Shown here in pieces: positions 1-64,000 of a stretch of 64,000 nt of DNA; position 1 is the first letter of the stretch; every line of letters begins with the position of its first letter. The stretch spans positions 4,803,001 through 4,867,000 of the forward strand of contig CP004371.1 of the NCBI GenBank assembly GCA_000597885.1. The letters run 5' to 3'. The position numbers and the translations under genes were made by a program. This DNA is from Flammeovirgaceae bacterium 311. GTDB lineage: Bacteria; Bacteroidota; Bacteroidia; Cytophagales; Cyclobacteriaceae. Under the pieces are notes generated by a model that worked only from the letters and a program-made list of their open reading frames with translations, was not told where the DNA came from and ran no database searches.

Positions 1-93
1 TACAACATCAATTCCTTCGATTTCTTCAATGACATCAAGGATCATCCAAACCTCTACCGCCCCCGCTTTATCAGGGTAAAATTGGAGAATTAA
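1..93 (+). CDS. C-terminus of a DUF4185/DUF5005-like beta-propeller protein (partial)
   Basis: Frame 1 is open from the first base to a TAA at 91-93 and encodes about 30 residues, cut at the left edge. The end (NSFDF, then PRFIRVKLEN) closely matches the last 28 residues of the protein encoded at 1769-3022 (NSFDF, then PRFITVKY). It is therefore the tail of a paralogue in the same family, and the two genes flank the esterase at 164-1726. Nothing can be said about its start or secretion signal. The match is seen directly; the family name is inferred from the paralogue. Confidence 0.7.
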   Translation, partial: YNINSFDFFNDIKDHPNLYRPRFIRVKLEN

Positions 94-163
94 AGAATTA
101 GGGGGCTGTGATGGCAGAAAATGCTGCCAGTAAATGAAGCTTTCACGCTCTTTCCAGTACGGT

Positions 164-1726
164 ATGAATTATATGAAAGTCTTTTTCCTGATCCTGTTGA
201 ATGTATCGCTGCTACAGGCAGCGGCAGGGCAAAGCACGGGCTATGGTATACCGGATTCACTGCGCCAGCCGAAACAAGAAGCACACAGCTTTACGCTGGC
301 CAATGTGCTGCAGAGCCATATGGTAATACAGCAGGCAAAGCCCCTTAAACTCTGGGGTACAGCCCCGGCCGGTGCCCCCATACACCTTCAGGCCGACTGG
401 CAGAAAGAACCTGCTACCGCCCGCGCCGATGCAAACGGAAAATGGATGAGTCAGCTACCGGTACCAGCAGCTACACCTGGCAATTTTGAAGCCCACAGCA
501 TCAGTGTAATTCATGGAGAAGATACGCTCACACTTACCGATATCCTGATTGGAGAAGTATGGCTCTGCAGCGGTCAATCTAACATGGATATGGAAATGAA
601 GGCAAACCCACCCTGGCTGGAGGGTGTGATAGACTTTGAAAAAGAGATAGCCGCTGCCGATCATCCCTCTATTCGCTTCATTAATATCGAGAAAAAGTTT
701 ACCAAAGCGCCACAAGATGAGGCTAAGGGAAGCTGGCAGGTGGTTTCCCCCCAAACAGCGGGCCAGTTAAGTGGCGTAGCCTATTATTTTGGCCGTGAGC
801 TGCTACAAAATCTCGAGCTGCCGGTGGGCCTGGTGGTTAGTTCCTTTGGAGGTTCAGCTGCCCAGGCCTGGACCAGCCGGGATGCCCTGGCAGCAGATCC
901 GCTCGTGAAAAAACACTACCTGGACCCTTACGACAACAGCCCGCAGGCAAAGGAAAGCCTGGATTCCATCAAAACCCTGGAGAAACTGTTTGAAGTACTG
1001 GCCCGGCCGGCACTCCTGTACAATGCCATGATCCATCCTCTCAGGAATCTCTCTGTAAAAGGTTTTCTGTGGTACCAGGGTGAAGCAAACAAGAAAGATG
1101 GCAGCATGTACACCAATCTGCAGGCGGCTCTGATCAGGGGCTGGCGGAAAGACTTTGGCCAGGGCCTGCTGCCTTTCTACTATGTACAGATGACGCCCTA
1201 TAACTGGGAAGAGAATGACTCAACTGCTACCTATTATGCCCGCTTGCGCGAAGCACAGGAAGCAGTGATGCAGCAGGTGGAAAACACCGGCATGGCGGTA
1301 ACCATGGACATTGGGGAGCCGGATAACATCCATCCCCGCAACAAGAGAGATGTAGGCATCCGCCTCTCCAGGCTGGCGCTGCACCACACCTATGGTCATC
1401 AGGACCTTGCTTATCAGGGACCCAGGTTCACTAAGTTTACTGTAAAGGAGAGTACTGTCAGGCTTGAGTTTAATCCTGAAAGCATCGGATCGGGCCTGTC
1501 TACCACAGATCAGCAGGCACCCAGGCATTTTTACCTGGCTGGAAAAGAAGGGGTGTTTTACCCGGCAGAGGCCCGTATTGTAAACGACCAGGTTTGGCTA
1601 CATTCCGCTAAAGTGAAAAAGCCTGTGGCAGTCCGCTATGCTTTTACTAACTATCCCATTACCAACTTTGGCAATAAAGAAGGCCTGCCGGCCATGCCCT
1701 TTCGAACCGACCAGTGGAAGGAATAG
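164..1726 (+). CDS. Sialate O-acetylesterase family carbohydrate esterase (SGNH-type, secreted)
   Basis: Predicted secreted esterase that removes O-acetyl groups from a glycan so that glycosidases can act. The SASA-family Ser block is present (GEVWLCSGQSNM, with Ser in GQSN at codon 578-580), followed by the oxyanion block GFLWYQGEAN and a distal DNIHPRNK block carrying the catalytic Asp/His. An open frame extends to 134, but the start at 164 (MNYMKVFFLILLNV) or 173 places a clean signal peptide at the N-terminus, so I prefer it. It lies between two DUF4185/DUF5005-like genes, which suggests one transcript. In plant-glycan loci this family often acts on acetylated xylan or pectin rather than sialic acid, and no sialidase is visible here. 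Confidence 0.85.
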   Translation: MNYMKVFFLILLNVSLLQAAAGQSTGYGIPDSLRQPKQEAHSFTLANVLQSHMVIQQAKPLKLWGTAPAGAPIHLQADWQKEPATARADANGKWMSQLPVPAATPGNFEAHSISVIHGEDTLTLTDILIGEVWLCSGQSNMDMEMKANPPWLEGVIDFEKEIAAADHPSIRFINIEKKFTKAPQDEAKGSWQVVSPQTAGQLSGVAYYFGRELLQNLELPVGLVVSSFGGSAAQAWTSRDALAADPLVKKHYLDPYDNSPQAKESLDSIKTLEKLFEVLARPALLYNAMIHPLRNLSVKGFLWYQGEANKKDGSMYTNLQAALIRGWRKDFGQGLLPFYYVQMTPYNWEENDSTATYYARLREAQEAVMQQVENTGMAVTMDIGEPDNIHPRNKRDVGIRLSRLALHHTYGHQDLAYQGPRFTKFTVKESTVRLEFNPESIGSGLSTTDQQAPRHFYLAGKEGVFYPAEARIVNDQVWLHSAKVKKPVAVRYAFTNYPITNFGNKEGLPAMPFRTDQWKE

Positions 1727-1768
1727 CAGCCTGTTAATGATTATTAAACGCTCAACCAAAGACCATAC

Positions 1769-3022
1769 ATGAACATAGCACATACAGTACATAAACGGCT
1801 TGGAATCTATCTGCTGGCGCTTTTATCCATCAACGCCTGTAACAACAGTACCGATGATGGCGTCCCTGCGGCTGGCGTTTCAGCCGCAGATGCAGGGGAA
1901 CAAGAAGCAGCCGGATCGGCAGAGAATGGGCAGATCAAGGCACGATCGGTATCGCAATGGGAGGAAATGCTGCGGAACACCTCCGGCTGGATTGGGGCAG
2001 ATGGTGTATATGCCGTTGCCCTGAACGGCGTGGAAACTCCCGGAAAGGCCGCTGATACAGAAACCCTGTTCTGGTTCAGCGATTCAATTATTGGAGAGAT
2101 CGAAGAGGATTCCCTGCAGGATGGCTGGGAAATGGTGCATAACTCAGTGGGTTATATGCAGGGGGGGGAGCCTGATCCCTCAAAAATAGAGTTTAGCTGG
2201 CGGAAGGGGGAGCAGGGAGAAGCTATCTCTATGTTTGAGCCCAGAACACCAGGCACCACAGAAGATGAATACTACTGGCTGGGCGATGGATTCTTTAACC
2301 ATGCTACCGACAGCACCATTTACATCTTCGCCTACAAAATCAGAAATGTGCCGGGTGGAGTATATCCCTTCGAGGATGTGGGTGTCTCCCTGATTGCCCT
2401 GCCAAAGGGAAGCCGTCCTCCTTTCGATGATCAGCGACAGATGGAAACGCCACTGTTCATCAAAGACAGCAAGGGCAGGGGCAAGGTGGTATTTGGCATT
2501 AGCGTAATGGCCAATACCGCAGGAGCAGGTGCTCCAAAGCCTGATGGTTATATCTATGTGTATGGCTTAAGAGGCCCGCGCAAAGAGCTGCTGGTAGCCC
2601 GCGTACCCGATAAAGCTTTTGAAGATTTTAGCCAGTGGCGTTACTGGGATGGGACCGACTGGAATACAGATGTACACAGCGCTGCCGCCCTTACCAGCAG
2701 GGTATCTAACGAAATGAGCGTGAGTTTTATGGAGGATGGCCGGGTGATTGCCGCCTATCAGCTGGATACCAATTCACCCACCGTAGCCATTCAGGTAGGG
2801 CGATCGCCCGTAGGGCCCTTTCAGCCTTATAAAGCAGTGTACGAAACCCCGGAAATTTACGAAGACATAGATTTTTACACCTATAACGCCAAGGCACACC
2901 CGCACCTCTCCAAGCCGGGGGAGCTGCTGATCAGCTACAATGTAAACTCATTCGATTTTATAGACGACATACACAGGCACCCCCACCACCTGCGGCCCAG
3001 GTTCATCACTGTAAAGTATTAA
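1769..3022 (+). CDS. DUF4185/DUF5005-like beta-propeller lipoprotein
   Basis: A 417-residue lipoprotein: the N-terminus ends in LLALLSINAC, a good SPII lipobox. The body has the repeating blade pattern of five-bladed glycosidase-like propellers, with WFSDSIIG near residue 95, SNEMSVSFMEDGRVIAAYQ near residue 315 and a C-terminal AHPHLSKPGELLISYNVNSF block. The same order occurs in the protein at 6839-8302 and in the tail at 1-93. The family has no function that I can name with certainty; a surface glycan hydrolase or binding role fits the neighbourhood. It starts 42 bases after the esterase and is probably co-transcribed with it. Confidence 0.7.
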   Translation: MNIAHTVHKRLGIYLLALLSINACNNSTDDGVPAAGVSAADAGEQEAAGSAENGQIKARSVSQWEEMLRNTSGWIGADGVYAVALNGVETPGKAADTETLFWFSDSIIGEIEEDSLQDGWEMVHNSVGYMQGGEPDPSKIEFSWRKGEQGEAISMFEPRTPGTTEDEYYWLGDGFFNHATDSTIYIFAYKIRNVPGGVYPFEDVGVSLIALPKGSRPPFDDQRQMETPLFIKDSKGRGKVVFGISVMANTAGAGAPKPDGYIYVYGLRGPRKELLVARVPDKAFEDFSQWRYWDGTDWNTDVHSAAALTSRVSNEMSVSFMEDGRVIAAYQLDTNSPTVAIQVGRSPVGPFQPYKAVYETPEIYEDIDFYTYNAKAHPHLSKPGELLISYNVNSFDFIDDIHRHPHHLRPRFITVKY

Positions 3023-3057
3023 ACAGATTTTGCTCTCTCACCAAACATACACCTAAG

Positions 3058-4116
3058 ATGAATAAGCCCCCAGGCCGCCAAACCAGCACAGAGATCAGGC
3101 TGCAAAACAGCAAAGCTGCTCTGTGCCTTGATCTGTGGGGTGGGGCTATCACTGATTTTCATCTGCTGGAGAATGGAATCAACCCGCTAAGCTTTAAGTT
3201 TTCAAAGGAGCAAATGCCCGAAAACAACCGTAAAGGAGCCCCTTACCAGGGACACTTTATCTGCCTGGGCCGCTGGGGAGAACCCTCCGAAGGTGAAATA
3301 AGAGCAGGAATGCCCAACCATGGTCAGTTTGCCAATATTTTATGGAAGCAGGAGCAAGGTGATCAGGAACAAACAGTACACATGACGGCTACTGCCCCGC
3401 TGGAGGGATTGCAGCTAAGCAGAACACTGCAACTGGATGCCGGCAGTGCTGTAATTGCTGTAGAAGAAAAAGTTACGAACATCAATCCTTTGGGCAGGGT
3501 CTACAATATGGTGCAGCACCCTACCTTAAGCAGTCCTTTTCTCAATGGGGCTACTATGGTAGACTGCAATGCTAAAACCGGCTTTAACCAGCACTTCAGC
3601 CATGGCCCCAATCTGTATGGAATGGACTGGCCAATGGGGCTTACCGAAGAGGCTTCGGTGGCTAATCTAAGGCACCCCCAGAAGGCTTATAATGCAGTAT
3701 TCTCTTTTGTGGTAGACAAAACCAGCAAGTTTGGTTGGGTTACGGCTTTTTCTCCTGCCCATCTTACCCTTATTGGCTATATCTGGAATCGCAGGGATTA
3801 CCCCTGGATACACCTTTGGCAGCACTGGTCTGGTGAGCAGATTCGCTACAGAGGCATAGAGTTTGGCACGGCGGGCATTCATAAACCTTTTAAAGAAATA
3901 CTGGCAACCGCTCCCCGGGTATTTGGGGAATACACCTTTGCTTACATCGATGCCGGAGAAACAGTAAAACGCCCTTACCTGGCCTTTCTCTTAAAGGTAC
4001 AAAAAGGATATTCAGGCGTTAGCAGCATTGAGCTGGAAAACGGGGTGATTCACATCCGGGGCAGACAGCAGGGGCAGGATAGCTATATAGAAACAAGATT
4101 TAAAGATTTTCTATGA
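3058..4116 (+). CDS. Galactose-mutarotase-like (aldose 1-epimerase superfamily) protein
   Basis: A 352-residue protein without a signal peptide, so probably cytoplasmic. The pattern is that of the mutarotase beta-sandwich: GGAITDFHLLENGINPLSF at the start, MPNHGQFANILW near residue 83, a VQHPTLSSPF block near residue 156 and HLWQHWSG near residue 257. It probably interconverts sugar anomers, or is a catalytically altered relative, for the sugar handled by the dehydrogenase and lactonase downstream. Its stop overlaps the start of the SDR gene by 4 bases (ATGA), so the two are translationally coupled. The exact substrate is unknown. Confidence 0.65.
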   Translation: MNKPPGRQTSTEIRLQNSKAALCLDLWGGAITDFHLLENGINPLSFKFSKEQMPENNRKGAPYQGHFICLGRWGEPSEGEIRAGMPNHGQFANILWKQEQGDQEQTVHMTATAPLEGLQLSRTLQLDAGSAVIAVEEKVTNINPLGRVYNMVQHPTLSSPFLNGATMVDCNAKTGFNQHFSHGPNLYGMDWPMGLTEEASVANLRHPQKAYNAVFSFVVDKTSKFGWVTAFSPAHLTLIGYIWNRRDYPWIHLWQHWSGEQIRYRGIEFGTAGIHKPFKEILATAPRVFGEYTFAYIDAGETVKRPYLAFLLKVQKGYSGVSSIELENGVIHIRGRQQGQDSYIETRFKDFL

Positions 4117-4877
4117 GATTTAAAGATAAAACAGTTGTAGTAACCGGAGCAGCAAAAGGAATAGGTGCAGCCTGTGCCAGACTTTTTCATGCCGAGGGCG
4201 CCAATGTGGTGTTGCTGGATGTGGTAAAAGATAATGCCGCGTCTCCTACCGACAAATGGCTTTACCTTCAGTGCAATGTATCGGCAGAAGAAAGTGTGAA
4301 ACAGGCGTTTTCTACCATCCGCTCTACCTTTGGCCAGGTGCATTACCTGGTAAATAATGCCGGCATTCAACGCTATGGCACCGTTACCGAAACCTCGGTA
4401 GAGGAGTGGGACCTGGTGTTTAATGTGAACCTGAAAGGTATGTTTCTCTGCGCCAAACATGCCATACCGCTCATGCAGCCCCATAAAAAAGGGGTGATCA
4501 TAAATGTAGCAAGCGTACAGGCATTTGTGAGCCAGCAGAAGGTGGCTGCCTACACTTCAGCTAAAACCGCAATATTAGGTTTAACCCGCAGCATTGCCAT
4601 TGATTATGCCCCACACATACGCTGTGTGGCAGTGTGCCCGGGCACCATCAATACACCCATGCTGCAGGATTCTTTTGCGCTCTCCCCCGATCCGGCAGAA
4701 GTGCTGCAGGAATGTATAGATATGCACCTGACCAAACGCATTGGAGAGCCTGCAGAAGTGGCAGAACTAGTTGCTTTTCTTTGCGATGACAGGGCGTCTT
4801 TTATCACCGGCGAAGCTATCAGAATAGATGGTGGGTTAGGGATTTCCATTGGCGGTAGCAAAAGAGACGATCTGTAA
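4113..4877 (+). CDS. SDR-family sugar dehydrogenase
   Basis: Classical short-chain dehydrogenase of 254 residues. TGAAKGIG at residues 11-18 is the NAD(P)-binding glycine motif, NNAG lies near residue 80, and the catalytic YxxxK is Y147/K151 (YTSAK). The C-terminal FITGEAIRIDGG block is typical. It is coupled by an ATGA overlap to the mutarotase-like gene and followed after 72 bases by an SMP-30 lactonase. This order (epimerase, dehydrogenase, lactonase) suggests oxidation of an aldose or a 2-keto-3-deoxy acid in a non-phosphorylative route. The substrate cannot be read from the sequence. Confidence 0.85.
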   Translation: MRFKDKTVVVTGAAKGIGAACARLFHAEGANVVLLDVVKDNAASPTDKWLYLQCNVSAEESVKQAFSTIRSTFGQVHYLVNNAGIQRYGTVTETSVEEWDLVFNVNLKGMFLCAKHAIPLMQPHKKGVIINVASVQAFVSQQKVAAYTSAKTAILGLTRSIAIDYAPHIRCVAVCPGTINTPMLQDSFALSPDPAEVLQECIDMHLTKRIGEPAEVAELVAFLCDDRASFITGEAIRIDGGLGISIGGSKRDDL

Positions 4878-4949
4878 GACAATGGCAGGAGCTGGCTAAG
4901 TTTTCCTTCCCTGTTCCAGACTGGCTTAACACTTACAAAACACATCAAT

Positions 4950-5813
4950 ATGGCACTATCAATAGCAAACGTATTAACCTTTGCCGATGGCCTGGACCAC
5001 CCGGAATGTATTGCCGTACACCCCGATGGCTCGGTTTGGGCTGGCGGGGAGGCAGGCCAGGTCTACCGCATTTCGGCAGATGGCGGGCAGGTGGAAGAAG
5101 TGTGCACAACCGGTGGTTTTATCCTAGGAATTGCCTTTTCTCCCGATGCCAGCTGGCTGGCCCTTTGCGATCTGAAACATAAGTGCCTCTGGAAACTGGC
5201 GCTTAATACCCTGGAGCTTACAAGATTTGCCACTGGTGCAGGAGGTGTAAATTTCAATATTCCGAATTTCCCTGTTTTTGACCGCCAGGGCAATCTGTAT
5301 GTTTCCGAAAGCGGAGCTTTCAGGGAAGTGAGGGGGAAGGTATTCAGGTTTAATCCTGCCGGAGAGGGCCAGGTCTGGCATGCCGGGCCTTTTAATTTTG
5401 CCAATGGCATGGCCCTGTCTGCAGACCAGCAGTACCTCTACGTAGTCTGTACCTGGCTGCCGGGGGTAGAAAGAGTTGCCATTGAGGCAGATGGCAGTGC
5501 GGGCAAAAGAGAAGTGTACACCACCCTGCCACAAACCTGCCCCGATGGCGTGGCTTTCGATGCAGCGGGTAATTTGTACATCTCCTGTTATGCACCTAAC
5601 CGGATCTACAAGGTAAACCCACAACAGGAGGTAAGCCTGCTGCTTGATGATTGGGAAGGCCATACCTTAGCCAACCCTACTAACATCGCTTTTGGCGGAG
5701 CAGATTTATCTGATTTATTCATTGCCAGCTTGGGAAGGTGGCACATTGCAAAAGTAGCTTTGGATACGCCGGGGCTGGCATTAGCAGCACAGCGCCGCCA
5801 TACTCCGGATTAA
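4950..5813 (+). CDS. SMP-30/gluconolactonase-family sugar lactonase
   Basis: A 287-residue six-bladed beta-propeller of the SMP-30/Gnl/LRE type, cytoplasmic (no signal peptide). Metal-ligand blocks of the family are visible: HPECIAVHPDG near residue 18, FANGMALS near residue 149 (Asn) and PDGVAFD near residue 197 (Asp). It would hydrolyse the aldonolactone produced by the adjacent SDR enzyme. It is the last gene of the forward run and meets the convergent GntR gene at 5848; the 34-base gap shows no convincing terminator. Confidence 0.85.
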   Translation: MALSIANVLTFADGLDHPECIAVHPDGSVWAGGEAGQVYRISADGGQVEEVCTTGGFILGIAFSPDASWLALCDLKHKCLWKLALNTLELTRFATGAGGVNFNIPNFPVFDRQGNLYVSESGAFREVRGKVFRFNPAGEGQVWHAGPFNFANGMALSADQQYLYVVCTWLPGVERVAIEADGSAGKREVYTTLPQTCPDGVAFDAAGNLYISCYAPNRIYKVNPQQEVSLLLDDWEGHTLANPTNIAFGGADLSDLFIASLGRWHIAKVALDTPGLALAAQRRHTPD

Positions 5814-5847
5814 TGAATGCCCTAAAGCTAATAGGATGCTTAGAAAA

Positions 5848-6582
5848 CTAACGTTTGATATCGATAGTGTACTTGAACTGATCAGCCCTGTAGTAACCCA
5901 GGTTGTATTCGATGGGCCTGTCGCCGGGATCACACACCAGCCGCTTTCTGAACAGAATCGGATCGCCGGTCTTCATTCCAAGCATTTTAGAAAGCTTGCC
6001 ATCGGCCAGCATGGCAGAGATTTCTTCTTTGGAGACAGAAGGCACCGTGTGATGGTCTTTTTCCAGAATATCGTACAGATAGCCTTCAAAATCTTCAGTA
6101 CCAGTAAGCCCCACACGCGGATGAAAGTAGGAGATAAAGTATACAAAAGGCCCCTTGTCGAAGCCCTTAAGCCTTTCCAGCTTCAGCACCTTCATCGCCT
6201 TTTTGATCTGAAGGGCTCCGGCAATATCTTCGTCGGCATTTATCCAGCTTACCTCAACCTTATAATTCTTAAAGTCGATGCCCTTTTTGTGCATCTCTTT
6301 CGAGAAGCTAAACCAGTTATCCAGCTTCGTAGATATACTGGGCTTGTTTACCTTGGTGCCCACACCTTTTTTCCGGTCCAGCAGATTTTCATGCACCAGC
6401 TTGTTGGTAGCCTGGCGAATCGTGTTCCGGGATATGCCCAGTCTTTTGGCCAGATCCACCTCTTTGGGCAGCAGCTCTCCATTCTGATAGGCGGGATCTT
6501 TGATCATCTCCCTCAACAACTGCTCCACCTGCACATGAAGTGGCAGCGGACTGTTATGGTCAATCGAAATGTTAGTATCCAA
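5848..6582 (-). CDS. GntR-family (HutC/UTRA) transcriptional regulator
   Basis: A 244-residue repressor-type regulator. The N-terminal winged helix-turn-helix (about residues 8-75) has the family block LAKRLGISRNTIRQATNKL. The C-terminal UTRA ligand domain (about residues 95-238) contains LKLERLKG and DRPIEYNLGYYRADQF. UTRA domains usually bind a sugar phosphate or related metabolite. Its own promoter region holds a -7 element overlapped by a TTTGTT-CA-AACAAA palindrome, which suggests autoregulation. It probably controls the sugar-oxidation genes on its 3' side and/or the secreted gene at 6839. Confidence 0.9.
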   Translation of the reverse strand: MDTNISIDHNSPLPLHVQVEQLLREMIKDPAYQNGELLPKEVDLAKRLGISRNTIRQATNKLVHENLLDRKKGVGTKVNKPSISTKLDNWFSFSKEMHKKGIDFKNYKVEVSWINADEDIAGALQIKKAMKVLKLERLKGFDKGPFVYFISYFHPRVGLTGTEDFEGYLYDILEKDHHTVPSVSKEEISAMLADGKLSKMLGMKTGDPILFRKRLVCDPGDRPIEYNLGYYRADQFKYTIDIKR

Positions 6583-6595
6583 GGGGGTATGTCTT

Positions 6596-6613
6596 TTTGT
6601 TCAAACAAATATA
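6596..6613 (-). promoter_or_regulatory. GntR gene promoter (-7 TATATTTG) overlapped by a palindromic operator
   Basis: On the minus strand 6613-6606 reads TATATTTG, an exact TAnnTTTG Bacteroidota -7 element, 23 bases before the GntR start codon. Overlapping it, 6596-6609 is a perfect inverted repeat TTTGTT-CA-AACAAA. An operator sitting on the -7 element of a regulator gene is the usual design for autorepression. No clear -33 TTTG is visible at the expected distance. Confidence 0.55.
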
Positions 6614-6838
6614 AAAAAATATCCCATAATGCCTATTGTTTTTTAGGGAAGCCTGATAAAAATGGCCCAGGCTTTAAAACAAACTTATTATCTTATAAAA
6701 AATATAAACCAAAGCAGCAGGTGTCTGCTGTTTCCCTCTATTGTTTAAAGCAGGAATTTGCCAGTATGTTCAGTATGGGTGCCATCCATCATGATAAGCA
6801 GTAGCTATCTTATATATCAATTTTTATTTCTTTAGTTT

Positions 6839-8302
6839 ATGCAATCCCAAACCCAGTATATGATGAAACAGCTCCTATTCTTTTTTCTATTCTTTGCAGT
6901 CTTGTTTCAGGAGGTAAAGGCCCAGTCACCGGCTTATAAGGATGAAGAATTCACCCAATTTTTCCGCAGAACCACGGGCTGGGTTGCTTCTGATGCTACC
7001 ATCTCCATACCCATACCGGAAAACCGGGTGCTATGGCTGTTTGGCGATACCCACCTGGATGGTTATATGTCTTCCGATAACACCATTCCCTGCCTTTTTC
7101 AGACGCGGAATTCTATGATGGTACAGGACAAGGCGCACCCTGATGAATTCATCACGATCCTGGACCAGACCCAGATAGAAATGGGTAGAACTCCCGTAAA
7201 AGATCCAAACAACAACGATCTCTATTTTTGGCCGGGTCATGGCTATAGCAAAGGCGATACCACAATTGTCTTCTGGGGTGCCTATACAGGCTTTGAGATG
7301 ACGCATACCGCCACCTATCTGACTAAGATTTATACACCGGGCTTTACCGATGCTACAGGCATCAAGGAGCTTACAAAATTGCCGCTACCAGCCGGGGTGG
7401 AATGGGGAAACGCCGTTGTGGTAGATTCTGCAGCGCAGTACCTCTATATCTACGGGCATATGAAAGACTGGATCATCAACAGGCCCCTGGTGGCCAGGGT
7501 GTCCATGGACCAGGACATTTTGGATGCCTGGGAATTTTTTGATGGAAATAGCTGGGTAAACAATAACAGTGCTGCCCGACAGATCATGGCAAGCACCGAC
7601 GATTATGTGTCTCCCAGTTTTAGTGTTATCAAGCTGCAGGATAAATATTATATGATCTCGCAGGACATAGGCTTCCTTACCTGTGGCTATGGCCGTGAAA
7701 TATACTCTTGGGAAAGTAATTCGCCAGAGGGACCGTTTACCAACAAAAAGCTGCTCTATACCATTGAAGATAAATACAGGGGTGAGTATTGGGTAACCTA
7801 TAATGCCACTGCACATCCCCAATTTATCCGGAACAACGAGCTGCTCATTTCCTACAATGTTAATGGCTTTGCCAACAATGGGGTAGAGGGCGTAACCTGC
7901 CAGAACGAATGCCGCGATGCCTTCCGCGACAGAAGAAATGCAGATGGCTACCGCCCTAAGTTTATCCGTGTGCCTCTAACCTACATCGATCCTGCTTTAG
8001 ACATACCCGACCGCTGGTTTCCGGAAACTGCCCCTACCGGTTTGCCTGCAGGATGGGAGCCCCTGAAGCAGGTGCGTGTGTATCCTAATCCCAGCGCAGG
8101 CGATCGCTTTACCGTAGAGGTAAAAGATGCCGCTCCTGGTGCGGCAGTAAAGGTACAGGTAAGGGATCTGCAGGGCAGACTGGTCCTGGAGCAAAAAATG
8201 AATGGCTCCACCACAAACATCCATTTGAAAAGCAGCGGTATGTTCCTGGTATATGTTACCGCCGGGAATAAAATGAGTGTATCAAAAGTGGTGGTGAGGT
8301 AG
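6839..8302 (+). CDS. Secreted DUF4185/DUF5005-like beta-propeller protein with T9SS type A tail
   Basis: A 487-residue protein. The likely start is the inner Met at 6860 or 6863 (MMKQLLFFFLFFAVLF), which gives a clean signal peptide. The propeller core (about residues 30-385) has TTGWVASDATISIPIP, VLWLFGDTHLDG, SPSFSVIKLQDKYYMIS and AHPQFIRNNELLISYNVNGF, matching the lipoprotein at 1769-3022 block for block. The last ~80 residues (VRVYPNPSAGDRF through SKVVVR) are a T9SS type A sorting domain, so this paralogue is exported by the type IX system instead of being lipid-anchored. A role on the glycan outside the cell is likely, but the reaction is unknown. Confidence 0.75.
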   Translation: MQSQTQYMMKQLLFFFLFFAVLFQEVKAQSPAYKDEEFTQFFRRTTGWVASDATISIPIPENRVLWLFGDTHLDGYMSSDNTIPCLFQTRNSMMVQDKAHPDEFITILDQTQIEMGRTPVKDPNNNDLYFWPGHGYSKGDTTIVFWGAYTGFEMTHTATYLTKIYTPGFTDATGIKELTKLPLPAGVEWGNAVVVDSAAQYLYIYGHMKDWIINRPLVARVSMDQDILDAWEFFDGNSWVNNNSAARQIMASTDDYVSPSFSVIKLQDKYYMISQDIGFLTCGYGREIYSWESNSPEGPFTNKKLLYTIEDKYRGEYWVTYNATAHPQFIRNNELLISYNVNGFANNGVEGVTCQNECRDAFRDRRNADGYRPKFIRVPLTYIDPALDIPDRWFPETAPTGLPAGWEPLKQVRVYPNPSAGDRFTVEVKDAAPGAAVKVQVRDLQGRLVLEQKMNGSTTNIHLKSSGMFLVYVTAGNKMSVSKVVVR

Positions 8303-8331
8303 TAGAAATCAATTTAGGAGTTAGCTGCTAT

Positions 8332-11300
8332 TCATTTCACCACCCCTGCTCTGGAGCTGGCGTATTCCGAGGGGGTCATGCCAAATTGCTTCAGGAAGTT
8401 TCTGCCAAAGCTGGTCTGGGAGTTATAGCCTACAATGTTGGCAATCTCATAGATCTTATATTCGCCCTCTGACAGGAGCTCTGCTGCTTTTTTCAGGCGG
8501 GCTATGTTAATGAGCTCGTTGGGGGTCAGGTTGGAGATGGCCTTTATTTTGCGGTACAGGGTAGGGCGGCTCATGTTCATGATCTCTGCCAGGTGATCCA
8601 CATTCAGGTCGGCATCGGCTATGTTTTTGTAGATGGCTTCGTTAAGCTTCTCCAGGAACAGCTCATCGGCCTTGGTGTAGGCAATGCTTTTCAGGTGTAC
8701 CAGAGGCGAGCTGGAGAAGTAATCTTTAATTTTATTCCGGTTGGTGAGCAGGTTGGTAATCTGCACCTTCAGGTGCTCCGGAGAAAATGGCTTTTCGATG
8801 TAAGCATCTGCGCCTGACTCCAGCCCTTCGATTTTAGCCTGCAGGCTGTTTTTAGCTGTGAGCAGGATAATGGGAATATGGCTGTTGTCGATGTTAGCTT
8901 TGATCTGTTTGCAGAGTTCAAAGCCTCCCATACCTTCCATCATCACATCGCTTACAATAAGCTGTACGCTTTCTTTCTGCAGCATCTCCAGTGCCCTTTC
9001 TGCATTGTTAGCCTTTAAAATGTGATAATCAGCACTTAACTCACCGGCTATAAATTCAAGCATTTCCCGGTTATTCTCTACCAGCAGCAGGTAGGGTTTT
9101 GTTTCTCCTGCTGGTTCCTGCTCTTCTTTATGGGGCTCCGGGCTGTTGGCCTCTGCCAGCTGATCATCATAAAAAGTAAATTCGTTATCCTGGTGTAGCG
9201 GCAGGTTTAGTACAAAAATATTCAGATCACTTTGGGCTTGCTTCAGCCCAAGAGTTCCTTTATGCAGCTCTGCCAGCGAGCGGGAGAGCGACAAGCCAAT
9301 ACCTGTGCCCAACTCATTTTCCGATTGTTTCAGGCGGAAGAAAGGCTCAAAGATCTTCTGCTTCATCTCGTAAGGGATCAGGTGGCCGTCGTTCCTGATC
9401 TCAATTACAAACTCCTTGTCGGCAGCAGAAAGCGGCATAAAATTTACCTGCACCCTGCTCTCTGCATATTTCAGTGCATTGTTCAGCAGGTTGCTCAGGA
9501 TCTTGGTAAAAGCTTCCTTATCCACAAAGGCATAAAGCGGGGCTTCGGGCAGGTTGAGCTTGTAGCTTAGGCTTTTTTGCTCTGCCGCCGGCTTAAACCT
9601 GTAATAGGTCTCTTCTACCAGTTCTGAGATATTTACCCTTACAAAGTTAAGGCTAAAGCCTTTGGTTTCTGTTTTGCGGAAATCGAGCAGCTGGTTGGTC
9701 AGGTCCAGCAGCCGCGTTGTGTTCTTATTCATGATCCGGAGGCTGTCCTTCAGTTCAGGATAATGGGTCGCTGTTCTGATGACATTTTCAAGTGGACCTT
9801 TGATCAGCGTAAGCGGAGTTCTGATCTCATGCGCTACGTTGGTGAAAAACTCAATTTTTGCCTGGTAGATCTCCTTCTCCTTTTCACTTTCCAGCAGCTT
9901 TATTCTTCTTAGACTTTTGCGCTGGGCCACACGATGGTAGTAGGTTACACCCAGGAGCAACAATGATATGCCAAGCAGGGCATAGAATACATAAGCCCAG
10001 GAGCTGGCCCAGAATGGAGGCAGAATCTCTATTTCCAGCGTAGTAGCTTTATCAATCCACAACCCGCTGCTGTTGGAGGCCTTCACCTGAAAAGTATAGT
10101 TGCCCGGGGGCAGCTGGGTAAAATATACTTTTCGGTTAGTTTTCAGGTAAGTCCAGTCCCTGTCCAGCCCTTCCATTTTATAGGCGTATTCTGCCATGCC
10201 GGGGGCTGTGTAGCTTAGTGCGGCAAAATCAAGGCTAAAGGACGACTGGTTGTGGTTCAGCACAATCTTATCCGTGAAAGTGATTGAATTTCGGAGGGGA
10301 GAATTCGGTTTGTTTACCGGCAGTTCCTGGTTATGCACCTGAATGCCTGTTAAGTAGATAGGGGGGATGTAGGTGTTTTTGAGAAAACGGGAATGGTCAA
10401 AGCGCATCAGGCCTTTAACGGTGCCAAAATACATGGTGCCATTGGTATCCATGTATGAGGAGCCATAGTTTAGCTGATCGCTTAACAGTCCATGGGCCTT
10501 TGTATACACAATCATCTCCGCTGTGCCCGGGTTATACCACACAAGTCCTTTGGAGGTGCTTATCCACAGGTTTTTATCTTTGTCTTCCAGCACCCGGTAG
10601 GTAACATTGCTGGGAAGTCCTTCCCGGGTATTTATTCTCCTGAAATTGCCCTCCTGCCGGTCAAACAGGTTCAGGCCATCTTCGGTGGTAATCCATAAAT
10701 TTTGCTTGCTGTCTTCAAAAATACCATTGATGGCGTTGTTGCTTAGGCTACTGGCGTTGTTGGCCTCGTTTTTGTAAAAGCCTTTTTGCCGGGTGGCGGG
10801 ATTGTAGTAGTACAGGCCATCGCGGTAGGTGCCGGCCCAAAGCACCCCCTTCGAGTCCTCGAATATGATTGTATAAAACTGATCAGGAAAGGCAGGCAGA
10901 GGATCAAAATTATCGTTTTCTGCATTGTACTGACAAATTCCTGCAGCGGTACCTACTAGTATTTGCCCGGAGCGGGTTTTTAAAATGGAGTAAACAAAGT
11001 CACTTTTCAAAGCACCCTCCTGAGGGTCTGCACCATAATGGCGGATGATCCTGCCGGTTTTAATATCCATGACATCGAGCCCCTGGTGAAAGGTGCCGAT
11101 CCACAACTCATCGCCAGTGGTTAAAAGGCCATGAATGTTATAGTGCGAAAGTCCCCGCTTTTGGTCAGTAGGTTTGTAGTTGGTGAACAAGCCTGATTTA
11201 GGATCAAATTTGTTGAGCCCGGCATCTTCAGTTCCAATCCAGATATTCCCCAGCCGGTCCTGGCAAATTTCGCGAACGGCATTTCCGCTAATGGAATTCT

Positions 11301-12354
11301 CATTCATTTTCGGAAAAAACTTTTCAAAGGGAGTATACTGCTTTGGGTAATAATTAACGCCGCCAAAATAGGTGCCTGCCCAGATTCCCCCCTCCTGGTC
11401 TTTATACAGGGTATACACTGCGTTATCGGAAATGGAGTAGGGGTTGTTATAGCTTTTCTTCAGGTTGGTGATAATGCCCTGCTCCAGGTGATAAATGTAC
11501 ATACCCGCCTCGGTAGCTACCCAAAATTCATTTTCGCTGCTCCTTACAAAATCCCGCACAAACAGGGCAGAGCTGTCTGTATCGTGGGTGAGGATATCCT
11601 GATAGGTTAAATGTCTGGTATTAAATAGCTTAAAGCCCTGGCTTTGGGTGCCCACCAGGATAGCTTCCTGTCCGCCTGCATAAATAGTTTCAACCCATTT
11701 TGTTGCTGCAGGTTTAGAGTGTTCAAATATATCAAAACTTACAAACGCATCATGTGTGGCATCGTATCTGTTCAGGGTGCCTGTGGTACTCGAAACCCAT
11801 AATGTGCCATCACTGCCTGTGCAAAGGGAGGTTGCCTGAAAGTATTTATTGCTTTCATAAGATTGCAGTACCTGCCTGCTTCTGTTGTAGCGATACAGGG
11901 TAGAGCCTGATATAAACCACAAATTACCCTTTTTGTCTTCTGCAATGTCTTGGATATAGCTGTTGGTGGTGATCTTCAGCAGGCTGAATTTTTCTGTTTT
12001 TTCATCATACTGATAAAGGCCCTTGTCGGTGCCTACCCAAAGATAGCCCCCACTCTCAAAAAGGGTTTGAATAAAATTGCTGCCAATGCTGCTTGAATCA
12101 CTGGCATCGGTGCGGAATACTTTAAAGGTATGACCATCGAAACGGTTGAGCCCGTCTTTTGTGCCAAACCACATAAACCCCTGCTGATCCTGCAGGGTGC
12201 AAATCACAGAGTTATGCGACAGGCCCGACTCTACCTGGTAATTTCTGAAATAGTAAGATTGGCCGCTTAGCGACTCCCCCAGGAAGAGAAATAAAGCCAC
12301 CAGCCATACTGCTTTATAGTTCAAGGTATTCCACATATCAGGGCCCTGTATCAA
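8332..12354 (-). CDS. Hybrid two-component system regulator (sensor kinase, receiver and AraC domains in one protein)
   Basis: A 1340-residue PUL regulator. After a signal peptide come about a dozen two-component-propeller repeats (for example GFMWFGTKDGLNRFDG, GNIWIGTEDAGLNKF), then a Y_Y_Y domain (about 690-775) and a transmembrane helix (WAYVFYALLGISLLLLGVTY, about 780-800). A histidine kinase follows, with phospho-His in VAHEIRTP near residue 842 and a GTGIGLSL ATP lid, then a receiver with phospho-Asp in IVSDVMMEGM and Lys in IEKPF. The AraC helix-turn-helix (MSRPTLYRKI to PSEYAS) closes it. The periplasmic propeller normally binds an oligosaccharide of the target glycan. It is divergent from the GH2-SusCD-GH43 operon, its probable target. 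Confidence 0.95.
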   Translation of the reverse strand: MIQGPDMWNTLNYKAVWLVALFLFLGESLSGQSYYFRNYQVESGLSHNSVICTLQDQQGFMWFGTKDGLNRFDGHTFKVFRTDASDSSSIGSNFIQTLFESGGYLWVGTDKGLYQYDEKTEKFSLLKITTNSYIQDIAEDKKGNLWFISGSTLYRYNRSRQVLQSYESNKYFQATSLCTGSDGTLWVSSTTGTLNRYDATHDAFVSFDIFEHSKPAATKWVETIYAGGQEAILVGTQSQGFKLFNTRHLTYQDILTHDTDSSALFVRDFVRSSENEFWVATEAGMYIYHLEQGIITNLKKSYNNPYSISDNAVYTLYKDQEGGIWAGTYFGGVNYYPKQYTPFEKFFPKMNENSISGNAVREICQDRLGNIWIGTEDAGLNKFDPKSGLFTNYKPTDQKRGLSHYNIHGLLTTGDELWIGTFHQGLDVMDIKTGRIIRHYGADPQEGALKSDFVYSILKTRSGQILVGTAAGICQYNAENDNFDPLPAFPDQFYTIIFEDSKGVLWAGTYRDGLYYYNPATRQKGFYKNEANNASSLSNNAINGIFEDSKQNLWITTEDGLNLFDRQEGNFRRINTREGLPSNVTYRVLEDKDKNLWISTSKGLVWYNPGTAEMIVYTKAHGLLSDQLNYGSSYMDTNGTMYFGTVKGLMRFDHSRFLKNTYIPPIYLTGIQVHNQELPVNKPNSPLRNSITFTDKIVLNHNQSSFSLDFAALSYTAPGMAEYAYKMEGLDRDWTYLKTNRKVYFTQLPPGNYTFQVKASNSSGLWIDKATTLEIEILPPFWASSWAYVFYALLGISLLLLGVTYYHRVAQRKSLRRIKLLESEKEKEIYQAKIEFFTNVAHEIRTPLTLIKGPLENVIRTATHYPELKDSLRIMNKNTTRLLDLTNQLLDFRKTETKGFSLNFVRVNISELVEETYYRFKPAAEQKSLSYKLNLPEAPLYAFVDKEAFTKILSNLLNNALKYAESRVQVNFMPLSAADKEFVIEIRNDGHLIPYEMKQKIFEPFFRLKQSENELGTGIGLSLSRSLAELHKGTLGLKQAQSDLNIFVLNLPLHQDNEFTFYDDQLAEANSPEPHKEEQEPAGETKPYLLLVENNREMLEFIAGELSADYHILKANNAERALEMLQKESVQLIVSDVMMEGMGGFELCKQIKANIDNSHIPIILLTAKNSLQAKIEGLESGADAYIEKPFSPEHLKVQITNLLTNRNKIKDYFSSSPLVHLKSIAYTKADELFLEKLNEAIYKNIADADLNVDHLAEIMNMSRPTLYRKIKAISNLTPNELINIARLKKAAELLSEGEYKIYEIANIVGYNSQTSFGRNFLKQFGMTPSEYASSRAGVVK

Positions 12355-12434
12355 TAGATATTGCTGCTTATTAAAGATAGCTACAAAGCTTCTACATCTT
12401 GTATCAAACTTCCATAAATCGTCTCAAATATGCG

Positions 12435-12450
12435 TTACAATCGTTTGCAA
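12435..12450. promoter_or_regulatory. LacI-type operator-like palindrome, copy 1
   Basis: The site reads TTACAATCGTTTGCAA: two 7-base half sites around a central CG, the layout of LacI/GalR-family operators. Its inner 13 bases CAATCGTTTGCAA recur as a perfect inverted copy at 12537-12549. Confidence 0.5.
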
Positions 12451-12536
12451 CAATTTTTTGAGATGAATTGATGAAATTCTGATCTGCTGAAAGGGCTGGT
12501 ATAAATCCTTATCCCCGTTCTTGCATGCACTGGTTA

Positions 12537-12552
12537 TTGCAAACGATTGAAA
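12537..12552. promoter_or_regulatory. LacI-type operator-like palindrome, copy 2
   Basis: The site reads TTGCAAACGATTGAAA, again 7+2+7 around CG. Its centre lies 102 bases from that of copy 1, close to ten helical turns, so one protein could bridge both by looping. No LacI-family gene is present in the window. Confidence 0.5.
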
Positions 12553-12734
12553 TACCCTGAAGAGGCATATACTCTTCCATAAGCATTGGCTGCGGATGTA
12601 GAAGCTCCGGTCTTGTTTTTTGCAGCTTCCGGAGCAGGGAATGAGTAGGGGAGCAGCCTTCAGCAACGATCAGAAACAAATTTTGCTGCCGGATGCAGCA
12701 GCTTGTATGTGGCAACTTTAACCTCTGTAGGCCT

Positions 12735-14606
12735 ATGAATAAATTATACCTGTTTATTCTTTTTAGTTTACTGATATCAGAAGGCCCGGCGAAGGCTCAG
12801 CAAAAGGGCTGGCAGCCCGTCTCCGGTAAAATAACGACTCCCTGGGCAGCGCAGCTGAACCCTGCTGCGCCGCTGCCGGAATACCCGCGTCCGCACATGG
12901 TTCGCGAGCACTGGCAAAATATAAACGGACTCTGGCAGCACGCCATTACGCCAAAAGAGCAGTCTGCCATTCCTGGCCAGTTCAGCGGAAATATTTTAGT
13001 ACCCTTTGCCGTTGAATCTGCCCTGTCGGGCGTGGGTAAAAGAGTGGGCAAAGACAGTGTGCTCTGGTACAGAACAACTGTTAATGTACCGGCCCGGCTC
13101 CGGCAGCAAAAACTACTGCTCCACTTTGGGGCTGTTGACTGGCAGAGCCAGGTATGGGTGAATGGAAAAGAGGTAGGCTCCCACGAAGGTGGCTATGACC
13201 CCTTTTCTTTTGATATTACCCCTTACCTGAACAGGGGCAGCCAGCAGGAAATAGCCGTTCGGGTGTGGGACCCCACCGACGAAGGCCCGCAGCCCCGCGG
13301 CAAACAGGTAAACAACCCCCATGCCATCTGGTACACCCCTGTTACAGGCATCTGGCAAACGGTTTGGCTGGAGCCGGTGCCGCAAACTTACATAGCCGCC
13401 ACACGCCAAACACCTGATATAGACCAGCAAACACTAACAGTAACGGCACAGCTGGAAAACCAGCAACCAAAAGACCGCATCAGGATCACAGCCCTGGATG
13501 GAAAAACAAAAGTAGCAGAAGCAGAGGTAGCAGCAGGAGCAGAAGCCCTGTTACAGCTGAAAGAACAGAAGCTCTGGTCGCCAGAAGATCCCTTCCTCTA
13601 CAATCTGCAGGTGGCCCTGGTGCGCAACGGGCGTGTAATCGATAGGGTAGACAGCTATTTCGGGATGCGGAAGATCAGCATGGAAACAGATGAGAAGGGC
13701 ATTCAGCGCATGCTCCTCAATAACAGGTTTCTATTTCAGTTTGGTCCGCTGGATCAGGGCTGGTGGCCCGATGGGCTCTATACTGCCCCCACCGACGAAG
13801 CCCTGCTGTTCGATATTCAGAAGACCAAAGAGATGGGCTTTAACATGATCCGCAAGCATGTAAAGGTGGAGCCCGCCCGCTGGTACTACCACGCCGACAA
13901 GCTGGGCATGCTGGTGTGGCAGGATATGCCCAATGGCGACTGGGGCGGACGCTGGGGTAGCAAACCAGGTGTAGACGGTATAGGCGAAGACATGGAGCGT
14001 ACGGAAGAGTCGGAAAAAATATTCCGCACAGAGTGGGCGGCCATTATGGACGACTTCCACAACTTCCCCGGCATTGTGGTGTGGGTACCTTTTAACGAAG
14101 CCTGGGGCCAGTTCAAAACTGCAGAAATCACCAAATGGACCATGGACAGAGACCCTTCCCGCCTGGTTAACAGTGCCAGTGGCGGCAACTTCCATCCGGT
14201 GGGCCATATCATCGATATCCATAATTACCCCGACCCGGCCATGCCGCGGGCAGATCTTTTTGGCAAAGACAGAATACTGGTTTTGGGAGAATATGGAGGC
14301 CTGGGCCTGCCCATGGAAGGACATACCTGGCAAACCAAGGATAACTGGGGTTACCAGAGCTTTAAGAATGCCGATGAGCTTTTCGATAAATACAAAGAAT
14401 TTATTGACCGCCTGGAAGACATGATCCCAAAGGGCCTATCGGCAGCCATCTATACCCAAACCACTGATGTGGAAATAGAAACCAACGGGCTGATGACCTA
14501 TGACCGGAGAGTAATAAAGATTCCGGCAGAGCAGCTAAGGGATATTCACAGCAAACTTTACAACGATGAGCTGGTGGAGCTCGGCGAAGCAGAAATCCAG
14601 GAATAG
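12735..14606 (+). CDS. Glycoside hydrolase family 2 enzyme (secreted)
   Basis: I chose the ATG at 12735 because MNKLYLFILFSLLISEGPAKAQ is a good signal peptide; the frame stays open to 12693. The 623-residue protein has the GH2 order: sugar-binding sandwich (HFGAVDWQSQVWVNGKEVGSHEGGYDPF), Ig-like domain, then TIM barrel from MIRKHVKVEPARWYYHADKLG. The acid/base Glu is E455 (VPFNEAWGQF) and the nucleophile E519 (LVLGEYGG). It is shorter than classical LacZ, as usual for the secreted beta-glycosidases of PULs. Substrate could be a beta-galactoside, beta-glucuronide or alpha-L-arabinopyranoside; the motifs do not decide. It is 38 bases upstream of SusC. Confidence 0.9.
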   Translation: MNKLYLFILFSLLISEGPAKAQQKGWQPVSGKITTPWAAQLNPAAPLPEYPRPHMVREHWQNINGLWQHAITPKEQSAIPGQFSGNILVPFAVESALSGVGKRVGKDSVLWYRTTVNVPARLRQQKLLLHFGAVDWQSQVWVNGKEVGSHEGGYDPFSFDITPYLNRGSQQEIAVRVWDPTDEGPQPRGKQVNNPHAIWYTPVTGIWQTVWLEPVPQTYIAATRQTPDIDQQTLTVTAQLENQQPKDRIRITALDGKTKVAEAEVAAGAEALLQLKEQKLWSPEDPFLYNLQVALVRNGRVIDRVDSYFGMRKISMETDEKGIQRMLLNNRFLFQFGPLDQGWWPDGLYTAPTDEALLFDIQKTKEMGFNMIRKHVKVEPARWYYHADKLGMLVWQDMPNGDWGGRWGSKPGVDGIGEDMERTEESEKIFRTEWAAIMDDFHNFPGIVVWVPFNEAWGQFKTAEITKWTMDRDPSRLVNSASGGNFHPVGHIIDIHNYPDPAMPRADLFGKDRILVLGEYGGLGLPMEGHTWQTKDNWGYQSFKNADELFDKYKEFIDRLEDMIPKGLSAAIYTQTTDVEIETNGLMTYDRRVIKIPAEQLRDIHSKLYNDELVELGEAEIQE

Positions 14607-14644
14607 CACCAACAATTTTACCTACTTATACTAACCAACAACTT

Positions 14645-17600
14645 ATGAAAAAAGGATTTACACATTGGTTAAGCATGTTTGGTCTTGCATTAGCAGTGTG
14701 TTGTCTTGCCTCTGCAGCTTCAGCACAACATTCAGCCAGTCTGAATCCGCTGAAAGCAGAACAGGGGGCAGGGCAAACGCATGCTGCTGGCCTTCCATAC
14801 AAGGCTGTCGGCCTGCTGCCGGGAAGTGAACCATATGCTGCAGTTCCGGCAGCAGTACAGGCACACAACAGCATATTTGCTGCTCGCAAAGTAACAATTG
14901 CCTTAGAGCAGATCGTAACGGGAAGGGTGACCGACGAAACCGGTGAAGGCTTGCCCGGGGTGTCTATTCGGGTTAAAAACACCACTGTTGGTGCCGTAAC
15001 CGATATGGACGGTAATTACAGACTAAGCATACCGGATGAGTACCAGCAGCCTGTCCTGGTTTTTTCTTTTGTGGGTTATCAGGACAGGGAGGTGCCAGTC
15101 GGAAATCAGTCTGTGATCAATATACAGTTGATGGAGGATGTGGAATCACTGCAGGAGCTGGTGGTGATTGGTTATCAGACGGTGCAGAAGAAAGACGTTA
15201 CCGGTGCGGTAGGAGTGGTGAGCCCTGAAAACGCAAGCAGGGTAACGGCAGCTTCTCTGGCAGAGTCCATTCAGGGTCTTGCGCCAGGGGTTACCGTCAG
15301 AAACTCCGGAGCTCCAGGTACGGGCGCTGCTATAGAAATAAGAGGCGTTGCCAGTTTTAGAAATACCAGTCCCCTGTATGTTATTGATGGCATGATCTCA
15401 GATGCCAACCCAACCATCAACACCAACGATATAGAATCAATACAGATACTAAAGGATGCTTCTGCTGCTGCTATTTATGGTTCCAGGGCGGCAAACGGTG
15501 TTGTTATTATCACGACCAAACAAGGCAAAGAAGGCCCGGCAAGGGTTAGTTTCACTGCTAAATATGGCGTGCAGCAGATCCCAAAACGCTGGGATGTGAT
15601 GAACCGGCAGGAATTTTCTGCCATGCAGCGCAGGCAGTATGAGAACTCAGGCTTAACCCCGCCACCCAGCCTAAGTGACCAGTTCAACCCCGGTGTTGAT
15701 ACCGACTGGCAGGATGAAGTGATCCGTACCGGGACCATGCAGGATTACAATGCCACTATTTCAGGAGGATCAGCTTCTGGTAACTACCTGGTTTCAGGTA
15801 GCTATTTTACCAATGATGGTGTGCTGATCGGCAACTCTTTTGATAGAGGCGCCTTGCGTATCAATTCCAAAACCGAAAAAGGACGCGTAACCTTTGGTGA
15901 GAACCTGCTGCTCACTTATTCCACCCAGAAAGCACCCTGGGTAGGTAATCCTTTTTACGATATGCCGCAGCTGCTGCCGGTAATTCCCGTACAAAGCGAC
16001 AATTACATAACAGCGGCTAACCCCGAGGGCTGGGGCATAGGTACTACCAATGCTGTTACCTACGCCTGGAATCCTATTGCCGTTAATGAGATTGCTACCC
16101 GACAAAGTAACTATTCAAAGTTGGTGGGCAATGCTTTTGTGGATGTAAAGATCTTTGATGCGCTTACGTATCGTTTCAATGCAGGGGCTGAAGCAAGCTT
16201 CGACTATTCCAGATTTCTGCAAAAGCGCGGAGAATACCGTTTTAACCAGCCTGCGGTACCTTCTCTGGTAAATGAAGATCGTTCCAGGTTCAGCAGTTTG
16301 CTTTTTGAGCATACGCTCAATTTTAATCAGACATTTGACAGGCATGACATAAACGGGGTAGTGGGTTATTCTCAGCAGGCAACCCAAAGAGAATTAACTT
16401 CCGGCGGCCGCACCAACCTGCAGAATTTTGATGGAGAATATCTGACCACCATCAATTCTGCTACAGGAGAGTCTGTGAGCTATGGCGAAACACCCGTTAA
16501 TTATAAGATCAGGGGCTTCCTGGGTCGAGTGAATTATACCTTCGATGATAAGTATTTGGTAACCTTATCAGGCCGCTACGACCAGGATTCAAGGTTTGCC
16601 TCTGAATACCGCTCCAGCTTTTTCCCTTCTGTAGCGCTTGGCTGGCGCCTTAGTGACGAAAATTTCTTTCAGGTACCCTTCATTTCAGATTTAAAATTAC
16701 GGGCTTCCTGGGGTAAATTAGGTATAGTAACAGTTGATTCCTGGGAATATATCGGTTTCCTGAACAGCAATCCAAGGGCCATTTTCGGTCCAGACCAAAC
16801 ACCATTCGTTGGTGCACTGCAGGCGCGGCTGGCTAATCCGGATTTGCGCTGGGAAGAAAGAACCAGCCGGAATATTGGCTTCGATGCTGGTTTCCTCGAT
16901 AACAGGATCACCCTGTCGGCAGAGTATTATAATTCGCTGTCGGAAGATGTGCTCCTGAATTTGCCCATTGCCTGGTACCTGGGCAACCTGGGGGGCGATC
17001 CTGCCGTGAACGCTGCCTCTATCCGCAACCAGGGTGTGGAATTGGCAGCTACCTACCGTAGTGTGGCCAATGCTTTTAAATGGGATGTTTCTGCAAACAT
17101 TACTACCATTAAAAACACGGTTGAAGATGTAGGTAACCAGGGCGAAGGCATCAATTACCTGCAAACCGGTATTACCCGTACACAGGAAGGTCGGTCTGTT
17201 GGTGAGTGGTACCTGCTGCAAACCAACGGACTTTTCAGGAGCCAGGCAGAAATTGATGCCTATACCAATGGTGAGGGTGAATTGATACAGCCATTTGCAC
17301 AACCAGGCGATGTTCGCTTTGTGGATGTAAATGGCGATGGCACCATTAACCAGCAGGACAGGACATTCAGAGGCTCCCCCTGGCCTACACTGCAAGCCGG
17401 TGCACAGTTTAATGCATCTTATGGAGGCTTTAGCCTTAATATGCAGCTGGTGGGTGTTTTTGGACAGGAAGTAATGAATGGCGTACGCCAGGTGCTGGAC
17501 AGTTACCAGAACACTAATTTCAGAAGAGACATCAATCCCTGGTCGCCAGACAATCCCGGTGGCACCGACCCAAGGCTTGGGGTTGCCACCGATGATCCGG

Positions 17601-17887
17601 GTTTGAGCGATAATGCAAGACTGGAAAGCGATCGCTGGCTGGAGAATGCTTCTTATGTGCGCATACGTAACCTTGAGCTGGGGTACCAGCTGCCACAAAC
17701 CTTTTACGACCGCTTTAATGTGCAGAATGCCCGCATTTACATCAGCGGCCAAAATCTGTTTACCATCACCAAATACTCCGGCCTTGACCCCGACGTAACC
17801 GGAAACGGACTTTTGGAAAGAGGTTTTGATAACGGCAACTGGCCCGCCAGCCGTGTATTTTCCATAGGCTTACAACTTGGACTTTAA
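14645..17887 (+). CDS. SusC/RagA-type TonB-dependent outer membrane glycan transporter (PUL 1)
   Basis: 1080 residues. After the signal peptide (ending near ASAASA, residue 27) there is an unusual low-complexity stretch of about 60 residues. The carboxypeptidase-like domain follows (VTGRVTDETGEGLPGVSI to about residue 160), then the TonB box region (LQELVVIGY), the plug (SPLYVIDGMI, IQILKDASAAAIYGSRAANG) and a 22-strand barrel ending in FSIGLQLGL. It imports oligosaccharides across the outer membrane with the SusD protein encoded 8 bases downstream. Expression should follow the hybrid regulator next door. Confidence 0.97.
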   Translation: MKKGFTHWLSMFGLALAVCCLASAASAQHSASLNPLKAEQGAGQTHAAGLPYKAVGLLPGSEPYAAVPAAVQAHNSIFAARKVTIALEQIVTGRVTDETGEGLPGVSIRVKNTTVGAVTDMDGNYRLSIPDEYQQPVLVFSFVGYQDREVPVGNQSVINIQLMEDVESLQELVVIGYQTVQKKDVTGAVGVVSPENASRVTAASLAESIQGLAPGVTVRNSGAPGTGAAIEIRGVASFRNTSPLYVIDGMISDANPTINTNDIESIQILKDASAAAIYGSRAANGVVIITTKQGKEGPARVSFTAKYGVQQIPKRWDVMNRQEFSAMQRRQYENSGLTPPPSLSDQFNPGVDTDWQDEVIRTGTMQDYNATISGGSASGNYLVSGSYFTNDGVLIGNSFDRGALRINSKTEKGRVTFGENLLLTYSTQKAPWVGNPFYDMPQLLPVIPVQSDNYITAANPEGWGIGTTNAVTYAWNPIAVNEIATRQSNYSKLVGNAFVDVKIFDALTYRFNAGAEASFDYSRFLQKRGEYRFNQPAVPSLVNEDRSRFSSLLFEHTLNFNQTFDRHDINGVVGYSQQATQRELTSGGRTNLQNFDGEYLTTINSATGESVSYGETPVNYKIRGFLGRVNYTFDDKYLVTLSGRYDQDSRFASEYRSSFFPSVALGWRLSDENFFQVPFISDLKLRASWGKLGIVTVDSWEYIGFLNSNPRAIFGPDQTPFVGALQARLANPDLRWEERTSRNIGFDAGFLDNRITLSAEYYNSLSEDVLLNLPIAWYLGNLGGDPAVNAASIRNQGVELAATYRSVANAFKWDVSANITTIKNTVEDVGNQGEGINYLQTGITRTQEGRSVGEWYLLQTNGLFRSQAEIDAYTNGEGELIQPFAQPGDVRFVDVNGDGTINQQDRTFRGSPWPTLQAGAQFNASYGGFSLNMQLVGVFGQEVMNGVRQVLDSYQNTNFRRDINPWSPDNPGGTDPRLGVATDDPGLSDNARLESDRWLENASYVRIRNLELGYQLPQTFYDRFNVQNARIYISGQNLFTITKYSGLDPDVTGNGLLERGFDNGNWPASRVFSIGLQLGL

Positions 17888-17895
17888 GCCCATTA

Positions 17896-19443
17896 ATGAT
17901 GCTATCCATGAAAAAGATATTCCAATATATACTGATCGCTGCCGGACTGGTGGTAGCCGGCTGCGAAGAGGATTTAGATATTCTGAATCCAAACCAACCA
18001 ACTATAGAAGTATTCTGGCGCAATGCACAGGATGCAGAACAAGGGGTTAATGCTATCTACAGCACTTCGCACAGGGGCGGGTTCTCGCGCTGGATGCCCA
18101 TCCTCTATATCTCCCGCTCTGATATTGGCTACAGTGCCAGCCCCTGGGCAGATCTGGCCAATGCCATCGACAGGTTTATTCAGCCTGACTATAACTTTGA
18201 AGCCACCGCTTTTGTATGGACTGATATTTATGTAGGCATTTTCAGGGCAAACCAGGTAATTGCAAATGTGCCTGGCATAGAAATGGATGAGACACTAAAG
18301 CAAAGGCTGCTGGGAGAGGCCCATTTTCTGCGTGGCCTGTTCTACTACCACCTGGTTACCCTCTGGGGTAATGTGCCCCTGATGCTGGAGCCTTCTACGC
18401 CTACAGATTTGCCGGAAACGGCTTCGCAGGAGGAGGTATGGGCGCAAATAGTGGAAGATCTTACTTTTGCCTCCAACGCACTGCCTGCCACCTATCCCGA
18501 TGCCAGAAATCTTGGCCGGGCCACAAAAGGAGCCGCCAACGCATTACTTGCAAAAGCCTATATGCAGCAGCAAAATTACCAGGCAGCCTTAGCCCCCCTG
18601 CAGTGGCTGGTAGAGGGCGAAGGAGCGGGTATATATGGCCTAATGCCAAATTACCGCGATAATTTTCTGGTAACTACCGAAAACAATATGGAGTCTGTTT
18701 TTGAATGGCAGTTTGCGGAGAACCCTACAGAAGTTACTGATAATGATGTACAAACACCCGACCATAACTATGGCACCTCTATTGCCCAGTTTATGGCCCC
18801 ACGAGGCATTGGCTGGTCGGATGTACAAGCACGCCGCTGGCCAATTCAGGAGTTCCTGGAAGAGCAAACCGTAACTGGTGAAAGAGATCCGCGGCTGGCG
18901 GCTACCTATATTTTTGATAATACCGACGAACGGGGGCCAGAATTTACCATGGTATACGGGCAAACCTTTGCCGAAAGATATCCCAATAGTCCAGAGCGCG
19001 AAGAGGTGTGGTTCAGGAAGTTCCTGAACGACCACTGGAAAGAAGGAGAAGGCTACCGCTCGCCCAACAACTGGCGCTTTATCCGCTATTCTGATGTGTT
19101 GCTGATGTATGCAGAAGCCCTGAATGCAACAGGTAGCACGGCACAGGCCTATCAGTATGTTGACAGGGTTCGGGAGCGTGTTAACCTGGCACCTCTTTCG
19201 GAAGTAATGCCTGATCTGGATCAGGATGCTTTTCTGGAGCAGCTTAAGCATGAGCGCCTGCTGGAGCTGGCCGGAGAAGGCCATCGCTGGAACGACCTGG
19301 TGCGCTGGGGAGATCTTGGAACCCACCTGTCCGACAGAGATCCAGGTTTTGCTAACTTTGAGCAGGGCAAGCATGAATTCCTGCCCATCCCTCAGCGAGA
19401 CCTGGACATCAATCCTAATTTAGAGCAAAATCCCAGGTGGTAG
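17896..19443 (+). CDS. SusD/RagB-family glycan-binding lipoprotein (PUL 1)
   Basis: 515 residues, outer-membrane lipoprotein (LIAAGLVVAGCEED lipobox). Typical SusD features are LLGEAHFLRGLFYYHLVTLWGNVPL near residue 135, the TPR-type middle, the ADVLLMYAEALN-like RYSDVLLMYAEALN block near residue 395 and the LKHERLLELAGEGHRWNDLVRWG C-terminal signature. It caps the SusC barrel and captures the oligosaccharide. Start may be 17896 or the internal ATG at 17908 (MKKIFQY), which gives the more usual signal peptide. Confidence 0.97.
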   Translation: MMLSMKKIFQYILIAAGLVVAGCEEDLDILNPNQPTIEVFWRNAQDAEQGVNAIYSTSHRGGFSRWMPILYISRSDIGYSASPWADLANAIDRFIQPDYNFEATAFVWTDIYVGIFRANQVIANVPGIEMDETLKQRLLGEAHFLRGLFYYHLVTLWGNVPLMLEPSTPTDLPETASQEEVWAQIVEDLTFASNALPATYPDARNLGRATKGAANALLAKAYMQQQNYQAALAPLQWLVEGEGAGIYGLMPNYRDNFLVTTENNMESVFEWQFAENPTEVTDNDVQTPDHNYGTSIAQFMAPRGIGWSDVQARRWPIQEFLEEQTVTGERDPRLAATYIFDNTDERGPEFTMVYGQTFAERYPNSPEREEVWFRKFLNDHWKEGEGYRSPNNWRFIRYSDVLLMYAEALNATGSTAQAYQYVDRVRERVNLAPLSEVMPDLDQDAFLEQLKHERLLELAGEGHRWNDLVRWGDLGTHLSDRDPGFANFEQGKHEFLPIPQRDLDINPNLEQNPRW

Positions 19444-19457
19444 GGCTTTTATACCTC

Positions 19458-19496
19458 ATCCCCATCCCTTCTTCTGCCAGGAAAAGTGATGGGGAT
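19458..19496 (+). other. RNA hairpin between susD and the first GH43 gene
   Basis: Perfect 9-base stem ATCCCCATC / GATGGGGAT with a 21-base loop, 15 bases after the susD stop. No T-tract follows, so it is less likely a terminator than a 3'-end stabiliser or processing site that lets SusC/SusD outnumber the GH43 enzymes. Confidence 0.5.
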
Positions 19497-19547
19497 AGGG
19501 TTCATTGAAAGCAGCTCATTGATAAGCATAATTAAGATAAATCAGGT

Positions 19548-20618
19548 ATGAATTTACCCAATAGCGTGAAATGGTGGGTGTGGCTGTTACTGCTGGTGCA
19601 GGGTTGTCTGGCCTGTGCCAGCTCCGATCCCAGCCCAGCTCCTGTTACCACAGATCCGGATGAGGATCCGCTTTCCTACACCAACCCCGTTTTTACACCA
19701 GTGCTGGCAGATCCCAGTGTGGTAAGAGCAGGAGAGTACTTCTATGCCTATGGCACCGAAGACAATTGGGGGAGCGAGGGTGGTTACCGGCTGGTGCCCG
19801 TCATCCGCTCTGCAGACCTGGTAAACTGGACCTTTATGAACAATGCTTTCAGGCAGAAACCCGACTGGAAAGAGCAGGGTGGTATATGGGCGCCCGATGT
19901 GACGCCGGTAGGCAACAGCTACTATATGTACTATTCCTATTCCACCTGGGGTGATCAAAATCCCGGCGTGGGCCTTGCCATTGCCGAAACCCCCACCGGC
20001 CCTTTTGTGGATCAGGGAAAGGTGTTCTTATCTGATGAGATAGGGGTGGAGAACTCTATCGACCCTTTTTATATAGAAGAGGGAGGTGAAAAGTACCTTT
20101 TCTGGGGGAGCTTTCATGGTATTTATGCCGTAGCACTTACCGAAGATGGCAGGGGCGTGAGCGGAGATAAAGTGGAGATTGCAGATACTCATCTGGAAGG
20201 CGTCTACATCTATAAAAAAGGCGACTACTACTACCTGTTTGCTTCCGAAGGCAGCTGTTGCGATGGTGCTAACAGCACATACCGCCTGCGCGTGGGGCGC
20301 TCCTCTTCGCTCCTGGGCCCTTATGTGGATAAGCAGGGCAATGATCTGAAAGCAGGTCCTTACGGAGAGGTAATTCTGCAGACTAACCGGGAAGCATATG
20401 GTTTTGCAGGTCCGGGCCATAATTCAGAGATCATTACCGATGATGAGGGCACAGACTGGATACTCTACCATGCCATTAAAAAAACAAACCCCTACCTGGA
20501 TAACGGCACCAACAGAAGGGCTTTGATGCTCGATAAACTGCTGTGGGAAGAAGGTTGGCCTACCATACATAATGAGCAGCCTAGCCTAACGCAGCAGGAA
20601 GGACCTGTGTTTGAATAA
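19548..20618 (+). CDS. GH43 family lipoprotein (arabinan or xylan side-chain hydrolase)
   Basis: A 356-residue SPII lipoprotein (LLLVQGCLACAS) with a single five-bladed GH43 catalytic domain. The triad is visible: base D55 (LADPSVV), pKa-tuning D172 (NSIDPFY) and acid E217 (HLEGVYI). Size and the TYRLRVGRSSS and PGHNSEI blocks fit endo-arabinanase or alpha-L-arabinofuranosidase/beta-xylosidase subfamilies. It lies on the cell surface or periplasmic side beside SusC/SusD and is the first of three GH43 genes in a row, which suggests successive trimming of one branched pentose-rich glycan. Confidence 0.92.
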   Translation: MNLPNSVKWWVWLLLLVQGCLACASSDPSPAPVTTDPDEDPLSYTNPVFTPVLADPSVVRAGEYFYAYGTEDNWGSEGGYRLVPVIRSADLVNWTFMNNAFRQKPDWKEQGGIWAPDVTPVGNSYYMYYSYSTWGDQNPGVGLAIAETPTGPFVDQGKVFLSDEIGVENSIDPFYIEEGGEKYLFWGSFHGIYAVALTEDGRGVSGDKVEIADTHLEGVYIYKKGDYYYLFASEGSCCDGANSTYRLRVGRSSSLLGPYVDKQGNDLKAGPYGEVILQTNREAYGFAGPGHNSEIITDDEGTDWILYHAIKKTNPYLDNGTNRRALMLDKLLWEEGWPTIHNEQPSLTQQEGPVFE

Positions 20619-20695
20619 TGTTTTGTGTAATTTATGGGCAGCAAAACCCTGTGAGGAAGCTGCAGCCAGGAATATTTCATCTATTGACCGACACT

Positions 20696-20779
20696 ATGAA
20701 GACACAAACAATATTGCTTGCTTTGATAGGTTTTTCGCTGAGTTTGCAGGCAAACTGGCCGGGCAGTTTAACGGATTAA
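20696..20779 (+). pseudogene. Truncated reading frame consisting of a signal peptide only
   Basis: An ATG at 20696 begins MKTQTILLALIGFSLSLQAN, a textbook signal peptide, but the frame stops 7 residues later at 20777-20779. No continuation is recognised before the next gene at 20850, although the 231-base gap would be unusually long for this operon. I read it as the remnant of a deleted secreted protein. A small peptide gene cannot be excluded. The longer frame at 20611-20847 overlaps it in another register and has no family resemblance. Confidence 0.4.
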
Positions 20780-20849
20780 ACACCGGGATGGGCAATCTTT
20801 ACCAGTTATCCAATGCCAAAACCCGTTCCATTATCAGATCCTATTAGCC

Positions 20850-22469
20850 ATGAAAAATATACACCTTTATATCTGCCTTATCTGTTTCCCCTTTTTTTCG
20901 TGCAGCGAAAGAAATGCGGCTGTTGCTGAAACTGGTTCTCCTGATTCGGCAGCTGCCACCACCACAGCCGTTACCTATCAGAACCCGGTGCTGCCCGGCG
21001 ATTTTGCCGATCCTTCCGTCGTACGGGTGGGCAACGATTACTGGGCAACCGCTACCTCTTCAGAGTGGGCACCCCTTTTCCCGCTGATGCATTCCAGCAA
21101 CCTGGTAGACTGGGAAATCAGGGGTCATGTGTTTCCTGAAACGCTTCCCACCTGGGCTGAGGCACACTTCTGGGCACCCGAAATCACCTATGAGAACGAG
21201 AAGTACTACATCTACTACACGGCCAAAAAGAAGGGAGGAAATTTATGTGTTGGCGTAGCCAGTGCTACGGAAGCTACCGGCCCTTACACCGACCACGGCC
21301 CCCTGGTTTGCCAGGAGGTAGGTTCTATCGATGGGTTTCCCATCAGGGACGAAAAGGGTGATTTGTACCTGGTCTGGAAGGAAGATGGCAACAGCCGCGG
21401 TTTGCCTACCCCAATGTGGGCACAGCGCATGAACGAGGAGCGCACGCAGCTGCTGGGAGAAATGTTCGAGATGTTTCGCAATGAGCCCGGCACATGGGAG
21501 GGGGGGCTGGTAGAGGGCGCATACGTGCTTCGAAGAAATGGATATTACTACACCTTCTACTCCGGCGATGCCTGCTGCGGCCGCGACTGTACCTATGGCG
21601 TTGGTGTGGCCCGTGCCCAAAAGCTGGAAGGGCCCTGGGAGAAGTACAGCGGCAATCCCATCATGAAACAGAATGAGGAATGGAAATGTGCCGGCCATGG
21701 CTCTGTGGTAACCGATCCGCAGGGAGAGTATTACTTCCTGTACCATGCCTACAGCACCGACGGTACCGTATATACCGGCCGTGAAGGACTGCTGGATAAG
21801 ATCTACTGGAATGGAGAGGGCTGGCCCTACTTTAGCGAAGACGCACCAAGCGTTACGGCAGTAGCCCCTCACCAGGAAAATGAACAAGATCAATTAAGTG
21901 TAACCGAAGAATTTAAGGACTATGGGTTGGCACAGAGCTGGCAGTGGCCTGTAGACAAGCAGCCCAATTTTTACAGTCTGAAAGCCGCACAGGACGGGCA
22001 GTTGGTGTTACAGGCATCTCCAGATAAGATCGGAAACCTGCTGGCGCAACGTACAACCACACCAGACTATATGGTGATCACAGCTGTGGATAAAAGCCAG
22101 CTGCAAAATGGCATCCGGGCAGGTCTGGCCGCTATTGGCGATCAGGAAAATGCAGTGGGCCTTTCTGTTGGGCCCGATAATATTATGCTTTGGTCGGTAA
22201 AAGAAAACAAGAGAAGCATTATTACGCAAATGCCCAGCCCAGCAGCAGAGCAGGTACAGCTAAGGCTGGTAACCAGAAATGGAGATCAGATGGAGTTTTC
22301 CTGGAGTACCGATGGAAACAACTGGAACACTTTAAATCAGCAGCCTCTGGATGCATCCTACCTGCCACCTTGGGACAGAGCCATTCGGGTAGGCCTTACA
22401 GCACAAGGACCTGCAGATGCAGTAGCAGCCTTTAACTGGTTCAGGTACACAACAGAAGCAATTAATTAA
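20850..22469 (+). CDS. GH43 family lipoprotein with C-terminal beta-sandwich domain
   Basis: 539 residues, lipoprotein (LICFPFFSCSE). The catalytic propeller occupies about residues 40-335: base D54 (DFADPSVV), D161 (GSIDGFP) and acid E222 (GLVEGAYV). A second domain (about 350-535) has the concanavalin-like pattern of GH43_C2/DUF1349 modules, with GIRAGLAAIGDQENAVGLSV and FSWSTDGNNW. This two-domain layout is common among beta-xylosidases and alpha-L-arabinofuranosidases. It probably removes terminal pentose residues from the glycan handled by this locus. Confidence 0.92.
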   Translation: MKNIHLYICLICFPFFSCSERNAAVAETGSPDSAAATTTAVTYQNPVLPGDFADPSVVRVGNDYWATATSSEWAPLFPLMHSSNLVDWEIRGHVFPETLPTWAEAHFWAPEITYENEKYYIYYTAKKKGGNLCVGVASATEATGPYTDHGPLVCQEVGSIDGFPIRDEKGDLYLVWKEDGNSRGLPTPMWAQRMNEERTQLLGEMFEMFRNEPGTWEGGLVEGAYVLRRNGYYYTFYSGDACCGRDCTYGVGVARAQKLEGPWEKYSGNPIMKQNEEWKCAGHGSVVTDPQGEYYFLYHAYSTDGTVYTGREGLLDKIYWNGEGWPYFSEDAPSVTAVAPHQENEQDQLSVTEEFKDYGLAQSWQWPVDKQPNFYSLKAAQDGQLVLQASPDKIGNLLAQRTTTPDYMVITAVDKSQLQNGIRAGLAAIGDQENAVGLSVGPDNIMLWSVKENKRSIITQMPSPAAEQVQLRLVTRNGDQMEFSWSTDGNNWNTLNQQPLDASYLPPWDRAIRVGLTAQGPADAVAAFNWFRYTTEAIN

Positions 22470-22486
22470 ACCAGGTCCTAACAAAA

Positions 22487-23971
22487 ATGCCAGCAAATCA
22501 AATACAGCCAAAGCCTTACTTAATGCCTATGCACCCTGTTCCAGCCCTTTGCCTAAGGTTTGTACTCACTCTGTTTTTATGCGCCGGTACAGCTATTCTG
22601 CTGCAAAGCTGTTCCGGCAACAGCGAGCAGCAGCAACAGCAGCAAAACAGACCTGCCGCACAGGAGGTGGTGTATTCCGGCAATCCGATCCTGCCAGGAA
22701 ATTTTGCCGACCCATGCATCCTGGTGCACCAGGATACCTTTTACATCTATGCTACCACCGGCAGCGAAGCCACCGTCTGGTATTCTCCCGACTTTACAGA
22801 CTGGAAGTTGACTAAACTCAACTGGCCTACCAGTATGGGCAAGCCCGATATCTGGGCACCAGCCGTTACACAGGGTACCGATGGCAGGTTTTATTTTTAT
22901 ACCTCTACCGATCATGACATCTATGCAGGTGTGGCCGACCATCCCAAAGGTCCTTTTACTAACATTTTGGGCGGCGACAGCATTTTTATCAAAAACCGGC
23001 AATGGTGGGAAAAGATGCACAGCATCGATGCTGACTGCTTTGTAGACGACGATGGACAGGCTTATCTATACTGGGGCTCGGGTTTCGATTTTAAAGATGG
23101 CATCTGTGCCGTTGGCAGGCTAAATAAGGATATGGTCTCATTTAAGGAGGAGCCTAAGCTGGTTACACCAAATGAGTATTTCGAGGGTCCGCACATGATG
23201 AAAAGAAATGGTATTTATTACCTTATGTACTCCGATAGCCTCTACTACGACTCTACCTATAAGGTGCGCTATGCAACTTCAAACAGCCCGATGGGTCCAT
23301 TTACGGAGGGCCGTAACAGTCCCATTTTAAAATCTACACCCGACGGTAAAGTTACAGGCCCAGGCCATCATTATACGCTTAAGCGTGGCGATCAGTACTA
23401 TATCGTTTATCATGCACATGCGCTGCCGGAGGCTAAGCCGGGGGGTGATCTTATACGCCAGGTATTCATCGATAAGCTGGAGTTTGAGGCAGATGGTGCT
23501 ATCAAACCAGTGGTTGCCACCGATAAGGGAGTGCCTCTTGATTTTGTGAACACCGCAAACATTCATAAGCCGGTACAGCCTGTAGCTACCGAAGCATCCG
23601 CTGCTGTAAGCGAAGCCCTGGGCGCAGATAAGGCATTCGATGGCGACTATGGTACGCTTTGGGCAGCCCCTAAAGCAACATCGCCACTATGGCTGCAGGC
23701 CGATTTTGGGAAAAGCATCAGTATAAAGGAGATCCAGCCTGTCTTTGATCTGGTAATGGGCGATTATGAATACCGTATTGAGCATTCTACAGAGGGTACC
23801 GACTGGCAGCTGTATGCCGAGGGTAATAATGCGCAGGCAGAAGTGTGGCCTGTAAGTCACAGGAAAGAGGTGGATGCCCGCTATGTGCGTATTACCATAC
23901 TTAATCAGACCCAGGAAAATACCCGCACCGGCCTTTGGGAGCTAAAAATATTTGATGAGCAGAAATTGTAG
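22487..23971 (+). CDS. GH43 family lipoprotein with F5/8 type C (discoidin-like) module
   Basis: 494 residues. A start at 22523 or 22529 is possible and gives a shorter leader; the lipobox is LLQSCSGN followed by a Gln-rich linker. The GH43 domain has D75 (NFADPCI), D181 (HSIDADC) and E233 (YFEGPHM). The last ~130 residues (GADKAFDGDYGTLWAAP through TGLWELKIFD) form a galactose-binding-like discoidin domain of the CBM32 type that may tether the enzyme to its glycan. It is the last gene of the PUL 1 operon; a strong terminator follows at 23992. Confidence 0.92.
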   Translation: MPANQIQPKPYLMPMHPVPALCLRFVLTLFLCAGTAILLQSCSGNSEQQQQQQNRPAAQEVVYSGNPILPGNFADPCILVHQDTFYIYATTGSEATVWYSPDFTDWKLTKLNWPTSMGKPDIWAPAVTQGTDGRFYFYTSTDHDIYAGVADHPKGPFTNILGGDSIFIKNRQWWEKMHSIDADCFVDDDGQAYLYWGSGFDFKDGICAVGRLNKDMVSFKEEPKLVTPNEYFEGPHMMKRNGIYYLMYSDSLYYDSTYKVRYATSNSPMGPFTEGRNSPILKSTPDGKVTGPGHHYTLKRGDQYYIVYHAHALPEAKPGGDLIRQVFIDKLEFEADGAIKPVVATDKGVPLDFVNTANIHKPVQPVATEASAAVSEALGADKAFDGDYGTLWAAPKATSPLWLQADFGKSISIKEIQPVFDLVMGDYEYRIEHSTEGTDWQLYAEGNNAQAEVWPVSHRKEVDARYVRITILNQTQENTRTGLWELKIFDEQKL

Positions 23972-23991
23972 TAGTGTTGGTTTATAGTAGT

Positions 23992-24027
23992 AAAGCCCCC
24001 TGTTTGTTGGTTTACAGGGGGCTTTCT
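23992..24027 (+). terminator. Intrinsic terminator of the PUL 1 operon
   Basis: Perfect 11-base stem AAAGCCCCCTG / CAGGGGGCTTT with a 12-base loop, 20 bases after the last GH43 stop codon, followed by T-rich sequence. Confidence 0.85.
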
Positions 24028-24131
24028 TTATAGGTATGAATTCTTATTCATGATTGATCTTTTACCTTAAAAGCTTCCCCGGGTGGTAAGGAAATCTGCT
24101 GGGGTAATGGGTGCTATATGTAAGCATGTAT

Positions 24132-24147
24132 TTCGAAAGCTTTCGAA
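24132..24147. promoter_or_regulatory. Perfect 16-base palindrome with CTTTCG half sites
   Basis: TTCGAAAGCTTTCGAA is a perfect palindrome six bases beyond the HAD gene stop. Each half contains the GAAAG/CTTTCG core seen before three promoters of the GalNAc locus. It may be an operator-like site or only a short hairpin; no T-tract accompanies it. Confidence 0.35.
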
Positions 24148-24153
24148 GCTTGG

Positions 24154-24804
24154 CTAAAACAGGCCTGTAATCTTTTCTAAGCTAAGGTTATCAAAATCCT
24201 GAATCACCAGGTCGGTATCCTGTAGCTCTTCAGGTGTATGTGTTGTGGTGATTCCAATCACTTTCATGCCTGCGTTCAGGCCAGCCTGCACACCGGGAAG
24301 AGAATCCTCGATAACGATGCAATTTCCGGGCGCTACCCCCAGCTGTGCAGCGGCTTTCAGATAAACTTCCGGATGTGGTTTGCCATGGGTTACATCTTTG
24401 GAATGGACCAGTACATCGAAATACTGGCGGATGTTGAGAAGGTCAAGAACAAAATCAAGATTTGCCAGGGGTGCTGATGTGCCAACAGCGGTGGCTATTC
24501 CTCTTTCCTTAATTTCTTGCAGGAAAGAATGCAGGCCTTTTACTGCTTTGATATCCTCCTTATACAGGTCTCGGAAAATCGCTTCTTTTTCGTTTGCCCA
24601 CTGTTCTGTTTGTTGAGGGCTGGCATCATCGCTGAAGATATAAGACATAATTTCTTTGTTGGTGCGGCCAAACACATTTGTCTTTAACTCTTCATCGCTT
24701 AGGGTAATGTTATGTTGTTTTAAAAAAGCCTGAAAGGCCAGCTTATGGTAGGGGTTACTGTCTACAATTACACCGTCCATGTCAAAAAGTATCGCAATAT
24801 TCAT
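24154..24804 (-). CDS. HAD-superfamily sugar phosphatase / beta-phosphoglucomutase-like protein
   Basis: 216 residues, cytoplasmic. HAD motif I is FDMDGVIVDSNPYH (nucleophile Asp near residue 8, acid/base Asp two later), motif II is GTSAPL near residue 108, the conserved Lys lies in GKPHPEVYL near residue 140, and motif IV is VIEDSLPGVQAG. The helical cap after motif I is of the beta-phosphoglucomutase type. It may act on a sugar phosphate from the neighbouring catabolic genes. It is transcribed away from the DUF4832 gene and separated from it by 173 bases in which I see no feature. Confidence 0.88.
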   Translation of the reverse strand: MNIAILFDMDGVIVDSNPYHKLAFQAFLKQHNITLSDEELKTNVFGRTNKEIMSYIFSDDASPQQTEQWANEKEAIFRDLYKEDIKAVKGLHSFLQEIKERGIATAVGTSAPLANLDFVLDLLNIRQYFDVLVHSKDVTHGKPHPEVYLKAAAQLGVAPGNCIVIEDSLPGVQAGLNAGMKVIGITTTHTPEELQDTDLVIQDFDNLSLEKITGLF

Positions 24805-24977
24805 GCTGCTGTAGCGTCTGTTTAGTGGTTTTTACATGTTTTACCCACCCCAGGCCTGGCGGCAGGAGTTAATGCTGATCATAGCTTCCCTTTTATGCCT
24901 AAAGCATTACGGGAGGCTCGCCACGAAGCAAACATGTACATAGCAGGATTTGTCTGCTGCATCAGGTAAAACTTCTT

Positions 24978-26495
24978 TTAATCAATCGTTAAGGTGTGAT
25001 TAAGTTTATTGTAGCCGGTAGTTTCTTCCCAGATATCTTCATTTGCCAGGCGAATACTGTATTCAGGTCTGTTGGCGATGCTGCTATATTTATCCGGCAG
25101 CTGTAAAAATAGTTCATAGTCTCCGGCAGGGATGCTGGCAACTGAAAACTCTTCCTCCACTTGGACTTCACCGGTAAACCAGCGGCGTACATCAGCCTGG
25201 AATGGCAGGACGTGTTCCGTGGCATCTGAAACATTTCGTAAAATAAGATTAAGCGGTCGTCTGTTGTAGGGAGAGGCATAGCCTGTGTTTTCCAGCTGCA
25301 GGGATATTTCAAGCTTTTCAGACTGGCTGATCTGGCTTGAATAAGTTCCTTCTCTTAAAATCAGGCGGTAACCCAGTTTTCTTTTAATGCTTTCCATGCA
25401 GCCACCGCTTACCCAATCATTATTTACCTCATTGTTATAGGCAGTGTTCAGATAGGTGTAATGCATGGTGCTTAATTCTGTTTCTGCTTTTCCGGCCGGT
25501 TCACAGTCGTTTTGGGGGCTGTAGCCGTCGCTGCAGGTTTCTCCGCCTACTACTACATATTTGCTGTCTTCAGAAAAGTAACTTCTTAGGGTAGTGTTTG
25601 CATTTCTGCGGGGGGAACTGGAGTTGCCGTAGTCTTCGTAGGTGCCAAAGTCGTTGCTGCTGGCCAGCAGGCAATCGTTATGAAAGCCAATTCTGGCTTT
25701 ATCACTATCTGTAAAGGCTTCATCGGCGGTAAGGGCTGGCGAGCTTACGGGAGCATCGATGCCATAGACCAGGCGCTGTTTAATTTGTGGGTAGCGCACC
25801 TGCACCATGATATCTTTGGGCGTTGCATCCAGCAGTGCTTTCAATACCTCAATGCGATCCTGCCAGTTGTTATCCAGGAGCTGGCCCTGGTCGTTAGAGG
25901 AGGCGTCGCCAAAGTAATCGGTATAGTAATTTTCGCCCCAGGTTCCGATAAAACCCATTTGTATACAGGCAATAACATCTGCATTTACCTCAAAAACAGG
26001 CTTCAGCTGGCTGATGTGTTCCAGGACAATGTTTTTAGGCGCATCTCCATAGGGCGGACAAATAAAATCTTCAGGGCAGTTTCCTGGATTTGCGCTTACT
26101 GTATAGGTAAAGCGGGGAATCAGCTTTACTCCGGCAGCCCGGGCAGTGGTAAAGTCAGCATGCACCTTACCAATAAATTCTTCCGATAGTGGTGCTGCCT
26201 TGAAAGCATCTATTATATAGTAGCGGAACACCAGGGTGCTTACTACGTCATAGGCTGCACCAGCTACAGTTCTGGGTGTTCTGTAGCTTTTTAAAGTGGC
26301 TTCGGATAAGGGGCTGTAATTACTGGCCAGGGTTTGGGAGTAATGATAAAACCCACGCTCCGGGTTTGGAAAGTCTTCCTGGCTCTCTTCATATCGTATT
26401 GTGGCAGCAGCTTCTTTAACCAGAGCAGGTTCTGTATCCGAGCAACCAGGCAGCACCAGGGCTGATAGAAGAAGTAAGAAAAAGGTCTGTTTCAT
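24978..26495 (-). CDS. DUF4874/DUF4832 lipoprotein, candidate glycosidase
   Basis: 505-residue lipoprotein (LLSALVLPGCSD). The N-terminal part (about 33-200) is of the DUF4874 type, beginning with FPNPERGFYHY; the middle and C-terminal part is of the DUF4832 type, with ARIGFHNDCLLASSNDFGTY near residue 267 and a C-terminal beta domain. Two acidic residues stand in conserved settings shared with the protein at 29143-32388: E188 in GTWGENYY and E319 in VGGETCS. In a TIM-barrel-like protein these would suit an acid/base and nucleophile pair, but no activity is established as far as I know. It is divergent from the PKD lipoprotein gene. Confidence 0.8.
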   Translation of the reverse strand: MKQTFFLLLLSALVLPGCSDTEPALVKEAAATIRYEESQEDFPNPERGFYHYSQTLASNYSPLSEATLKSYRTPRTVAGAAYDVVSTLVFRYYIIDAFKAAPLSEEFIGKVHADFTTARAAGVKLIPRFTYTVSANPGNCPEDFICPPYGDAPKNIVLEHISQLKPVFEVNADVIACIQMGFIGTWGENYYTDYFGDASSNDQGQLLDNNWQDRIEVLKALLDATPKDIMVQVRYPQIKQRLVYGIDAPVSSPALTADEAFTDSDKARIGFHNDCLLASSNDFGTYEDYGNSSSPRRNANTTLRSYFSEDSKYVVVGGETCSDGYSPQNDCEPAGKAETELSTMHYTYLNTAYNNEVNNDWVSGGCMESIKRKLGYRLILREGTYSSQISQSEKLEISLQLENTGYASPYNRRPLNLILRNVSDATEHVLPFQADVRRWFTGEVQVEEEFSVASIPAGDYELFLQLPDKYSSIANRPEYSIRLANEDIWEETTGYNKLNHTLTID

Positions 26496-26501
26496 ATCAA
26501 T

Positions 26502-26640
26502 CTTTCGTAAACGTATAAAGAAAGCTTAAGTTATATAAGCTTGCTTACAAAACCTTTTAATCGCACAAATAATAAATAAATGAAAATATTATTTCTTTTA
26601 TTTGATTATCTTTTTACATTTAGATGAAAGATTGAAACGA
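26502..26640. promoter_or_regulatory. Divergent promoter region with CTTTCGT-type operator motifs
   Basis: The AT-rich gap between the DUF4832 gene and the PKD gene has CTTTCGT at 26502-26508, ATGAAAG at 26624-26630 and GAAACGA at 26634-26640. A near -7 element TTTATTTG lies at 26597-26604. The motif matches those before the second susC (32770, 32827) and agaS (38344), so a shared DeoR/AgaR-type repressor may act here. Confidence 0.45.
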
Positions 26641-26684
26641 ATAATAACAATAAAGTAATCACTTAAATCTAAAATCACTAACTT

Positions 26685-27602
26685 ATGAAGAGGGAAAGAC
26701 TATTTTTCTGGGGCTTAAGCAAAGTAATGTTGTTCGCTGCTTTGGTTACATTGGCAGCATGTGGAGGGGATGATGATCCTGAGCCTGAACCAACTGCTTC
26801 TTTTACCTATGAGGCAGATAATCGTGAGGTAACTTTCACAAATACATCTACCAATGCCACAAGCTATCAGTGGGACTTTGGTGATGGAAACACATCTACA
26901 GAACAAAGCCCTGTGCATACTTATGATGAATACGGTACCTATACCGTACGTATGACTGCAACAGGCCCTGGTGGAACTGCTACCTCCCTGCCGGATCAAA
27001 TTACTCTGGCTAAATCTTCGCCGGTAGAGATTGACGGAGATGTTTCTGATTGGTCTGACATACCTGCACTGGTTACCGCGACTGCTGGTGAGGGTGGCAC
27101 AATCAACAGCATAAAAGTAGATTATGATGCTGAACGTATCTATTTTCTGGTAGAGGGTACTGCTAATCTGCGGGGCTTTTTCGACATTTATCTTGATGCT
27201 GACAACGATCCTGAAACAGGTTACTTCAGTGGCTGGTATCCAATGGGCTTTGGTGCTGATTATCTGATTGAAGGTGATTTTGCCATGGTGAATGATGCCG
27301 ATATTTTCAGAGATCTTGAAGGAGAGCCTGAAACCTGGGGCTGGGAAGTAGCATCTGCTACAGGTGCAGGTGCCATTAATTCCTCAGACATCATCACTCA
27401 GGGTAATGGCAGGGCAATTGAATTCTCAATTCTGCGTTCAGCTTTTACCGATCTGTCTGACGAAGGCTTCTCTTTTGCCATTGTAGATGTAGACGGAACG
27501 GTGGATCCCAATAATACAACTGCAACCTGGGCAAGACTGGGTGCTCTTCCAGAGCCAGATCGTGAAGAATCGCAGCTGGTTTTCTTTGAAATGTCAGAAT
27601 AA
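26685..27602 (+). CDS. PKD-domain lipoprotein with DOMON/CBM9-like module, candidate glycan-binding protein
   Basis: 305 residues with lipobox LVTLAACGGD. A PKD domain (about residues 35-110) shows TFTNTSTNATSYQWDFGDG. The rest (about 115-305) begins VEIDGDVSDWSDIPALV and continues YFLVEGTANLRGFFDIYLDAD and FGADYLIEGD, a CBM9/DOMON-like sandwich. The same module appears twice in the T9SS protein at 29143-32388. No catalytic residues are apparent, so a surface glycan-binding role comparable to SusE/SusF proteins is my inference. A terminator follows at 27619. Confidence 0.75.
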   Translation: MKRERLFFWGLSKVMLFAALVTLAACGGDDDPEPEPTASFTYEADNREVTFTNTSTNATSYQWDFGDGNTSTEQSPVHTYDEYGTYTVRMTATGPGGTATSLPDQITLAKSSPVEIDGDVSDWSDIPALVTATAGEGGTINSIKVDYDAERIYFLVEGTANLRGFFDIYLDADNDPETGYFSGWYPMGFGADYLIEGDFAMVNDADIFRDLEGEPETWGWEVASATGAGAINSSDIITQGNGRAIEFSILRSAFTDLSDEGFSFAIVDVDGTVDPNNTTATWARLGALPEPDREESQLVFFEMSE

Positions 27603-27618
27603 GCTGATACTTACATAG

Positions 27619-27655
27619 AAGCGGAGGCATTCCAAAGATTGCTTCCGCTTTTTAA
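27619..27655 (+). terminator. Intrinsic terminator after the PKD lipoprotein gene
   Basis: Stem AAGCGGAGGCA / TGCTTCCGCTT (one G-T pair) with a 10-base loop, then TTT. It separates the binding protein from the GH109 gene. Confidence 0.75.
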
Positions 27656-27716
27656 TTTCTATTCATGAAGAAGGCTCTTTAGTTAAAAACAAAAAATTTA
27701 AAAAAAGCAGGTTTAC

Positions 27717-29081
27717 ATGAGCAGCACTACATCCAGAAGAGGATTTGTGAAGACGGCCGCTTTAGCCGGTTTAGGATTGTCTATTTTACCATCAGGTGTC
27801 GTTTTTTCAAAAGATAAAGACAGAAAAGCAAGACTTGGTTTTATTGGTGTTGGGCTGAGAGGGCAGCATCATCTGCAGCTGGCGTTACAGCGAAACGATG
27901 TTGAGGTATTGGCCATTTGCGATGTGCAGCAGCGCATGATTGACATGAGCAAGGACCTGATCAAAAAGTCTGGAAAGCGCATGCCACAGGTGATCATGGA
28001 TGGCCCTTATGGATATAGGAAACTTTTGGAGAATAAAGATATTGATGCAGTTGTTATCTCCACCCCCTGGGAGTGGCATACAGAGATGAGCATTGATTCT
28101 ATGAATGCCAAAAAGTATGTGGGGTGTGAAGTAATGGTAGGCGCAACGGTAGAGGAGTGCTGGCAGATTGTTCATACTTCTGAGCGCACAGGCATGCCCC
28201 TGATGATGCTTGAAAATGTTTGCTACCGCCGCGATGTGATGGCGGTACTGAATATGGTGCGCCAAAATCTTTTTGGAGAACTTGTGCATGTACAGGGTGG
28301 CTATCAGCACGACCTGCGGGAGGTGAAATTCAATGACGGCAAACAACCCTATGGTGGTGGTGTAGAGTTTGGGGAAGGGGCTTTTTCCGAAGCTCAGTGG
28401 CGTACGCATCATTCAGTACACCGTGATGGAGATCTGTATCCAACCCATGGTATCGGGCCAGTCGCCATGATGATCGATATCAACAGAGGAAACCGGTTCA
28501 CAGAACTTGTGTCTTATTCGTCCAAATCCCGTGGCTTGCATGATTTCATTGTGAAACGTGGCGGTGAAGACCATCCCAATGCAAAAGTTAAATTTAAGCT
28601 GGGAGATGTGGTTACTACGATGCTGAAATGTTCTAATGGCGAAACAGCTTTACTGCAGCACGATACCAATCTTCCAAGGCCTTATTCGCTTGGATTCCGC
28701 GTGCAGGGAACAGAAGGGCTCTGGATGGATTTAAATAACTCGATTTACCTGGAAGGCAAAAGCAAAAAGCCTCATGAATGGGATAATGCCCAGGAGTGGC
28801 TTGATAAGTACGATCACCCGCTCTGGAAAAAATATGGAAACGATGCTTCCGGTGCAGGACATGGTGGTATGGACTGGTTTGTAATGCATGCCTTTGTAGA
28901 GTCTGTGAAACGTAAAATTCCTACTCCGCAGGATGTATATGATGCCGTTACCTGGAGTGCCATAACACCACTCTCGGAATCATCCATTCGTTTAGGTGGC
29001 GAAACCGTTGAGTTCCCTGATTTTACGCAGGGTAAATGGATGCACCGGAAAAACGAATTTGCACTTAATGATGATTACTGA
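27717..29081 (+). CDS. GH109 alpha-N-acetylgalactosaminidase (Gfo/Idh/MocA fold, Tat-exported)
   Basis: 454 residues. The N-terminus SRRGFVKTAALAG is a twin-arginine signal, as expected for an enzyme that folds with bound NAD in the cytoplasm. The Rossmann domain starts LGFIGVGLRGQHH, followed by VISTPWEWHTEMS, the LENVCYRRDVMAVLNMVRQ helix and GGYQHDLR. The family block YPTHGIGP places the catalytic-region His at residue 244. These blocks are those of GH109 rather than ordinary inositol dehydrogenases. It would release terminal alpha-GalNAc by a redox-assisted elimination mechanism in the periplasm. It supports GalNAc as the monomer used by this locus. Confidence 0.9.
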   Translation: MSSTTSRRGFVKTAALAGLGLSILPSGVVFSKDKDRKARLGFIGVGLRGQHHLQLALQRNDVEVLAICDVQQRMIDMSKDLIKKSGKRMPQVIMDGPYGYRKLLENKDIDAVVISTPWEWHTEMSIDSMNAKKYVGCEVMVGATVEECWQIVHTSERTGMPLMMLENVCYRRDVMAVLNMVRQNLFGELVHVQGGYQHDLREVKFNDGKQPYGGGVEFGEGAFSEAQWRTHHSVHRDGDLYPTHGIGPVAMMIDINRGNRFTELVSYSSKSRGLHDFIVKRGGEDHPNAKVKFKLGDVVTTMLKCSNGETALLQHDTNLPRPYSLGFRVQGTEGLWMDLNNSIYLEGKSKKPHEWDNAQEWLDKYDHPLWKKYGNDASGAGHGGMDWFVMHAFVESVKRKIPTPQDVYDAVTWSAITPLSESSIRLGGETVEFPDFTQGKWMHRKNEFALNDDY

Positions 29082-29142
29082 TGAGCTGCTGCCGCAAGCT
29101 GGCAGTAATTAGTAGGATACACACATTTAAAAGATTATTGCG

Positions 29143-32100
29143 ATGAAGCCAGTAACATTCATGAAATTGAAATACTTTTTGCTGACACTTGTGCTGGCTG
29201 TAGTGCTCCATATTCCGGCCGCGGAGGCACAAAACTTATCTACCATTACCTATGGTACAGAGGAGTCTAACATACCTAACCCGGAGCGGGGCTTCTACCG
29301 CCATACCGAAACCAGTACTGCTAATTACTCTAATCTGAACGAAACAACATTACGAAACTACCGTGCCGAAGGATTTACGCTGATCCTTCGGCTTTTTTAT
29401 CTCAATGATTTTGTAGAAACAGATATCTCAGAAGCTTACCTGAGTGCCATGCAGCGGGATTTTAACGCCATGCGGGCTGCCGGGGTAAAAGGTGTGATCA
29501 GGTTTGCCTACACCAAAAAATCATCAGCGCCTTATGGCGATGCAAGACCAGAGCGGGTGCTGGCGCATATCGATCAGCTTTCTGCTGTGTTAAAGCGCAA
29601 CAGCGACGTGATAGCAGTGGTGCAGGCAGGTTTTGTCGGTGCCTGGGGAGAATGGTACTATACAGATCATTTCTCTGAAATACTGGGCAATCCAACAGCC
29701 GAAGACTGGGAAAACAGAAGAGCGCTGGTATATGCGCTCCTGGAGGCTTTGCCAGAAAACCGTGCTGTACAGCTGCGTACGCCGGATATTAAATTTAAAG
29801 TCACCGGGTCAACGGATGCTCTCACCGAAGAAGAAGCCTTTGGCGGATCTGCAGAAGCCCGCCTGGGGCACCATAACGACTGCTTTCTGGCATCGGCAAA
29901 TGACATTGGTACCTACACAAATAATATGGAGGCAGAAAAAGCATTCCTGGAGCAGGAAACCCGCTATTTGCCCATGGGCGGAGAAACCTGTGGTGTTTCC
30001 GTGCCTTTGTCTGAATGTCCGAATGCCCTGGAGCAGATGGAGCGTTTTCACTGGTCTTATTTAAATATTGGATACCATCGGGATGTGCTGCGTAGCTGGG
30101 AAGATGGAGGATGCATGCCCGAGGTAGAAAATAAGCTGGGTTATCGCTACAGGTTTGCTAAGAGCCAGCTTCAGCAAAGCAGTAAACCTGGCGGGGAGGT
30201 AAGACTCTCTGTTAAAATGCTGAACGAAGGCTGGGCAAATCCTTATAACCCGCGCCTGGTGGAGGTTATTTTAAGGGAGAAAACCAGCGGGAAGGTATAT
30301 GTGCTGCCTGTTGCGGAAGATCCCCGGCGCTGGTCTTTATCTGATACCATTCATCTGGAATTAACTGCCGGACTGCCGGCTAATATCGCGGAAGGTACCT
30401 ACGATATGTTCCTGAATTTACCTGATCCGGAGCCTGCCCTGTACGCAAATCCAGACTACTCCATCCGCCTGGCAAACCAGGAGGTTTGGGAGCCGGCAAC
30501 AGGCTATAATGCTTTGCAGCATGAGTTAGTGGTAAGCAGAGACGCTAATGTGCCATCCTATACCGGGAGCAATTTTTTTTTCTCAAGACCCCAGGTTCAG
30601 GAGTACGCCCAGATAAGTACCAACGGCCTCGCCGATGACTGGAATGCTGTGGAACCGCTGGTTGAAGAAGCAGGACAGGCAGCTGAGTCGCTCAGGGTTT
30701 TTAATGATCGGGATAGCCTTTATTTTCTGATATCCGGCACCTCCCTGCATAACAGTTATCAACTCTTTATAGATGCCGACCAGACTGCTGCTACGGGCTA
30801 CAGGGCCTGGCAATGGGTGGCGAATGGTGCTGATTATTTGGTAGAGAATGGTTTGCTTTATCAGTATGATGGTGCTGACGGGGCCTGGGGCTGGAGGCTT
30901 GTTGAACCTGTTTCTGTGGAACAGAATGAGTCTGTGATTGAAATAGGTATTTCAAAGAGTTATTTCTCCAACATTCAGTTAGGCCCGGAAATTTCACTGG
31001 CCTTTGTAAACGATCCGGCGGGAGAAGGGCAAAGTAGCTATTTGCCCCTGCAGAATCAGCCATTTATTGCCTACAGGCTGCTGCTGGATCTTCCGGCCAC
31101 ACCGCTGGCAACTTCTTCCGGTAACACAGTGCTGGTGTACTGGGGGCTGGAGGAGCACCAGGTTTACCGAACTTTGCAAAGAGCTGCCGATGGAGAAGAG
31201 TTTCAGACGATTGCTGTACTTGATCCTGGCATATTTTATTACACTGATGCAGGTCTGGAGCAGAATGTCAGCTATCGGTACCGCTACTTTGCCGGTACGG
31301 CAAATGGTACCAGCCTGTCAACCTATACCCCTGCGGTAGAAATCACAACCCGTCCCAGGCCGGTTTATTATAGCTTTTCTGTTGATGGAGCAGTAGAGGA
31401 GTGGGAGGGGGTAGCTCCGCTGGCCACAGCCTATAGCGGAGAACGCACCCATACCATCCGGCTGTTCGCAGGACCCGAAAACTTATATCTGCTTCTGGAG
31501 GGAGCTGTTCCTGATGATTATGCCATTTACCTGGATACAGATAATGATTCTGCTAGCGGCCTGGAGAATGAATTGTGGACCGGGGCAGGTTATGATTACC
31601 AGATCAGGAACGATTCTCTTTTTACTGCACAGGCAGACGACTGGGTGTTTGTGGAGAAGGTGAGCAGTGAGGCTTCCAATGGCTTTTATGAGCTTTCTGT
31701 TCCGCTAAGCCTGCTGGAAAACCTGGAGCAGAATACCACCCTTAAGGTTGGAGCTGTTGTTACCCCTCTTTCAGGAGAGCAGGTATTTCTGCCATTTGAA
31801 TCTGCCGCCCCGGCAGTATTCGTAAGGATTTTGCCTGCACAGGCCCCCGCTAATGTCATGGTGTCAAATTCAGAGAGTATGCCTGGTTCGCAGCTGATTG
31901 TGGAGTGGCAGCGATGTGATCAGTGTCTGGGCTATGTGGTGGAAAGATCCGTGGGGAATACAGATAATTTTGAGGTGGTGGCAGAAAAGAGTGCGCTAAC
32001 CTTTGCTTATTATGATAGCGATGTGGAGATGGGAACCACCTACTACTACCGGGTGTATACTTTCAACGAAGCAGGTCCTTCTCTTTATTCAGAAGTGGTT

Positions 32101-32388
32101 TCAGCATCGCCTGAAGCAACCTTGGGACTTGAGGATGCTGTTTTTCCAGGGGTTTACGTATTCCCGAATCCGGCAGTAAATACACTAAGGCTGCATCTTG
32201 CCGGTAATTCACCTGCTGCAGTACGGCTTCAGTGGACGGATCTGCAGGGCAGGGTGCTGCCATTGCAGCCAGAAGGCTTGTATGAGCAGGGGCTGCGATA
32301 CAATCTCTCCGGTCTTCGTCCTGGCCTTTACCTGCTAAAGATCAGCGATCATACCACAGCCCGTTACATTAAGGTTTTGAAAGAGTAA
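29143..32388 (+). CDS. Giant secreted DUF4874/DUF4832 protein with two CBM9-like modules, FN3-like domains and T9SS tail
   Basis: 1081 residues with a signal peptide ending near AAEAQ. Residues 35-460 are the DUF4874/DUF4832 part, with NPERGFYRH, E170 in GAWGEWYY, LGHHNDCFLAS and E281 in GGETCG. A CBM9/DOMON-like module (about 485-645), an FN3-like segment, a second CBM9-like module (about 740-890) and another FN3-like segment follow. The last ~80 residues (FPGVYVFPNPAVNTL to YIKVLKE) are a T9SS type A sorting domain. This is the architecture of a secreted polysaccharide-degrading enzyme. I infer an endo-acting hydrolase or lyase on a galactosamine-containing polymer, but no family assignment proves it. 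Confidence 0.8.
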   Translation: MKPVTFMKLKYFLLTLVLAVVLHIPAAEAQNLSTITYGTEESNIPNPERGFYRHTETSTANYSNLNETTLRNYRAEGFTLILRLFYLNDFVETDISEAYLSAMQRDFNAMRAAGVKGVIRFAYTKKSSAPYGDARPERVLAHIDQLSAVLKRNSDVIAVVQAGFVGAWGEWYYTDHFSEILGNPTAEDWENRRALVYALLEALPENRAVQLRTPDIKFKVTGSTDALTEEEAFGGSAEARLGHHNDCFLASANDIGTYTNNMEAEKAFLEQETRYLPMGGETCGVSVPLSECPNALEQMERFHWSYLNIGYHRDVLRSWEDGGCMPEVENKLGYRYRFAKSQLQQSSKPGGEVRLSVKMLNEGWANPYNPRLVEVILREKTSGKVYVLPVAEDPRRWSLSDTIHLELTAGLPANIAEGTYDMFLNLPDPEPALYANPDYSIRLANQEVWEPATGYNALQHELVVSRDANVPSYTGSNFFFSRPQVQEYAQISTNGLADDWNAVEPLVEEAGQAAESLRVFNDRDSLYFLISGTSLHNSYQLFIDADQTAATGYRAWQWVANGADYLVENGLLYQYDGADGAWGWRLVEPVSVEQNESVIEIGISKSYFSNIQLGPEISLAFVNDPAGEGQSSYLPLQNQPFIAYRLLLDLPATPLATSSGNTVLVYWGLEEHQVYRTLQRAADGEEFQTIAVLDPGIFYYTDAGLEQNVSYRYRYFAGTANGTSLSTYTPAVEITTRPRPVYYSFSVDGAVEEWEGVAPLATAYSGERTHTIRLFAGPENLYLLLEGAVPDDYAIYLDTDNDSASGLENELWTGAGYDYQIRNDSLFTAQADDWVFVEKVSSEASNGFYELSVPLSLLENLEQNTTLKVGAVVTPLSGEQVFLPFESAAPAVFVRILPAQAPANVMVSNSESMPGSQLIVEWQRCDQCLGYVVERSVGNTDNFEVVAEKSALTFAYYDSDVEMGTTYYYRVYTFNEAGPSLYSEVVSASPEATLGLEDAVFPGVYVFPNPAVNTLRLHLAGNSPAAVRLQWTDLQGRVLPLQPEGLYEQGLRYNLSGLRPGLYLLKISDHTTARYIKVLKE

Positions 32389-32409
32389 AACAGGAATATA
32401 AAAGCAGCA

Positions 32410-32459
32410 AAGGGTGGCGGCTGTGTGCTACGCCGGCGCCGCCCTTAGCTCTTTTTTTC
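32410..32459 (+). terminator. Intrinsic terminator after the giant DUF4832 gene
   Basis: Stem AAGGGTGGCG / CGCCGCCCTT (one T-G pair) with a 17-base loop, then a T7 tract at 32452-32458. Confidence 0.8.
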
Positions 32460-32590
32460 TATTTGCTCAACATATACATGGCTGCCCAGTAAGCCGGACC
32501 CTCTCTCTGGGTGTAGAAAGAACCTGATGTCCGCCAACTCCGAAAAGCCCGGCTAGAATGCCTAAAAGAAAGCCTTAGGATTGGTAACTA
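32459..32590 (-). pseudogene. Possible minus-strand coding remnant
   Basis: Read leftward, a 44-codon frame ends GSFYTQREGPAYWAAMYML plus SK and a TAG at 32461-32459. The composition looks like the end of a real protein, but there is no start and a stop lies just upstream. A second minus frame at 32760-32575 has no recognisable family. The rest of the 480-base gap (32389-32868) holds the terminator and the susC promoter sites. I regard this as a possible decayed gene end, with low confidence. Confidence 0.25.
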
Positions 32591-32769
32591 TTTTCATTTT
32601 GAAATGCAGTGCGATCATGAGCACATGGTGAGTACGGGAAGTGCATTTTCCAATATGACCGGAACCCTGCTTTTTGGTGTAATTCAATAAATGCACCCCT
32701 GATTTCACGCAAGAGGGTGGTAATCAAGGCATGCCACAACCCTATTTTGACTTTGATCAACTTGATAAG

Positions 32770-32845
32770 CTTTCGTCTTGCTAAAAATTAAAATGAAAAT
32801 ATATTATTGCATAGTTTCGAAATAATACGAAAGATAATATATTTA
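32770..32845 (+). promoter_or_regulatory. Promoter and operator region of the second susC gene
   Basis: CTTTCGT at 32770-32776, GTTTCGAAAT from 32814 and ACGAAAG at 32827-32833 precede a near -7 element TATATTTA at 32838-32845, about 24 bases before the susC ATG. ACGAAAG lies only 4 bases from the -7-like element, a position suited to repression. Confidence 0.5.
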
Positions 32846-32868
32846 CTAAAACTTATTTAATTCCCAGT

Positions 32869-35850
32869 ATGGCCAGATTTATACTTTCTATTAGAATCCC
32901 GACCTTACTTTTTTGCTTTTGCGTACTAGCACTGCAGGGATACGCTCAGCAAACAGTGAGGGGAAGGGTAGTTTCGTTGTTGGATGAGCAGCCATTGCCT
33001 GGTGTGAATGTGATCATCAAAGGCACTACCACTGGTGCGGTTACAGATTTTGATGGCAGGTATTCACTTGAGGTAGCAGGGCAGGAGGCAGTGCTTGTAT
33101 TTTCTTTTATTGGATTCGAAAATGAAGAAGTGCAGGTAGGAAACAGAAGTGAAATAAATATTTCTTTAAGTCCGTCAGTTGAGGAGCTCAATGAAGTAAT
33201 TGTTGTAGGTTATTCTACAAAAACAAAGCAGGAAATCACGGGTGCGGTAGCCAATATATCTGCGGAAGAGCTAAAGGGTGTAACGGCACCAAACCTGGAA
33301 ACCATGCTGCAGGGTAAAGTGGCGGGTGTTCAGGTAACGGCAGCTACAGGTGCTCCCGGCGAACCGGCAGAGATCCGTATACGTGGTAAGTCTTCTATCA
33401 GTGCAGATCGTGGCCCCCTAGTGGTTGTAGATGGCATTATTGGCGGCACTTATAATCCCAATGATGTGGCGAATGTTACTGTGCTAAAAGATGCGGGCGC
33501 TATAGCGCTATATGGATCCAGGGCCAATGCTGGTGTAATTGTGGTTACCACAAAGAAAGGCTCAGGCAAGAAAAACGAGATCACCGTTCGCAGTACTGTA
33601 GGAACACGGGAGATCACCACCGGAAATTTTAGCATGATGAATGCCCAGCAGCTCTATAATACGGAGCGGCTTATGTTTAACAGCTCTGCAGTATTTAATA
33701 ATATACGGCCGGCCGGGTTGCTGGAGACCGATACAGACTGGTTGGATCTTACTTACAAACCAGGCGTTGTGCAGAATCATAATATTTCTGCTAGCGGCAA
33801 CAACGGGAAAATACGTTACTACCTGGCAGGTGATTATTATGACGAAGAAGGGACTTTGCTGAGTACAAACTACCAGCGTTTTAACTTCAGGTCGAACCTC
33901 GATTTTGAACTTTCTGATGCAGTAAGGTTGACAACCAATTTCAATATTAGCCGGGATAAAAACAACTCCTATCACTGGCGCTGGCCTTATCAGCCGTTTC
34001 TATACCTGCCTTATGATACTCCATATGATGAAGAAGGTAATATCCGTTATATAGATGCCAATACTAATGGTTTCTTAACCCGTGATAAAAACAATATTTT
34101 GCAAAGTGCCCTTTACAACGATTATGCAACCCGGGGCCTGACGATGAATGGTGATGTAATTCTTGCTGTTGATGTTACACCATGGCTTTCTCTGGAAACC
34201 CGTAACCGTATCGCCTATTCTAATTACAGGGGTGATATTTATGAGGATGTTCGTACCATTGAGGGAATGGCTTACTCTGGCGCACTTACTTTTGACTTTT
34301 CAGAAGACATCAGTGGTATTTCAACCAACCTAGCCCGTTTTTATAAAGACTTTGGCTCTCACCACCTGAGTGGCTTTGTTGGTTTTGAGGGGCAGCAATG
34401 GACAAGGGAAACAGCAGGAGGGAATGGTTATGGAGTGGCTTCCGGCATCAAAACGCCTAGTGCAGTTGCCTCGCCCCAGGATATTTCCGGTACTAAGAGT
34501 CAAACCAGCGCTCAGTCAGTTCTTTCTGAAATTAGCTATGATTATAGTGAGAAGTTCTTTGTTTCTGCTTCGTTCAGAAGAGATGGCAGCTCTATATTTG
34601 GGGCAAACAAGCGATGGGGTAATTTTGGTGCCTTGTCTGCCTCATGGCTCATCAGCAACGAAGATTTCTTTAGTTCTCTTAACAAAACAGTATCCTTTCT
34701 TAAACTAAGAGGTAGTTATGGTATTATTGGTAATGATTACATCTCTCCCTTTAGTTACGTTGCCCTTTACGGCTTTGAAGCACAATATAATAATGGCATC
34801 GCTGGTTATCCAATAACTTTGCCTAATCCTGATTTGGGCTGGGAGCAAACTAAGGCAGCTGACCTGGGCCTGGATATAACCCTTTTCAAAAGGCTGGATA
34901 TTACAGTTGATGGCTTCTATAAAGATACCGACAGGCTGATTTTAAATGTGCAACTGCCTCCCTCACAGGGCATAACCGAAGTTACTAGGAACGCAGGGCG
35001 TGTGGTTAATCAAGGCTTTGAACTGGGAATTGGGGGCGATGTGGTGCGTACACGTAATCTGAACTGGAATGTTAATTTTAATATAGGTACGGCGCAAAAC
35101 GAGGTGAAAGAATTACCTGGAGGAGCTGTTCCCCAATATTATGACGGTTTAAAACAATTAATACAGGTGGGGCATGATATGAATTCATGGTACCTGCCAA
35201 AATGGGTTGGTGTTAATCCTGACAATGGCAATCCGCAATGGGAGCAGGCCATAACTGACGCTAATGGTAATGTGGTGGAGTACCAGGTAACCAGTGAGTA
35301 TGCCCTGGCTTCGGCTACCAGTAGCCTGCAGTTTGTAGGTACGGCAACTCCTGATTTTTTTGGAGGCCTTAACTCCTCTGTTAGCTTTGAAGGTTTAACT
35401 CTTAGCGTATCTTCTGCTTATCAGTACGGCAACATGATCTATAATCGCACCCGCGAGTTTATTGATGCAGATGGTGCTAACTTTAACTTTAATATGATGG
35501 AGCTGGCCGACGGCTGGTCGCGCTGGCAGAATCCTGGCGATGTAGCAACACATCCGCGGCCTGTGTTTGGTGGTAACATGCAATCTAACAGGCCTTCCTC
35601 CAGGTACCTGGAAGACGGCAGCTTCTGGAGAATCAGAAACATCATGCTGAATTATAATCTGCCTTCATCACTCCTGTCGAAGGTGAAAATAGCAAGGGCA
35701 AATGTATTTGTATCCGGAGATAACCTCTTTACATTTACGAATTTTTCAGGTATGGATCCGGAAGTGGGAACTTTTGAGCTGGCAGGTCTGTCGGATTTTA
35801 AGTACCCCATCAGCAAACAATATTTGGTTGGTTTACAAATTAGCTTCTAA
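32869..35850 (+). CDS. SusC/RagA-type TonB-dependent outer membrane glycan transporter (GalNAc locus)
   Basis: 993 residues: signal peptide (LALQGYAQ), carboxypeptidase-like domain (VRGRVVSLLDEQPLPGVNVI, residues 29-105), TonB box region (LNEVIVVGY), plug (GPLVVVDGIIGG, VTVLKDAGAIALYGSRANAG) and barrel ending YLVGLQISF. It is a standard-length SusC without the N-terminal extension of the first copy. With the SusD protein 12 bases downstream it imports oligosaccharides released by the secreted enzymes of the locus. Confidence 0.97.
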   Translation: MARFILSIRIPTLLFCFCVLALQGYAQQTVRGRVVSLLDEQPLPGVNVIIKGTTTGAVTDFDGRYSLEVAGQEAVLVFSFIGFENEEVQVGNRSEINISLSPSVEELNEVIVVGYSTKTKQEITGAVANISAEELKGVTAPNLETMLQGKVAGVQVTAATGAPGEPAEIRIRGKSSISADRGPLVVVDGIIGGTYNPNDVANVTVLKDAGAIALYGSRANAGVIVVTTKKGSGKKNEITVRSTVGTREITTGNFSMMNAQQLYNTERLMFNSSAVFNNIRPAGLLETDTDWLDLTYKPGVVQNHNISASGNNGKIRYYLAGDYYDEEGTLLSTNYQRFNFRSNLDFELSDAVRLTTNFNISRDKNNSYHWRWPYQPFLYLPYDTPYDEEGNIRYIDANTNGFLTRDKNNILQSALYNDYATRGLTMNGDVILAVDVTPWLSLETRNRIAYSNYRGDIYEDVRTIEGMAYSGALTFDFSEDISGISTNLARFYKDFGSHHLSGFVGFEGQQWTRETAGGNGYGVASGIKTPSAVASPQDISGTKSQTSAQSVLSEISYDYSEKFFVSASFRRDGSSIFGANKRWGNFGALSASWLISNEDFFSSLNKTVSFLKLRGSYGIIGNDYISPFSYVALYGFEAQYNNGIAGYPITLPNPDLGWEQTKAADLGLDITLFKRLDITVDGFYKDTDRLILNVQLPPSQGITEVTRNAGRVVNQGFELGIGGDVVRTRNLNWNVNFNIGTAQNEVKELPGGAVPQYYDGLKQLIQVGHDMNSWYLPKWVGVNPDNGNPQWEQAITDANGNVVEYQVTSEYALASATSSLQFVGTATPDFFGGLNSSVSFEGLTLSVSSAYQYGNMIYNRTREFIDADGANFNFNMMELADGWSRWQNPGDVATHPRPVFGGNMQSNRPSSRYLEDGSFWRIRNIMLNYNLPSSLLSKVKIARANVFVSGDNLFTFTNFSGMDPEVGTFELAGLSDFKYPISKQYLVGLQISF

Positions 35851-35862
35851 TCATTTAGAGAT

Positions 35863-37323
35863 ATGAAAAGCAGAATTCTTTCTTTCGCTATACTGTTACT
35901 CCTGAATAATGCCTGCGAGCTTGAGATTGAGCCTTTTGAAGGTGTTACGAAAGAGAACCTTGCTGAAGTAGTCAATGGCTTGGAATATGCGACAAATGGC
36001 GCTTATTCCCTCATGAAAGATCAGCTTGAGTACAAAGGAGTGGCCGATTTCAGGAGTACCTATGCCCGTAACCTGCACCAGATGCTGGAATACCCCAGCG
36101 ATAATGTTACCCTTAGTGCTACCACAACAGATCCTTTGTTCAATGCTGCTACCCGGGAACATTTTCCGGCACAGGAAAACGCAACCTATATATGGAATAC
36201 AGCCTATAGAATAATTAATACAGCAAACCTAAGCATAGAGTCTGTTGAAGAGGGAGCAAGTGCCTCCAGCGACCATCTTTTGGGTGAAAATTACTTTCTG
36301 CGGGCAATGGCGCATTTCGATTTGCTGCGCCTCTTCGCTAAACCTTATTCTCATGGTACCGATAACCCCGGTGTAATTTTGCGATTAGACAGCACAGCGC
36401 CTGATGATCAGGCAAGGGCTACGGTAGGAGAAAGTTATGAGCAGGTGGTGAGTGATCTCGAGAAGGCCGCTCAGCTCATGTCGCGTACCAATGGCAGGGG
36501 TGTAGAGTATGCCTCCAAAGAGGCTGCCTGGGCACTGCTTTCCAGGGCCTATCTCTATATGGAAATGAATGAAAAGGCTATAGAGTATGCTACACAGGTT
36601 ATTGAATCTGGTAAATTTCAATTAGCATCAGCTGATGAGTATCTTAATTCTTTTTGGAATACCCAAAACTCCAGGGAATCGATATTTATCATCAAGCATA
36701 CCCTTCAGGACGACAGAGGGACGGGATCCATTGGCTCTATGTACCTGACGGACCAGATTGGCTGGGGAGAGATCTATGCTTCGGAGCCCCTGCGCCAGCT
36801 GCTTGAGCAGCATCCGGAAGATGTACGTAATGATTTGATTGTGCCTCAGTTAGCACCTGATGGTGTGACGGTACAGACAAGAAATGGTATTCCCAAGTAT
36901 TTCATTACCAAACATTCCTATCAGGATGGGGTGGTAACCTTAAATTCTCCGCATGTGCTGCGGCTGGCAGAGATGTACCTGAACCGTGCAGAGGCTTATG
37001 CCAAAATGGGGCAGGATCAGCTGGCTCTAGACGATATCAATGTAATCCGGAGGCGGGCGGGCCTTTCCGGTGATGCACTTTACACGCTGGATAATCTGCA
37101 GGGTGCCAATTCAGTATTAGGTGCCGTACTGCAGGAGCGCAGGCTGGAGCTTGCCTACGAAGGACACCGCACGATTGATCTGTACAGAAACAAGATCGAT
37201 ATAAACAGGAACTTTCCCGGAGTTCAGCCGCAGGAAGTGATAAGCTGGGATAACCCGCGCAACATCTACTACATACCTCAGGACGAGCTTTTTACAAACA
37301 GGCTGGCTACTCAAAACGAGTAG
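35863..37323 (+). CDS. SusD/RagB-family glycan-binding lipoprotein (GalNAc locus)
   Basis: 486 residues, lipoprotein (LLLLNNACELE). Characteristic blocks are LGENYFLRAMAHFDLLRLFAKPY near residue 138, RLAEMYLNRAEAYAKMG near residue 365 and LQERRLELAYEGHRTIDLYRN near residue 424. Partner of the preceding SusC. The gene ends at a terminator shared with the convergent DeoR gene. Confidence 0.97.
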   Translation: MKSRILSFAILLLLNNACELEIEPFEGVTKENLAEVVNGLEYATNGAYSLMKDQLEYKGVADFRSTYARNLHQMLEYPSDNVTLSATTTDPLFNAATREHFPAQENATYIWNTAYRIINTANLSIESVEEGASASSDHLLGENYFLRAMAHFDLLRLFAKPYSHGTDNPGVILRLDSTAPDDQARATVGESYEQVVSDLEKAAQLMSRTNGRGVEYASKEAAWALLSRAYLYMEMNEKAIEYATQVIESGKFQLASADEYLNSFWNTQNSRESIFIIKHTLQDDRGTGSIGSMYLTDQIGWGEIYASEPLRQLLEQHPEDVRNDLIVPQLAPDGVTVQTRNGIPKYFITKHSYQDGVVTLNSPHVLRLAEMYLNRAEAYAKMGQDQLALDDINVIRRRAGLSGDALYTLDNLQGANSVLGAVLQERRLELAYEGHRTIDLYRNKIDINRNFPGVQPQEVISWDNPRNIYYIPQDELFTNRLATQNE

Positions 37324-37371
37324 CATAAGCCTGCTAAATTTTTCTTTGTTTATTAGTGATTGGTTGGTTTG

Positions 37372-37403
37372 AAAAAAAGGCTCCCATGGAGCCTTTTTTT
37401 TTT
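37372..37403. terminator. Bidirectional intrinsic terminator
   Basis: Stem GGCTCC / GGAGCC with a CAT loop, flanked by A7 on the left and T10 on the right, so the extended hairpin ends both the susD transcript (+) and the convergent DeoR transcript (-). Confidence 0.85.
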
Positions 37404-37414
37404 ATGTTTCTGAA

Positions 37415-38194
37415 TCAGGCAATGATTACCTCCACACCGGCATCCTGCAGGCGTTTCAGGTCATCTTCGGGAATGCCATTATCAGTAATTACCTTGTCTA
37501 TTTGATTGATGGAGCAGATAAAGGCAAAGCTTCTTTTGCTGAATTTACTGGAATCGGCCAGCAGGATAACCTCCCTGGAAATTTCAATCATGATTTCGTT
37601 AAGGCGTGCTTCTTCCACATTGGGGGTGAAGATGCCATTTCTGGTATCGAAACCATCAACACCCAGAAAGGCTTTGTCTACATTAAAATTCCGCAGGCTT
37701 TTTTCTGCCTGTGGCCCCACCATGGAGAGGGAGTTCTTGCGCAGGAAGCCACCGGGGATGATCACATTGATGTGCGGGATCGTCATCAGCTGATTGGCGA
37801 TGTTCAGCGCATTGGTGATTACGGTCAGGTCCTGCAGTTCAGGCAGGTTTTTCACCATTTCAGCTGTTGTTGATCCGGAGTCGATGATGATGGTGTCAGA
37901 TTCGTAAACCAGCTGGGCTGCTTTTTTTCCGATTCTGGCTTTTTCCTGAAAATTGATCCGGTTTTTATCTGCCAGTCGCTGGTCTATGGCTACACCAGTT
38001 TCTACCTTCAAAGCACCACCCCTTGCACGGATCAACAGGTTTTTCTTCTCCAATTGCTCGAGGTCATTGCGAATGGTAACCTCACTTACATTGAATTTTT
38101 CGCTTAACGCTTTCACGGAAACCTGCCCCTGGTCCGTAATCAAATGAAGGGTTTCCTTTCTTCGCGTTACGGTCGAATCTCTGTTTTTTGACAT
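37415..38194 (-). CDS. DeoR/GlpR-family transcriptional repressor (AgaR-like)
   Basis: 259 residues. The N-terminal DeoR helix-turn-helix (about 8-62) has VSVKALSEKFNVSEVTIRNDLEQLEK; the C-terminal sugar-phosphate sensor has DSGSTTAEM near residue 98, NALNIANQL and FLGVDGFD near residue 167. It is divergent from agaS and the tagatose-pathway genes, the same arrangement as E. coli agaR with the aga genes, so its ligand is probably GalN-6-P or tagatose phosphate. CTTTCGT/ACGAAAG sites at three promoters of the locus are its likely operators. Confidence 0.92.
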   Translation of the reverse strand: MSKNRDSTVTRRKETLHLITDQGQVSVKALSEKFNVSEVTIRNDLEQLEKKNLLIRARGGALKVETGVAIDQRLADKNRINFQEKARIGKKAAQLVYESDTIIIDSGSTTAEMVKNLPELQDLTVITNALNIANQLMTIPHINVIIPGGFLRKNSLSMVGPQAEKSLRNFNVDKAFLGVDGFDTRNGIFTPNVEEARLNEIMIEISREVILLADSSKFSKRSFAFICSINQIDKVITDNGIPEDDLKRLQDAGVEVIIA

Positions 38195-38209
38195 GGTTTT
38201 TTACAAGCT

Positions 38210-38376
38210 GAAAGTTGTTAAGCTACGTTGTTTTGTTAAAAATAATAAAATCCTGATATAAACTTTGCTGTGTTTACATAATTAAACATTTAAAAACTTT
38301 CATATTTGCAAAATAAGGTTGTGAAATAAAAAATAATAATGAAACGAAAGTTATTTAGTTATTTTTTATATATTTG
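38210..38376 (+). promoter_or_regulatory. Divergent deoR/agaS control region with -7 element and repeated GAAAGTT sites
   Basis: GAAAGTT occurs at 38210-38216 and 38346-38352 and as AACTTTC at 38295-38301. ACGAAAG lies at 38344-38350. An exact -7 element TATATTTG is at 38369-38376, 20 bases before the agaS ATG. The ACGAAAG copy overlaps the position expected for the -33 element, so bound repressor would block the agaS promoter. Confidence 0.6.
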
Positions 38377-38396
38377 ATTGATACTAATATTAACTA

Positions 38397-39563
38397 ATGG
38401 GACATATGCAATATCTGGGACTTGGTATGCAGGAACTGACCGATCGTGGAGCGATACATACGGCAAGAGAGATTTCTCAGCAGCCGGAAATATGGCAGAA
38501 AGTCTGGAATCTGGTAGAGAGGGAGCGGACTTCTATCCAGACGTTTCTTAACAAACATAAGGAAATACAAAGAATTATTCTTACGGGAGCTGGCACAAGT
38601 GCTTTTATAGGCCTGTCCCTCCGGGGAGTTTTTCAGCGGCAGACAGGCCTCCTTACTGAAGCTATTTCCACAACAGATCTGGTATCACATCCTAAGGACT
38701 ATTTACATCCCGATATTCCCACCCTGATGATTTCCTTTGCGCGCTCCGGCAATAGCCCCGAGAGTGTTGCAGCAGTGGAAATGGCCGATAAGGTCTGCAG
38801 GAGCTGTTATCATTTTATGATCACCTGCAACCCTGAAGGAAAGCTGGCGAACATGACAACCAAACAGGATAGCTACATATTAACCCTTCCTCATGAAGCC
38901 TGTGATCTAAGCCTGGCCATGACCAGCAGCTATACAGGCATGCTGCTGGCAGGAAAACTGGTTGCCCATGTTTTTGATCTGGAAAGCACGCGCAAAAGCC
39001 TGCAGACGATTGTTACTTACGGGCAGAAGATTATCAATTACTACGCCCAGGAGCTGAAGCAGCTTGCAGAGCTTGATTTTAAACGGGCGGTATTTCTGGG
39101 ATCAGGTCCTTTTTATGGCACTGCTACCGAATCGCACCTAAAACTTCAGGAGCTTACCGATGGCAAGGTTATCTGTAAGCGCGATTCCTTCTTAGGGCTT
39201 CGCCATGGACCAAAGGCGGTGGTTGATGAGACCACCCTGGTCATTTATATCTTCTCCAACAACGATTATGCCCTGCGCTACGAAAAGGACCTGGTTGCTT
39301 CCATGAAGAAGGGAAAGGCTCCACTGGCAGAAATCGGGATTATGGAATCTGATATACCCAATGTAGGGCTCAAAAATAAAATCGTGCTGTCTGAAAACGG
39401 GTATTCGCTCGATGAGGAATTCCTGACTGTTTGCAGCGTAGTGCCGGCCCAGATTCTCGGTTTTTATAAGTCGCTGCAATTAGGGCTTCAGCCTGATACT
39501 CCCTCGGCCACAGGTGCTATCACCAGGGTGGTGGAAGGTGTAGAGATATATGCTATGCACTAG
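38397..39563 (+). CDS. agaS: AgaS-type SIS-domain isomerase/deaminase (galactosamine-6-phosphate to tagatose-6-phosphate)
   Basis: 388 residues with two SIS domains. The opening GAIHTAREISQQPEIWQKV and the core ILTGAGTSAFIG, ISTTDLVSHP and SFARSGNSPESVAAVEMAD are the hallmarks of AgaS, which deaminates and isomerises GalN-6-P to tagatose-6-P. HGPKAVVDETT marks the second SIS domain. It leads the forward catabolic operon (agaS, gatZ, pfkB, gatY) and is the strongest intracellular evidence for amino-sugar use. A second ATG at 38406 is also possible. Confidence 0.93.
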   Translation: MGHMQYLGLGMQELTDRGAIHTAREISQQPEIWQKVWNLVERERTSIQTFLNKHKEIQRIILTGAGTSAFIGLSLRGVFQRQTGLLTEAISTTDLVSHPKDYLHPDIPTLMISFARSGNSPESVAAVEMADKVCRSCYHFMITCNPEGKLANMTTKQDSYILTLPHEACDLSLAMTSSYTGMLLAGKLVAHVFDLESTRKSLQTIVTYGQKIINYYAQELKQLAELDFKRAVFLGSGPFYGTATESHLKLQELTDGKVICKRDSFLGLRHGPKAVVDETTLVIYIFSNNDYALRYEKDLVASMKKGKAPLAEIGIMESDIPNVGLKNKIVLSENGYSLDEEFLTVCSVVPAQILGFYKSLQLGLQPDTPSATGAITRVVEGVEIYAMH

Positions 39564-39607
39564 CCCACCGTTACGCTGATCTTTCATTCTCACAATATTT
39601 TTTACCT

Positions 39608-40903
39608 ATGGACCAACTCCTAAGAGCAACAGCAAAGCAACAGAATATATCGTTGCAGGACTATGTATTAAGGCGCATTAAGGTATTGGAAAAAGAGACA
39701 GGAGTGAAGCGTACTGTCTTTGCGGCATGTCCTAATTCATCGGCAGTTATCAAAGCTGCGTTGCGCTCGGCAAAACGAAACAACGCTTTGATAAAATTTG
39801 CCGCTACCCTTAACCAGGTAGATGGTGATGGGGGCTATACAGGCTTAACGCAGCAGCAATTTGTAAGAACAATTACACAGGAGGCAGCAGCTATTCATTA
39901 TACTGGACCGGTGATCATCGCCATAGACCATGGCGGTCCCTGGCTGAAGGATGCCCACAACCGTGAAAAATGGAGCTATGACAGAACGCTGGAGGCGGTT
40001 AAAAAGTCATTTGAAGCAGCCATTGAAGCAGGCTATGACCTGATTCACGTAGATCCTACCATTGATATTACCCTGCCGAAAGGGGAAATCATCGACATTG
40101 ATGTTGTGGCAGAACGGACCATCGACCTGATTGTTCATGCCGAGACTTTCAGAAGAAGCCAGGGCTACCCGCCGATCGCCTACGAAGTAGGCACGGAAGA
40201 AGTACACGGAGGCCTGGCCGATCTGCAGGTATTTGACCGTTTTCTGCGCCTGCTCAAAGAGGGACTTCAGCGGCATCAGCTGGAGGATGTATGGCCCTGT
40301 TTTGTGGTTGGAAAAGTAGGTACCGATCTGCATACCTCTACCTTCGATCCGGAGGTGGCAAAACAACTCACAGAAATCGCGGAACAATACGGCAGTGTGA
40401 TCAAAGGCCATTATTCAGATAATGTAACCAATCCGGAAGATTACCCCCGCTCAGGCATGGGCGCTGCCAACGTAGGCCCCGAATTTACAGAGCGCGAATA
40501 TGAGGGTTTGATGGAGCTGTGCGAAATAGAAGAAAGCCTCCTGAAAAAGGGTGATGTAGCCAAAGCATCTGGTCTGAAAGCGGTACTCTGGAAAGCGGTG
40601 ATCGACTCACAGCGTTGGAAAAAATGGCTGCTGGAAGGCGAGGATGCAGGTGATTTTTATGCCAATGCCGAAGATCGGCAGGAGTGGCTGGTAAAAACCG
40701 GCTGCCGCTATATATGGGAAAATCCCGAGGTGCTGGCTGCCCGCTGGAAGCTCTATCGTAACCTGGAACTAAATGGGGTGGAAGCTGAAACAATCCTGCT
40801 CTCACACATAGAAAAAGCCATGGATAAGTACTTTCATAAGTTTAACCTGGTTGATTTGAATGATTTGCTGCTGGCGGAAACCGAAGAAATGGTTTTTTCC
40901 TAA
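39608..40903 (+). CDS. Tagatose-bisphosphate aldolase non-catalytic subunit (GatZ/KbaZ)
   Basis: 431 residues of the GatZ/KbaZ family. Signature blocks are FAACPNSSAVIKAALRSAKR near residue 38, NQVDGDGGYTGLT near residue 74, IAIDHGGPWLKDAH near residue 106, HVDPTIDI and YEVGTEEVHGG near residue 194. This subunit stabilises and activates the class II aldolase GatY/KbaY, encoded two genes downstream. It starts 44 bases after agaS. GatZ and KbaZ cannot be separated by eye. Confidence 0.92.
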   Translation: MDQLLRATAKQQNISLQDYVLRRIKVLEKETGVKRTVFAACPNSSAVIKAALRSAKRNNALIKFAATLNQVDGDGGYTGLTQQQFVRTITQEAAAIHYTGPVIIAIDHGGPWLKDAHNREKWSYDRTLEAVKKSFEAAIEAGYDLIHVDPTIDITLPKGEIIDIDVVAERTIDLIVHAETFRRSQGYPPIAYEVGTEEVHGGLADLQVFDRFLRLLKEGLQRHQLEDVWPCFVVGKVGTDLHTSTFDPEVAKQLTEIAEQYGSVIKGHYSDNVTNPEDYPRSGMGAANVGPEFTEREYEGLMELCEIEESLLKKGDVAKASGLKAVLWKAVIDSQRWKKWLLEGEDAGDFYANAEDRQEWLVKTGCRYIWENPEVLAARWKLYRNLELNGVEAETILLSHIEKAMDKYFHKFNLVDLNDLLLAETEEMVFS

Positions 40904-40949
40904 ATCAGTCCCCTGTTCAGGTATATCCATAATTTTATAAAAGACTCGA

Positions 40950-41897
40950 ATGGATAAAATCCATGATGTTGTAGTGGTTGGAGAGCTTAATGTTGACCTG
41001 ATCCTCAACCAGATTGATCAGTTTCCGGAAGTAGGGAAGGAAGTGCTGGCGGGAAACATGAACCTTACCCTGGGCAGCAGTTCTGCCATCTTTGCCAGTA
41101 ACTTAAGTACTCTTGGCGCTAAAACCACCTTCATTGGAAAAATAGGGAAGGATAGTTTTGGTGAACTGGTAATTTCCAGCTTAAAGTCCCGGGGGGTTGA
41201 CACAGGCAATATCCTCCTGGACGATCAGCATCAGACCGGTGCTACCATTGTTTTGAATTTTGGGGAAGACAGGGCCATGGTGACCCATCCCGGCGCTATG
41301 GATCACCTTAAGCTGGAAGATGTGCAGGAAGCGGTACTGAAAAGTGCCAGGCACCTGCACCTGAGCTCCGTGTTCTTACAGGCAGGCTTAACCAAACAGC
41401 TGGTGCCTCTCTTCAAAAAAGCAAAAGAATTAGGGCTTACTACCTCCATAGACCCGCAATGGGACCCTGCAGAACACTGGGATATAGACCTGGAGGCGCT
41501 TCTTCCCCATGTAGATGTATTTATGCCCAATACCGCCGAATTGATGGCGCTGACTAAAACCAGCACTCTGGAGCATGGTATTGAAAGCTTAAAGGGCTAT
41601 GCCAATATCCTGGTGGTGAAAGGGGGTCGCGCAGGAGCCTGGGCCTGGGGGGAGGGTGCGCTAGTGCATCAGCCTGCATTCCTGAATGAGCAGGTCGTGG
41701 ACAGCATTGGTGCAGGAGACAGCTTTGATGCAGGTTTTATCTCAAAATACATACAGGGAAAGTCACTGCAGGAGTGCCTGGAATTTGGTGCCTTAAGCGG
41801 GGCGATCAACACCACCCGACCCGGGGGTACCACTGCCTTCGAAAACCTCAATCTGGTAAAAACAATTGCCGAATCAACTTTTAACTACACCTTTTGA
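40950..41897 (+). CDS. PfkB-family carbohydrate kinase (probable tagatose-6-phosphate kinase)
   Basis: 315-residue ribokinase-fold kinase. The N-terminal VVGELNVDLILNQ and GSSSAIFASNLSTLGA blocks bind sugar; the C-terminal PfkB signature DSIGAGDSFDAGF carries the catalytic base D257. By position between the aldolase subunits it most likely makes tagatose-1,6-bisphosphate from tagatose-6-phosphate. A role as a GalNAc or GalN kinase cannot be excluded, since none is otherwise visible. Its stop overlaps gatY by 4 bases. Confidence 0.88.
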   Translation: MDKIHDVVVVGELNVDLILNQIDQFPEVGKEVLAGNMNLTLGSSSAIFASNLSTLGAKTTFIGKIGKDSFGELVISSLKSRGVDTGNILLDDQHQTGATIVLNFGEDRAMVTHPGAMDHLKLEDVQEAVLKSARHLHLSSVFLQAGLTKQLVPLFKKAKELGLTTSIDPQWDPAEHWDIDLEALLPHVDVFMPNTAELMALTKTSTLEHGIESLKGYANILVVKGGRAGAWAWGEGALVHQPAFLNEQVVDSIGAGDSFDAGFISKYIQGKSLQECLEFGALSGAINTTRPGGTTAFENLNLVKTIAESTFNYTF

Positions 41898-42715
41898 TGA
41901 CACTTCAGGATAAACTTGCCATACTTGGGCAGGAGGGTAAAGCCCTGCTTGCTACTAATTTCTATAATTTCGAAACACTTTCAGGGGTGCTCCAGGCTGC
42001 AAAAGCAGCTGGTCAGCCCGTGATCCTTCAGCTTTCTGAGAGCTCTATTCATTACCTGGGCCTGAATGTTGCTGCCGCAATGGCACGTGCAGCCCTGGAG
42101 GCCTACGAGGTGCAGGGATGGCTGCACCTGGATCATGGCAGTTCCGTAGAAATAGCCCATCGCTGTCTCGATGCCGGCTTTGATTCGGTGATGATCGATG
42201 CCAGCGAACAATCCTATACCGAAAATGTAAAGACAACGCTGGAAGTGGTTAAGCTGGCCGAGCGATATGGGGCAAGTGTAGAAGCGGAGCTTGGCTATGT
42301 GGCAAAGCTGGGGCAGGAGCAATCGAGTATCTATACCCAGCCCGAAGAGGCTAGTCGCTTTGTAGAAGAAACGGGCATTAACGCCCTGGCCATTGCCATT
42401 GGATCAGCACATGGTTTTTATAAGGAAACCCCAAAGCTGCAGCTGGAGCTGCTCTCCCGCATACACGAAGCCACACCTGCTGCCCTGGTGCTGCATGGAA
42501 GCTCCGGCATACCTGACGACCAGCTACGGGAGGCCATCAGGCGAGGTATTTCAAAAGTAAACCTGGCTACCGAAACCAAGAACATGTTCATGAAAACCCT
42601 GCAGGAGGTGTTGCGCAACAACGAAGAAATTGATCTTCGCAAAGTATTTCCTGTTGCCACGGCTTCGGTGGTAAAACTTATTACACAAAAACTTAGTGTT
42701 GTATCGCCTGCATGA
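41894..42715 (+). CDS. Class II tagatose-bisphosphate aldolase catalytic subunit (GatY/KbaY)
   Basis: 273 residues. The zinc and active-site motif HLDHG lies at residues 78-82, followed by GFDSVMIDASEQSYTENV, EAELGYVAKLG, the second metal His in AIGSAHG and the LHGSSGIPDDQLREAI block with its zinc His. It splits tagatose-1,6-bisphosphate to dihydroxyacetone phosphate and glyceraldehyde-3-phosphate, closing the pathway. ATGA overlaps on both sides couple it to the kinase and the following amidohydrolase gene. Confidence 0.92.
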   Translation: MMTLQDKLAILGQEGKALLATNFYNFETLSGVLQAAKAAGQPVILQLSESSIHYLGLNVAAAMARAALEAYEVQGWLHLDHGSSVEIAHRCLDAGFDSVMIDASEQSYTENVKTTLEVVKLAERYGASVEAELGYVAKLGQEQSSIYTQPEEASRFVEETGINALAIAIGSAHGFYKETPKLQLELLSRIHEATPAALVLHGSSGIPDDQLREAIRRGISKVNLATETKNMFMKTLQEVLRNNEEIDLRKVFPVATASVVKLITQKLSVVSPA

Positions 42716-43794
42716 TTAGGGTACTGGCGTACATACTGGCTGCACTAACAGGTACAGTTGGTTTGTGCCAGGCACAAACTCCAGATGCCTTGTTGCTGAA
42801 AGATTATCGGCCGCAGTCCATTTACAAAATACCCGTTACCAAAATCACCAAAGCCAGGTATCCGGTAATCGATATGCATTCCCATGCCTATGCCCAATCT
42901 GAGGAGGAGCTTGCCCATTGGGTGGGTGTAATGGATCAGGCAGGTATTGAGAAAACCATTATCCTTAGCTATTCCACCGGAGCAGCCTTTGACTCAATTT
43001 ACCAGGTGTATGCAAAGTGGGGTAACCGCTTTGAGGTATGGTGTGGCTTTGACTACACCGGCTACACCGAACCGGGCTGGAGCGAAAAGGCTGTGCGGGA
43101 ACTGGAGCGTTGCTACAAGGTGGGGGCCAGAGGTGTTGGTGAACTGGGCGATAAAGGGCTGGGCGAATTGTACTCAAAACCAACCAAGGGACGGGGCATG
43201 CACATAGACGATGCCCGCATGAAGCCCCTGCTGGCAAAATGCGGCGAGCTGAAGATGCCCATCAGCATACACGTAGCTGAACCCATGTGGATGTACCAGC
43301 CCATGGATTCTACCAATGACGGCCTGATGAATGCTTATGTCTGGCAGATTGATAAAAGTGAGAAAGGTTTCCTGGATCATGGAGCCCTTATCAACACCCT
43401 GGAAAATGCCGTGCGTGAGAATCCAAAAACTACTTTCATTGCCTGCCATTTTGCCAACTGCGAAGCCGACCTCTCGGTGATTGGCCGCCTCCTGAGCCTC
43501 TATCCCAACCTGTATGCCGATATAGCTGCCCGTTATGCCGAAACAGCTCCAATACCCCGCTACATGCAGGCGTTTTATCAGCAGCACCAGAACAAACTGC
43601 TCTATGGTACCGACATGGGCATGGATGCCGAGATGTACCAAACCACCTTTCGCATTCTGGAAAGCAGGGATGAGCATTTTTACAAAATTGATCAATTTAA
43701 TTACCACTGGCCTCTGCATGGCTTTGGCCTGGAGCCGGCGGTGCTGAAAAAGCTGTACCAAAGCAATGCGGCCAAAATCCTGAAAAGAAAGTAA
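42712..43794 (+). CDS. Secreted amidohydrolase-superfamily metal-dependent hydrolase
   Basis: 360 residues with a signal peptide (LAALTGTVGLCQAQ). The TIM-barrel metal site starts with HxH in VIDMHSHAYA near residue 56; ISIHVAEPMW (His near 187), FIACHFANCEADL (His near 245) and LLYGTDMGMD (Asp) supply the other ligands. This is the amidohydrolase-2 pattern (decarboxylase/lactonase/deacylase type), not NagA. It is translationally coupled to a cytoplasmic aldolase although it should be exported, which is odd. Substrate unknown; an N- or O-acyl group on the glycan is possible. Confidence 0.8.
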   Translation: MIRVLAYILAALTGTVGLCQAQTPDALLLKDYRPQSIYKIPVTKITKARYPVIDMHSHAYAQSEEELAHWVGVMDQAGIEKTIILSYSTGAAFDSIYQVYAKWGNRFEVWCGFDYTGYTEPGWSEKAVRELERCYKVGARGVGELGDKGLGELYSKPTKGRGMHIDDARMKPLLAKCGELKMPISIHVAEPMWMYQPMDSTNDGLMNAYVWQIDKSEKGFLDHGALINTLENAVRENPKTTFIACHFANCEADLSVIGRLLSLYPNLYADIAARYAETAPIPRYMQAFYQQHQNKLLYGTDMGMDAEMYQTTFRILESRDEHFYKIDQFNYHWPLHGFGLEPAVLKKLYQSNAAKILKRK

Positions 43795-43799
43795 AGCCT

Positions 43800-45872
43800 A
43801 TGAAAGCTTCCTCTAACATACTCTTATTGATGCTGATCCTTTCTGCCTGTGTAGGGCAGGAAGCAGTAGTTCAGCCCAAAGAAGTAGTAATTCAGCATGG
43901 AAAGCTGGTTCTGCAGGTAACAGATGAGCTCCACACAAGGGTTTCTTCCACCCGCCAGGGAATGGGGCCATTCATGGAGGCCGCCATGCCATCAGAATAT
44001 CTGATCACAGAAAATTTTACGGCGCAGGATTTTAAACTGAACCATTCCAGCACGCAACCTATTGCCGATTCTGTGGGTGCCGGCCAGCAATGGACGCTGA
44101 AAGGTAGCAGTAAGCAGGGAGAGGCAAGCCTTGAAAAGATCGTGACGGTACGGGCCTATGACAGCTTGCCCGATATGGTAGTGATGCAGGTAGCTTATAT
44201 TAATCGTTCACCCGAAGCCATTCAGGTAAACAAGTGGGTGAACCATCATTACAGCGTTTTGCCGCATCAGGATACAACCCTGTTCTGGTCCTTTCAGGGA
44301 GGCTCTACCAGCCACCGCAAAGACTGGATACAGGCCCTGCAGCCGGGATTCAGCCAAAAGAATTATATGGGGATGAACAGCTCCGATTATGGTGGAGGTA
44401 TTCCCGTAACAGACCTCTGGCGGCCCGATGGGGGCATTGCCATTGGTCATGCTGAGCTGTTGCCGAGATTGGTTTCTCTTCCCGTGGATATTGATAAGGA
44501 GGAGACAGCAGCCAGCATCAACATAGAATTTGATTATGAGGAGCCTGTGCAGCTTGGGGCTGGAGATACGCTGAAAACCTATGAAACCTTTGTGATGGTT
44601 CACGAGGGTGATTACTATAATGGTCTGCAGGCTTATGGAGCTCTGCTGCGGGCCAAGGGTTTAGAGTTTGTTGAGTCCGAAGAAGCCGCCTATGAATCTT
44701 CCTGGTGTGCCTGGGGCTATATGCGTGACTTTACACTGGATGAAATCCTCGGTACCCTGCCAAAGGTGAAAGAGCTGGGTATCCAATGGGTAACCATCGA
44801 TGATGGTTTTCAGCTGGCAGAAGGAGACTGGCAGGTAAACCGGCTAAAATTTCCACGAGGCGATGTCCAAATGAAAGCCCTGGTAGACACGATCCATTCC
44901 TATGGGTTGAAGGCAATGCTCTGGTGGGCGCCCCTGGCTGCAGATCCTCACAGCAAGCTTTTGCAGGAGCATCCGGATATGAAATTGCTTGCAGCAGACG
45001 GAACGCCACAGGATATTACCTGGTGGGATTCTTATTACATGTCGCCGGCCTATGATAAAACCATTCAGCATACCGAAGAGGTTGTAAACCTGTTTATGAA
45101 GCATTGGGGCTTCGATGGGCTAAAGATGGATGGCCAGCATCTGAATGCCGTTGCACCAGACTATAATCCTGAGCACGGTCTGGCTTATCCGGAAGAGTCT
45201 GTGGAAAAACTTCCCGTCTTCTTCAAAAATATTTACGAACAGGCAAGGAGCATCAAGCCCAATGCCGTGATTCAGAACTGCCCCTGCGGCACCTGCATGT
45301 CGGTATTCAACATGCCTTACATGAACCAGGCAGTTGCTTCCGATCCGCTTTCCAGCTGGCAGATCAGGCATAAAGGAAAAACATACAAAGCGCTGATAGG
45401 AAAAACTGCATACTTTGGCGATCATGTAGAGCTGAGCGATGGGCGCAACGACTTTGCAAGCTCCTTTGGTATTGGGGCGGTACTGGGTACTAAATTTACC
45501 TGGCCCCGCGAAAATCCAACGGTTACAGAAGATAACCTGCTAACGCCGGAACGGGAGAAAATCTGGAAAAAGTGGTTTGACCTTTACCATGAGAAGATGC
45601 TTTCGAAGGAAACTTACCTGGGTGGCTTATATGACATTGGCTGGGAGCTGCCCGAAACCCACGTTGTTCAGAAAGGCGATACCCTCCATTATGCTTTCTA
45701 CAATAAACACTGGGATGGAACTGTGCGCCTGAAGGGCCTGCAGGATAACCAGCAATACCGGGTTCGGGATTATGTGAATGGAGTAGACCTGGGTGTGGTA
45801 AAAGGCCCGGTGGCAGAACTGCCGGTATCCTTTACAAAAAACCTGCTGATTGAAGTTTATCCTGAAAATTAG
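43800..45872 (+). CDS. GH36-type (clan GH-D) lipoprotein: alpha-galactosidase or alpha-N-acetylgalactosaminidase
   Basis: 690 residues, lipoprotein (LMLILSACVGQE). An N-terminal beta-supersandwich (about 25-290) precedes a TIM barrel with WVTIDDGFQLAEGDW and LWWAPLAADPHS. The nucleophile is D444 in GLKMDGQH, and D515 in VASDPLSSWQ fits the acid/base. An intervening CPCGTCMSVFNMPY block is typical of this GH36 branch. Given the AgaS pathway and GH109 neighbours, alpha-GalNAc is a likelier substrate than alpha-Gal, but the sequence alone does not settle it. It starts 5 bases after the amidohydrolase. Confidence 0.85.
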   Translation: MKASSNILLLMLILSACVGQEAVVQPKEVVIQHGKLVLQVTDELHTRVSSTRQGMGPFMEAAMPSEYLITENFTAQDFKLNHSSTQPIADSVGAGQQWTLKGSSKQGEASLEKIVTVRAYDSLPDMVVMQVAYINRSPEAIQVNKWVNHHYSVLPHQDTTLFWSFQGGSTSHRKDWIQALQPGFSQKNYMGMNSSDYGGGIPVTDLWRPDGGIAIGHAELLPRLVSLPVDIDKEETAASINIEFDYEEPVQLGAGDTLKTYETFVMVHEGDYYNGLQAYGALLRAKGLEFVESEEAAYESSWCAWGYMRDFTLDEILGTLPKVKELGIQWVTIDDGFQLAEGDWQVNRLKFPRGDVQMKALVDTIHSYGLKAMLWWAPLAADPHSKLLQEHPDMKLLAADGTPQDITWWDSYYMSPAYDKTIQHTEEVVNLFMKHWGFDGLKMDGQHLNAVAPDYNPEHGLAYPEESVEKLPVFFKNIYEQARSIKPNAVIQNCPCGTCMSVFNMPYMNQAVASDPLSSWQIRHKGKTYKALIGKTAYFGDHVELSDGRNDFASSFGIGAVLGTKFTWPRENPTVTEDNLLTPEREKIWKKWFDLYHEKMLSKETYLGGLYDIGWELPETHVVQKGDTLHYAFYNKHWDGTVRLKGLQDNQQYRVRDYVNGVDLGVVKGPVAELPVSFTKNLLIEVYPEN

Positions 45873-45895
45873 AGACAAGATTAATTTGCTACAAC

Positions 45896-47386
45896 ATGGC
45901 TGATATGAATAGTGCAAACCGAGTAATTTTTCCGAGGGCTTTTGCCTTTGCCATAGATGACCTTGGCTGGAATGAGGGCAGCGATCTTTCGCAGAATGCT
46001 ACGCCCGGGCCTTATCGCTGTGGTGTAAAGAGAAAGTTCGACCTCAATGATTATAAACACGTCGTTGAAGTAGGTAAAGCGGTTGGTGCACGCATACAAT
46101 GCCTGTTTATCCTAAGCGAAATGGATAGGGAGAATATACTGGCAAAATTTCCTACCACCACCTACCAGCGCGAACAATGGGATAACACCTCCCGTGTTAA
46201 CGAAGAGCAGCAGGAGATCATGAACTATGTGCAGGAGCAGGCTGCTTATATGGAGTTTGGCCTGCACGGCACCGGCCATGAATACTGGGCGCCCGGCCAG
46301 CCTCAGAAAAGAGCAGAGTGGTATAACCTGAATGACAAAGAGCCCTGGCCGGAGGAATCGCTGCGCGAGCATATCCAGTGCTTTAAAGATATTATGGCCC
46401 AGTACGGGTTTAGTCCTGAAAACGGACACTCCTTTCCTGAAAGCTTTGTGCCCTGCGCCTACAGCTACTACTGGAACCCCACCGGCAGCTATAGCCTGGG
46501 CAAGCTGTTAACAGAGGCTGGCGTAAAATATGCCAACACAGATTTCAGCCAGATACCGGAGCTAAACCCGCCAGGTGATGTAAACGGAGGAGGCTTCGAC
46601 TACGGCACCCATGTGATCAACAGGATCAACTATGGCAATCTCTGGTACGAGCTTGCCACCTTGCCCAGGGTAGCGCTTAACGAGCAGCATACCGATATTA
46701 TAGAAAGCCACTGGCCTAACTGGCTGGCACAGGATGATTTCCTGCAGCCGGATATCACTGCACAATGGACCAGTTACTACAAAGCTGCCCAAAGAAGCGA
46801 TAATCGGTACATTGCTAAAAATACCGAACAGCTGCATTCGCAATGGTTGTACAACAAATACACAATTGTATCAGAAGAAGAACCAGGCTATGTAGTGATA
46901 GATAATACACAGATGCCCGAAGAGGCTTATCAGCATGATATACTGGGTACGATGGTTCTGAAGATAAAGCTTGGAGAAAATGAGCATCTATCTGCTGCAG
47001 CACTTGACGGAGATAATATACCTGCTTATTTTGAGGAAGAAGGGTGGGGATTTTTATATCTTCCCCGTCTGGAAAAGAAAGCATACCACCTGACCTACCA
47101 GATTGGCTCCACTTTAATGTCACTGTATGTAATTCATGAGGGTACCTCAAATATCTACGGGCTTAGGCAGGAGGAGGAGAGCATTCATGTTACGCTAAAA
47201 GTATATGGAAGTCAGGAATTGAAAATCAGGTGCAGCAAGCCTGCACAGGTCCTTTCTGTAACTGAAGGACTACTGGTTGAGGGGTATCAGTACCATGAGG
47301 AGGACTCTACCTTAAAAGTAGTGCTAAGAGCACTGGACTTTCAGGGTAAGAAAGGAGAGATTCAGGTAAAGCTCCAGAATGAATAA
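45896..47386 (+). CDS. Polysaccharide-deacetylase-like (NodB-like) cytoplasmic protein with C-terminal beta domain
   Basis: 496 residues without a signal peptide. The N-terminal ~290 residues show the pattern of a deformed NodB barrel: FAFAIDDLGWNEG gives the Asp pair near residue 20, FGLHGTGHEYW near residue 121 gives a HxxxH-type metal site, and HSFPESFVPC and NTDFSQIP follow. The C-terminal ~150 residues are beta-rich, like the end of a glycosidase. I infer a metal-dependent deacetylase or related hydrolase; it could provide the deacetylation step missing from the tagatose pathway. The call rests on motif spacing only. Confidence 0.55.
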   Translation: MADMNSANRVIFPRAFAFAIDDLGWNEGSDLSQNATPGPYRCGVKRKFDLNDYKHVVEVGKAVGARIQCLFILSEMDRENILAKFPTTTYQREQWDNTSRVNEEQQEIMNYVQEQAAYMEFGLHGTGHEYWAPGQPQKRAEWYNLNDKEPWPEESLREHIQCFKDIMAQYGFSPENGHSFPESFVPCAYSYYWNPTGSYSLGKLLTEAGVKYANTDFSQIPELNPPGDVNGGGFDYGTHVINRINYGNLWYELATLPRVALNEQHTDIIESHWPNWLAQDDFLQPDITAQWTSYYKAAQRSDNRYIAKNTEQLHSQWLYNKYTIVSEEEPGYVVIDNTQMPEEAYQHDILGTMVLKIKLGENEHLSAAALDGDNIPAYFEEEGWGFLYLPRLEKKAYHLTYQIGSTLMSLYVIHEGTSNIYGLRQEEESIHVTLKVYGSQELKIRCSKPAQVLSVTEGLLVEGYQYHEEDSTLKVVLRALDFQGKKGEIQVKLQNE

Positions 47387-47412
47387 ATCAGAAGATCTTA
47401 AATACGTATATT

Positions 47413-48726
47413 TTGACAAACATTTTACAACAACCGGTCTCTAAGGAGAAAGCAGCGCTTCCTGAGCGGAAATGGATGAGTCCGATCCTGATCATTGGAG
47501 CCTTATTTTTCATTTTCGGATTTATCACCTGGTTAAACTCAGTGTTGATCCCCTACCTGAAGATTGCCTGTGAACTAAATAATCTTGAATCTTATTTAGT
47601 AGCCTTTGCTTTTTACATTGCCTACCTGGTGATGGCGATACCCTCTGGCTGGGTGCTTAATTTTTCCGGCTATAAAAAAGGGATGTCATTAGGCTTGGTA
47701 GTAATAGCGGTGGGCGCTATTATTTTTATACCGGCGGCACTTACACGGCAGTACCTGGTTTTCCTGGTGGGCCTGTTTGTACAGGGCACCGGGCTGGCAC
47801 TGCTGCAAACCGCCTCAAATCCCTACATCACAATTATAGGCCCGCGCGAAAGCGCTGCAAAGCGGATCAGCATCATGGGAATCTGCAATAAGTTTGCAGG
47901 TGCTCTTGCTCCTATTGTACTGGGCGCTGTTGCGCTCAGCAATGTAGATCATCTTGTAGATGCGGAAGGCTTTACCAGTGCAAGTGCGAGTGCCCAGGAG
48001 CTGGATGCCCTGGCTGCCAGGGTAGTTGTACCATACATTATCATTGCTGCTGCTCTGTTGGTACTGGCGCTGCTTGTTTATTTCTCCAGCCTGCCAGAAG
48101 TGGATACAGATAAGGAAGAAGAAGGCGTTGTTCAGTCAGCGACAAGCCGGAAAAGTGTACTTCAGTTTCCTCATTTGCTGTTGGGAGCAATAACCCTCTT
48201 TTTATACGTTGGCGTGGAGGTACTTGCAGGCGATTCGATCATCAGTTACGGGGGCTCGCAGGGTATCTCTCTTGAAACAGCAAAGTTCTTTACCACTGCA
48301 ACACTGGTGGCCATGATTGTGGGTTATATTATAGGTATTATCTGCATTCCTAAATATTTAAGCCAGGAAAAAGCATTACTGTACTCCGGTGGTCTTGGCA
48401 CCATTCTCTCCTTTGTAGTAATCTTCACAGATGGTTACGTCTCTGTTTCGGCCCTTGCTTTACTTGGTTTAGCTAATGCCCTGGTGTGGCCTGCTATCTG
48501 GCCTATGGCACTCAATGGTCTGGGCCGTTTTACAAAGGCAGGTTCCTCACTCCTCATCATGGGGATTGCAGGCGGAGCACTTATCCCTTTGCTGTATGGC
48601 CAGCTGGCGGATATGTTTTCTGCAAGAGACGCTTACTGGATACTGGTGCCTTGCTACCTGTTCATTCTGTATTATGCGTTGTCAGGACATAAAGCAGGCA
48701 GCCCCAACAGTACCCCTAAGCGCTGA
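47413..48726 (+). CDS. FucP/NagP-type MFS sugar permease
   Basis: 437 residues with 12 predicted transmembrane helices. FITWLNSVLIPYLK in helix 1, GWVLNFSGYKKGM, GTGLALLQTASNPYI and ESAAKRISIMGICNKFAGALAP are signatures of the fucose/glucose/GlcNAc proton symporter family. It would carry the released monosaccharide, probably GalNAc or GalN, over the inner membrane. The frame begins with TTG at 47413; the first ATG (47476) would remove the 21 residues that usually precede helix 1, so I keep TTG with caution. Confidence 0.88.
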   Translation: MTNILQQPVSKEKAALPERKWMSPILIIGALFFIFGFITWLNSVLIPYLKIACELNNLESYLVAFAFYIAYLVMAIPSGWVLNFSGYKKGMSLGLVVIAVGAIIFIPAALTRQYLVFLVGLFVQGTGLALLQTASNPYITIIGPRESAAKRISIMGICNKFAGALAPIVLGAVALSNVDHLVDAEGFTSASASAQELDALAARVVVPYIIIAAALLVLALLVYFSSLPEVDTDKEEEGVVQSATSRKSVLQFPHLLLGAITLFLYVGVEVLAGDSIISYGGSQGISLETAKFFTTATLVAMIVGYIIGIICIPKYLSQEKALLYSGGLGTILSFVVIFTDGYVSVSALALLGLANALVWPAIWPMALNGLGRFTKAGSSLLIMGIAGGALIPLLYGQLADMFSARDAYWILVPCYLFILYYALSGHKAGSPNSTPKR

Positions 48727-48784
48727 TCAATCAATCAGCATAAAATGTAATCCAGCACCACAGGCATATCAATAAAGTGCCTGT

Positions 48785-48824
48785 AAACATCTGCAGGCCG
48801 TTCTTCAACGGCCTGCAGATGTTT
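48785..48824 (+). other. Perfect 18-base hairpin between the permease and GH31 genes
   Basis: The arms at 48785-48802 and 48807-48824 are exact complements around a CTTC loop. Only TTTAAAA follows, so it is an imperfect terminator. It sits 19 bases before the GH31 start codon and may end permease transcripts or act as a 3' stabiliser with read-through. Confidence 0.65.
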
Positions 48825-48843
48825 TAAAATCCGGACAGTTACT

Positions 48844-50415
48844 ATGAAAATAACTAAAACAATTGTTGTTCTGCTTGCCCTGCTGTGGTCTGCAAGTGTG
48901 CAGGCACAGGTACGATCTTCCGTGAAGGTGCTACAAAACGAAAACTGGTGGGTGGGTATCGTTTTTAACGGCCACCTCATGCCCTTAACAGAAACCTTTA
49001 CTTTCGATATGGCCAGGGACGCAACCCCTAATCAGCTTCAGCCCTTACTGGTATCTGATAGAGGCCGGTACATCTTTTCAGAATCACCTGTAAAATTCAC
49101 TTTCCGAAACGATAGCCTCTTATTCGAAGGAGATAAGAAACTGTCAGCCAGGAATGCCGGAAGCACCCTAAGAGAAGCATATCTGAAAGCTTCAGGCGAA
49201 CATTTTGCCTTCAATGGCAAATATCCCCACGAGGAGCTATTTAAAAAGCCACAGTACAATACCTGGATTGAGCTTGGCATTAACCAAAACCAGAAAGGAA
49301 TTATTCAGTATGCCCAAACCATGCTTGACAACGGCATGCCACCCGGTGTATTGATGATAGATGACACCTGGCAGCAGGATTACGGGGTCTGGAACTTTGA
49401 TAAAAATGTTTTCCCCGATGCCAGCGCCATGATGGACACCCTCCATGCCATGGGTTTTAAGGTAATGCTATGGATCTGCCCCTTTGTCAGCCCCGATTCC
49501 AGAGAGTACCGGCTGCTGGAAAGGGAAGGAGGCCTTTTGCTGGAGCAGGATAGTGACAGGCCTAAAATGGTTCGTTGGTGGAATGGGGTAAGTGCGGTGC
49601 TGGATCTGAGCCATCCCAATGCGGTAAAATGGTTTAAGGCGCAGCTCGACAGGCTGCAGCAGCAATATGGAGCAGATGGCTTTAAGTTTGATGCTGGAGA
49701 TACCTATTTCTATTTCAACTCAAGGTCTTACGGCAACATTTCAGTGAATGAGCATTGCCGTTTGTTCAACGAAATAGGCCTGGATTACCCCCTGAATGAG
49801 TATCGTGCTGCATGGAAAATGGGAGGAGCACCTTTGGCGCACAGGCTGCAGGATAAAGGCCATAACTGGGAAGACCTGCAGTTACTGATTCCGCATATTG
49901 TACTGCAGGGGTTAATGGGTTACCCTTACAACTGCCCGGATATGATAGGCGGCGGAGAAATGGGATCTTTCCTGAAAACAGAAACCATCGATCAGGAGCT
50001 GGTGGTGCGTTCCACCCAATGCCATGTGTTTACGCCCATGATGCAGTTTTCTGTAAATCCTTTCCGGATTCTGGACGAGGCACATGCCAGTGCTGTGAAA
50101 GAAGCTGTTGCTTTACGTCAGAAGTTTGTTCCTGTTATTATGGAATTGGTAGAAAATGCATCGAAGACAGGGGAGCCTGTGGTACGGTCTATGGAATACG
50201 TTTTCCCCCACCAGGGTTATGCTGCTGTTACTAATCAGTTTCTGTTGGGAGATAAGTATCTTATTGCTCCTGTTCTGGAGAAAAATGCTTTGACCCGAAA
50301 AGTATTATTACCGAAAGGAAAATGGAAAGATGCAAATGGGAAAGTATGGAATGGCGGAAGGGAAGTGGCCGTTAAAGTAAATTTATCGTCAATTCCATAT
50401 TTTGAAAAACTATAG
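48844..50415 (+). CDS. GH31 family alpha-glycosidase (secreted)
   Basis: 523 residues with signal peptide (LLALLWSASVQAQ). The barrel shows VLMIDDTWQQDYGVWNFDKNVFPD, MLWICPFVSPDS, nucleophile D283 in GFKFDAGDTY and acid/base D366 in YNCPDMIGGGEMG. It lacks the long inserts of alpha-glucosidases and is compact, like the Bacteroidota GH31 branches active on alpha-galactosides and possibly alpha-GalNAc. It is the last gene of the locus, just after a strong hairpin. No terminator was found in the 220 bases that follow (50416-50636), which otherwise hold nothing recognisable. Confidence 0.88.
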   Translation: MKITKTIVVLLALLWSASVQAQVRSSVKVLQNENWWVGIVFNGHLMPLTETFTFDMARDATPNQLQPLLVSDRGRYIFSESPVKFTFRNDSLLFEGDKKLSARNAGSTLREAYLKASGEHFAFNGKYPHEELFKKPQYNTWIELGINQNQKGIIQYAQTMLDNGMPPGVLMIDDTWQQDYGVWNFDKNVFPDASAMMDTLHAMGFKVMLWICPFVSPDSREYRLLEREGGLLLEQDSDRPKMVRWWNGVSAVLDLSHPNAVKWFKAQLDRLQQQYGADGFKFDAGDTYFYFNSRSYGNISVNEHCRLFNEIGLDYPLNEYRAAWKMGGAPLAHRLQDKGHNWEDLQLLIPHIVLQGLMGYPYNCPDMIGGGEMGSFLKTETIDQELVVRSTQCHVFTPMMQFSVNPFRILDEAHASAVKEAVALRQKFVPVIMELVENASKTGEPVVRSMEYVFPHQGYAAVTNQFLLGDKYLIAPVLEKNALTRKVLLPKGKWKDANGKVWNGGREVAVKVNLSSIPYFEKL

Positions 50416-50636
50416 AAGGAGGCGTTATTTACCAGTACAGCCCGCCTGTGCATATTTCCCCATATTTCTGCTGATTTAATCTACAAGTGTTGATGCATTC
50501 CGCAGGCTTTTTGCAGTATGAAATAATGTAAAAATTGCTAATGCGTTCATTTTTAAAGCTTTATCGCTGTAGCCTTTTTTTTGGCATAGTCTTTTCTAAT
50601 TACCTGGGCAGAACATTCTTATAACTCGAAACAAAC

Positions 50637-51038
50637 ATGAAAAAGACATTCTTAACTTTTGTTGCAGTAGCATTCGGAATGGGTGTAGCATTTGCACAAA
50701 CCACTCCTCAAACAGAAGATAAACCAGCCGTTAATACAGAAGAAGCTGTTACTACCGATAAAATGTCGAATACCGAAGCAGAGTCTGGCCTTCGTACCAT
50801 AGAGGTTGAAGATCTGCCGGAGGCTGTTCAGGCATCGCTGAAAGGTGATGAGTTTAAAGACTTTACTGTATTAGCCGTAGCTGAAGTACAGAGCCAGGAA
50901 GGTGCACAGTCTGCTACCAAATACTACCAGGCAGCACTGGCACAGGGTGATGCTACCCAGCCAAGCCTGATCGTGCTTTTCAACGAGGAGGGTAAAGCAG
51001 TAGCACAGAAAGATACCTCTGCCGATCAGCAGGAGTAG
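50637..51038 (+). CDS. Small secreted protein of unknown function
   Basis: 133 residues: signal peptide (FVAVAFGMGVAFAQ), an acidic Thr/Glu-rich linker to about residue 55, then a small alpha/beta domain (LPEAVQASLKGDEFKDFTVLA, KYYQAAL, PSLIVLFNEEGKAVA). The last part resembles the PepSY-like periplasmic proteins common in Bacteroidota, but the match is too weak to name. It is followed by a clear terminator and preceded by an AT-rich leader, so it is a single-gene transcript. Confidence 0.75.
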   Translation: MKKTFLTFVAVAFGMGVAFAQTTPQTEDKPAVNTEEAVTTDKMSNTEAESGLRTIEVEDLPEAVQASLKGDEFKDFTVLAVAEVQSQEGAQSATKYYQAALAQGDATQPSLIVLFNEEGKAVAQKDTSADQQE

Positions 51039-51137
51039 TAATTTATAGTGAATACCTGTAGCACACGAACATGGCGCCTTTGAGCGATACGTTCTGATGT
51101 TTCAGGTAAAGTACTCTGGTTTAATTTTTGCGACCAT

Positions 51138-51174
51138 AAAAGCGAAGCCTTTCAACAGGGCTTCGCTTTTTTGT
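51138..51174 (+). terminator. Intrinsic terminator after the small secreted protein gene
   Basis: Perfect 12-base stem AAAAGCGAAGCC / GGCTTCGCTTTT with a 9-base loop and T-tract. The A-rich 5' arm could also serve the convergent rlmD gene. Confidence 0.88.
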
Positions 51175-51213
51175 AACATATAAGCCTGTAGGCCTTTTCA
51201 TGATAAACATTTT

Positions 51214-52617
51214 TTACCTCCTCTCCAGCAAAACCACATTTTCTATATGGTGCGTATGCGGGAACATATCTACAGGCTGGATGGCTTTAACCTCATATTT
51301 TTCCGATAGCCACTGCAGGTCGCGGGCCTGGGTAGAGGGGTTGCAGCTTACGTACACAATGCGTTGCGGGGCAACCGCCAGGAGCGTTTTTACTACATCT
51401 TCGTGCATACCTGCCCGGGGCGGATCGGTAATGACTACATCGGGCTGGCCATGCTGCTGAATGAAGTCCTCTGTGAGCAGATCGCGCATATCGCCGGCAA
51501 AAAAGCTGGTGTTGCCAATGCCGTTTATTTCCGAATTGATTTTGGCATCTTCGATGGCCTCGGGTACCGATTCAACACCCACTACTTTTTGTGCCTGCCT
51601 GGCTACAAAGTTGGCTATGGTGCCGGTGCCGGTGTAGAGGTCGTATACCACCTCCGAGCCTGTTAGGGCAGCGTAATCGCGTGCTACCTTATAAAGGGTA
51701 TAAGCCTGGTCGGAATTGGTCTGGTAGAACGATTTTGGGCCAATCCTGAAGCGCAGGCCTTCCATTTCCTCTTCGATCCAGGGGCGGCCCTTGAAAAGCA
51801 CCACCTCCTGGTCGTAGTAGGTCTCGTTAAATTTCTGGTTGATGATGTACTGCAGGGAAGTGATTTCCGGAAACTCCCCGTTCAGGAATTCCATTACCTT
51901 TTGCACCTCCTCCATGTAGGGGCGGGCAAACTGCACGATCACCATAGTTTCGCCGGTGCTGCTGGTGCGGATAATCAGGTTGCGGATAAAGCCTTCGTTC
52001 TCCACCAGGTCGTAAAAGGGCAGGTCTTCTGCATGGGCAAACTTGCGCAGGGCGTTGCGGATGGCATTGCTGGGGTCGGGCTGCAGGTGGCAGTACTCAA
52101 TATCCAGCACCCTGTCAAAACGGCCCGACATATGAAAACCCAGGGCATCTTTGCGTATTGGCAGGCCGCTTTTCAGCTCTTCCCCGGTAAGCCATTTACG
52201 GTTGCTGAAGGTATACTCCAGCTTGTTGCGGTACATGCTGATCTTTTCGGAGCCAATGGTAGGCCTCACCTCGGGCAGGCTTATTTTTCCGATCCGCTGC
52301 AGATTATCCACCACCTGCTGTCGCTTAAACTGCAGCTGGCTCTCGTAGGTAAGGTGCTGCCATTTACAGCCCCCACAGTAATCAAAGTGCTGGCAGAAGG
52401 GCTGTTGCCGCAGTTTAGAATAGCTGTGAAACTGCACCGGTATGCCTTCGGCATAGCTCTTTTTATCGCGTATGATGCGGATATCCACTACATCGCCGGG
52501 AGCTACGTTCGGCACAAATATTACCTGCCCTTCGTAACGGGCCACACATTTTCCTTCGGCTGCTACAGTAGCTATCTCCAGCTTCTCCAGTACCTGATTT
52601 TTCTTTAGTCTTGCCAT
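51214..52617 (-). CDS. rlmD: 23S rRNA (uracil-1939-C5)-methyltransferase RlmD
   Basis: About 467 residues from the ATG at 52617 (MARLKKNQVLEKLEI). An N-terminal TRAM domain (VAEGKCVARYEGQVIFVPN) is followed by the iron-sulfur cysteines in CQHFDYCGGCKW, the SAM-binding VYDLYTGTGTIANFVA block, DPPRAGMHEDVV and the catalytic Cys in IVYVSCNPSTQARDL. The family methylates U1939 of 23S rRNA. I reject the upstream ATG at 52629 because the -7 element TAAATTTG (52634-52627) would overlap it. Confidence 0.93.
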   Translation of the reverse strand: MARLKKNQVLEKLEIATVAAEGKCVARYEGQVIFVPNVAPGDVVDIRIIRDKKSYAEGIPVQFHSYSKLRQQPFCQHFDYCGGCKWQHLTYESQLQFKRQQVVDNLQRIGKISLPEVRPTIGSEKISMYRNKLEYTFSNRKWLTGEELKSGLPIRKDALGFHMSGRFDRVLDIEYCHLQPDPSNAIRNALRKFAHAEDLPFYDLVENEGFIRNLIIRTSSTGETMVIVQFARPYMEEVQKVMEFLNGEFPEITSLQYIINQKFNETYYDQEVVLFKGRPWIEEEMEGLRFRIGPKSFYQTNSDQAYTLYKVARDYAALTGSEVVYDLYTGTGTIANFVARQAQKVVGVESVPEAIEDAKINSEINGIGNTSFFAGDMRDLLTEDFIQQHGQPDVVITDPPRAGMHEDVVKTLLAVAPQRIVYVSCNPSTQARDLQWLSEKYEVKAIQPVDMFPHTHHIENVVLLERR

Positions 52618-52626
52618 GAGCGACTG

Positions 52627-52634
52627 CAAATTTA
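52627..52634 (-). promoter_or_regulatory. -7 element of the rlmD promoter
   Basis: On the minus strand 52634-52627 reads TAAATTTG, an exact TAnnTTTG. It ends 9 bases before the ATG at 52617, so the transcript would have almost no leader. It decides the start codon in favour of 52617. Confidence 0.6.
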
Positions 52635-52690
52635 CAATTTTTTCACGCCAGCCTCAGGTCTAATACTAAAATTCTGCATATATTACACAT

Positions 52691-55402
52691 ATGGGAAAAA
52701 AAGGGATTTTTTGGTACATTCTCGCCCTGCTTTTACTAGTGTCAGCAAGTCCGGTCTTTGCTACACATATTGTGGGCGGTGAATTTGAGTTGCAGTACCT
52801 TCAGCGGGAACGATACAGGTTACGGCTCATACTCTATAATGATGATGTAAATGGTAATCCTGGCGCCATTGATGCCAGTGCACAGGTCTTTATCTGGAGC
52901 AAGCGCAATCATCAGCTGATGCAGATTGTAACGCTGCCATACCAGAGCAGGGTGGATGTGCCCTACACCAACCCCGATTGCGCCATTGCCCGGCTGAAGA
53001 CTAGTAAGGTAGTATATTCATCAGATATCACACTTCGGGAAGATTTTTATGACGAGGCCGAAGGATATTACGTAACCTACGAACGCTGCTGCAGAAACAA
53101 CATCATCAATAACATAGTACGGCCCGATGCTGCCGGACAAACCTTTTACCTGGAGTTTCCTCCGGTCATAAACCATGAGGGAGAGCCTTTCGTAAACTCA
53201 TCTCCCGTTCTTTTTCCGCCCTTAAGCGACTTTGCCCGTTTAGGCTATCCATTTTTCTTTGATTTCAGAGGTACTGATCCCGATGGCGATTCCCTGGTGT
53301 ACAAACTGGCTGCCCCTATTGCCGGCTTCAGCAGTCCGGATTACCCCGTTCCTCCCTCCCCTAATTCAGCGCCCTATCCCGATGTAAGCTGGGCGTCTGG
53401 CTATTCAGTTGTTAACATGGTGCCCGGAGATCCGGCTTTAAGGATTAACAGAAATGGATTTTTACAGGTAAAACCAAGCAGGGAAGGCCTGTATGTTTTT
53501 TCAGTGCTGGCAGAGGAGTTCAGAGCCGGTGTTAAGATCGGAGAGGTGCGCCGTGATTTCCAGATGCTGGTTTATAATGTGGCAGGAGAGGATTTTGCGC
53601 CAAACCTGACCGCTGAAATGCCAAACGGTAATGTTTTCAGAGAATCTATCAGTGTATCAGATGCTGATTTTCCAGCCGGCAGCCAGGAACGGTGCCTTAG
53701 ACTGAAGGTTACGGACGAGGATATTCAGGCGGAAGATGGTTTTATGGAACGCCTTCAGTTCCGGGTTGTTCCTGATAACTTTTCCGGAACCAGCGGCATT
53801 TCCCTCTCGGTGCAGCAGGGTACTGTAACGGCCGATGCACCAGAACTTTACCTGAATGTATGTCTGCCGGAGTGTCCGCCGGTCTTCAACAAGCCATACC
53901 GTTTTAGTGTGGTTGCCTACGATGATGTTTGCTCTGTGCCCATGACAGATACCCTGAAGGTAGAGGTGAATTTTGCCTCGCCGCCAAACGAACCGGCCCA
54001 TTTTGTGAGCCTGGCCAATAATGGGGTTTCCCTGCGGCAGGGCAATCATACCATGCCCGTTGTACAGGAGGGCAGTGTCTATAATTTTGTGCTGGAAGGC
54101 TTTGATGAGGATGGCGATAACCTGGATTTTAGCTGGACTGCTGATGGATTCAATGCACAGCAATGGGGTTTCAGCATTAATAAAATTGATGATGTTGTTG
54201 CACCCGACGGGCGGCGAAAGGTACGCTATGGTGTGCAATGGGATGCAACCTGTAGCGCTCAGCGCGATTTTGGCACCAGAGATAAATTCAAATTCCTGTT
54301 TTCGCTGGATGATAAACCGGAATGTGACCAGCACAGGCAGGCTACCTACCAGGTTGATTTTGGTGTGATTATCCCGGGTAACAATGCGCCTGATGTGCGG
54401 GCATCCTTAAACAGCTATCAGCCGGCAGAGCAGCTTACAAGGGATGTTCAGTTTGGAGAAACAACTAGTTTTACCATAAGGGCTGTAGATCCGGATACAG
54501 ACCAACTCACTCTTAGAGCTGTTGGCGCAGACTTTAACCTGGAGGATTGGGGCATGGCATTTACAGACGGTAGCGGTGCCGGAACCGTGTCTGGCGATTT
54601 TAGCTGGGATCCTGGATGTGGCGTGGTTTTTCCGGATGGTAAAAACCTGTTCAGGCTCTATTTTATCAGCCAGGATGCCGGTGCATGCAAAACAGCTATG
54701 GCAGATACCATTGCTGTTGACCTGCGCCTGAATTTTCCTGTCAACGATGCCCCTCTTTTAACTGCTGAAGCAGCCACTGGCGGACCTGCCGAGCTGTTGG
54801 AAGTGGCGGTGGGTGAGACAGTAAGTGTAATGCTGCGTGGTGTGGATGCTAACACTGCAGATGGCCTGCTGCTAACGCTACAGAACGTACAGGGCCAAAG
54901 CAGTGCTTTGCGCTACACCTGGCAGGATGTTACCGGCACCGGCGAAGTAAGCTCCATGCTTACCTTTACCGCTGAATGCGAGCTTTTACAGGGTACCGGA
55001 GAGGCTATGGTTACCTTCTCGTTTATGCTGGAAGATAACCCCTGTCATGATAAAAAGCTGGATGATGTCAGCCTGCAGGTCCTGATAAAAGACAGGGCAC
55101 AGGATTTTGAGCCGATAAGGTTTGTAAATGTATTTACCCCTAATGGCGATCGGTGTAATCCATATTTTGAAATAAAAGACCTGCCGGAAGACAACTGCTA
55201 CAACCGCTTTGAATATGTGCGTGTTTACAATCGCTGGGGAAAGCTGGTGTTTGAAAGCAGTGAAAGAAACTTCAGGTGGGATGGCGAAGGTTATGGCGTT
55301 GGTACCTATTACTATTTGCTGAAGTACACCAACCAGACCTACCGCAGTCCGCTGTCGCTCCTGTTGGGAGATCAGGCAGTTGGTGCAGACTGTGCGAATT
55401 AA
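52691..55402 (+). CDS. Large T9SS-exported surface protein with gliding-motility-type C-terminal domain
   Basis: 903 residues. A signal peptide ends near ASPVFATHIVGGEFELQY; this THIVGGE start is typical of a Bacteroidota family of large cell-surface proteins. Repeated Ig/cadherin-like domains carry DxDGDxL calcium-type motifs (GTDPDGDSLVYKL, GFDEDGDNLDFSW, AVDPDTDQLTLRA). The C-terminal ~85 residues (FVNVFTPNGDRCNPYFEI to YGVGTYYYLLKY) are a gliding-motility-associated type B T9SS signal. A role in adhesion is likely. It stands alone and ends at a terminator. Confidence 0.88.
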   Translation: MGKKGIFWYILALLLLVSASPVFATHIVGGEFELQYLQRERYRLRLILYNDDVNGNPGAIDASAQVFIWSKRNHQLMQIVTLPYQSRVDVPYTNPDCAIARLKTSKVVYSSDITLREDFYDEAEGYYVTYERCCRNNIINNIVRPDAAGQTFYLEFPPVINHEGEPFVNSSPVLFPPLSDFARLGYPFFFDFRGTDPDGDSLVYKLAAPIAGFSSPDYPVPPSPNSAPYPDVSWASGYSVVNMVPGDPALRINRNGFLQVKPSREGLYVFSVLAEEFRAGVKIGEVRRDFQMLVYNVAGEDFAPNLTAEMPNGNVFRESISVSDADFPAGSQERCLRLKVTDEDIQAEDGFMERLQFRVVPDNFSGTSGISLSVQQGTVTADAPELYLNVCLPECPPVFNKPYRFSVVAYDDVCSVPMTDTLKVEVNFASPPNEPAHFVSLANNGVSLRQGNHTMPVVQEGSVYNFVLEGFDEDGDNLDFSWTADGFNAQQWGFSINKIDDVVAPDGRRKVRYGVQWDATCSAQRDFGTRDKFKFLFSLDDKPECDQHRQATYQVDFGVIIPGNNAPDVRASLNSYQPAEQLTRDVQFGETTSFTIRAVDPDTDQLTLRAVGADFNLEDWGMAFTDGSGAGTVSGDFSWDPGCGVVFPDGKNLFRLYFISQDAGACKTAMADTIAVDLRLNFPVNDAPLLTAEAATGGPAELLEVAVGETVSVMLRGVDANTADGLLLTLQNVQGQSSALRYTWQDVTGTGEVSSMLTFTAECELLQGTGEAMVTFSFMLEDNPCHDKKLDDVSLQVLIKDRAQDFEPIRFVNVFTPNGDRCNPYFEIKDLPEDNCYNRFEYVRVYNRWGKLVFESSERNFRWDGEGYGVGTYYYLLKYTNQTYRSPLSLLLGDQAVGADCAN

Positions 55403-55441
55403 TGCCTTTAATGGTTATTTATAAACTTATTGACCCCAGGA

Positions 55442-55466
55442 CCTGCCTTTCCGGCAGGCCTTTTTC
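55442..55466 (+). terminator. Intrinsic terminator after the large surface protein gene
   Basis: Stem CCTGCC / GGCAGG with a 5-base loop, then CCTTTTTCTTT. Confidence 0.75.
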
Positions 55467-55564
55467 TTTATACCTCCCCGGCCTGTTCTGCTAGGGGGGG
55501 TGCGCTGCAGGCATATTGGCCAACACTTTGCCGCTTTACCTTCCCGAAGCTTATCAGTTTTTAG

Positions 55565-55572
55565 TAGCTTTG
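55565..55572 (+). promoter_or_regulatory. -7 element directly before the SDR start codon
   Basis: TAGCTTTG matches TAnnTTTG and ends 5 bases before the ATG at 55578. Transcription would begin at or next to the start codon, giving a leaderless or nearly leaderless message. It argues against the longer frame that begins at 55500. Confidence 0.5.
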
Positions 55573-55577
55573 CAGCC

Positions 55578-56384
55578 ATGCAAGGCAAAGTAGTATTAAT
55601 AACTGGCGGCACCTCGGGTATAGGACTGGCACTGGCCCGGGTGTTTGGCCGTAAGGGTGCCAAAGTGGTGATAACAGGCCGAAACAAGGGTAAACTGGAG
55701 GAAGCCAGGCAACAGCTGGAGGAGCAGGGTTATCTGGTGCTGGCGGTACAGGCCGATGCTGCCCTGGAAGCCGACAACCAGCGCATGGTGGAGGAAGCAA
55801 TAGCGCAATTCGGCCGGCTGGATGTGCTTATCTGCAATGCAGGCATCTCGATGCGGGCCCTGTTTGAAGACCTGAAGCTGGAGGTATTCCGTCAGGTGAT
55901 GGATATTAATTTTTATGGCACTGTTTACGCTGTTAAATATGCCCTGCCCCATATTCTGGCCAGTAAAGGTGCTGTGATTGGTATTTCTTCCATTAACGGA
56001 CATCGCGGAACCCCTGCACGTACGGCCTATACAGCATCGAAATATGCCATGGAGGGTTTTTTTGAGTCGCTGCGCACAGAAGTTATGAAGCGTGGCGTGC
56101 AGGTGCTGATGGTGTGTCCTGGCTTTACAGCCTCCAACATACGGAACGCAGCCCTTACAGCCGATGGTACCCCACAGGGAAGCTCACCGCGCGATGAAGG
56201 CAATATGATGACTGCCGAAGAAGTGGCCGAAGCAACTTATACTGCGCTTCAAGAAAGAAAAAGAGACCTGATTCTTACCACAGAAGGCAAGCTGGCAGTA
56301 TTTCTGAATAAGTGGGTCCCGGGTATCATGGACAAAGTAGTCTACAACAAAATGGCCAAAGAACCTGATTCTCCTTTTAAGTGA
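55578..56384 (+). CDS. SDR-family oxidoreductase
   Basis: 268 residues from the ATG at 55578 (MQGKVVLITGGTSGIG). GGTSGIGLALA binds the cofactor, CNAGIS lies near residue 90, and Y151/K155 (YTASKYAMEG) are catalytic. The long C-terminal tail (TTEGKLAVFLNKWVPGIMD) resembles the DHRS7-like/membrane-associated SDR group found widely in bacteria. Substrate unknown; the genomic context gives no hint. Confidence 0.88.
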   Translation: MQGKVVLITGGTSGIGLALARVFGRKGAKVVITGRNKGKLEEARQQLEEQGYLVLAVQADAALEADNQRMVEEAIAQFGRLDVLICNAGISMRALFEDLKLEVFRQVMDINFYGTVYAVKYALPHILASKGAVIGISSINGHRGTPARTAYTASKYAMEGFFESLRTEVMKRGVQVLMVCPGFTASNIRNAALTADGTPQGSSPRDEGNMMTAEEVAEATYTALQERKRDLILTTEGKLAVFLNKWVPGIMDKVVYNKMAKEPDSPFK

Positions 56385-56465
56385 TTGGTATTGAGTATTA
56401 CTCACTCTAGTAGTTAATACTTACTAAAGAGAAGGCTCATTCAATAAGCCGGCATTCACTCATTC

Positions 56466-56493
56466 ACCGCAGCGGCTACGCGCTACGGGCGGT
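56466..56493. repeat. REP-like palindromic element between the SDR and TPR/SH3 genes
   Basis: ACCGC / GCGGT arms enclose a GC-rich core, all within short CATTCA/TCATTCA tandem repeats. The nonamer CGCAGCGGC (56468-56476) recurs inverted in the insertion inside the broken tRNA at 57350-57358, pointing to a dispersed repeat family. Confidence 0.45.
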
Positions 56494-56513
56494 CCGTTCA
56501 TTCAGTCATTCAA

Positions 56514-57236
56514 TCAAACTGTTTCTATAAAATCTGCCTTTACATAGGCAATCTCGTTGTTCCAAATAACTTTTACCCATACATCTTCCCTGCCAAGTAC
56601 CTCCAGCCGATGTCCTGCTTTTAGCTGTGTGAGCACGCCGGCGCCGGCAGATGGTCCACGCATCAGATAAGTATTCTCCTGCATCAAGATACCTTTGGAG
56701 TAGGAGGGCCTTACGTTTACAAAGTAAAACAGACCACCCAGCAGCACCATTAAAAAGAGGGTGGTAATTACTGACCTGTGCTGCAGCTTTAGCCTGCGGT
56801 AGAGGATCAGGGCCGACAGGATCAGGCTAAGGGCCAGCAGGGTGGCTACAATGGGTAACTGGTAGCGGCGAACAATGCTGCGCAGGTATTCTTCTTCAAT
56901 GATATCGTAGCCGCTTAGGTCATGGCGCCCTGCCAGTTCTTTAATGCGGGCAGCAGCATCTTCGTCAGAAGTTTCGCGATAATAGAGGTTAAGCAGGTAA
57001 AGCGCTTCGGGAATATGTCCCAAACCCTCCTGAATATAGGCCATGCGCAATAACATGGCAGGAGAGGCTCTGTTCTGTTCCAGCACTTCCTGGTAGAGGG
57101 GAAGTGCCTCTGTATAAGCCTGTTGATTGAAAAGCGAATCTGCTATTTTTAGCTTTTCTCCGGGTTTTGCCGCCAGTGCAGGCAGTGAAAGCAGAGAAAA
57201 AGTCAGAATTTTGAATATGATGTTTTGCAATTTCAT
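56514..57236 (-). CDS. Membrane protein with TPR repeats and bacterial SH3 domain
   Basis: 240 residues: signal peptide (FSLLSLPALAAK), TPR-like helices (about 25-100, QQAYTEALPLYQEVLEQN), two transmembrane helices (LPIVATLLALSLILSALILY and VITTLFLMVLLGGLFYFV) and a C-terminal SH3b domain (about 180-240, YLMRGPSAGAGVLTQLKAGHRLEVLG). This order resembles BatE of the Bacteroidota Bat operon, but no Bat neighbours are present here. Function unknown; probably an envelope-associated scaffold. Confidence 0.75.
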   Translation of the reverse strand: MKLQNIIFKILTFSLLSLPALAAKPGEKLKIADSLFNQQAYTEALPLYQEVLEQNRASPAMLLRMAYIQEGLGHIPEALYLLNLYYRETSDEDAAARIKELAGRHDLSGYDIIEEEYLRSIVRRYQLPIVATLLALSLILSALILYRRLKLQHRSVITTLFLMVLLGGLFYFVNVRPSYSKGILMQENTYLMRGPSAGAGVLTQLKAGHRLEVLGREDVWVKVIWNNEIAYVKADFIETV

Positions 57237-57254
57237 GTTGAGTTCCTACCTTTG
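57223..57254 (+). promoter_or_regulatory. Strong promoter for the tRNA-Lys cluster
   Basis: A -33 TTTG (57223-57226) is spaced 20 bases from an exact -7 element TACCTTTG (57247-57254), the best-formed promoter in the window. It overlaps the start of the divergent TPR/SH3 gene and points into the tRNA region. Confidence 0.7.
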
Positions 57255-57273
57255 CAACGCAATAACGCAAACA

Positions 57274-57306
57274 AGGGCTCTCTGAAAAAGGCGGCCCTGT
57301 TTTTTT
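57274..57306 (+). terminator. Terminator-like hairpin between the tRNA promoter and the tRNA copies
   Basis: Arms AGGGC / GCCCT followed by a T7 tract. It would end transcripts from the promoter above after about 48 bases unless processed or read through. Confidence 0.5.
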
Positions 57307-57309
57307 CTT

Positions 57310-57389
57310 GATTCCGTAGCTCAGCTGCGGTTCGGCGCTCCGACGGTTCGCCGCTGCGATAGAGCAATACACTTTTAATGTATGGGTCC
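57310..57389 (+). pseudogene. tRNA-Lys pseudogene interrupted in the D-loop
   Basis: The first 18 bases match the intact tRNA-Lys at 57430, then 33 foreign bases (57328-57360) replace the GT of the D-loop, then the match resumes through the anticodon arm (CTTTTAA) to about 57389. The T-arm and 3' acceptor strand are missing, so it cannot fold into a tRNA. The insert carries two CGGTTCG copies and the REP-like nonamer. Confidence 0.8.
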
Positions 57390-57429
57390 GGGATAGCTTG
57401 GCCTGCAATTAAATTTTAACATAAGTACT

Positions 57430-57502
57430 GATTCCGTAGCTCAGCTGGTAGAGCAATACACTTTTAATGTATGGGTCCTGGGTTCGAATCCCAGCGGGAT
57501 CA
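57430..57502 (+). tRNA. tRNA-Lys (anticodon TTT), copy 1
   Basis: A 73-base cloverleaf: acceptor GATTCCG / CGGGATC with one T-G pair, D-arm GCTC/GAGC, anticodon stem ATACA/TGTAT with loop CTTTTAA, T-arm CTGGG/CCCAG with TTCGAAT, discriminator A. The 3' CCA is not encoded (CAA follows). Confidence 0.95.
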
Positions 57503-57563
57503 CAAAGTAAAAACGTTTTCCGGGAAGCGGAGAATATATTGACAGAAAAATTTATTAAGTACC

Positions 57564-57580
57564 GATTCTGTAGCTCAGCT
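57564..57580 (+). pseudogene. tRNA-Lys 5' fragment
   Basis: GATTCTG plus TAGCTCAGCT repeats the first 17 bases of the tRNA-Lys genes, then ACGGTTCG follows (57581-57588), the same octamer as in the insertion at 57343-57350. The remaining tRNA is absent. Confidence 0.7.
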
Positions 57581-57600
57581 ACGGTTCGTTATACTTTTCC

Positions 57601-57676
57601 GATCCTGTAGCTCAGCTGGTAGAGCAATACACTTTTAATGTATGGGTCCTGGGTTCGAATCCCAGCGGGATCACCA
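57601..57676 (+). tRNA. tRNA-Lys (anticodon TTT), copy 2 with encoded CCA
   Basis: Same body as copy 1 except for GATCCTG in the acceptor stem, which pairs with CGGGATC through one T-G pair at a different position. The 3' CCA is encoded. It is followed directly by a terminator. Confidence 0.95.
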
Positions 57677-57712
57677 AAAAGCCTCTGAACATTCGTTTAG
57701 AGGCTTTTTTAT
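57676..57712 (+). terminator. Terminator of the tRNA-Lys cluster
   Basis: Stem AAAAAGCCTCT / AGAGGCTTTTT with a 12-base loop and T-tract right after the second tRNA. The following 200 bases up to 57921 hold nothing I recognise. Confidence 0.85.
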
Positions 57713-57921
57713 TTTAGGCTGTGTGCACACCTTAGCATCCGCTGTATACCTGCATTCGTTGTCCGCCGCCCCACCTCCTGGCGGGTGGTAGCTTTCCTTA
57801 AGCCTCCTGGCTTCAGTTGCTTTACAAAATGGGTTAAAATCATCCCCGCTCTTTTTACCGCACAGAAGCAGTTAAATGCTTATATTTTAATCTTGATGTC
57901 CGAACCCTGAATTTTATCCTG

Positions 57922-60096
57922 ATGAAAAGAGCGCTACCATTTTTATTTCTGCCCTTCCTCTTACTCTGTTACATTGCATCTGCTCAAACCGTAGGCCTGC
58001 AGTTGGCAACTGCGATACCAGAGGCAAAATACGGCGCAAAGCAGCTTGTCAAAGCACTGATAGCACATCCGTATAAGATTGAAGAAACTGCTGCAGATTA
58101 TGTAATCGAGCTTGCTTTGGATTCTGCAGGCCTGGAAAGAGAAGCATTCAGGATTGTACCCGCAGCTAACAAGATCACCATTACCGGGGGCGGTGGTGCC
58201 GGTCTTGTTTACGGAGCGTTGTCCCTGGCAGAAGATCTTAGGAATGGAGTGGCAATTGCACACATCAAACCTAAAAGCGAAAGCCCAAAATTGATGTTCA
58301 GGGCTATTAAGTTCGATTTGCCATGGGATACTTACCGGCACAGCTATGCGCTTGATCTGCACCAGGAAACCTGTACGGATCTTAATTATTGGGAGGCTTT
58401 TCTGGACATGATGGCTGAAAACAGGTTTAATGCCCTTACACTCTGGAATCTGCATCCTTATCCTTATATGATTAGGCCGGCAAATTTTCCGGAAGCGACT
58501 CCTTTTACAGATGAGGAATTAGCCGAATGGCAGAAACTTTTTCGTGGTATTTTCAGCATGGCCAGGGAGCGGGGCATCGATACCTATATGGTTCCATTCA
58601 ACATCTTTGTAAGCCCTGAATTTGCCAAAGCACATAATGTGGCGATGGATAACCTTGAGCACCATTTCTTTGTAAAGGGCGATACCTCTGAAATCATTAA
58701 GCGCTATACCCGTGAGGCTGTTGCACAAATATTGCAGGAGTATCCAGACCTTACCGGCATGGGACTTACCCTTGGCGAAGGAATGGCCGGTATGACGCCT
58801 CAGCAGCGTGAGGACTGGATGCAGGAAACGATCATTGAGGGAATGCGGATGGCAAACCGTAAATCCAAGCTAATCCACCGGATCCCCTTTTCAAGCACCA
58901 CCGGATCTTTGGGCCCTACCAGCCAGGAGACGGAAGCGCTGACCCGTAAGGGGATTGAAGCAGAAGCAGAAATGGATTTTATAGAAGGACCGGTATGGGC
59001 AGATCTGAAATTTAACTGGTCGCATGCCCATTCCAGTACAAAGCTGATAAAGGTGCATGGCGGCAAGCTCTATGGAACCTATTTTGATCCTGTACCCACC
59101 AATTACAAAATTAACTGGACGGTTCGGAATGAGGATTTCTTTTGCCTGCGCTGGGGTGTTCCCTCCTTCATCAGGGAGCATATTGCGCAGAATACCCCCG
59201 CCTATGTAGGCGGCTACCTGACAGGCTCCGAAACCTATATTCCTGCTAAAGATTATTTTACCGCTCCCGGCATGGAGGTTGACTGGAAATGGGCTTTTGA
59301 GCGGCAGTGGTTATTTTATAAGCTATGGGGGAGGCTGTTGTATAACCCGGCTACGCCTGATTCCATTTTTAAAGCAGAGTTTATCAGGCGCTATGGAAAA
59401 GAAGCGGGCGTATTGCTGGAGGCATACGCACTATCGAGTGCTACTGCTTTGCGACTGGCTTCTTCCTTTGATTTTACCTGGGACTTTACCCTCTATAGTG
59501 AAGGCTTTCTGGCGCTTGACAGCGAAACAAAGCGGGTAGATTTTATTTCTGTAGACAGGCTGATCAACAAAGGTCCTCTGGATCCTGAATATGTTTCTAT
59601 TCCGGAATTTGTAAAAGCAGGTTCGGCAAAAGGTGGCTTTGGCAAAAGCAGGATTACACCCCTTCAGCTTGCTGCCAGGCTGGAAGACGATTGTAACAAA
59701 GCACTAGAGTTGGTAAAGGGGATCAACACAGCAGGCAATAACACGCTGATGTATGAGGTGGCAGATGTAGAGGTGTGGGCGAACCTGGGGCTCTATTTTT
59801 CAGAGAAGCTTAGAGGAGCAGTTGCCCTTGAAACCTACCGCAGCAGGGGCGGCAGGAAAAATAAGCAGGTGGCCGTGAAGCATCTCCAAAATGCCCTGGG
59901 GTACTGGAAAAGAGTAGTGGAAATTACGCGTCCCATCTACAACGATATGCCGCTCGTGCATTATAGTGAGCAGGATGGAAAGCACTGGAAGGAAAACGAT
60001 CACCTCCGTTTTCACTGGGAAAAGCTACTACCAGATGTGATGCAGGATATTGAAACTGCAAAACAGGCAGTTGTTGATAAAAGGAAAAAAGAATAG
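57922..60096 (+). CDS. Secreted glycoside-hydrolase-like protein with GH20/GH67-type N-terminal domain
   Basis: 724 residues with signal peptide (FLLLCYIASAQ). Residues 25-125 form the alpha/beta domain that precedes the barrel in GH20, GH67, GH84 and GH115 enzymes (FRIVPAANKITITGGGGAGLVYGALSLAEDL). The barrel follows, with NRFNALTLWNLHPYPYMIRP, GMGLTLGEGMAGM near residue 290 and GGYLTGSETYIPAKDYF near residue 435. Conserved Glu residues in LGEGM and GSETY are candidates for catalysis. The overall look is closest to alpha-glucuronidase-like proteins, but I cannot assign a family. It stands alone behind the tRNA cluster. Confidence 0.6.
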   Translation: MKRALPFLFLPFLLLCYIASAQTVGLQLATAIPEAKYGAKQLVKALIAHPYKIEETAADYVIELALDSAGLEREAFRIVPAANKITITGGGGAGLVYGALSLAEDLRNGVAIAHIKPKSESPKLMFRAIKFDLPWDTYRHSYALDLHQETCTDLNYWEAFLDMMAENRFNALTLWNLHPYPYMIRPANFPEATPFTDEELAEWQKLFRGIFSMARERGIDTYMVPFNIFVSPEFAKAHNVAMDNLEHHFFVKGDTSEIIKRYTREAVAQILQEYPDLTGMGLTLGEGMAGMTPQQREDWMQETIIEGMRMANRKSKLIHRIPFSSTTGSLGPTSQETEALTRKGIEAEAEMDFIEGPVWADLKFNWSHAHSSTKLIKVHGGKLYGTYFDPVPTNYKINWTVRNEDFFCLRWGVPSFIREHIAQNTPAYVGGYLTGSETYIPAKDYFTAPGMEVDWKWAFERQWLFYKLWGRLLYNPATPDSIFKAEFIRRYGKEAGVLLEAYALSSATALRLASSFDFTWDFTLYSEGFLALDSETKRVDFISVDRLINKGPLDPEYVSIPEFVKAGSAKGGFGKSRITPLQLAARLEDDCNKALELVKGINTAGNNTLMYEVADVEVWANLGLYFSEKLRGAVALETYRSRGGRKNKQVAVKHLQNALGYWKRVVEITRPIYNDMPLVHYSEQDGKHWKENDHLRFHWEKLLPDVMQDIETAKQAVVDKRKKE

Positions 60097-60480
60097 TTAA
60101 AAATAAGGCCGTAGATGTCAGATAAATCTTTGTGCCACATCAAATATCAAACCAGTAAGGATTCTGATGCAACAATATTCCTACTAGAAGCCATCTCATT
60201 GATACCTTAGCTTTCCCGCCATTCCCCTGAAGAGGGCGGGTTTCGCCAGACCGGCAGCCGTGCTGGAATCTGTTTGCTTTCTACAAGGAATTTACTTTTC
60301 AGAGCACATCAGACAGATTTCCACGAGGTGGCCGCACCTCCATGGGAATGACAGGGTTCGTTTATAGGATAGCTTCTAATAAAAAAGCCATTCATGTATT
60401 CATGAATGGCTTTTTTTATTGGCTACTTCCTGATTTCCTGATTAAGAAAGCTAATACCTTATTTACCTTTTATTTGATGA
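60097..60480. other. Intergenic region with palindromes
   Basis: It holds a hairpin CCCGCC / GGCGGG (60215-60240), an imperfect palindrome GAGGTG-gccg-CACCTC (60321-60345) followed by GGAATGACAGG, which resembles dispersed intergenic repeats, and a terminator at 60381. I see no gene in it. Confidence 0.5.
60381..60418. terminator. Intrinsic bidirectional terminator
   Basis: Perfect 16-base stem AAAAAAGCCATTCATG / CATGAATGGCTTTTTT with a TATT loop. It can end the GH-like transcript (+) and the convergent protease transcript (-). Confidence 0.88.
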
Positions 60481-62025
60481 TTACTGAACTGCAGTTACTG
60501 CTTTGTAAGCATTCACTCTGCCGTGGCCATACAGCGGGTCTCTGCCAGGTTTACCCAGATCATCAGCTGAAGCTCTCATTACTGCTTCAACTTTAGCAGG
60601 ATCCATGTCTCCGCCATTCTGGCCAACGATCAGCGCAGCAACACCTGCAGCATGAGGTCCAGCCATGCTGGTGCCTACAGACCAATAGTAGTTACCGGCT
60701 GGATTAGTGCCATTGCCAGCGCTGTACACATAATCAAATGCATAAGCATATTGACGAATACCGGCGATGCTAATGATTTCAAAACCACGATCTTCAAATG
60801 CTAGAAGATAATCACCACCTGGGGCTGCAAAATCCACATCAGATGTTCCGTAGTTTGAATACGAAGCCAGATTATCAAGATTAGTATTGAATGGATCCAG
60901 TATCCAGCCAATTGGGGCAGTAGCAGATATTGAAATCACACTTGGTGAACTGGATGGTATATGAACCAAAGATTTGTCACGCTGACCATTGTTGGCATCA
61001 TTACCGGCAGAAGCGATAAGAGTAACTCCTTGTTGTTTCGCATAAGAGGTTACTTTATTGATAGCGGTGATCAACTCCTGAACGGCTTTTGTATCGCTAA
61101 CGATAAAGTCATCGGAAGGATCATCTGGTGTCCCATTGTCATCTAGGAACTTGCCGTTACGTGGAACAGCAGCTCCTAAGCTCATATTAATTACATCAGC
61201 ACCCTGCGCTGTAGCATGCAGAATACCCTGCATCATCCATCCAAAAGAGCCCGAACCTGAATCACGCAATACTTTCACAAGAATCAGTTGTGCTTCCGGA
61301 GCAACACCAATAATGCCTATCCCATTGTCGGCAGCAGCGATAGTACCGGCAGTGTGAGTGCCGTGGCTGCCAACATCTGGAAGTGCATATTGTAATACCT
61401 CACCAGTTACAAAGTTCTTAGACGCGGCCATATCTATGTTTGGGGCCAGGTCAGGATGATCCAGGTCAAAGCCACTGTCAAGTACTGCTATGCGAACCCC
61501 TTTGCCACGAGCTCCTGCATTCCATGCTTCAGGTGCGTCTATTGCATCATGTCCCCACTGCAGGTCAAAACGCTGGTCATCATCTCCGCTGAAAGGAGGA
61601 TTGCCATAGGTGTCCTCATCAGCTTCTATTACTTTATGTGTTGTTGGATCATACCACTGTACTTCCAGATCTCGAATCACAGAGCTTACACCTTTTATTT
61701 TGCCAGCTTTGGCAGCAAAATTGGGATCGGTTGAAGTAACGGTTGCAATACCTACTTCATCCATTGTTGCAGTTACCTCACCATTCAGAGATTTAATCTG
61801 TTGTTTTAGATCAGCCGGAAGGGTGCCTGTTGAAATCACAATGTAGCTATTGTATTTCAGCTTAATCAGCTGACTGGCTGAGCCATCATTCAGGTTTGCT
61901 GCACTCATAATGGCAGGAGATGTTGGATTCTCTGCATCAAGCTCTAGATTGTCGCTGCAGCTGAAGGACACAGTAAGGCCTAGCATAAGGCCGTAAACGG
62001 CCCCGGATTTGTAATTAATCTTCAT
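60481..62025 (-). CDS. Subtilisin-family (S8) serine protease lipoprotein
   Basis: 514 residues with lipobox GLTVSFSCSDN. A propeptide-like I9 region (about 55-130, YIVISTGTLPADLKQQIKSL) precedes the catalytic domain. The triad is D183 (AVLDSGFDLDHPD), H221 (GSHGTHTAGTI) and S453 (GTSMAGPHAAGVAAL), with the oxyanion Asn in ASAGNDANNG. It is probably anchored in the outer membrane and degrades extracellular protein. No T9SS tail is present. The upstream 460 bases (62026-62486) are very AT-rich and show no recognisable element apart from the next gene's leader. Confidence 0.95.
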   Translation of the reverse strand: MKINYKSGAVYGLMLGLTVSFSCSDNLELDAENPTSPAIMSAANLNDGSASQLIKLKYNSYIVISTGTLPADLKQQIKSLNGEVTATMDEVGIATVTSTDPNFAAKAGKIKGVSSVIRDLEVQWYDPTTHKVIEADEDTYGNPPFSGDDDQRFDLQWGHDAIDAPEAWNAGARGKGVRIAVLDSGFDLDHPDLAPNIDMAASKNFVTGEVLQYALPDVGSHGTHTAGTIAAADNGIGIIGVAPEAQLILVKVLRDSGSGSFGWMMQGILHATAQGADVINMSLGAAVPRNGKFLDDNGTPDDPSDDFIVSDTKAVQELITAINKVTSYAKQQGVTLIASAGNDANNGQRDKSLVHIPSSSPSVISISATAPIGWILDPFNTNLDNLASYSNYGTSDVDFAAPGGDYLLAFEDRGFEIISIAGIRQYAYAFDYVYSAGNGTNPAGNYYWSVGTSMAGPHAAGVAALIVGQNGGDMDPAKVEAVMRASADDLGKPGRDPLYGHGRVNAYKAVTAVQ

Positions 62026-62486
62026 AGATTTTTTAAAAGATGGATATGTGATTGTGTAATGAATACAAAGGAATAAGTAAAAAAGTGCGTTGTAGCAGCA
62101 ATTATTTTTAAAAAAGATAAATAGCTTCCAAATGATTGGGTAGTAACTATTATTATCAAAACAAGTTAATAATCAATGAATCAAAATCCAATTAAAATTT
62201 TAAAATGAAATTTATTTTTAACGTACATGCCCTTTGTTGAGCAATCTGTTGTATTACTATCATGTAAGATATACAATATGATTGCCTGTAAAAAATGGTG
62301 TAATAATTTTAATGATATTTTAATATGTAACTACCGTTCATGCCTGTCTGCAGCTGATGTTAATGATGGAGCAGAAAACAGCTGCCGGAAGTGCAGGTAA
62401 AATTCTCCTGCGCATTTGTAACTTATGCCAAATCTTTTTACTTGCCGGAGAATTCTATTTTTAGATCTGTCATAAATCCTGCTGCC

Positions 62487-63482
62487 ATGAAGGTTATTTT
62501 TTTCAGCACAAAAGCATACGATAAACAATTCTTTACCCAGGCTAATCAGCAATGGGGATTTAATCTTGATTTTCTGGAAGTGCCTCTGAACCGCAGCACT
62601 GCCGTACTGGCCAGAGGCCATGAGGTGGTATGTGTGTTTGTAAACGATGTAGTTAATGCCGATGTGCTGGAGGAGCTGGCACGGCAGGGCGTAAGGCTAC
62701 TGGCTTTGCGCTGCGCCGGCTACAACAATGTAGACCTTAAAAAGGCTGCCGAGCTGGGTATCAAGGTAGTGCGTGTACCTGCTTACTCACCCTATTCAGT
62801 AGCAGAGCATACCCTTGCCCTTATTCTGACCCTGAACCGCAAGACCCACAGGGCCTACAACCGGGTTAAGGAGGGTAACTTTGCCCTCAGTGGACTAATG
62901 GGTTTTGATTTGCATGGCAAAACGGTAGGGCTGATAGGCCTGGGCAAAATCGGACTTGTTACCGGCCGTATCCTGAAAGGCTTTGGCTGCAGGGTGCTGG
63001 GCTATGATATCCAAAGATCAGCAGAAGCAGACGAGACAGGCATAGAATTTTCAGACCTGGATATGCTTTACGCCCAGTCGGATATTATCTCCCTGCACTG
63101 CCCCCTGACGCCCGATACCTACCACCTGATTAACGAGAACAGCATTGCCCGGATGAAAAAAGGAGTGATGCTGATCAATACCAGCCGTGGAGCGCTTATA
63201 GATACCAGGGCAGTGATTGCAGGTCTTAAAAGCGAACAGATCAGCTACCTGGGGCTGGATGTGTACGAAGAAGAAGCTGACCTGTTTTTTGAAGATCTCT
63301 CCAGCAGGGTAATCCAGGACGATGTTTTCATGCGCCTGCTCTCTTTTAACAATGTACTGATCACCGGCCACCAGGCCTTCTTTACCAGCAATGCCCTGCA
63401 AAGTATTGCCGAGGTAACGCTGCATAATATTTCCCAGTTTCAAAATCAGCAGGCGCTGCAAAATGAGGTTTGTCTGGCCTAA
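62487..63482 (+). CDS. D-lactate dehydrogenase-like 2-hydroxyacid dehydrogenase
   Basis: 331 residues from the ATG at 62487 (MKVIFFSTKAYDKQFF); the longer frame from 62391 has no family support. LdhA-type blocks are LLALRCAGYNNVDL near residue 72 (Arg), VPAYSPYSVAEHTLALIL, the NAD motif VGLIGLGKIG near residue 147, NTSRGALIDT near residue 232 (Arg) and catalytic His in ITGHQAFFT. It reduces pyruvate to D-lactate or does the reverse. A lactate permease gene follows 32 bases downstream, which fits. Confidence 0.92.
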   Translation: MKVIFFSTKAYDKQFFTQANQQWGFNLDFLEVPLNRSTAVLARGHEVVCVFVNDVVNADVLEELARQGVRLLALRCAGYNNVDLKKAAELGIKVVRVPAYSPYSVAEHTLALILTLNRKTHRAYNRVKEGNFALSGLMGFDLHGKTVGLIGLGKIGLVTGRILKGFGCRVLGYDIQRSAEADETGIEFSDLDMLYAQSDIISLHCPLTPDTYHLINENSIARMKKGVMLINTSRGALIDTRAVIAGLKSEQISYLGLDVYEEEADLFFEDLSSRVIQDDVFMRLLSFNNVLITGHQAFFTSNALQSIAEVTLHNISQFQNQQALQNEVCLA

Positions 63483-63514
63483 ACCTGCCTCTTAACCCGG
63501 AATGCCTTGCTGCT

Positions 63515-64000
63515 ATGGCCTATTTCCTAGCCCTTTTGCCTATTGTACTGCTCATTGTGCTTTCGCTGCTGCGAAGTGTAAAGGAGGCTGTGCTGGTGGC
63601 TGCCCTGCTAAGTGCCGTGCTTTTTTTTTACTGGGGTGCAGGGGTAAATCATTTTCTGGGTACCCTGGCTGTATCGCTGGTTACCACACTTAACATTCTG
63701 ATGATCGTGTTCGGGGCTGCCTTTCTGTACAACATCATGGATAAAACAGGGATGATTGGTAAAATAAGCCACTCTCTGGATGATCTGCACCCCTCTAAGG
63801 AACTACGCTTTTTTCTACTTGCCATCTGCCTCACTGCTTTTTTCGAAGGGTGGCTGGCTTTGGTACGCCGGGTGCCATTGTGCCACTGCTGCTCATAGCC
63901 ATGGGCTTTGAGGCGGTACTTTCTGTATCGGTGGTGCTGCTGTTCGATGGACTTTTTGCCCTTTTTGGGGCGGTTGGTACCCCTGTATTGATTGGCCTGC
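63515..64000 (+). pseudogene. L-lactate permease (LctP family), frameshifted and cut by the window edge
   Basis: The first frame (MAYFLALLPIVLLIVLSLL to LTAFFEG) is an LctP-like membrane protein start. After GGG at 63848-63850 it runs into nonsense and a stop at 63898, while frame +2 reads VAGFGTPGAIVPLLLIAMG and continues open to 64000 with GTPVLIGL. One missing G (GGGGTGGC expected, GGGTGGC present) explains it. It is either a real one-base deletion or a homopolymer sequencing error. Partner of the lactate dehydrogenase upstream. Confidence 0.85.

Follow-up and report, generated by a model that had tools for sequence, protein, structure and literature searches.

A putative utilization locus for an alpha-linked galactosamine exopolysaccharide in Flammeovirgaceae bacterium 311

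The stretch of DNA analysed here, 64,000 nucleotides of contig CP004371.1 (the window), contains at positions 24154-50415 a compact gene cluster that is probably a polysaccharide utilization locus (PUL) for an alpha-1,4-linked galactosamine/N-acetylgalactosamine (GalN/GalNAc) exopolysaccharide of other microbes, either Pel or galactosaminogalactan. This explanation is based on genes, homology, recurrent linkage and predicted folds and not on any assay; activity, location and order of steps are inferred. In the biofilms of bacteria and fungi, these two cationic polymers form part of the matrix. If the explanation is correct, the existence of a locus dedicated to consumption would demonstrate that biofilm matrices serve other bacteria as food, and the locus would suggest a function for DUF4832/DUF4874 and supply candidate biofilm-dispersing enzymes, together with exo-enzymes for all three possible sugars.

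A sequence-only reading of this region had listed GH109, GH36-type and GH31 enzymes, a SusC/SusD pair, AgaS, GatZ, PfkB, GatY, a permease, a DeoR repressor and a pair of DUF4832 proteins, and all of these were found where it had placed them. The SusC-like TonB-dependent transporter (32869-35850, plus strand; Plug 50 bits, CarbopepD_reg_2 76 bits) and the SusD-like lipoprotein (35863-37323, plus; SusD_RagB 85 bits) form the second such pair of the window, the first being situated at 14645-19443. The criterion for a PUL, a SusC/SusD pair linked to glycan-active enzymes and a regulator, is met in Pfam scans, the regulator being a DeoR-family repressor (37415-38194, minus; DeoRC 194 bits). A lipoprotein described previously as PKD/CBM9-like (26685-27602, plus) does contain a PKD domain (PKD_4, 56 bits), but no CBM9 match was obtained at E 0.001 among the scanned proteins. 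It is likely to be a surface glycan-binding protein, and relatives were present in 10 of 79 named DUF4832 loci. Much of the gene order is kept in loci L033 and L034, some genes being absent or outside the fetched stretch.

Two genes had been overlooked in the earlier reading. One encodes an amidohydrolase (42712-43794, plus; Amidohydro_2, 58 bits) with a signal peptide, as judged by eye, that is 61-63% identical to relatives in L037 and L044 and to which no role is assigned. The other (45896-47386, plus) encodes a 496-aa protein without a Pfam match, considered below.

The two DUF4874-DUF4832 proteins are predicted to be a surface endo-hydrolase (P0003; 24978-26495, minus; Pfam 206 and 145 bits), with a lipoprotein leader identified by eye, and a secreted one (P0004; 29143-32388, plus; 237 and 163 bits), with a T9SS sorting tail (Por_Secre_tail, 28.9 bits). 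At E 0.001, Pfam gave only these domains for the two proteins, and neither matched GH114 (PF03537). The AlphaFold2 model of P0003 (pLDDT 91, pTM 0.90) found its best Foldseek matches in beta-amylase and other TIM barrels at a TM of about 0.3; GH14-, GH26- and GH5-type barrels, all of low TM, made up the top rows. No known endo-galactosaminidase (GH114, GH135, GH166, GH191) was among the 50 Foldseek matches listed, and a PDB profile search with the DUF4832 alignment gave weak matches only, at the C-terminal T9SS-tail end. In 36 aligned sequences E188 and E319, which follow strands 4 and 7, were invariant, and it is inferred that they are catalytic. Model and alignment fulfil the criterion for the endo-hydrolase class, a barrel fold of TIM type in which two conserved carboxylates are positioned for catalysis, and on the strength of the model the proteins are predicted to be TIM-barrel hydrolases.

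Biochemical precedent exists for this domain. SIR_1591, a DUF4832 protein of Streptococcus intermedius, disrupts preformed Pel aggregates with an activity comparable to that of PelA, according to the part of the source available (PMC12345266); within that limit it is the only precedent found for DUF4832 action on an alpha-1,4-GalN/GalNAc polymer. DUF4832 has uses elsewhere too, e.g. in a Ruminococcus DUF4874-DUF4832-dockerin cellulosomal protein from a rumen consortium (PMC7480376, available in part) and in locus L096, where two DUF4832 genes lie next to genes that by eye resemble those of capsule-type export.

It was proposed beforehand that a random distribution of DUF4832 genes relative to agaS and GH109 in other genomes would refute the assignment. 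That comparison was made across 392 genomes of the phylum, and the distribution was not random. Strong agaS and DUF4832 were common to six genomes (1.1 expected; one-sided p 3.4e-4), or to five when the window's own genome was left out (p 1.9e-3), and in all six the two genes were on the same contig, at most 32 kb apart. AgaS matches below 150 bits (18 of 41 genomes) were not counted; this line was drawn after the scores, which jump from 154 to 42 bits, had been seen. GH109 was present in 12 of the 19 DUF4832 genomes (5.5 expected; p 1.5e-3); by a count made by hand, eight of those 12 have it no more than 12 kb from DUF4832. No strong agaS was found in 13 of the 19 DUF4832 genomes. The proposal of an alpha-GalNAc- or GalN-rich polymer as substrate is therefore supported by these linkage statistics and by the SIR_1591 precedent (PMC12345266, seen in part), although the activity of the locus is unmeasured.

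Gene neighbourhoods were compared in approximately 15-20 kb fetched per match (two stretches for some genomes). The 79 named loci are the top-scoring matches to A1 and not a random draw; the table also takes in 18 sample genomes, the window's own being left out, and the counts omit L131 and L132 (wrong contigs), L133 being unused. A catabolic context (at least one of the agaS, pfkB and gatY relatives) was observed at 13 of the 79 named loci and a Pel-like synthesis context (at least one of PelF-type transferase, GH114 and DUF2194) at 19; none had both. A further 42 of the 79, some on short contigs, lacked both contexts as well as related Sus/GH genes, which counts against the assignment. The Pel-like loci are not independent, since 18 of the 19 form one synteny block, in which 14 are named Flavobacterium. 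In a Nitrosomonas MAG (L071), DUF4832 is adjoined by a PelG that exceeds its cut-off and by a PelF-like gene. Among the sample-genome stretches agaS is visible in only two of 18, because in G108, G171 and G376 it lies approximately 8-18 kb beyond them. A NagX-like acetyltransferase adjoins DUF4832 in relatives and has no match in the window's own genome.

The AgaS-family galactosamine-6-phosphate deaminase/isomerase (38397-39563, plus; closest PDB chains 3odp, 3i0z and 3c3j) scores 375 bits to TIGR02815, under the curated cut-off of 529, which none of the 392 genomes passes and which therefore seems to have been set for other lineages. It is followed by a divergent GatZ/KbaZ-like protein (39608-40903, plus; PF08013 124 bits; TIGR02810 96 bits, under its cut-off of 569), of which a nearer GatZ form (540 bits) occurs in L057; by a PfkB (ribokinase-like) kinase (40950-41897, plus; 179 bits), either a galactosamine kinase or a tagatose-6-phosphate kinase; and by a GatY-type class II bisphosphate aldolase (41894-42715, plus; F_bP_aldolase 285 bits). 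A second, LacC-like kinase is present in L035 and G158. The sugar permease (47413-48726, plus) is of NagP/GluP type, at 306 bits to gluP (cut-off 203) and 409 to NagP (under its cut-off of 625). Elsewhere the genome encodes five ROK kinases and two NagA proteins that exceed the cut-off, which makes a classical route through GalNAc-6-phosphate possible.

The 496-aa protein (P0001), without a signal peptide as judged by eye, is a putative CE4-like deacetylase. Its IDD and HGxGH motifs contain D21, D22, H124 and H128, invariant in six aligned rows (one partial) and comparable to CE4/NodB motifs 1 (DD) and 2 (HxxxH), which that family carries on a barrel fold. Sequence searches of Pfam, NCBIfam and the PDB gave no match, a family-profile search of the PDB likewise gave none, and hhalign against DUF2194 was not significant (E 0.35). 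For its model, of middling pLDDT (71), the Pel modification enzyme PelA (9cgy) was the sole PDB fold match under E 0.001 in Foldseek (TM 0.36/0.25). The family occurs in four of the 392 genomes, with strong agaS in all four and DUF4832 in three.

The exo-enzyme families found at the locus are all alpha-type. The GH109 protein (27717-29081, plus; GH109_C 309 bits) has the GFO_IDH_MocA fold and GH109 C-terminal domain in Pfam by which the family is defined, has a twin-arginine-like leader by eye and is a predicted exo-alpha-N-acetylgalactosaminidase. The GH36-type protein (43800-45872, plus; Melibiase 57 bits; lipoprotein leader by eye) is a predicted alpha-galactosaminidase, being closest to FpGalNase (PDB 8x1b, 9awt and 9ayu, 259-264 bits). 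Its C496 and D515, invariant in seven aligned sequences, align to the essential C513 and D532 of FpGalNase; D463, the third residue essential in FpGalNase, would pair with the equally invariant D444, in a K-x-D motif, only after a shift of the alignment gap by two positions. The GH31 protein (48844-50415, plus; PDB 8j50-8j53, 525-562 bits) is a predicted alpha-galactosidase. A sulfoquinovose reading of GH31, isomerase, PfkB and class II aldolase was rejected, as this GH31 scores only 43-47 bits to YihQ sulfoquinovosidase chains.

A short motif, ACGAAAG, was noticed post hoc as a candidate operator. All four of its intergenic copies in the 64 kb fall in the locus, before three of its units: between the divergent P0003 and PKD lipoprotein genes (26502-26508, minus), twice upstream of susC (32770-32776, minus; 32827-32833, plus) and upstream of agaS (38344-38350, plus). 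The sequence ACGAAAGT is also situated upstream of agaS in three of nine agaS-bearing relatives scanned (L032, L033 and L039); in the other six ACGAAAG is absent there.

The following route is proposed. Internal cuts in the polymer would be made by both DUF4874-DUF4832 enzymes, the secreted one and the lipoprotein, and the oligomers would be bound and imported by the PKD lipoprotein and SusCD. In the periplasm, GH109 would take off GalNAc, GH36 GalN and GH31 any alpha-galactose, for import by the NagP-type permease. In the cytoplasm, the CE4-like protein may deacetylate GalNAc or short oligomers to GalN, which a PfkB kinase would then phosphorylate; AgaS would convert GalN-6-phosphate, by deamination and isomerization, into tagatose-6-phosphate. 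This would be phosphorylated a second time and then split to triose phosphates by GatY, together with the GatZ-like protein. DeoR would keep the units repressed until a phosphosugar appears. With such a locus it can be tested whether GalNAc is deacetylated or phosphorylated first. Only tentatively can the locus be put forward as the first complete route for the consumption of a Pel-type cationic biofilm polymer, with DUF4874-DUF4832 as a new endo-alpha-1,4-galactosaminidase family, a PelA-deacetylase relative turned from biosynthetic to cytoplasmic catabolic use, and a deacetylate-first sequence (GalNAc to GalN, PfkB-type galactosamine kinase, AgaS) without NagA or a GalNAc kinase.

Which polymer is consumed was also considered. 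Self-produced Pel was rejected: neither PelF nor GH114 has a match in the bacterium's own genome, which, from its gene content, is therefore probably that of a consumer. It remains conceivable, without being our preference, that fungal galactosaminogalactan (alpha-1,4 Gal, GalNAc and GalN) in particular, and not bacterial Pel, is the substrate in nature. The 562-bit closeness of the GH31 to alpha-galactosidases would suit a galactose-containing polymer, Pel being without galactose as described in the available part of PMC12345266, and GH31 relatives of 46-53% identity lie near DUF4832 in six loci (L037, L098, L101, L119, L125 and L128). Yet the locus GH31 could act on GalN or GalNAc, GH31 falls within the fetched stretch at only three of the 79 named loci, and at 19 of the 79 DUF4832 is linked to Pel-type synthesis clusters, which are bacterial. 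The solved enzymes near this GH31 presumably prefer alpha-1,4-galactobiose, a point on which the literature search found no paper.

Another alpha-GalN/GalNAc-rich bacterial glycan (capsule, O-antigen or wall polymer), the link to Pel then being one of fold only, appears unlikely. It would accommodate the 42 of 79 DUF4832 loci in which both contexts are lacking, as well as the capsule-export-like genes noted by eye in L096 and the rumen cellulosome protein (PMC7480376, in part); it accords poorly with the biochemistry reported for SIR_1591 (PMC12345266, in part), the recurrence of DUF4832 with PelF-type, GH114 and DUF2194 genes, and the PelA-like fold of the CE4-like protein. A host-glycan locus comparable to Bacteroides thetaiotaomicron BT4240-50, with mucin O-glycans or chondroitin as substrate, would also bring together GH109, a permease and GalNAc catabolism, but is very improbable: the words tagatose, isomerase and DUF4832 are absent from the text of that paper (PMC11992087), and Pfam scans of the 17 genes of 24154-50415 revealed none of the families typical of mucin or glycosaminoglycan loci (M60 peptidase, sulfatase, polysaccharide lyase, fucosidase, sialidase, beta-hexosaminidase). 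In favour of this alternative, and as a caveat to the linkage statistics above, the pairing of GH109 with AgaS is a general one (20 of 23 AgaS genomes).

The locus resembles several known systems. The aga-type GalNAc pathways of Shewanella and E. coli likewise comprise AgaS, GatY/AgaY, GatZ/AgaZ and a DeoR-family regulator; the locus differs in having no NagA/AgaA or evident GalNAc kinase. BT4240-50, in the available part of its description (PMC11992087), shares SusCD, GH109, an MFS permease and GalNAc metabolism, but has a mucin peptidase, a GH2 and a GalNAc-1-kinase where the locus has DUF4832, GH36, GH31, AgaS/GatY and the CE4-like protein. The pairing of a putative deacetylase with a predicted GH36 alpha-galactosaminidase recalls FpGalNAcDeAc/FpGalNase of Flavonifractor plautii, whose target is the blood group A antigen (PMC11762096, in part). 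SIR_1591 and the DUF4832 genes of Gram-positive pel operons have the same TIM barrel and DUF4832 beta domain, the streptococcal protein acting on Pel, but, so far as the accessible text extends (PMC12345266, PMC7112168), they lie in the producer's synthesis operon, in contrast to a SusCD/AgaS locus in a genome without a PelF match. The endo-enzymes known to cut Pel or galactosaminogalactan belong to four families, GH114, GH135, GH166 and GH191, of which few members have been studied; these are described, in the part of the source available (PMC12054363), as endo-acting TIM barrels, as is predicted for the DUF4832 pair.

All of the open reading frames and families named in the sequence-only reading of the locus (24154-50415) were recovered in the window. 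Strand and spacing suggest that the locus likely comprises three blocks: the gene for a DUF4874-DUF4832 lipoprotein (24978-26495) on the minus strand; those for a PKD lipoprotein (26685-27602), GH109 (27717-29081), a secreted DUF4874-DUF4832 protein (29143-32388) and SusCD (32869-35850 and 35863-37323) on the plus strand; and, also on the plus strand and divergent from deoR (37415-38194, minus strand), the catabolic genes from agaS (38397-39563) through GH31 (48844-50415). Two genes had been overlooked, one for an amidohydrolase (Amidohydro_2; 42712-43794) with a signal peptide recognized by eye, and one for a 496-aa protein (45896-47386) that has no Pfam match. Relatives of the amidohydrolase, at 49-63% identity, occur in L037, L044, L113, L125 and L134, all of them stretches fetched around DUF4832 genes. 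No families typical of mucin or glycosaminoglycan loci were found among the Pfam matches of the locus's 17 genes. Upstream lies a GH43 cluster (12693-23971) with its own SusCD, three GH43 enzymes and a GH2-like protein, adjoined by a hybrid two-component regulator (8332-12354); it seems to be a separate locus. A tandem pair of tRNA-Lys (TTT) genes is situated at 57430-57676.

Co-occurrence of DUF4832 with agaS and GH109, which had been put forward as support for a galactosamine-glycan locus, was borne out in a sample of 392 genomes from the phylum of the window, in which DUF4832 was found in 19, strong AgaS in 23 and GH109 in 113. DUF4832 and strong AgaS were found together in 6 genomes, versus 1.1 expected (one-sided p 3.4e-4), or in 5 without the window's own genome (p 1.9e-3), and in all 6 the two lie 2.4-31.6 kb apart on a single contig. 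GH109 was present in 12 of the 19 DUF4832 genomes, versus 5.5 expected (p 1.5e-3); by hand count, the gap to DUF4832 was below 12 kb in 8 of these 12 and not in the other 4. These p-values are guides only, because the genomes are related. The AgaS-GH109 pairing is general, since 20 of the 23 strong-AgaS genomes carry GH109. Fifteen of those 20 are without DUF4832, and the AgaS- and GH109-bearing genomes possibly represent a wider group of GalNAc loci. In the fetched stretches of the other 18 DUF4832 genomes, SusC was found in 9, GH109 and the PKD lipoprotein in 6 each, a NagX-like gene in 5, GH36, the amidohydrolase and GH31 in 3 each, and agaS/pfkB/gatY in 2; none of the tested genes was found in the stretches of 7.

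Beyond the phylum sample, the best 80 of at least 589 relatives from a genome-collection scan gave 79 distinct DUF4832 loci. At least one agaS/pfkB/gatY relative lay within the fetched stretch in 13 of these (L032-L037, L039, L044, L054, L057, L069, L090 and L105). Another 19 had one or more genes from a Pel-like synthesis block; no locus had both. SusC/SusD or related hydrolases were all that was found in 5, and the remaining 42 had neither context within the fetched stretches. These two contexts indicate that DUF4832, where its context is readable, mostly accompanies makers or users of a galactosamine-type polymer.

The catabolic group, as labelled, spans Cytophagales, Bacteroidales, Saprospiraceae, Calditrichaceae and Melioribacteraceae MAGs and one actinomycete (L069), where relatives of agaS (38%) and GH36 (43%) lie within 10 kb. 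The labels Rickettsiales (L037) and Leptolinea (L105) look doubtful because SusCD genes are present. Eighteen of the 19 Pel-like loci share a single syntenic block, and 14 of the 18 carry the name Flavobacterium. In L041 this block (10007-21359) encodes a PelF-type glycosyltransferase (DUF3492 plus GT4), GH114, DUF2194, DUF4832 hydrolases and a further two proteins that lack Pfam matches. For one of the latter, five of the genomes with this block gave PelG scores of 19-26 bits (cut-off 29), and the match coordinates agree with that gene in four of the five (L042, L047, L060 and L065). The block of L041 and the 17 similar loci is possibly an undescribed pel variant. The nineteenth locus (L071, a Nitrosomonas MAG) has PelG at 511 bits and a PelF-like gene. 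PelG exceeded its cut-off in 3 of the 78 genomes searched; for L084 and L100, closeness to DUF4832 was not established. In a Noviherbaspirillum stretch (L096, 3995-11803), two DUF4832 proteins were seen by eye to adjoin capsule-type export-like genes.

There is precedent for DUF4832 proteins acting on Pel. SIR_1591 of the Streptococcus intermedius pel operon pairs a TIM barrel with a DUF4832 domain and, as shown in PMC12345266, breaks up Pel aggregates that have already formed, its activity being on a par with that of PelA; PMC7112168 gives DUF4832 as an accessory gene in pel operons of streptococci and clostridia. A Ruminococcus DUF4874-DUF4832-dockerin protein recorded in a rumen consortium (PMC7480376) counts against a Pel-only role. 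The AlphaFold2 model of the lipoprotein at 24978-26495 was confident (pLDDT 91, pTM 0.90). The PDB folds ranked highest for it were beta-amylases, GH5-type enzymes and a GH26-type mannanase. Their TM-scores were low, at about 0.3 when normalised by the query, and none of the 50 matches listed is a known endo-galactosaminidase. Two glutamates, E188 behind strand 4 and E319 directly behind strand 7, do not vary across 36 aligned sequences. The protein is likely a two-Glu hydrolase, retaining versus inverting being undecided. L034 encodes a third DUF4874-DUF4832 protein in the same locus (208-5580; 1790 aa, T9SS tail).

GH109, GH36 (43800-45872) and GH31 are predicted alpha-exo-enzymes for GalNAc, GalN and Gal. 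The PDB entries closest to GH36 are 8x1b and 9awt/9ayu (FpGalNase), at 259-264 bits; 8x1b was deposited as an alpha-galactosidase, and its sequence is nearly identical to 9awt/9ayu in the alignment. D463, C513 and D532 are essential in FpGalNase, according to PMC11762096. C513 and D532 align to C496 and D515 of GH36, both invariant in seven sequences; D463 matches D444 only if an alignment gap is moved. GH31 is closest to GH31 alpha-galactosidases (562 bits). The sugars of galactosaminogalactan are GalNAc, GalN and Gal, and those of Pel are GalNAc and GalN (PMC12054363 and PMC12345266).

AgaS and GatY (41894-42715) are consistent with a route from GalN-6-phosphate down to triose phosphates. 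NagA is missing from the locus, and apart from PfkB (40950-41897) no hexosamine kinase is evident in it; elsewhere in the genome there are two NagA above the cut-off and five ROK kinases. In L035 and G158 (L134), a genome of the phylum sample, a LacC-like kinase is present alongside the ribokinase-like PfkB, which suggests PfkB as the kinase that acts first. From these points an order is proposed, by inference, in which deacetylation would come first. A NagX-like transmembrane hexosamine N-acetyltransferase is encoded near DUF4832 in L033 (17216-18310; NagX score 120 bits, cut-off 480), with relatives in L034, L101, L118, L119 and L120 and weak ones in L123 and L124. GH109 is also present in several such loci. 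By analogy with heparan sulfate breakdown, this protein might re-acetylate GalN; no match to it was found in the window's own genome.

ACGAAAG occurs six times in the window, four times between main genes, and all four of these sites are in this locus: one before 24978-26495/26685, two before susC and one before agaS. A longer pattern has four places before susC and agaS, versus 0.32 expected, and none of 100 shuffles reached four; it was derived from these very sites, so the test is post hoc. ACGAAAGT, which we take to resemble the E. coli AgaR operator, precedes agaS in 3 of the 9 agaS-bearing relatives scanned (L032, L033 and L039) and is absent there in the other 6 (L034, L037, L057, L090, L110 and L114).

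The 496-aa protein had no match in Pfam, NCBIfam or PDB sequence searches. D21, D22, H124 and H128 are kept in six aligned rows and follow the CE4 motif order. Its model was middling (pLDDT 71), and the sole PDB fold match below E 1e-3 was 9cgy, PelA of Pseudomonas thermotolerans (E 1.4e-4, probability 1.00, TM 0.36/0.25). This CE4-like family was found in 4 of the 392 genomes, with strong AgaS in all 4 and DUF4832 in 3. A signal peptide was seen by eye in one of six copies (L036).

No utilization locus for Pel or galactosaminogalactan was found among the matches listed from the open literature, subscription literature being mostly outside reach; in the passage of PMC11653725 concerned, a GH135 is merely a table entry. 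The locus is a PUL of a known kind for a substrate class without a described PUL in the literature searched, its activity on that substrate being inferred. It includes a predicted, uncharted endo-hydrolase family and a putative deacetylase resembling PelA.
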